A DNA stretch of 24,158 nucleotides from Baffinella frigidus (lineage: Eukaryota > Cryptophyceae > Cryptomonadales > Baffinellaceae). Shown one piece after another: positions 1-24,158 of the stretch (its first letter is position 1; every line of letters starts with the position of its first letter). Location: assembly GCA_026770585.1 (NCBI GenBank), contig MU647069.1, positions 94,499 to 118,656 on the forward strand, in the 5' to 3' direction. The notes beneath the pieces are model-generated. The model was not told the origin of the DNA. It saw nothing but the letters and a program-made list of their open reading frames with translations, and did no database searches. The position numbers and the translations under genes were made by a program.

Positions 1-1060
1 ACCCCAAACCCCAAACCCCAAACCCCAAACCCCAAACCCCAAACCCCAAACCCCAAACCCCAAACCCCAAACCCCAAACCCCAAACCCAACACCCCACAC
101 CCCACACCCCACACCCTGAACGAAACGTGACCTGGGACGTGTCGCGGGTGGGAATATTTGAAGATGGGTTTTTAGGGTTTTGCAGGTTTGGGTTTAGGGT
201 GTAGGCTTCAGGGTTTATGGTTTATCAAAACCAGGATGGACTGAGATTGGGTTGGCCTTGGGCCCTGGGGAAACCCTACACACCAACCGCAGGTGCTTCT
301 CCTCCTACTCGGAACCTTAAACCCCAAACCCCAAACCCAAACACTCTCAACCCTCAACCCTCTGATGCACAGGGCATTCTCCACCAGCTTGGAACCTTAC
401 ACCCCCAACCCCAACACCAAACCCTCAACCCCCAACCCTCAACCCCAAACTCCAAACCCTAAACCACTCTCAAGCCTCAACCATCTGATGCAGGTCATTC
501 TCATCCGGCTCAGATCCCTACACCCCCAACCCTCAAACCAAACCCTCAACCCTCAACCCTCAACCCTTAACCCTTAACCCTGAACCCTGAACCCTGAACC
601 CTGAACCCTCAGCCCTCATATCTAAACCCTAAACCCTAAACCCTAAAGGTCATTCTCATCCGGCTCGTTCAAAGCGAAGAGGCACCCGCTCGAAGCCTTT
701 GGCAACAGTACACCCACAACCCTAAATCCTAAACCATAAATTCTACACCCTAAACCCTAAACCCTAAACCCTAAACCCTAAACCCTAAACCCCAAACCCT
801 AAGTCCTGAACCCTAAACCCTAAACCCTCAGCCCTAAACCCTAAACCCTAAACCCTAAACCCTAAGTCCTAAACCCTAAGTCCTAAACCCTAAACCCTAA
901 ACCCTAAACCCTAAACCCTAAACCCTAAACCCTAAACCCTAAACCCTAAACCCTGGACCCGAAACCCTAAAACCTAAACACCAAACCCTAAACCCTAAAC
1001 CCTAAACCCTAAACACCAAACCCTAAACCCTAAACCCTAAACCCTAAAACCAGGTTCCGT
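1..1060. repeat. Telomere-like heptamer region (CCCCAAA, CCCTAAA)
   Basis: Opens with about 90 bases of nearly perfect CCCCAAA, then mixed CCCTCAA/CCCTAAA, with long CCCTAAA runs around 740-960 and 975-1050. Short unique stretches at 120-290 and 650-720. The orientation (C-rich on +) is that of a left chromosome end, but the same orientation dominates the whole window, so this does not prove a telomere. No gene seen. Confidence 0.85.
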
Positions 1061-1090
1061 TTCCTACGCGATCGACAGCCTTAGCAGGTT

Positions 1091-1301
1091 CCACTCGAGG
1101 CTGGAAGATGGAGTATTTTAGATGTGGGGTTGTTAAATTTAGTACCAGTCACGGGCAGGCTTGGTCACGTACCTGCGGGATAATCCGCAGGTACGTGACC
1201 AAACGCCCCTGTTTGTGTGAAAATTACTACACATTGTTTCCCCCCCTTCACTTGTAAAAGAATCCATGTTTTAAAATAGTCCCATTTCTAGCCTCGAGTG
1301 G
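1091..1301. mobile_element. MITE-like element, TIR ccactcgaggct
   Basis: Perfect 12-bp terminal inverted repeats (ccactcgaggct ... agcctcgagtgg) 211 bp apart, no coding sequence. It carries an internal 42-bp hairpin at 1161-1202. Internal motifs (acgtgaccaa, ttactacaca, cacttgtaaaag) are shared with the element at 3601. Confidence 0.65.
1161..1202. repeat. Perfect 18-bp inverted repeat, 6-nt loop
   Basis: ttggtcacgtacctgcgg, loop gataat, then the exact reverse complement. It lies inside the TIR element 1091-1301. Confidence 0.9.
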
Positions 1302-1790
1302 TCCCCAGCGCCCGGATCCGGAAAGATCTTAGGGGTTTTGCGTTCATCTAAAGTTTTATGCCATCTTAGACATTGGTTGATGACAAGATGCACCGCCCTA
1401 CCCGTAAGTTGACACAGCATTTTCGAATCGTTGCGATATCATACGTACCAAAACGTCTCATTTTGGTAGTTTGGGAACGCCACCGATTCTCACGCGATCG
1501 AGCGCCTTCGCAGGTTCCAGTCTCACCTCACGACATTCCTAACGGATTCGTACCGGATTCGTAACTGATTCGTAACGGTTGTAGCTGTGCGGACGGAGCT
1601 ATGGTTTCGGGGTTCGGGTTTAGGTTTGAGGGTTTAGGTAACAGCTGAGACCCGCCGGCATTAGTCTGCTGGAAGCGTTTGGGAACGCCATAGTCAATCG
1701 GCCACGTATGGTGACACGTGGACCCTACTAAGTTGACTGCATTAAGTGGACCACTCTCACAATCACGTAATCGACCGCCTTAGCAGGTAC
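1302..1790. other. Low-repeat stretch, no gene recognised
   Basis: Contains an open frame at 1373-1564 with no recognisable motif, and three related short strings ending in GCAG: near 1064-1088, 1490-1516 and 1764-1788 (cgatcga-gcctt-gcag). These could be exon-end echoes, but no matching complete exon was found. Confidence 0.4.
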
Positions 1791-1931
1791 CCACTTAGCA
1801 GCCAAAGACATGTCTTTCTTCCCCGGATTTCCGGGGATCATGTCAATCCCCTTACCCTGAGTTGAACTGCAATTTGTACCAGAATCGTTTAGATGGACCA
1901 TTTCTCAAAGGCACCGGTGGCTGCCAAGTGG
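1791..1931 (-). mobile_element. MITE-like element, TIR ccacttagcagcc (inverted copy)
   Basis: TIRs ccacttagcagcc and ggctgccaagtgg, 141 bp. The interior holds, in reverse orientation, the tccatctaaacg motif seen in the copies at 2269 and 4413. Confidence 0.6.
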
Positions 1932-1945
1932 TACATCCTACACCC

Positions 1946-2026
1946 TGAAAGAGAAGAGACTTTTATTGAACTTATGACGTCGGACCGTAAACTTAAGGCG
2001 TCCAGAGAGGGCTCGAACTAAATGCT
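1946..2026. repeat. Dispersed repeat, inverted partner at 18155-18238
   Basis: The segment from agagacttttattgaac to gggctcgaacta is found as a diverged reverse complement at 18155-18238. Confidence 0.6.
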
Positions 2027-2268
2027 TCTTGAAGGACCTACGATACTAAATGTACAACCGGACCTTCCTACCTTAGCGTCGGAGGCGCTCGTTTCACGAC
2101 TCTGCTTGCCACCCTGAAACCTACACCGTTAAACCCTACCGATCGAGGCTGGAACCCCGGTTGTCAAAATTGATCGCCGCAGCTGGTATCCAAACCCCAA
2201 CCCCTAAACCCTGAACCATTAACAATAATGATAGAATCTACTAGGTGACGCGATGAAGTTAGCCGTTG

Positions 2269-2407
2269 CCACTTAGCAGCCACCGAGGTCTTGACGGATA
2301 TAGTCCATCTAAACGGTGTGTACTCGAATCTTATCCATTGCCCTGGAATTCTAACCGCGTTTCCCCCGAGAATCAGGGGGGAAATATCTTGGGTCGCCGC
2401 TAAGTGG
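2269..2407 (+). mobile_element. MITE-like element, TIR ccacttagcagcc
   Basis: 139 bp, TIRs ccacttagcagcc and gccgctaagtgg. Interior (gacggata-agtccatctaaacg, aatcttatccattgccctgg) nearly matches the copy at 4413-4548. Confidence 0.7.
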
Positions 2408-2416
2408 TATGGGGGA

Positions 2417-2567
2417 CTCATCAGGCCCCTCCATAGATTCTATCTCAAACACTGTCCATCTAAACGATTTTTGGTACAAATGGAAAAGTTTTAAAGTTTC
2501 TAAATGTACAGAATGGCTCCAAGCCCCACTGAAATCTGAGATAGGATCTATGGAGGGACGCGATGAG
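2417..2567. mobile_element. MITE-like element with about 31-bp TIRs
   Basis: ctcatc-ggcccctccatag... and its imperfect reverse complement ...ctatggagggacgcgatgag, 151 bp, ten bases after the end of the previous element. A fragment of the same end occurs at about 2230-2256. Confidence 0.65.
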
Positions 2568-2589
2568 GACTGCGCGAGTCCCAGGCGAG

Positions 2590-2632
2590 ATGACTTTTGA
2601 AAAGGCCTTTCAAAAGTCAAATCGCCCGTAGT
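2590..2632. repeat. Imperfect hairpin gacttttgaaa / tttcaaaagtc
   Basis: Perfect 11-bp arms with a 5-base loop (aggcc), extended outward by ggcga and tcgcc. Confidence 0.75.
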
Positions 2633-2737
2633 CCAACGTGCGGACAGTCGCACGGGGACTGCTTGTGCGCAGTTCAGTTAACTTTCAGGTAGTTAACTTT
2701 TGGTGGACGAAAGTTGACTTTCGGCGGACGCGCGCAG

Positions 2738-2834
2738 CGAGGCGATCTCGGCAGAGGAGAAGCTCGAGTACCAGAAGAAGGTCAAGCAGATCGCTAAGGC
2801 TCTCCCGAAGGCGCTTGTTGTCTCGAAAGGCAAG
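2738..2834 (+). CDS. Exon 1 (first recognised), charged helical segment
   Basis: Open frame reading EAISAEEKLEYQKKVKQIAK and then ALPKALVVSKGK, ending at AAG before GT (gttgtg) in phase 0. The acceptor could be the CAG just before 2738 or another AG a few bases away, so the start is approximate. The Lys/Glu-rich stretch looks helical, possibly a linker before the first beta-sandwich. An in-frame partial copy with a single residue change lies at 3093-3140. The exon sits directly after a run of 'agttaacttt'-like sequence related to nearby TIR elements. Confidence 0.5.
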
Positions 2835-5800
2835 GTTGTGCACACCCTCGCTCCAAGTTGACTTTTGATGAAACATCCGTAGGCTTTTGATGAAAGGTCC
2901 GTAGTCCGGTTGTTGACACCCTCAATTCCCCTCATTTGAGAGAGAGGGTTCTTTATTGACGACCAACTGGTACGGATTCACCTCATCATGGCTCAGATGA
3001 TGTGAGTTGGACCGGCCTCGCGCCGTAGGAGTTTGAATTCTCTTTTCTAGGTAGCGTTATATCTACCTTCCTAGTTCCGCATTTGATCTTAGCAGATCGC
3101 CAAGGCGCTCCCGAAGGCGCTTGTCGTCTTGAAAGGCAAGGTTGTGCACACCCTCGCTCCAAGTTGACTTAATGGCATCAGGGCACGTTGACTTTTGATG
3201 AAAGGTCCGTGGTCTACCGTGTGGTACCTACCTCTGTCGCAGTCTGTTTGTTCTCACCAATTTGATGAGCCCGGGCTCTTTGCTGCTCCAACGTTGACGA
3301 ATTTTCACCGTGAACTCAGAATTTCAACACATGAAGGTCAACTAGAGTGAGACAGAGATGAACAGGATAAAAGTCAATTCCTTCGAGGAATTATGCCCAA
3401 AGTTGTGAACATTCTTTTTGTGTGACCCAACCCCGGGCCTGATTCAGGCCGGGAGGAATTCGAAAGGCACGCCAGGGAGGTTCAGTAGAGACCCTAGCCC
3501 TAAACCTCAGTTGATCGTAGCTCCTCATTCAACACATTTAGATGCTGTGTGAAAAGTGCACCGGACTCTCAAAGAACAAGAACGAGCTTCAAGGACCCTG
3601 TACCACTCGAGAATGCTGGAGGATCCTATTTACATGTAGGGTTGTAAATATTTGTACCAGGATAGGGTGTTCCAACCTCTCGCCTGGACTAATTTTGCCG
3701 AGTTACGTGACCAATCAATGAAACTTACTACACAAATGCTCACTTGTAAAAGCACATCGGTTTTAATAGGCCCCTCTAACATTCTCGTGTGGTACTAGGC
3801 CGACACCTAGGGACCAGCGGTGTTCCTTGGGGGGGGGCGCATTTTCGTATGAGCGAGGTACCCCTGTAGTCCAGATGTGCACCACGTGTATTCGCTTGCA
3901 TGACCTCTCGCTCAAATATGGCCCCCTGGCCACTCAAGGGATACATCTTCGTCTCGAGTCAGTAGACCCTGCTCGGACCTAGCCCTCGTGGGGGTGGTCA
4001 AATATCACCTCCTGGCCACTTAAGCAGGATGGCCACTTAAGCAGGACCTACTGACTACAGACCAAGGTGTAACCCTTAAGTGGCCAGGGGGTTATATTTG
4101 ACCGGACCTAGCCTTAGTGCGGGTGCATACATGGCGGCCGTGGAGGTGTCAATAACAGTCTTTCTCTTTCCAGGGTGTAAGGTTTGGGGTTTCAAGTTGA
4201 GGGTGTCGAGTGAGGGGTACGGGTTTCGAGGGTCGAATGTAGGGGTTTTAGGTTCAGGGTGCAAGATTTTGGGATCAGAGTTCAGGGTTCGGAGGGTTTG
4301 GGGTTTAGGGGTTTGGGTTTCGAGCTAAGAGGTGGGGCTCATAACATGTGGGACGCTCTAGGAGTGCGAGTGATGAAGACCGAAAATCCCTAAACCCTAA
4401 ACCATAAACCATCCACTTAGCAGCCAAGGGGGCCTTCACGGATACAGTCCATCTAAACGACTTGTACTAGAATCTTATCCATTGCCCTGGATTCCAACCG
4501 GAATTTCGCCTTGATTTGGCAAAAAGGAACTCGGCCGCTGCTAAGTGGAACCATCAACTCCAAACCCGAAACCCTAAATCAGGAGGTTGTGCGAGTGGTG
4601 AATCGCAAATCCTCGAATCCGATCGTGCCTGACGAACAGACGGAAATCACCCTAAACCCTAAACCCTAAACCCTAAACCCTAAACCCTAAACCCTAAGCC
4701 CTAAACCATAAACCCTAAACCCTGAACCCTACACCCCAAACCCTAAAACCCTAAACCCTAAACCCTAAACCCTAAACCCTAAACCCTAAACCCCAAAACC
4801 TAAACCCTAAACTCTGAACCCTAAACCCTAAACCCTGCACCATAAACCATAAACCATACACCCTAAACCCTAAACCCCAAACCCCAAACCCCAAACCCTA
4901 AACCCTAAACCCTAAACCCTAAACCAGGAAATCACAATCACCGCGGGCACCTTCTTCCCGGAGGTATTCGAAATACATTCCACTGAAATTTCAAAACAAA
5001 TCAAACTACATATCCAAGAAAATATCTCTAAATATTTCAAACAAATTTTACTGCCAGTGTTGCGTTCCCTTAGGTGTGAAGAAACGCAGTGCTCCCCACA
5101 CGCCATAAGTTCACTCCATACATGTCATAAGTGGACGCGAACCGTCCACGCATGTGTGCAAACAGTGCGGGCTAGCTCTATTTCAGAGTGGCTGTCATCG
5201 AGAGGTTTGGACACACTTGGACGGTGCGTTGCACACAGCATTTCGTTACGCGTAACCCAACACATCCCATAACCCCCCTTTTGTGTGTCTGGAAATATAT
5301 ATATCTAAGCCCCTCCCCCCCCCTTTGCGTCGGGAAACCTCGCTAGGTCACTACTGGGAATTTGCCTGAAGTTCATTTCGATATTATTTCCCAGGAAACA
5401 CGCCAAAAGTCAGGAATTGGAGCCACTTCTTGGCGCAATAATTTTCAATGCTACCAGGAAACGCTTCTGGCTCTCTCCAAACGGAGGGGGCCCCAACCTT
5501 ACATTCTGATTTGTGACCTGGCGCGGGCAGGGAGAGAGATTGGTACTTCATTGCCAAACAACCAGCGTCAGCGCTGCACGTGCCTTCCGCATTCTGCTAC
5601 ATACTGTACCCCGTGTCGGCCGCTCTTACGAGCTTTTTCCTGATGGATTCTATCTCCACCTGCTACAGGGACATTGGGTACGGTGTGGCAGCGCGAATGA
5701 CACGTGGGGTGGCAGGAATGATCTACTGTTCTAGTGACATTGAGATCATCCGAAAGGAAGCATGGCCTTTGTCAAAACCAGTTCCAGGGTCCGCGCATGG

Positions 5801-8800
5801 TGGGAGTTAAAAGAACATGACTAGGAAGGTGGATATAAGGCTACCTGGAAAAGGGAATTCGAACTCCCAAGGCGCGAGACTCATATCATCTGAGCTATGA
5901 AGATGTGGATCCGGACCAGTTGGTCGTCAATAAAGAACTCTCTCTCTATATAAAGGACCATTAAAGGACCCACTCGGTGGGCTTCGAAGGTTTCGTTGGC
6001 CCTTGATTCCGGGGTGCTACGTGACCAATTTGCATTGAAATATTCTTAAAGTTAATTGTCTTCAGGTAAGTTGACTTTTGACAGAAGGTTCGTAGTCCTC
6101 CGAGTTGCTAACGGACGTTTCATTGGCAGATGGATGTGTACGTCAAGGCCGAGAACGGAGAGTTCATTGACACCTCCCCTCAGAAGAATCTCGAGGTCCA
6201 GCACCTAAACCCTAAACCCGAACCCTCAACTCTAAACCCTACCCCCAAAAACCTAAACCCCAAACCTTCAACCCTATACCCTAAACCCTAAACCCCACAC
6301 CCTAATCCTAACCTCTAAAGCCTAAAGACGAAACCATACACCCTACACCGCCAGGGAGCAGTTAGAGCCTATGCTCCAATCCCTAATCCTCAAACCATAC
6401 ACCCTAAACCCTAAACCTTAAACCCTCAACCCTAGCACCCAATCCATAAACCCTAACCCTGAACCCTAAACACTAAACCCTAAACCTTAACCAATAAACC
6501 CTCAGCGCTAAACCATAAACCCTGAATGCTGAACCCCAAACCCTCAACCCTAAACCCTAACCCCTGAACCCCTAAACCCTAACCCCTCAACCCTAACCTC
6601 TAAACTATAACCCCTAAACCCCAAGCCCTAAACTAACCCCCAAACCAAAAACAAGGTGCAAGGCAAGATCTTCATGACGCATGTCTGGAACACCAAGACC
6701 GGGCTTTCCGAGAAGATGGTACACCCCACACAGAGGGATACAAAGGGAGTTTTGGGCACTCAGTGCCCGAGTTTCCGTTTCCTTATCCGCAGAAACCCCT
6801 CTATCTATATCCCTACGGCCTACCGTAGGTTGCCAGGTCTTATCGATTAGGAGTGATTCAAAATCACTTCGAAGTCCGCTGTGTGGCCTGAGAGATTGGT
6901 GATTTATTGCCAAACAACCTGCGTGAGCGCCGCACATGCCTTCCGCATTGTGCTACATACTGTACACCGTGTCGGCCGCTCTTACGAGCTTTTCCCTGAT
7001 GGATTCTATCTCCACTTCCCACCACCCCCCTTGGCATATCCGCGCCAGGTCGCAAATTCGAATTTCGCAACGTTTCGTGCTAAAAGTGTTTCAACGTTAA
7101 AAGTGTTTCAACGTTTCGTGCTAAAAGTGTTTCAACGCAACGTTTCGTGCTAAAAGTGTTTCGTGGTATTGAGGAAACATTATTGCGCCCGGAATGGCTT
7201 CACGTCAAACAATGCCAAGATTTGATAGTTTAGTAACAACATCGTCAACGCGTGGTATTGTTTAACCATTTTTGTGATGCGAGAGTTGGTTCTTTTTGGC
7301 GTTTCGCGGTTCCTTTGTCAAAAACTTTTGCCAAGTTTTCTCCCCTGCATTTCAGGTCAATTTTAAGTCAATTTCGAGTCAATTTCGGTTCAATTTTGAG
7401 TTAATTTCGAGATAATTTCGACGATTTGCGTATCTCTCTGCCGCCGACTTATGTCCCTCTGTTCGACTTATGACCCTCTGCTCGCCGACGTATGTCCCTC
7501 TGTTACCTCCCTCCGTTGACTTACGTCCCTCCTGTTTTCCCCCATGCCTAAACCCTGAACCCTGAACCCTGATCCCTGAACCCTGAACCCTAAACCTTAA
7601 ACCCCAAACCCTGAATCCTAAATCCTAAACCCTAAACCCTAAACCCTACACCCTAAACTCTGAACCCTAAACCCTAAACCCTAAACCCTGAACCCTAAAC
7701 CCTGAACATTAAACCGCTGTGCAGCCAGATCCTCTGAGGAAGGAATTGGCGGAAAAAGCTGGAGGAAAAAAGTACGCCCCCCCCTCCCCCCCGATTCCGA
7801 AAACATTTACCAAGCTTGCTATCCACGCTGTACAGTGGGCTACGAAGTGATTTCGTGAATAACCCAGAACTGGATAATCCGTTGGGTCCTACGGTAGGCC
7901 ATCCGTAGGGACATAGTGTTGTTCCTACGGACATCCTAACCGGTACTTGGTCAGCATCGGGAATCCCATTGCAGCCCGCTGTGTGGAGTGGTCCACACGT
8001 TGGACTGCCAAGGTTTCGGGACCCCCAGATCTGGGGTGTAACCTGACCAACTTTGCATCAGAAATCCCTTAAAGTGAATTGTAGGGGGGCAAGTTGACTT
8101 TTGATGAAAGGTCCGTAGGCCACCGTGTGGTACCTAGCTCTGTCTTTGTCTATTTGGGTTGACCAATTCGGCAAACCCGGGCTCATTTCCGCTCCAAAAG
8201 TGATGCATCTACACCGAAAACCCAGCATGTCAACTTTGCACAAGAAACCCAGCATGTCAACTTTGCACAAGACTGTGCACAAGGTTAGGGCACATTGGAA
8301 TTTGACCATCACATAGTATAGATTGATGGTCAAATATGAGGAGACGATTCTGCTGAGAGAGAGTTGACTGACCCGGTTGGCGATGTTTCGGGTACGCGGG
8401 TTAGAGTTTCGGGTTTCAGGTTTTGGGCTGCTTTTAGGGTTTCGTGTTTCGGGTTTAGGGCTGGTTTCGCGGGTTAGGGTTTCGGGTTTCGGGTTTAGAC
8501 CTTTTGTGGACTGCCTCACACCGTTGCGTGTAAAGTTTATTGGAGTAAAGCAACTAGGTATTGTGTGTAAAGATGTTAGAGTGAAGTAACTAGGGACAGC
8601 CCGAATCTTTTGTGAGCGGATGGTTGTGGGTTGCCCTCCATCAGTTGCGATTCTGGTTTAGGGATTGAGGTTCAGGGTTTAGGGTTTAGACTATGTTCTG
8701 CCACACCCAGGACCGGTGTGATAGAATGAATATCCAAATTAATCAATGGACGGTACAGTTCCTAACCCTAAACACTAATCCCAAAAACCTATACCCCCAA

Positions 8801-8880
8801 CCCCCAAACCCTAACCCCTAAACCCTAAACTCTCAACCCTAATCTCTAAATCCTCAACTCTCAAACCTCAACCCTTAACC

Positions 8881-8912
<32 letters not shown>

Positions 8913-11479
8913 ACCTTCAACCTTCAACACTAAGCGCTAAGCTCTCAACCCTCAACCCTCAACCCGAAACCCTAAACCCTAAACCCTAAACCCTACGCCC
9001 TCAAACAGTTGGACGCAGACGAAGGCCCTGAACAAAGCGTTCAGCCCTCAACCCCAAGCGCTAAGCCCTCAACCCTCAACCCGAAACCCGAAACCCGAAA
9101 CCCGAAACCCGAAACCCGAAACCCTAAACCAGTTGGACACAGACGAAGGCGCTGAACAAAGTGTGGCAGAACAGAGTCTACACTCTAAATCTTCAACCCT
9201 ACGCCCTACGCCATAAACTCTAAACCCTACGCCCTACAACAGTTGGACGCAGACGAAGGCGCTGAACAAAGCGTTCACGTTTGACAAACTCGACAAAGGC
9301 GTCTTCCTCCAGGTTCCTCTTCTTCTTCTTGATTACCCTCGACACAGGTTCCAAATGAGGCCTATTCTCAAGTTGACATCCCTGTTTTGTGGTACAAATC
9401 CGTCAACTTTGGAGCGCAAAAGAGCCCGATCTCACCAAATTTGCGAGACCAAATAGACGAAGGCGGACAAAGTGTGCATGTTCGACAAACTCGACGAAGG
9501 CGTCTTCGTGCAGGCACGTGTTCGGGTCTCTCCACACGGTGGCCTTCGAGGGTTTCGTCGGGCCTGGATTCCAGGGGGGTGCGTGACCAATATGCACCAG
9601 ACAATCTCTAAAGTTAATTGCATCAAGACTTTTGATGAATGGTTCGTAGTGCACCGTGTGGTCAGGCACGTGTCGGGGTCTCTCTTTGATTTCTCTTCCA
9701 AGGTGACGGATTGATTCAAATAACTTGGTGTCCCGGATCGAATCAAATTAAATATTTTCCCGGATTGAATCAAATAAAAAATCAAATCAAATTCAATTGA
9801 ATCAAATTGAATTGTCCTAAATCAGGCGGGGACGTACGAGGTGACGTACACGCTCGTGGGCGTCAACCCCAAGGACGCCAACGGGAACGAGAAGACCAAC
9901 AAGATCAGCACAAAGCTCAAACTCACGGTGCGTGAGTTGTAGAGCGTTTGCGGTAATTGTTGTCGGTTTTCGAGTTCGTGTTTTCGTGTTTTCAAGTTTT
10001 CATTTGTACCAGAAGTGTCCATTTAAAACGTTTGTACGACCTTAACAGTATTTTAAAACTCTCGAAAATATGAAAGCCCGATCTCGAAAACGGACAACAA
10101 TTACCCCACGGATGCCAACGGGAACGAGAAGACCACCAAGATCACCTCCAAGCTCAAACTCACGGAACCGTGAGTGGGGGGGAGAGAGAAGAGAGCGAGA
10201 GCGGGTGTGAGAGAGAGAAGAAGAAGAAAGAGATAGATAAAGAGAGATAGAGAGAAAGAGAGCTGAGCCAGCTTGAGAATAGTCGGTGAACTCACGGTAC
10301 TTTGCAAACTCACGGTGCGTGAGTTGTACAGTTGCACAGTTAGTTGTGCAGGTTTCTGTTCAATTGTACAGCGAAATGTACAATTCCACAGCGAGTTGTA
10401 CAGTTGTACCGTTAGTTAGTTAGTTAGTTAGGTTTGTACAGTTGTACAGTTAGGTGTACAGTCGTACAACTGAAACCTGCTCGGGCACTGGATATCACGG
10501 CTAGGGTTCTGAAAATTCCAGCATTGTTCAACCAATTTTCAAAACACCAAGCCGCAATACCTGTTTTTCGAGTATTTAATTTAAAACAAATATCTGCACA
10601 ACTAACCCTTCTGGCAAGTATGCCCCTGGCTGCTTATAAACCCCAAACCCCACACCCCACACCCCACAACCCACACCCAAAACCACAAACCACAAACCAC
10701 AAACCCCAAACCCCACACCCCAAACCCCAAACCCCAAACCACAAACCACAAACCACAAACCCGCAACCACATACCCCAAACCCAAACCCCAACTCCCAAC
10801 ACCCGAACCGCACATCCCAACACAGGTGAGCGCAGGACTGCCAGCGTCCGTCGAGATAGTCAGGCCTGCTCCGGACGACCCGCGCAAGGACGAACCGTTC
10901 CGAAAGTTGCAGGTCCTCACACCAGAAAGTTGCAAGTTCGTAAACCCGAAAGTTGCAGGTCCTTTAACCCGAAACCCGAAACCCTAGACCCAACACCCCA
11001 AACCCAAAACCCAAAACCCAAATTTCCAAAATCCTGCTCCTGACGACCCGCGCAAGGAAAAACCTTTCCGGAAGTTGCAGGTCCTTGCACCCGAAACCCG
11101 AAACCCTAGACCCCAAACCCGAAACCCGAAACCCGAAACCCAAAACCCAAAACCCAAAACCCAAAACCCAAAACCCAAAACCCAAAACCCAAAACCCAAA
11201 ACCCAAAACCCAAAACCCTGTACCGAGACCTCAGCGCCTCCTCCCGACCACCCTTGTCAGGATTTTTCAGAACTTCTCCTCCTCCTCTTCATCCATTCTA
11301 AACCCCAAACCCCAAACACTAAACCCTAAACCCTAAACTCGGTCTTTACACACGAGCGAACCTGTAGTGCACCATGCAGCTTTGCACTGTGTGATTTTCA
11401 GTGGCTTTACACTGAATGCCGTTCAGTGGCTTTACACTTGCTTTTCAGTGTTTAGGTCAAGGGGTTGAGGGTCGAAGGT

Positions 11480-11510
<31 letters not shown>

Positions 11511-11654
11511 TGGTTGAGGGTTGAGGGTTGAGGGTTGAGGGTCGAGGGTCGAGGGTTGAGGGTTGAGGGTTGAGGGTCGAGGGTTGAGGGTCGAGGGTTG
11601 AGGGTTGAGGGTTGATGGTTGAGGGTTGAGGGTCGAGGGTTNNNNNNNNNNGGT

Positions 11655-11686
<32 letters not shown>

Positions 11687-11732
11687 GGTCGAGGGTTGAG
11701 GGTTGAGGGTTGAGGGTCGAGGGTTGAGGGTC

Positions 11733-11770
<38 letters not shown>

Positions 11771-14700
11771 GGTCGATGGTTGAGGGTTGAGGGTTTGTCG
11801 AGTGCCGCAAACCCTGATCGCCAAAATGCGGTCCAAGGGGAGGACCATAAACCCCCAACCCTAAACCCTAAACAATCAACTCTAAACCCTAACCCCTAAA
11901 CACTAAATTCTAAACCCTGAACCCTAAACTCCAAACCCTCAAACAGGTCCTGGGGACGAACAAGAAGAAAGCCCTGCATCTCCGGTTCTACCCTAAACCC
12001 TAAACCCTAAACTCTTACCTCTACTGCAAACCCTAAACCCCAAACTCCGATCCTTGGACCCTAAACCATAAAACCTAAACACCAAACCATAAACCCTCAA
12101 CCTCAAACCCTTAACCATGAACCCAAAACCCTGAACCCTAAACCCTCAACTCCAAACCCTAATCCCCTAACCCTAACCCCCAAACCCCAAACTCTAAACC
12201 CTGAACCCTAAACCCTCAACCCACCCCCCAACCCAGGTTCTTCGATGGCGTCGGCCTCGGAGAAATGCTCGACGGAAAGAAAAAGAAGGAGAAGTGGAAA
12301 GGCAACCTGTGCTTCCTTCAGGTCTCATAAACCCCAAACCCCAAACTCCCAACCCTGAACCCCAAACCCCAAACCCCAAATCTCAAGCCCCAAACCCCAA
12401 ACCCTAAACCTGCACCCCGAACCCCGAACCCCAAAACCTACACCCCGAACCCCGAACCCCGAACCCAAAATCTCAAAATTCTACACCCCGAACCCTACAC
12501 CCCGAACCCCGAACCCCAAACCCCAAACCCCAAACCCCAAACCCGCACCACAAACCCAGGCCCCACGCCCCAAACCCGAACGCTGAACGCCGAACCCAAA
12601 AACTCGAAACCCGAAACACGAAACCCAAAACCCGAAACCCGAAACCCTCATTCCTACACCCTTCACCCTACACCCTTCACCTAAACCCTAATCCCCAAGC
12701 CTTCAGCCCTCAACCATCTCGTGGGGTGCGGCATAGGTGGGCCTGACCTCTGAACCCAACCCACCAACCCCTATGCTCTATACTCTAAACCCGACAACCT
12801 CAACCCTACACCCTTACCCCTAAACCCTAAACTCTAAACCCCAAACCCTAAACTTCAAACCTTAAACCCTAAACGTTGAACCCTAAACGCTGAACCCTAA
12901 ACCCTGAACCTTAAACCCCAAACCCTAAACCCTAAACCTTAAACCCTCAATCCCACACACACCCCAAACCCTTAACCCTGAACCCTAAACCCTAAACCTT
13001 AAACCCTAAACCCTAAATCCCACATCCCAACCCCCAACCCCCAAACCCCAAACCCCAAACCTCAAACCCTCACAGGAGAACGCGATGACGATGCCGCGGG
13101 TCGAGATCGAACAGATCCACGACTCCGCCAAGCCTTCTCAGGTCGCCCCAAACCCCCGTTGATAACCCGCGCTGGCGGCCAGCCCGGGTAAGTTAATAGG
13201 TTAACGGACTGAAAACCAGGTAGTTGGGCCTATGGTATTGACTACGGTAGGCCGTAGGGGCCTAATGGGGCTCCCTACGAAAACTCCGGGCCTAGGGGCC
13301 CCACGGCCTACCGTGGACAATGCCGTAGGCTTAACTACCCGGGTGTCTGGACGTTATCCTATGAAAGTTGCCGCAAGGGCCGTTAAGGGGCCGCGCGTCG
13401 AGATCAGATCGAAGACTCTAGGAAGCCTTCCCTGGTCGCCTAAACCCCAGACCCTAAACCGTAAACCCTTCCTCCGAAGTTAACGGACCTAACCTTTAAA
13501 CCATGAATCCTTTTCCCCCTGAACCTAAACCCTGAACCCTAAATCTTACTCTATAAGTCCACGACCCTAACCCCTGAAGCCTCATTCCTAACCCCGAAAT
13601 CCTCATTCCTGGACCCGAACCCGGAACCCGGAACCCTGAACCCGGACCCCTAAACGCCACTCCTCTCTTTGAAACCCTCAACACTACCCCCCCCCTCGAA
13701 ACCCTACAGGGGTACCTCGCTCATAAGAAAGCGCTCCCCCCCATAGGACCACCACAGGACCCTAGGCATGGTCCTACTGTAGGGCCCTAGGAGGAGGCGG
13801 TTTCTTATGAGCGAGGCACCCCTGTAACGCTACCCCTTTTTTGAAAGGGTAAACGCTACCCCCCTTTTTGCAGGTCAAGTTCACCTTCAACGTGAACTCC
13901 GCGGAGAAGACCGGGAAACCTGGGTACGCCTTATGGGTTAGGGTTAGGGTTAGGGTTTAGGGTTTAGGGTTGGGGTTAGGGTTAAGGTTAGGGTTAGGTT
14001 TAGGGTTTAGGGTTTAGGGTTTAGGGTTTGGGGTTTGGCGCACGAAGAATTGAAGTTTAGCGCACGCAGACTTGACGGCCGGGAAACCCGGGTAAGGGGG
14101 CAGGGTTTTGGGTTCAGGGTTCATGGGTTCGGGTTTCAGGTTCAGGGTTTAGGGGTTTGGGGTTAGGGTTAAGGGGTTAAGGTTTAGGGGTAAGGGGTAA
14201 GATCGCGACGAGCAAATCAGCCTAGGTCAAGGGTCCTTGACCCTGGTTGGGGTTCACGGTTCACGGTTCACGGTTTAGGGTTCACGGTTCGGGGTTGAAA
14301 GTTGAGGGTTGAGGGTTGAGGGTTTAGGTTAAGGTTTTGGGGTTTAGGGTTTACGAAGCGTTCATGAAGCGCCCCCTCGAAGTCAAGTCCGGTATCCATT
14401 CGATTTACGTCCCGTGACGTTAGGGTTGAGGGTTGAGGGTTGAGGGTTGAGGGTTTAGGGTTGAGAGATCTAACGAGATTTTTGACGTGTCCCCAAATCC
14501 TGAACCCCACACTCTACACCCTACACCCTATACCCTAAACCCTAAACCTCGAATCCCTGATTCGGCTGTTACACGGAGCTCCCGCGTGTCCCGACAAATG
14601 CTTTGACATTGATGGTGAGATCCAACCGTGTGATTTTTTTTGTTCTCTTGTAAGCAATTCATCATACTTCTACAGACATGCAACGGGTCTTGGAAGAAGT

Positions 14701-17700
14701 GAAGTCAACTGGGCGACACCTTGAGACTGTGTCGTTACTCTTGTACGGGCATGTTGCCGAGCCACGTCTTTGGTACGTCGCCTCTTTTCGACAAAAAGGC
14801 CGCCGGAGGCTCTTGCCCACCACCGTGAGGCCTACCACGAACAAGGGCTCATAACCTGGGCCATGTGAAGCAAAATGGTTCTTTGGTGCTTTGGTGCTTT
14901 GTATCACACTCACATCGAAGATCACGCCCACCGCACTCTTGAGGGGATGGGAACAATCTACGGATCAGCTCCCCGACCCTTTTCGTTTGCATGGTAGTTT
15001 TTATTCATCAATTCTTCTACGGTGTGGTAATTTCCATTCAACAATACTTGTACGGAAATGGTGTCGAGTCACGTCCGGTGACGTGTCCCAAAACCCTCAA
15101 TCCTGAACCCTACACCCTACACCCTAAACTCCGAACCCCAAACCCTAAACCCCAAACCCCAAACTCCAAATCCCAACCCCAAACCCCAAACCCAAAACCC
15201 AAAACCCCAAACCCCAAACCCTAAACCCTAAACCCTAAACCCCAAACCCCAAAACCCAACCCTCAAACCCCGAACCCCAAACTCCAAACCCCGAACCCCA
15301 AACCCCAAACCCCAAACCCTTAACCCCAAACCCCAAATTCCAAACCCTCAACGGTAGGTACCTGAGCTGCGACGTGAAGTGCCACCTGGAGAACGGGCAG
15401 AAGCTGCTAGACCTTGCCTCCAAGAAGTCCGTCAAGGTCTCCCTCCACGCCAGAGGGCTCGAAACATCCACGTTTGACAATTTTTGCTCGAAACATCCAA
15501 GTTTGACATGTTTCAACGGAAACACGAAGGATTCTAAAGTCACTTTAGCCAGATCTGGCCGAGATAAGACAGTCATTGACCTTTGGAGGACGGGCAGACG
15601 CTGCAAGACCTTGCCTCCAAGAAGTCCGACAAGGTCCTCCTCTCTTCTTTATTACTCTCGATACAGGTCCTGAATGAGGCCCTTGGGCCTTGAGTTGAGT
15701 GATACAAATGTGTATCAGCCTTAAGAAACGGGCCCGCCTCAGAGACAAGAGCTATAATGGCTCCAGCGTCAAAAGCATGAAGCCCGTCAAGGTCCCACAC
15801 GAGGCTATCCATACGAACAGAATAAAAGGACATTTTTAAAATTTGTGCGGGGAAAGGAAATGATCACGTTTCCGCCCGCTGAGCGGGCGGAAACGTGATC
15901 ATTTGCTGACTTTTGACGTGTTTCGTGAGCAATGGTCCAATAATACCTGGAGGACGGGCAGACGCTGCAAGACCTCACCTCCAACAAGTCCGTTAAGGTC
16001 TACCTCCTAGTCCTTGAAGTTGACTTTGATATCTCATCAAAAGTTGACCTTTGATGGCGCCAGATTGCTCGAGGGGCTTCAGTTCTTCTCCAACGCGGAT
16101 GTCGAGATCTCGATCGTCTCTGGGCCCGGCTCGAAACGCAAGGCCGTCGCGCCGGGCCCCTCCAAACCCGAATCAGCCCGAGTTTCCGTTATCTTATCCG
16201 TAGGAACCCCCCCTATGTCCCTACGGATTTCCTACCGTAGGGTCCTAGGTCTTATCGCTTAGGGGTTATTCGATATCCCTTTGAAGTCCGCTGCGTGGGT
16301 TCCGCCATCTCAAGAAGAAATCGTGGCAGATCGAGACGGAGGTCGAGATCTCAATCGTCTCCGGCCCCGGGTCGAAACGCAAGGCCGCATCGGCGGGGCC
16401 CTCTCAGCCCGAATCGTTCGGGAGCTTCAGGACAACGGTCACCGTGGAGGTTTGCGCGGGAAAGCCGTGCAGACTTGTCGCCGAGGTGCAGGCGAAGCGC
16501 GGGGGGAAGAACGCGAAGAACGACGGGGGGGGGGCGGATGAGGCGGGGATTCAATCGGGTGGTGGTGATGGTTCGGGGCTGGGCCCAGAGACAACATTGC
16601 TCAAGCTGGAGAACCACCGGAAGGGCCCTGGGGTCGCTGTCACCGCCTACGATAAGTAACCCCGAAACCCTAAACCCTAAACCCTAAACCCTAAACCTTA
16701 AACCCTAAACCCTAACCCTAAACCCTTAACCCTAAACCCTTAACCCTAAACCCTAAACCCTAAACCGCGAACACCAAACTCTAAACCCCAAACCCTAAAC
16801 CCTGAACCTTAACCTCAAACCCCCAACCCCTAAACCCTAAATTCAGGTGGGGGCACCCCGTGCAATCGATCATCTAGGGGGAGAGGGAGGACCCGCAGGC
16901 TGCCCTATTTTGGGCGACTTCTCGTAGGATCCTACAAATGCTCAAGAAACGGAAAACCCGCAATCGAAAGTCAATCGTTTCGAAGAGAGAACGTTCGGCC
17001 GTTGTAAAATCACCTTTAAAGTCGATCGAGGAAGAATAACCTCAACCCCCCAACCCCCAACCCCTAACCCCAAACTCAGGTGGGGGCACCCCGTGCGATC
17101 GATCATCCAGGGGGAGAGGGAGGACGCTCTTGAGATCGTCGAACTCCTGAAGCATGCCGGGTGCGTACCCGAAACCCTCAGCGGGGCGAAAGAAGCGCCC
17201 GGAGTCGTTCCTGTGTCTTTGCGAAAATTCTATACCCTAAACCCTTATCCCAACCCTAAACCTCAAACCCGAGATCCCAGAGTCAGGTGAATACGGACAC
17301 CAGAGAACCCTGAGCCCTAAACCCTGAACCCTAAACCCTGAACCCCAACCCCCAACCCCTAAATAAACTGAATACAACACAGGGGGGGGCACGGATCCGC
17401 GCGGGGCGAAGCGAAAGAAGCGCCCGGAGTCGTTCCGCCCGAAACCCTGACTACACTAAATACAACGCAGGGGGGGCACGGATCCGCGCGGGCGAAAGAA
17501 GCGCAAAGAGTCCTTCCGCCCTGTCACTGTCAAGGTAACGCCCCTGACCCCCAAAGGCAACGCCCCTGAACCCCAAAGGCAATGCCCCTGAACCCCAAAA
17601 CCTAAACCTAAACCTAAACTGGTGAACCCTAAACCCTAAACCTAGACTCTAACCCTTCAACCCCAAAGTCCCCACCCCTTACTCACCCCCACAAATCCCA

Positions 17701-20700
17701 CACCCTTATCCCTGAACCCTGATGCCTGAACCCTGAAACCTGAACCCTGAACCCCTTCCGTAAACCCTAACCCCCCCAAGCCCTAAACCCTAAACCCTAC
17801 ATCCACGCAGAACCTGGGGCGCTCCGGAAAATCATAAACCCTAAACCCTTAACCCAGCCCTAAACCTCAAATCCGAGAAGCCTGAGGCAGGTGAACACAG
17901 CCACCAGCGAACCCGAAACCCCAAACCCCAAACCCCAAACCCCAAACCCCAAACCCCAAACCCCAACCCCAAACCCCCCCTTCACCAAACCCTAAACCCT
18001 CACCCTCCCAAATCCCAAACCGTGCACCCTAAACCCTAAATCTAATCCTAAACCCCAAACTAAAACCTACACGATGGTGAACGTGAAAATAGTCACGAAA
18101 ACCGTCACGGTTTTCGTGACGGTTATTCAACGGGCTCGCGGTGCACTTGGATAGAGACACTTAGTTCGAGCCCTCTCTGGACGCCTTAAGTTTATCGTCC
18201 GGCGTCATTAGTTCAACAAAAGTCTCTTCTCTTGCACTTGGATCAGATGCCCTGATCCCTGAAACCCTGAACCCTAGAACCCAAGCACCCGACGAGCCCG
18301 AAAGCTCTAAAAGCCCTACCCCACCCCACCCTGCACCCCCAAACCCTTCCATACCCTACCCTGAACCCCCTGAATCCGAGAACCCCAAACACAAGTCCGC
18401 TACCGAGTGAGGACGGGACACAGTTTTAAAGGATTTTCAAAACTTGCCCTTGAATCCTCAAGGAAATGGACTTTTAAAATGAAAAAGCCAGGTTCGGAAT
18501 CCGGGCCTGGCTTTTTATAACGTGCTTCTTTCGCTCGACAGATGCACGGGGAAACGCAGAGTGGGTAGGGCTCTAAAAGCCCTACCCTACCCACTCTGCA
18601 CCCCAAAACCATGGCATACCCTACCCTGAAACCCGTGAACCCGAGAACCCCAAACCAAGGTGAACGGGGAGACGGCGGCATCGGTGTTCGAAGGCCGCGC
18701 GGTGCATTTGGAAGAGCCTCCGGTGCTAACCCTAACCCCTAAACCCTAAACCCTAAACCCTATACCTAAACCACAAACCCTAAACCCTAAACCCTGGATC
18801 AAACCCTGAACCCTGAACATCCAAACTCAACCCTGAACCCTAAACCCTAAACATCTAAACTCAACCCTAAACTCAACCCTAAACCCTAAACCCTAGACCC
18901 TAGACCCTAGACCTTAGACCCTAGACCCTAGACCCTAGACCTTGGACCCTAAACCCTCAACCCTAAACCCTAAGCCCAAGACATAAAACCCGAAAACCGC
19001 AAACCGAAACCCTATTTCTGAACCCCTGAACCCCTGAACCATAAACCCTGAACCCCAAACTATAAAAACTAAACACACCCTAAGCCCTGAACCCTACGCC
19101 AGGTGAAATCACCGGAGAAGCACGTTCTTCACTACAAGATCAAGACCGCGGACGGTCAGTAAACCTCAACCCTAAGCCCTAACCCTTAACCCTAGACCCT
19201 AGACCTTAGACCCTAGACCCTAGACCCTGGACCCTAAACCCTAAACCCTCAACCCTCAACCCTAAACCCCAGAGCCTCTGAAAGTTTGCCACTTCACACT
19301 GTGGACTACGAACCTTTCATCAAAAGTCAACTTGCCTTGATGCAATCATTTTCAGAGATTTTCTGGTGCAATTTGGTCACGCACCCCCCTGGAATCCAGG
19401 CCCAATGAAACCCTCGAAGCCCACCGTGTGGAACCCCAGAGCCTCTAAAGGTTTGCCACTATGGCCGTAGAGCCTCTCAAGTTGTGCCAGTATGACTCCC
19501 AACACCCTACACCCCAAATCCTCAACCCTAAATACAACTTCCCCCGACTCCCACGGATAATACAACCTATCTGTCCGCTGTAGTCCCTAACCCCCTCAAA
19601 ACCTTGAACCCCTTATGGGTTATGGGTTATGGTAGAAGAAACGTTGGTTGACCCTAAACCCTAACCATTGATGTTTCGATGTCTTCCAGACCTGGGTGAG
19701 GGTTTAGGGTTTAAGAGTTGACCCTAAATCCCTAAAACCCCTAAACCCCAAACCCTAACCCAGGTCACGAGGGCATCGAGACGTCAATGCCTCTCACAAT
19801 CACGCCATCCAAGGCCCCTTTCTCGGTGCCTAAACCCTAAACCCTAAACCATGAACCCTAAACCCTAAACCCCAAACCATGAACCCTGAACCCTCAACCT
19901 TAAACCATGAACCCGAAATCCGAAACCTTAAACCATGAACCCTAAACCCTCAACCTTAAACCATGAACCATAAACCCTCAACCTCAAACCATGAACCCTA
20001 AACCCTAAACCTTACACCATGAACTCCAAACCCTCAACCTCAAACCACGAACCCGAAATCCGAAAACCGAAACCCAAAACCCGAAACCCAAAAACCCAAA
20101 CCCCAAACCCTAAACCTTAAGCCCTGATCTCCACACTCTAAACTCTCAACCCTACACGCTACAACTTACACCCTGATGGGCACACCGCTAACCACTAACC
20201 CCGCACCCCAAATGCAGTTTCCCCCTTCGTAACGCGGGAGGCCGGGGTGCTAAACCCCAAACCATACACCATAACCCATAACCCATAACCCATAACCCAT
20301 AACCCATAACCCATAACCCATAACCCATAACCCATAACCCATAACCCATAACCTATAACCCATAACCTATAACCCATAACCCATAGCCCATAACCCATAA
20401 CCCATAACCCATAACCCATAACCCATAACCCATAACCCATAATCCACACCCCATAACCCATCAACTACCATCCATACCCCCCGAGAAACTAACCCTAAAC
20501 CTTACACCACACCCGAAACCCTCATCTCCGAAACTTTAAAGCAGGTATGCCCGTACCTAGCAAGAGATGCCTCTCTCTCTGGAGCAGAGGAGAAGCTGCC
20601 GGTCGCTAGGGGAGCCTAAACCCTAAACCCCAGAGCCTCCAAAGTTGAGCCCTGATCTCCAAACCCCGACACCAGGTGTGTCCGTACCTAGCGCGGGATG

Positions 20701-20846
20701 GCTCAGCGTCGCTCTCTGGAGCAGCGGAGAAGCTTCCGGTCGCTGGGGGGGATGCGGGCGAGGCGGCATTCCTGCTCGTCGCGGACGCTGGGAGCACCGT
20801 CTCTGGGGTGCGTCTTCTCTCTCTCTCTCTCTCTTTCTCTCTCCCT

Positions 20847-20885
<39 letters not shown>

Positions 20886-22263
20886 TCTTCTTCACCTCTC
20901 GCACATATTCTCCAAACCATTACCATTCGTGCATAGGCCTTACACCCCACACCTCAAACCTCAAACCCGAAACCCCACCGTCTCTGGGGTGCGTCTTCTT
21001 CCTTTTCCTTTCCTTTCGTGCACAGGCTTTAAACCCTAAACCTTCTTCTCATTATTTATTACTTTATTATTATTTATTACTCTCGATACAGGTCCTAAAT
21101 CAGGCCCTTTAGTCTTGAGTTAAGTGATACAATACTCTATGAGCCTTAAGAACGGGTTCGCCTCAGAAACGTGCGCGATAACCCTAAACCATTCGTGCAT
21201 AGGCCATAAACCCCAGACTTCAAACCTCGAACCTCAAACCCCGAACCCTAAAGCAGGTGTCGTTCCGGTTCTGCGACGAGGCGGACGAGCGCGTGGACAT
21301 CGCGCCGGGTAGCGGGTGGACCGCGCGTGGCGGCGGATGGAAGAAGGTCCTCCCCAATGATTCTTCTACCACTTTTCTTCTACCACGGAGCCTACCACAG
21401 CAGGCTCCGGTGACTTCGGGAATCGGTCCGAAGTTGATTCTCACCCGGGAAACACGCCAAAAGGCAGCAAATCTCTCGGTAATCCGGGGGGGGAGGGCAA
21501 CGGTGGCTGATGAGTGGTTAGGGCGAGCGCGTGCACATCACGGTGGGCAGCGGGTGGACCGCGCGTGGCGGCGGATGGAACAAGATCCTACACCGTAGAC
21601 CCTGAACCCTAGACCGTAAACTAGACCCTAAGCTGTAGTCCCTAACCCCTAGACCCTAACCTAAGCCTCTCTCATATCGGATCCCAAGTTGAATCTCGCA
21701 TATCTGGTCCCTAGTGAACATCGCGGCGGGCAGCGGGTGGACCGCGCGTGGTGGCGGATGGAAGAAAGTGCCCCCCCCCCCGCCGATGTGTCGTCAAATG
21801 ATAATTTATTGATTGCAAGACCAGCATGACCACATTCTAAGACCCCTGCGGGGTTTTTTGGTACCACAAGGGTCTGGAGTTCTCTCATTAGGGAATGCAT
21901 TCCCGATTTATACGGGCTAGTAAAACCGCCACCCCTTTAAACCGTGACCTTCCCACCTCTTTGAAACGTGAAACCAATCGGCAGAGCAAGGAGGTGAGTG
22001 GGGACGTGTCGATGCCGGGCTGCAAGATGCGCGAGCGCGCGGGCGACAAGGAAGAGCTCACCATCATCTTTGAGGGCCCGTCCGGGACCGAGCACAGGAA
22101 GCTCGACTGCGTGCTCGTGCTCTCCCCGGCCGCCGCGCCGCCGAAACGCTGGCAGCTCGCGTGTCCCCCTCGCAAAGACAAGACGGGGAAGATGATCGAC
22201 GCGAAGCCGTTTTCTGATCAGTATAAGTGCAAGGTGGGGAGCGGGCGGCCGCTCCGGTAAACC

Positions 22264-22302
<39 letters not shown>

Positions 22303-22347
22303 ACTCTCAACCCTCAACCCTCAATCCTCAACCCTCAACCCTCAATC

Positions 22348-22442
<95 letters not shown>

Positions 22443-23930
22443 ACTCTCAACCCTCAACCCTCAATCCTCAACCCTCAACCCTCAACCCTCAACCATAAAT
22501 CCTCAACCCTCAACCATCAACCCTCAACCCTAGACCCTCAACCCTCAACCATAAACCCTCAACCCTCAACCCTCCACCCTCAACCCTCAACCCTCAACCC
22601 TCAACCATAAACCCTAAACCCTCAACCATAAACCGTAAACCCTCAACCCTAAACCCTAAACCCCAAACCCTAGGACGCTGATGTGCGCGCAGCTGGTGGA
22701 CGAGTTCGACAACGTGTGCCCGCTCGGCAGCATCCCCCCCGACCTGGTCCCAGAGTGCAGCACCCTGGGCAACAACCCTGGGATCGCGCTGGAGAAGGGG
22801 GACGGGAAGTGGGACCGCGAAGGGGACTACTTCCTCCCGCCTCGTGCCGCGGTGCTGACCAAAACGCTGCTGGCGGGGACGGGGTCAGACGCGTTCGAAA
22901 TCCTCGTCAAAAACGGCCGCCCGTCTGAAGCGGCGGATGGCCCCATGCGCGCGGGGGCAGGGGGGGGGGCAGGGGGGGCGCAGAGGCACATCAAAGGCTT
23001 CAAGCAGCAGGTGCTGCTGGAGGCGGGGGACCCTGCAGGGCTCAGGGTGAGCTATAAGCCGGAGGTCAAGGAGGAGGGGGTGTGGACTGCGGATGCCGAC
23101 AAGGTGAGAGAGAGAGGGGGTGAACAGTAAATACTGAACCCTTAACCCTAAACCTCAAACCCTGAAACCTCAACCGCAAAACAGAGGGTTCTGAAGGACG
23201 GAGAGGAGCTCATCGAGCCGTTTCCGACGTAAACCCTAAACCCTCAACCTTAAACCCTAAACCCTAAATCCTACACCCTAAACCCTAAGCCCTAAACCGC
23301 ACACCCTAAACCCTAAACCCTAAAGCATATACCATAAAACAGAAACCCTAAACCCTCAATCCTCAATCCTAAACCTTAAACCCTAAACCTCATACCCTAA
23401 ACCCCAAACCCCATACCTTAAACCCTAAACCCTACACCCTGAACCCCAAAACATAAACCCGAAATCCTGAACCCTAAACCCTACATCCTACACCCTGAAC
23501 CCTAAAACATCAACCCCAAATCCCAAACCCTAAACCCTAGACCCTAACCCCCAAACCAGGCGGTACCTACTGCAGGAGCTTGAGGTGCAGGTGGTGGACA
23601 AGTGGGGAAACGTCGTTTCAGGCTCGTCCTCCTAAACCCTACACCCCAAACCCTAAACCCTGCACCCAGAACCCTGAACAATAACCCTAAACCCTCAACC
23701 CTAAACCCTAACAATAACCCCAAACCCAAAACCGTCGTTTCAGGCTCGTCCTCCATTTCCCTAAACCCCAAACCCTAAACCCCAAACCCTAAACCCTAAA
23801 CCCTAAACCCTCAACCCCAAACTCCAAACCCCAAAGCGTCGTCGCAGGCAAAGCGTTAAAGACAGACACGGTGTCGTTTTCGCTCAAAGAGTGTCTCCTG
23901 TCCGACTCTTCTGCCAAGACTCCGGTGGCG
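2738..23930 (+). CDS. Multi-exon gene, tandem Ig-like (SMCHD1/GMI1-like?) protein, partial
   Basis: Twenty-five exons can be joined into one frame of about 863 codons, with every junction phase compatible (mixed phases 0, 1 and 2). That is unlikely by chance for exons this short. The translation has repeated beta-sandwich signatures: AGTFFPE followed by MDVYVKAENGEF (exons 2-3), AGTYEVTYTL (exon 6), SAGLPASVEIV (exon 7), LVDEFDNV (exon 22) and VQVVDKWGNVVSG (exon 24). D-x-x-G/D-N-V turns after a hydrophobic strand are typical of the Ig-like repeats in the SMCHD1/GMI1 family of SMC-hinge chromatin proteins, which act in gene silencing and DNA repair. No GHKL ATPase or SMC hinge is seen, so only the middle of such a protein would be here. 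Other Ig-like or filamin-like proteins remain possible. Gene structure is more secure than family. Coding sequence is about 12% of the span. Exons are GC-rich and introns are repeat-filled. Start and stop codons are not identified. Confidence 0.6.
2940..3077 (+). mobile_element. tRNA-derived SINE-like repeat, copy 1
   Basis: Matches the reverse complement of 5821-5947 over its length. It has a pol III A-box-like tggctcagatgatg (2989-3002) and a B-box-like gagtttgaattct (3029-3041) about 40 bases apart, as in tRNA-derived SINEs. No intact cloverleaf can be folded. Confidence 0.6.
3093..3140 (+). pseudogene. Echo copy of exon 1 (3' half)
   Basis: Sixteen codons, QIAKALPKALVVLKGK, match the end of exon 1 with one residue change (S to L) and several synonymous changes. 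The copy is preceded by TTAG, a possible acceptor, and followed by the same gttgtgcacaccctcgctcc intron start as exon 1. It could be a decayed duplicate or a second usable exon. Confidence 0.6.
3190..3600. other. Repeat fragments and low-repeat sequence, no gene
   Basis: Begins with the gttgacttttgatgaaaggt end shared by the 9532-type element and continues into a stretch related to 8115-8205. The remainder shows no exon-like segment. Confidence 0.5.
3601..3794. mobile_element. MITE-like element, TIR taccactcgagaatg
   Basis: 15-bp TIRs with one mismatch (cattctcgtgtggta at the other end), 194 bp. Shares internal motifs and TIR core with the element at 1091-1301. Confidence 0.65.
3846..3866. 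mobile_element. Solo end of the 13707-type element
   Basis: cgtatgagcgaggtacccct followed by g and TA matches one terminus of the element at 13707-13824. The other end is not found nearby. Confidence 0.5.
3912..4101. mobile_element. MITE-like element, about 29-bp TIRs
   Basis: Ends tcaaatatggccccctggcc... and ...ggccagggggttatatttga, 190 bp. It contains a second, internal copy of the end (from 3986) and a tandem atggccacttaagcagg pair near 4012-4043, so it looks nested or rearranged. Confidence 0.7.
4165..4330 (-). repeat. Heptamer-like block in reverse orientation
   Basis: Degenerate gggttt/aggggttt units, G-rich on the + strand, opposite to most of the window. Confidence 0.7.
4413..4548 (+). 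mobile_element. MITE-like element with 6-bp target duplication
   Basis: TIRs ccacttagcagcc and ggccgctgctaagtgg. It is flanked on both sides by aaccat (4407-4412 and 4549-4554), consistent with a target-site duplication in a heptamer array. Same family as 1791 and 2269. Confidence 0.75.
4650..4924. repeat. CCCTAAA array up to the exon 2 acceptor
   Basis: Nearly continuous CCCTAAA with a few CCCCAAA and CATAAAC variants, ending three bases before the CAG acceptor. Confidence 0.9.
4928..4963 (+). CDS. Exon 2, microexon EITITAGTFFPE
   Basis: A 36-nt, 12-codon exon between CCAG and GTATTC, phase 0 at both ends. It reads EITITAGTFFPE and runs into MDVYVKAENGEF of exon 3. Together they give the beta-strand, AG-x-FPE, beta-strand pattern of an Ig-like repeat. 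It follows directly on a CCCTAAA array, which fills the end of the upstream intron. A faint partial copy (acggaaatcacc) lies near 4640. Confidence 0.5.
4964..5532. other. AT-richer intron sequence, no gene recognised
   Basis: Low heptamer content. Holds the motif ggaaacacgccaaaagtcag (5395 on), also found at 21450 and inverted near 15913, a short dispersed repeat. No exon-like segment with both splice sites. Confidence 0.4.
5533..5659 (+). repeat. Dispersed repeat, copy 1 (pair with 6890-7015)
   Basis: From gagagattggt to ggattctatctccac, about 127 bp, closely matching 6890-7015. Confidence 0.8.
5821..5947 (-). mobile_element. tRNA-derived SINE-like repeat, copy 2 (inverted)
   Basis: On the minus strand it reads tagctcagatgata (A box, 5884-5897) and gagttcgaattcc (B box, 5854-5866). 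It looks like a tRNA, but the T-stem lacks a pairing base, so it is not an intact tRNA gene. Matches 2940-3077. Confidence 0.65.
5970..6103 (+). mobile_element. TIR element, 9532 family, diverged
   Basis: Starts ccactcggtgg, then gcttcgaaggtttcgt, gtgaccaatttgcat, aaagttaattg and ttgacttttga, in the same order as 9532-9661. It ends 26 bases before exon 3. Confidence 0.65.
6130..6195 (+). CDS. Exon 3, Ig-like strand MDVYVKAENGEFI
   Basis: A 22-codon exon after TTGGCAG, reading MDVYVKAENGEFIDTSPQ then KNLE, followed by GTCCAG. Phase 0 on both sides. The ATG at its first codon could be read as a start, but an acceptor lies directly in front and exon 2 joins in frame, so I treat it as internal. 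The donor is weak beyond GT, so the 3' end could be a few bases off. Confidence 0.5.
6205..6650. repeat. Degenerate heptamer filler of intron 3
   Basis: Mixed CCCTAAA, CCCTCAA and CCATAAA units filling most of the intron, with a short non-repeat stretch at 6350-6380. Confidence 0.85.
6656..6718 (+). CDS. Exon 4, VQGKIFMTHVWNTKTGLSEKM
   Basis: A 21-codon exon after ACAAG, ending at ATG before GTACAC, phase 0 on both sides. It begins VQGKIFMTHVWN. The previous exon ends LE, and its intron begins gtccag, which would encode VQ, so exon start and intron start resemble each other. No stop codon inside. Confidence 0.5.
6764..6886. repeat. Dispersed element with cctacgg/ccgtagg core
   Basis: From gcccgagtttccgtt to gaagtccgctgtgtgg, matching 16176-16298. 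The core is a palindrome of cctacgg and ccgtagg. Related pieces at 7870-7990 (inverted) and 13237-13330. Confidence 0.7.
6890..7015 (+). repeat. Dispersed repeat, copy 2
   Basis: Matches 5533-5659. It follows directly on the previous element. Confidence 0.8.
7066..7166. repeat. Tandem repeat, cgtttcgtgctaaaagtgtt unit
   Basis: Three full units and one short unit of acgtttcgtgctaaaagtg plus tttca. Confidence 0.85.
7350..7535. repeat. Two adjacent tandem repeats
   Basis: 7355-7430 holds about six units like gtcaatttcga. 7440-7535 holds four units like cgacttatgtccctctg. No open coding frame runs through them. The stretch 7167-7350 shows nothing recognisable. Confidence 0.75.
7545..7715. repeat. 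CCCTGAA/CCCTAAA block
   Basis: Mixed heptamers starting with CCCTGAA and passing into CCCTAAA. Confidence 0.9.
7993..8130 (+). mobile_element. TIR element, 9532 family
   Basis: ccacacgttgg at the start, ccaccgtgtgg at the end, with the internal motifs of the family (ctgaccaactttgcatc, aaagtgaattg, ttgacttttgatgaaagg). Confidence 0.7.
8380..8500 (-). repeat. Reverse-orientation heptamers (gggtttcg type)
   Basis: Degenerate gggtttcgggtttag units, G-rich on +. A short similar piece is at 8650-8690. Confidence 0.8.
9006..9043 (+). pseudogene. Echo copy of exon 5, 5' part with acceptor
   Basis: Repeats the acceptor region (cagttggacgcag) and the first eight codons of exon 5 (TKALNKAF) with one synonymous change, then breaks off into heptamer repeats. 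Truncated before any donor. Confidence 0.6.
9130..9162 (+). pseudogene. Second echo of exon 5, 5' part
   Basis: Repeats cagttggac-cagacgaaggcg and about six codons of exon 5, then diverges. This is the same 5' fragment as at 9006, so one piece has been duplicated more than once. Confidence 0.55.
9253..9312 (+). CDS. Exon 5, TKALNKAFTFDKLDKGVFLQ
   Basis: A 20-codon exon between GACGCAG and GTTCCT, phase 0 on both sides, running into AGTYEVTYTL of exon 6. Its neighbourhood is crowded with copies: two truncated 5' copies upstream (9006-9043 and 9130-9162), each including the cagttgga-c-cag acceptor region, and a 3' copy downstream (9478-9513). I chose this copy because only it is complete and open. 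Confidence 0.55.
9478..9513 (+). pseudogene. Echo copy of exon 5, 3' part
   Basis: Twelve in-frame codons, MFDKLDEGVFVQ, match the exon 5 end (TFDKLDKGVFLQ), but the boundary reads CAG followed by GCACGT instead of GTTCCT. A GC donor is possible. It abuts a dispersed TIR element at 9532. Confidence 0.55.
9532..9661 (+). mobile_element. TIR element, type copy, 130 bp
   Basis: Terminal ccacacggtg and caccgtgtgg are exact reverse complements. Non-coding interior. Related copies at 5970, 7993 and, inverted, 19295. A small non-autonomous DNA transposon is the simplest reading. Confidence 0.75.
9826..9927 (+). CDS. Exon 6, Ig-like strand pair AGTYEVTYTL
   Basis: A 34-codon exon after ATCAG, ending ACG before GTGCGT, phase 0. 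It starts AGTYEVTYTLVGVNPKDANG and ends KLKLT. 'GTY-V-Y-L' followed by a charged loop and a closing strand is a typical last hairpin of an Ig-like repeat. The donor is one of the better ones in the gene. The end and donor region is repeated at 10102-10169 and 10307-10328. Confidence 0.65.
10102..10169 (+). pseudogene. Echo copy of exon 6, frame kept, strong donor
   Basis: In-frame copy reading YPTDANGNEKTTKITSKLKL then TEP, against exon 6 NPKDANGNEKTNKISTKLKL. Changes are conservative (N/T, S/T, T/S). It is followed by GTGAGT, a closer match to the donor consensus than that of exon 6. No clear acceptor is visible directly upstream. A decayed duplicate or an alternative 3' exon. Confidence 0.6.
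10180..10470. repeat. GA-rich tract and ttgtacag repeats
   Basis: 10180-10262 is purine-rich (gagaga/gaagaa). 10307-10328 copies the exon 6 end with donor. 10320-10470 holds about ten irregular ttgtacag units and a (gtta)5 run at 10412-10430. Confidence 0.75.
10640..10810. repeat. CCCCAAA/CCACAAA block
   Basis: Heptamers with local homogenisation to accacaa and ccccaaa, ending just before the exon 7 acceptor. Confidence 0.9.
10826..10912 (+). CDS. Exon 7, VSAGLPASVEIVRPAPDDPR
   Basis: A 29-codon exon after CACAG, ending GFR-like FRKLQ before GTCCTC, phase 0. 'SAGLPASVEIV' opens a new beta-sandwich repeat (a Pro turn after a conserved Ala-Gly, then a hydrophobic strand). Exon 8 starts with gtcctg, nearly identical to the start of this intron (gtcctc). 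An in-frame copy of the last 16 codons is at 11033-11080. Confidence 0.6.
11033..11080 (+). pseudogene. Echo copy of exon 7, 3' part with donor
   Basis: Sixteen codons, PAPDDPRKEKPFRKLQ, match exon 7 PAPDDPRKDEPFRKLQ. Of five base differences three are synonymous and two give D/E and E/K. The copy ends in the same CAG-GTCCT boundary. Upstream it abuts aacccaaaa heptamers with no clear acceptor. Confidence 0.65.
11133..11217. repeat. Homogeneous CCCAAAA heptamer run
   Basis: About 12 nearly perfect copies of a single variant, preceded by a short CCCGAAA run. Confidence 0.95.
11456..11797 (-). repeat. Inverted TTGAGGG array with N gap
   Basis: About 45 tandem copies of ttgaggg/tcgaggg, G-rich on the + strand. 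Flanking arrays are C-rich on +. Positions 11642-11651 are N, so the true length is unknown. Confidence 0.95.
11860..12235. repeat. Degenerate CCCTAAA filler around exon 8
   Basis: Heptamer variants on both sides of the microexon at 11947. Confidence 0.85.
11947..11984 (+). CDS. Exon 8, microexon VLGTNKKKALHL
   Basis: A 38-nt exon after AAACAG, reading VLGTNKKKALHL plus two bases of an Arg codon, before GTTCTA (phase 2). Exon 9 supplies the third base. The intron start gttct is repeated as the first bases of exon 9 (gttcttc), so the exact cut point is ambiguous, but the protein would barely change. Confidence 0.5.
12237..12321 (+). CDS. Exon 9, FFDGVGLGEMLDGKKKKEKW
   Basis: An 85-nt exon after ACCCAG. 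One base completes the Arg codon from exon 8, then 28 codons begin FFDGVGLGEMLDG, continue through a Lys run and end GNLCFLQ before GTCTCA (phase 0). Surrounded by heptamer repeats on both sides, so its coding character stands out sharply. Confidence 0.6.
12325..13070. repeat. Heptamer filler of intron 9
   Basis: CCCCAAA and CCCCGAA units at 12330-12660, then CCCTAAA variants to the exon 10 acceptor. A short non-repeat stretch at 12715-12755. Confidence 0.85.
13076..13141 (+). CDS. Exon 10, ENAMTMPRVEIEQIHDSAKP
   Basis: A 22-codon exon after CACAG, ending SQ before GTCGCC, phase 0. It continues in frame from FLQ of exon 9 into VKFTFNV of exon 11. A shortened copy of its second half follows at 13391-13440. 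Confidence 0.55.
13237..13330. repeat. Palindromic cctacgg/ccgtagg region
   Basis: Several interleaved inverted copies of ccgtagg and cctacgg and a gggcctaggggcccc core. Related to the element at 6764. Confidence 0.6.
13391..13440 (+). pseudogene. Echo copy of exon 10, with deletions
   Basis: Repeats ccgcg-gtcgagatc and the end gaagccttcc-ggtcgcc of exon 10, with internal deletions that break the frame. Clearly decayed, unlike several other echoes. Confidence 0.5.
13707..13824. mobile_element. MITE-like element, TA target duplication
   Basis: caggggtacctcgctcataa and its near-exact reverse complement at the other end, 118 bp, flanked by TA on both sides. TIR plus TA is typical of Tc1/mariner-type non-autonomous elements. 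It ends 49 bases before exon 11. Confidence 0.8.
13874..13923 (+). CDS. Exon 11, VKFTFNVNSAEKTGKP
   Basis: A 50-nt exon after TTTTTGCAG (the clearest pyrimidine tract in the window), giving VKFTFNVNSAEKTGKP plus two bases of Gly, before GTACGC (phase 2). Exon 12 begins with G and TAC, completing Gly-Tyr. The intron start ggtac is repeated at the exon 12 start. The end is echoed at 14074-14091. Confidence 0.6.
13933..14465 (-). repeat. Reverse-orientation heptamer blocks
   Basis: gggttag/gggttta units at 13936-14037 and 14100-14190, ttgaggg at 14295-14325 and 14423-14462. G-rich on +. Breaks at 14040-14100 (exon 11 echo), 14195-14250 and 14350-14420. Confidence 0.9.
14074..14091 (+). pseudogene. 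Echo of exon 11 end with GTAAGG donor
   Basis: gacggccgggaaacccgg copies the last codons of exon 11 (T-G-K-P-G) and is followed by GTAAGG, a near-consensus donor, better than that of the exon itself. Embedded in inverted (TTTAGGG-sense) heptamers. Confidence 0.4.
14560..15085. other. Low-repeat stretch, no gene recognised
   Basis: The longest heptamer-free stretch of this intron. A minus-strand frame of 89 codons (14662-14931) exists but has no family motif, so I do not call it. Confidence 0.4.
15090..15350. repeat. CCCCAAA/CCCTAAA block before exon 12
   Basis: Dense heptamers running to the GGTAG acceptor. Confidence 0.9.
15358..15436 (+). CDS. Exon 12, YLSCDVKCHLENGQKLLDLA
   Basis: A 79-nt exon after GGTAG. 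One base finishes Gly from exon 11, then 26 codons end SKKSVK before GTCTCC (phase 0). The frame stays open past the proposed donor (VSLHA...), so the end could lie further on. Two in-frame echoes at 15583-15633 and 15944-15997 both stop at the same AAG-GT position, which supports the chosen boundary. Confidence 0.55.
15583..15633 (+). pseudogene. Echo 1 of exon 12, frame kept
   Basis: Seventeen codons LEDGQTLQDLASKKSDK match exon 12 LENGQKLLDLASKKSVK with no stop. It is followed by GTCCTC at the equivalent boundary. No confident acceptor upstream. Confidence 0.6.
15648..15750 (+). repeat. Dispersed repeat (pair with 21077-21178)
   Basis: ttattactctcgatacaggt, gaggcc-, cttgagtt-agtgatacaa and gccttaagaa-cgggc-cgcc appear in the same order in both copies. 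A fragment also occurs at 9330-9375. Confidence 0.75.
15858..15904. repeat. Perfect 23-bp inverted repeat, 1-nt loop
   Basis: Arms 15858-15880 and 15882-15904 are exact reverse complements (core gtttccgcccgct / agcgggcggaaac). Confidence 0.95.
15944..15997 (+). pseudogene. Echo 2 of exon 12, frame kept
   Basis: Eighteen codons YLEDGQTLQDLTSNKSVK match exon 12 and echo 1, ending AAG before GTCTAC. It shares T-L-Q-D with echo 1 against K-L-L-D in exon 12, so the two echoes are closer to each other than to the exon. It lies 40 bases after the 47-bp hairpin at 15858. Confidence 0.6.
16068..16175 (+). pseudogene. Echo copy of exon 13 start, cut by a repeat element
   Basis: Thirty-six open codons: LEGLQFFSNADVEISIVSGP, then GSKRKAVAPG and PSKPES. 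From VEISIVSGPGSKRKA onward it matches exon 13, with seven synonymous differences against four replacements. It stops at 16175, exactly where the dispersed element 16176-16298 begins. The first 11 codons differ from those of exon 13, so it may be an alternative 5' version rather than simple debris. Confidence 0.6.
16176..16298. repeat. Dispersed element, second copy of 6764-6886
   Basis: From gcccgagtttccgtta to gaagtccgctgcgtgg. It lies exactly between the exon 13 echo and the region before exon 13. Confidence 0.75.
16330..16655 (+). CDS. Exon 13, long exon with VEISIVSGPGSKRK
   Basis: A 326-nt exon after GTGGCAG, reading IETEVEISIVSGPGSKRKAA and later TVTVEVCAGKPCRLVAEVQA, a Gly/Lys-rich acidic loop, then LKLENHRKGPGVAVTAYD and two bases of Lys before GTAACC (phase 2). 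The strand-turn-strand pattern 'TVTVEVCAGKPCRLVAEV' fits an Ig-like fold. The frame is also open upstream of 16330 (KKKSWQ), so the start may be slightly earlier. The internal loop with Gly runs is probably disordered. Confidence 0.65.
16660..16840. repeat. CCCTAAA block of intron 13
   Basis: Dense heptamers directly after the exon 13 donor. 16900-17040 is heptamer-free and without a recognised feature. Confidence 0.9.
16847..16890 (+). pseudogene. Decoy copy of exon 14 with in-frame TAG
   Basis: After TTCAG it repeats the first 40 or so bases of exon 14, with only two base changes in the first 30. The Gln codon CAG is TAG here (16875-16877), giving WGHPVQSII then stop. If exon 13 spliced here the protein would be truncated. 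Sequence identity falls off after about 16890. Confidence 0.6.
17080..17160 (+). CDS. Exon 14, WGHPVRSIIQGEREDALEIV
   Basis: An 81-nt exon after CTCAG. One base completes Lys, then WGHPVRSIIQGEREDALEIV and ELLKHA, plus two bases of Gly before GTGCGT (phase 2). The second half looks alpha-helical. The donor is good. A near-identical but stop-containing copy lies 230 bases upstream at 16847. Confidence 0.65.
17180..17211 (+). pseudogene. Echo of exon 15 core (1)
   Basis: gcggggcgaaagaagcgccc followed by ggagtcgttcc repeats the central Lys/Arg-rich part of exon 15. It lies just downstream of the exon 14 donor and has no own splice sites. Confidence 0.5.
17383..17441 (+). pseudogene. Echo of exon 15 (2), one extra G
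   Basis: Copies exon 15 including the upstream intron end (aatacaac-cag). The G run after the acceptor is one base longer (7 rather than 6), so it would be out of frame if spliced from exon 14. The rest reads DPRGAKRKKRPESFRP in the matching frame. The extra G could also be a homopolymer error. Confidence 0.55.
17471..17534 (+). CDS. Exon 15, basic segment GGTDPRGRKKRKESFRPVTV
   Basis: A 64-nt exon after AACGCAG. One base completes Gly, then 21 codons end VTVK before GTAACG (phase 0). The RGRKKRK cluster could be a nuclear localisation signal or nucleic-acid-binding patch (inference). Two imperfect copies precede it, at 17180 and 17383. Confidence 0.6.
17580..18065. repeat. Heptamer and CCTGAAC filler of intron 15
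   Basis: Includes three gcaacgcccctgaccccaaa-like tandem units at 17533-17600 and a CCCCAAA run at 17917-17975. Confidence 0.85.
18077..18152 (+). pseudogene. Echo of exon 16, interrupted by a palindrome
   Basis: Begins gtgaacg like exon 16 and ends FNGLAVHLD, matching FEGRAVHLE of exon 16. A 29-bp palindrome (18092-18120) sits between the two matching parts and shifts the frame. Shorter copies of only the first bases (caggtgaa-ac-g-caccag) occur near 17285 and 17890. Confidence 0.45.
18092..18120. repeat. Perfect 14-bp inverted repeat, 1-nt loop
   Basis: gtcacgaaaaccgt, c, acggttttcgtgac, inside the exon 16 echo. Confidence 0.95.
18155..18238. repeat. Dispersed repeat, inverted partner of 1946-2026
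   Basis: gttcgagccctctctggacg... to agtctcttctct matches the reverse complement of 1946-2026. Confidence 0.6.
18483..18602. repeat. Two hairpins plus repeated flank
   Basis: aaaaagccagg / cctggcttttt (18483-18517) and gcagagtgggtagggct / agccctaccctacccactct (18557-18599). The ctctaaaagccctacc... sequence after the second also occurs at 18304-18360, a local duplication. Confidence 0.7.
18660..18722 (+). CDS. Exon 16, VNGETAASVFEGRAVHLEEP
   Basis: A 21-codon exon after ACCAAG, ending PP before GTGCTA, phase 0. It joins VTVK of exon 15 to VKSPEKH of exon 17. The acceptor is AAG and the donor is weak, so the boundaries are moderately certain. Confidence 0.5.
18725..19080. repeat. CCCTAAA and CCCTAGA heptamers before exon 17
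   Basis: A homogeneous CCCTAGA run at 18890-18950, with a shorter copy of the same run after exon 17 at 19190-19232. Confidence 0.9.
19103..19154 (+). CDS. Exon 17, VKSPEKHVLHYKIKTAD
   Basis: A 52-nt exon after CGCCAG, giving 17 codons plus one base before GTCAGT (phase 1). Exon 18 supplies GT to complete Gly (TADG-HEG). The intron start gtca equals the exon 18 start gtca. It is flanked on both sides by copies of the same ccctaga block (about 18890-18955 and 19190-19235). Confidence 0.6.
19295..19431 (-). mobile_element. TIR element, 9532 family, inverted
   Basis: Reverse complement of the 9532 type: cacactgtgg, gaacctttcatcaaaagtca, ggaatccaggccc and ccaccgtgtgg in order. Confidence 0.75.
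19764..19825 (+). CDS. Exon 18, HEGIETSMPLTITPSKAPFS
   Basis: A 62-nt exon after ACCCAG. Two bases complete Gly, then HEGIETSMPLTITPSKAPFS before GTGCCT (phase 0). 'PLTITPSKAPFS' reads like an end strand and inter-repeat linker. No echo copy was found nearby. Confidence 0.6.
19828..20200. repeat. Heptamer filler after exon 18
   Basis: CCCTAAA and CCATGAA variants and a short CCCGAAA/CCCAAAA stretch at 20050-20105. Confidence 0.85.
20266..20456. repeat. Homogeneous CCCATAA heptamer array
   Basis: About 26 tandem copies with few changes (cctataa, ccatagc). The variant is almost confined to this spot, apart from ttatgggttatggg at 19612. Confidence 0.95.
20545..20610 (+). pseudogene. Echo of exon 19 with its own acceptor, no donor
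   Basis: After AAGCAG it reads VCPYLARDASLSGAEEKLPV then AR, against exon 19 VCPYLARDGSASLSGAAEKLPVAGG. The frame is open and the acceptor kept. The copy ends without a GT donor. Confidence 0.6.
20676..20807 (+). CDS. Exon 19, VCPYLARDGSASLSGAAEKL
   Basis: A 44-codon exon after CACCAG, ending AFLLVADAGSTVSG before GTGCGT, phase 0. 'AAFLLVADAGS' is a hydrophobic beta-strand plus turn. Downstream the intron opens with a CT microsatellite. A 24-base copy of the exon end plus donor is at 20976-20999, and an in-frame copy of the first half lies just upstream. Confidence 0.6.
20815..20892. repeat. CT microsatellite after exon 19 donor
   Basis: tctctc interrupted by ccctccctccc, 7 bases downstream of the GTGCGT donor. 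Confidence 0.95.
20976..20999 (+). pseudogene. Echo of exon 19 end and donor
   Basis: caccgtctctggggtgcgtc followed by ttct repeats the last bases, donor and intron start of exon 19 without upstream exon sequence. Confidence 0.6.
21077..21178 (+). repeat. Dispersed repeat, partner of 15648-15750
   Basis: Same order of motifs as 15648-15750. Contains gggttcgcc, faintly B-box-like, too weak to call a SINE. Confidence 0.7.
21257..21346 (+). CDS. Exon 20, VSFRFCDEADERVDIAPGSG
   Basis: A 30-codon exon after AAAGCAG, continuing WTARGGGWKK before GTCCTC, phase 0. The donor is weak, but both downstream echoes end at the same AAG/AAA position, which supports it. An alternative GT (gtagcg) exists inside the exon. 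Confidence 0.6.
21525..21584 (+). pseudogene. Echo 1 of exon 20, frame kept
   Basis: Twenty codons ERVHITVGSGWTARGGGWNK match exon 20 ERVDIAPGSGWTARGGGWKK with no stop. It is followed by ATCCTA, so the donor GT is lost. Confidence 0.65.
21714..21767 (+). pseudogene. Echo 2 of exon 20, frame and donor kept
   Basis: Eighteen codons VNIAAGSGWTARGGGWKK match exon 20, followed by GTGCCC. It is preceded by CCTAG. Of the two echoes this one is closest to being a usable exon. Confidence 0.65.
21768..21984. other. Heptamer-free intron end before exon 21
   Basis: Starts with a C run, contains the palindrome gggaatgcattccc (21892-21905) and no heptamers. Nothing else recognised. Confidence 0.4.
21985..22256 (+). 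CDS. Exon 21, beta-rich segment with LTIIFEGPSG
   Basis: A 272-nt exon after CGGCAG, reading SKEVSGDVSMPGCKMRERAG, then DKEELTIIFEGPSGTEHRKL, DCVLVLSPAAAPPKRWQLAC, and ending VGSGRPL plus two bases of Arg before GTAAAC (phase 2). Alternating hydrophobic strands (LTIIFEG, LDCVLVLS) fit one Ig-like unit. GC-rich with strong G/C third positions. It can also be read from an ATG at 21895, but that upstream part is unrelated to the exon. Confidence 0.7.
22258..22650. repeat. CCCTCAA heptamer array
   Basis: About 50 copies, starting in the exon 21 donor (gtaaaccctcaac) and ending shortly before the exon 22 acceptor. It is the entire intron. Confidence 0.95.
22674..23103 (+). CDS. Exon 22, largest exon, Ig-like LVDEFDNV
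   Basis: A 430-nt exon after CCTAG. One base finishes Arg, then TLMCAQLVDEFDNVCPLGSI, a long charged loop, LTKTLLAGTGSDAFEILVKN, a Gly/Ala-rich run (likely disordered), IKGFKQQVLLEAGDPAGLRV and the end VWTADADK before GTGAGA (phase 0). 'AQLVDEFDNV' is the strand-D-x-x-x-N turn expected at the start of an SMCHD1-type Ig repeat. Clear coding bias, canonical donor. Preceded by 400 bases of CCCTCAA repeats. Confidence 0.75.
23105..23555. repeat. Heptamer fillers of introns 22 and 23
   Basis: CCCTAAA variants on both sides of microexon 23. Confidence 0.85.
23185..23228 (+). CDS. Exon 23, microexon RVLKDGEELIEPFP
   Basis: A 44-nt exon after AAACAG, 14 codons plus two bases of Thr before GTAAAC (phase 2). 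It is completed by the first base of exon 24. 'VLKDGEELIEPF' reads as a beta-hairpin. Confidence 0.55.
23560..23621 (+). CDS. Exon 24, VQVVDKWGNVVSG, with GC donor
   Basis: A 62-nt exon after ACCAG. One base completes Thr, then RYLLQELEVQVVDKWGNVVS plus one base. The only donor giving an open junction with exon 25 is GC (gctcgt). The GT alternative at 23612 would put TAA in frame. 'VQVVDKWGNVV' is the clearest Ig-repeat motif in the window. The end is echoed at 23733-23754. Confidence 0.55.
23733..23754 (+). pseudogene. Echo of exon 24 end
   Basis: cgtcgtttcaggctcgtcct followed by cc repeats the last codons of exon 24 and the start of its intron. A third version (gtcgtcgcag) forms the acceptor of exon 25. 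Confidence 0.6.
23848..23930 (+). CDS. Exon 25, KALKTDTVSFSLKECLLSDS
   Basis: An 83-nt exon after GTCGCAG. Two bases complete Gly, then 27 codons ending SAKTPVA before GTACCT (phase 0). 'GNVVSG-KALKTDTVSFSL' continues the Ig strand pattern of exon 24. The gene probably goes on beyond the window. Confidence 0.55.
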
Positions 23931-23935
23931 GTACC

Positions 23936-24158
23936 TCCTCAACCCTAAACCCTAAACCCTAAACCCTAAACCTTCAACCCTAAACCCTAAACCCTCAACC
24001 CTCAACCCTCAACGCTAAGCCCTCAATCCTCAAGCCTCAACCCTCGTGGAAGACTGTCTGGCAAATAGCCCGCGATCGCAGACGCTGGTCAAAGCCTTTT
24101 CGTAGCACGCAACCCGCGTGCTGCGTACCGGGAGAAGCACGAAACCGGGCGTGCTGGG
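23936..24158. other. Heptamers, then unresolved coding-like end
   Basis: CCCTAAA/CCCTCAA to about 24045. After CGATCGCAG at 24073-24081 the sequence acg ctg gtc aaa gcc ttt tcg tag would give TLVKAFS and a stop in phase 0 with exon 25. Seven codons are too few to call a terminal exon. Confidence 0.3.

Follow-up and report, generated by a model that had tools for sequence, protein, structure and literature searches.

Partial copies of exons lying in the neighbouring introns of the same gene may be alternative exons kept by selection or the remains of a process that duplicates DNA locally, and the locus described here raises this question for about half of its exons at once. The window, which is the whole stretch of DNA analysed (~24 kb, GC 51.4%), was found to carry one spliced gene on the + strand. 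An earlier note on this DNA had reported at least 12 exons with partial, mostly in-frame copies nearby, here termed echoes, and had offered both readings. The origin of such copies is addressed below through their alignment, position, intervening DNA and divergence.

Gene model and repeat content

The exon chain was assembled solely from compatibility of reading frame and splice sites, and comprises 25 exons including a candidate exon, e0. Exon numbering is that of the earlier note as far as coordinates permit; its exon 4 was not recovered in the rebuilt chain, the limits of exons 1, 13, 15, 21 and 22 are uncertain, and the acceptor of exon 13 (16342) was picked with the intron-end pattern described below in view. 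Given e0, the gene may extend upstream of the exon previously taken as its first.

651-711, candidate exon e0, upstream of exon 1; two or three short copies of its acceptor and exon start lie near 490, 370 and 290, with telomere-like arrays between

The Pfam search of the gene returned one match, below the cut-off, and PDB sequences compared with a 504-residue part gave a best E of 0.16. The protein collection searched for a homologue (7987 and 7986 candidates scored) yielded no match, six peptide patterns of exon 22 scanned over viral and prokaryote contigs found no relative, and the Rfam and tRNA scans of the window were empty. A resemblance of the gene product to SMCHD1-type beta-sandwich modules is an impression only and is not claimed.

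The introns consist in good part of telomere-like arrays (CCCTAAA and variants; TTTAGGG-type); inverted-repeat elements, dispersed repeats and microsatellites occur among them. On account of these repeats, the GC content and the richness in introns, a prasinophyte (Cymbomonas) and dinoflagellates were weighed as the source of the DNA, and PMC10675990, PMC5741210 and PMC11453091 do not decide the matter. In 22 introns (6196 to 23847) the C-rich units account for 35% of bases and the G-rich units for 6%, while units of either kind make up 3% of exon bases. Within the last 100 nt of these introns C-rich exceeded G-rich units in 18 of 22; the reverse held in two (7% and 17% of bases) and neither kind was present in the other two. 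The intron between exons 24 and 25 (23621/23848) is the single one of the model with an apparent GC donor; the next exon starts with GC, and the end of the intron carries a third, short copy of the end of exon 24 (13/16 bases). The other repeats of the window are the following.

2939-3075 (+) and 5820-5947 (-), two copies in opposite orientation of a dispersed, SINE-like element that looks tRNA-derived by eye; no tRNA was called by ARAGORN
5970-6105, 7992-8131, 9531-9662 and 19295-19432 (-), possible MITE, a dispersed element whose short ends are inverted by eye; fragments of it also lie close to 2854-2907 and 3172-3225
5534-5659 and 6890-7015, dispersed repeat family, from self-comparison
6765-6886, 16176-16298 and 7833-7931 (-), dispersed repeat family, from self-comparison
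15645-15757 and 21070-21181, dispersed repeat family, from self-comparison
1161-1202, 3909-4104, 9949-10108, 13193-13365, 13705-13826 and 15855-15907, hairpin-like inverted repeats with arms ~69-94% complementary; some adjoin echoes directly

Exon copies and their controls

Each of the 25 exons was aligned to all introns, with non-adjacent forward, reverse-complement and reversed-letter alignments as controls. A same-strand match in an adjacent intron scoring above all of the exon's own controls was obtained for 13 of 25 exons (12 of 24 without e0). Best adjacent-intron scores were 121 to 289 for exons 1, 5, 6, 7, 10, 12, 13, 14, 15, 19 and 20; exon 16 (score 99) and e0 (80) exceeded their own controls by a smaller margin. 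The highest controls over the 25 exons were 118 (non-adjacent forward) and 143 (reverse-complement), both from exon 22, which has no echo, and 120 (reversed-letter, exon 6). Ten passing exons stand far above controls; exons 10, 16 and e0 do not clearly exceed the top control of the whole set. Two further exons, 11 and 24, failed their own controls (68 vs 71 and 61 vs 85); their copies of 19 and 25 nt were kept in the list because they are built alike and lie near the exon. Masked self-BLASTN (E<1e-3) gave 61 pairs, a total that pools echoes with dispersed elements and inverted repeats; the reversed sequence gave 20, all of which were microsatellite-like by eye. The echoes are confirmed as real.

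For none of the exons with an echo was an equally good match found elsewhere in the window (25 exons against all introns), and a retrocopy or element-borne dispersal of exons was rejected on that ground. As the copies are adjacent, on the same strand and of varied identity, the proposal that local duplication is a constant process here is borne out. Twelve of the exons for which copies had been reported pass the controls; exons 11 and 24 do not, and e0 is added. Alignment recovered the echoes of exons 6, 7, 12 (two), 19 and 20 (two) at the coordinates first given; that of exon 13, placed before at 16068, was re-found at 16096-16174 and now counts 8 synonymous to 4 replacement changes instead of 7 to 4. 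New relative to the earlier note are the presence of exon 5 echoes on either side of that exon, a second echo of exon 19 (20976-20999) and a second of exon 6 (10305-10331). The copies are listed below, with the source in the exon and its flank.

370-389, +, e0 upstream echo b; source 650-669
490-510, +, e0 upstream echo a; source 650-670
3091-3170, +, exon 1 echo, 3' part of exon and 15 nt of intron; source 2785-2864
9006-9043, +, exon 5 upstream echo a, intron end, acceptor and first 25 nt; source 9240-9277
9131-9164, +, exon 5 upstream echo b; source 9241-9274
9455-9514, +, exon 5 downstream whole-exon copy, the only one among the listed blocks, acceptor AG retained, GC in place of the donor GT, 3 nt deleted; source 9251-9313
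10103-10177, +, exon 6 echo 1, 3' part of exon and 12 nt of intron, adjoining an inverted-repeat element (arms 9949-9996 and 10061-10108); source 9866-9939
10305-10331, +, exon 6 echo 2, last 10 nt and 17 nt of intron, 26/27 identical; source 9918-9944
10946-10964, +, exon 7 short echo, exon end and donor; source 10900-10918
11033-11096, +, exon 7 echo, 3' part of exon and 16 nt of intron, the insert between being largely telomere-like; source 10865-10928
13390-13440, +, exon 10 echo, 3' part of exon, frameshifted, inverted-repeat element 13193-13365 in the insert; source 13093-13147
14077-14095, +, exon 11 short echo, exon end, below its own controls; source 13908-13926
15584-15642, +, exon 12 echo 1, 3' part of exon and 9 nt of intron; source 15387-15445
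15780-15796, +, exon 12 mini-echo, exon end and donor, past the dispersed repeat 15645-15757 (also at 21070-21181)
15945-16007, +, exon 12 echo 2, 3' part of exon and 10 nt of intron, past the hairpin 15855-15907; source 15384-15446
16096-16174, +, exon 13 upstream echo, 5' part of exon, the dispersed repeat 16176-16298 (also at 6765-6886) starting 2 nt later; source 16337-16415
16820-16896, +, exon 14 upstream echo, 26 nt of intron end, acceptor and first 50 nt, with a stop inside; source 17054-17129
17178-17211, further partial copy of exon 15, acceptor not crossed, sharing 26 identical bases with the other exon 15 echo
17364-17440, +, exon 15 upstream echo, intron end, acceptor and first 51 nt, frameshifted; source 17452-17521
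18120-18160, +, exon 16 weak upstream echo, acceptor not reached; source 18682-18720
20519-20614, +, exon 19 upstream echo, intron end, acceptor and first 76 nt, 6-nt in-frame deletion; source 20650-20751
20976-20999, +, exon 19 downstream echo, exon end and donor, zero mismatches; source 20795-20818
21521-21593, +, exon 20 echo 1, 3' part of exon and 9 nt of intron; source 21283-21355
21714-21776, +, exon 20 echo 2, 3' part of exon and 9 nt of intron; source 21293-21355
23730-23754, +, exon 24 echo, exon end and GC donor, between two telomere-like arrays, below its own controls; source 23608-23632

Minute tandem copies were also seen at the end of exon 7.

Position relative to splice sites

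When the best match per adjacent intron was taken for the 13 passing exons, 14 matches scored 80 or more. The near exon edge was reached in 13 of these, 12 times without taking in the whole exon; exon 5 gave the one whole-exon match (9457-9513). The exception is exon 16, whose match starts 22 nt into the exon. The start of that exon has a weaker match of its own at 18063-18089 (score 63), with a palindrome (18092-18120) between it and 18120-18160, and the two may be one copy interrupted by the palindrome, although this is a guess. When gap costs are relaxed, the exon 10 and exon 12 echoes extend to 6 and 4 nt from the far edge, which makes 'partial' less clear-cut for these two.

A second set of 23 blocks of 17-102 nt was hand-picked by eye from self-BLASTN and alignments; it excludes the exon 16 copies, the third copy of e0, one mini copy of exon 7 ('e7 mini a') and, for exon 15, the copy at 17178-17211. 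The near splice site is crossed in all 23 blocks and the far exon end is missed in 22: downstream blocks consist of exon end and donor, upstream blocks of acceptor and exon start, and the intron part is just 1-26 nt long. Under random placement of blocks of equal length the chance of this geometry is 0.10 to 0.48 per exon side (16 sides). The product over the 15 sides that have it, the downstream side of exon 5 being the one that fails, is ~2.5e-8, to be read as an order of magnitude only because the list was hand-picked and exon 16 left out. Echoes of one exon often have common edges (exons 12, 20, 5 and e0), which suggests either that echoes were themselves copied again or that breaks recur at hot spots.

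Inserts between exon and copy

The spacers from exon to echo are mostly unrelated inserts that measure 11-498 nt and are of mixed kinds by eye. Telomere-like spacers occur at exons 7, 11, 24 and e0, and partly at exons 5, 15 and 19; inverted-repeat elements at exons 6, 10 and 12; dispersed repeats at exons 1, 5, 12, 13 and 20; microsatellites at the downstream echo of exon 19 and the second echo of exon 6. In six cases (exons 1, 6, 10, 13 and two at exon 12) the end of a dispersed or inverted-repeat element lies at most ~40 nt from the edge of the block.

An intact tandem duplication would require the spacer to resemble the outward flank of the block. In 17 of 22 testable cases the two were no more alike than random stretches of the window; in the remaining five, where about one was expected, similarity exceeded 95% of the null (exon 1, the exon 12 mini-echo, e0 echo b, exon 20 echo 1 and the downstream echo of exon 19). 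This test is nearly blind for mostly telomere-like spacers, because telomere-like letters were masked. The flanks of the telomere-like arrays were also compared: of 85 arrays found 84 were tested, and 8 had flanks more alike than 99% of mismatched pairings, with 0.8 expected (permutation p 0.0026; reversed control 0). The result is not independent of the echoes, because seven of the eight arrays are the e0, exon 5, exon 7 and exon 24 sites listed above. Two of the arrays are given here.

9193-9238, +, telomere-like array flanked by exon 5 duplicates; own-flank score 142
23631-23733, +, telomere-like array with the exon 24 end duplicated on its two sides; own-flank score 95, where the 99th percentile for other pairings is 71

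Direct repeats at intron ends

Intron starts were found to repeat the start of the next exon, with a run-sum of 79 vs 65.8 in permutations over 22 introns (p 0.001) and of 74 vs 60.4 (p 0.0003) over the 19 introns left when 12-13, 20-21 and 21-22, whose sites are uncertain, were dropped. The permutation test is of the kind used for introners (PMC9860276). The third base agreed in 11 of 19 introns (5.6 expected), and among the 12 introns with GT at both places in 9 (3.7 expected, p 0.0008). Bases +3 to +8 showed a slight excess (41 vs 32.8, p 0.044), and the exon-end side of the intron junctions had no excess match (p 0.34). At the level of sequence, the repeats at the intron ends are the pattern of a short target duplication.

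Divergence and selection

Seventeen echoes, among them one with a stop and two frameshifted, were compared with their exons over 798 sites, which gave 42.7 synonymous and 48.3 replacement differences and a dN/dS of 0.37 (bootstrap 0.22-0.69). Exon and echo differ by 10.6% in the exon parts, 13.6% in the intron parts (33/243) and 20% at synonymous sites. The dN/dS called for by the earlier note is compatible with constraint on the exon alone: a neutral echo beside a constrained exon would give 0.53-0.65, inside the bootstrap interval. Since the exon's own constraint lowers the pairwise value, a low value is no sign of selection on the echo, and it was rejected as evidence of selection for this confounding.

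If all changes are placed on a neutral echo, the synonymous share observed is too high. The 48 replacements seen compare with 44-65 expected for a neutral echo beside an exon at omega 0.1 (with intron parts or synonymous sites as yardstick, or both pooled) and with 16-24 if both evolve at omega 0.2. The pooled replacements reject joint constraint at omega 0.2 and fit an unconstrained echo opposite a constrained exon. On the synonymous-only yardstick replacements fall below the neutral expectation (P 0.018), and for an exon omega of 0.2-0.3 the synonymous excess exceeds the neutral-echo expectation (P 0.04-0.016). Echo-specific changes, polarised where two echoes exist (exons 12, 20 and 5), numbered 6 synonymous and 7 replacement, too few to decide alone.

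Most echoes are in frame, as had been reported, while the exon 14 echo has a stop and those of exons 10 and 15 are frameshifted; this says little. One stop-bearing echo was seen, with 1.5-2.7 expected under neutral models and 0.75 under a constrained one, so that open frames are undiagnostic. The upstream echo of exon 19, with 9 synonymous to 2 replacement changes, gave P 0.001 on its own synonymous rate, as one among 17 tested, and 0.19 on the pooled rate. Exons 6, 13 and 20 each have one echo in which, by eye, the splice site within the block has disappeared.

Origin of the copies

The reading preferred here, with a probability of roughly 0.7, is that the echoes have no function and are scars left by repeated insertions that duplicated their targets, likely by repair of staggered breaks with filler DNA. 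Telomere-like repeats, a hairpin or dispersed element or a microsatellite would have been inserted repeatedly beside or across a splice site, each insertion duplicating its target over tens of bases to give the order block, insert, block. Where the block lay across an exon edge, one copy would leave the exon whole, while the other would sit in the intron, be spliced out and decay as an echo. The likely route is a staggered break whose overhangs are filled in, giving two copies, with filler DNA joined between them; a telomere-like filler may come from telomerase or from captured telomeric fragments. Insertion within an exon would disrupt that exon unless the insert were spliced, and insertion wholly within an intron would fade unseen. 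Target duplication across a splice site, together with an intron that absorbs insert and echo, by itself predicts the geometry observed. It is also suggested that C-rich units would supply pyrimidine-rich, CTAA-bearing 3' splice regions, and that the G-rich strand would bring stray AGs. We infer the break repair and the order of these events, as well as a similar birth of the introns themselves. Some observations sit less easily with this account. In exon 16 the best echo ends 22 nt before the near edge, one copy of exon 15 (17178-17211) misses the acceptor, echoes of one exon often share edges, five of 22 spacers resemble the outward flank, the synonymous yardstick alone gives fewer replacements than expected, and the intron-end signal is weak at +3 to +8 and absent on the exon-end side. 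As many inserts are non-telomeric, one mechanism may not cover all.

A plain tandem duplication of part of an exon into the intron, by slippage, template switching or unequal exchange, followed by overwriting of the intervening intron by insertions, would yield identical locality and geometry, and the five spacers like the outward flank and the minute tandem copies at the end of exon 7 speak for it. Against it, 17 of 22 testable spacers are unlike that flank, and the intron part of the blocks is confined to 1-26 nt although the introns average 705 nt (19 measured); such an origin is judged unlikely. That homologous copies of the locus or overlapping contig ends were joined unmerged in the assembly is most improbable. 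A 10-N gap at 11642-11651 does mark joined pieces, and repeats of this type are hard to assemble, but the gap lies inside a telomere-like array and not between an exon and a listed echo; moreover, exon and echo have diverged by 10.6% over the exon parts and by 13.6% over the intron parts, each pair has its own insert, and the assembly would have had to make more than 12 such joins, almost every one at a splice site.

The gene-wide set of alternative or mutually exclusive exons under selection, raised in the earlier note, is very unlikely. Most echoes are open, exon 5 has a complete copy bounded by AG and GC, and in the exon 19 echo the 9 to 2 ratio goes together with an in-frame deletion. Against this, 22 of 23 blocks lack the far exon end, exon 5 alone providing a copy of the whole exon; open frames are undiagnostic, joint omega 0.2 is rejected on pooled replacements, echo-specific changes stand at 6 to 7, and exons 6, 13 and 20 each have an echo that by eye no longer has its internal splice site. 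Taken singly, two copies remain candidate alternative exons: the whole exon 5 at 9455-9514 and the echo of exon 19 at 20545-20614, the sequence of the latter being suggestive.

Comparison with known systems

Interstitial telomeric sequences of rodents and primates are inserted at double-strand breaks, with flank duplication at 6/130 rodent and 4/25 primate loci (PMC2246262). The present locus likewise has telomere-type arrays at internal sites and target duplication in a minority of them (8/84, 0.8 expected). It differs in the many inserts within one gene, in duplications of 17-102 nt across splice sites and in additional non-telomeric fillers. In human and mouse cells, CST-guided Pol alpha-primase acting at break ends with 3' overhangs leads to small tandem duplications (PMC8355091). 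Short direct duplications, here at putative staggered break ends, are common to both; in the present gene an insert parts the copies, and the mechanism is a proposed one.

Introners are intron-creating transposable elements with direct repeats at the intron ends, the donor coming from duplicated target in some families (PMC9860276). The introns here likewise carry the target as a direct repeat at either end (p 0.001 for 22 introns, 0.0003 for 19; weaker over bases +3 to +8, p 0.044). Unlike introners as described there, the introns of this one gene have no common end-to-end sequence by self-comparison, and their bodies are largely telomere-like arrays and mixed elements. In tandem exon duplication with mutually exclusive exons the copies are used as exons (PMC9013439); exon copies in adjacent introns are shared with that system, whereas 22 of 23 listed copies are partial here. 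Among the titles and abstract beginnings of the literature matches listed, gene-wide partial exon copies flanking telomere-like inserts were undescribed, which is no proof of absence.

The pattern, known from the sequence of a single window, is real, unusual and well-structured, and it carries a warning that a low dN/dS between exon and echo does not prove use of an exon copy. The origin of new introns and intron DNA is an open question. A further proposal, rather doubtful at present, is that telomere-type repeats added at staggered breaks are a main builder of introns in this genome: every insertion would duplicate its target, a short duplication bearing AG/GT would give a new intron, with the C-rich array as its 3' splice region, a longer one across a splice site would give an echo, and one gene would keep the record of dozens of repair events. 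As the likely footprints of the process occur about two dozen times in one gene, its mechanism, breakpoints and decay would be measurable within one genome.
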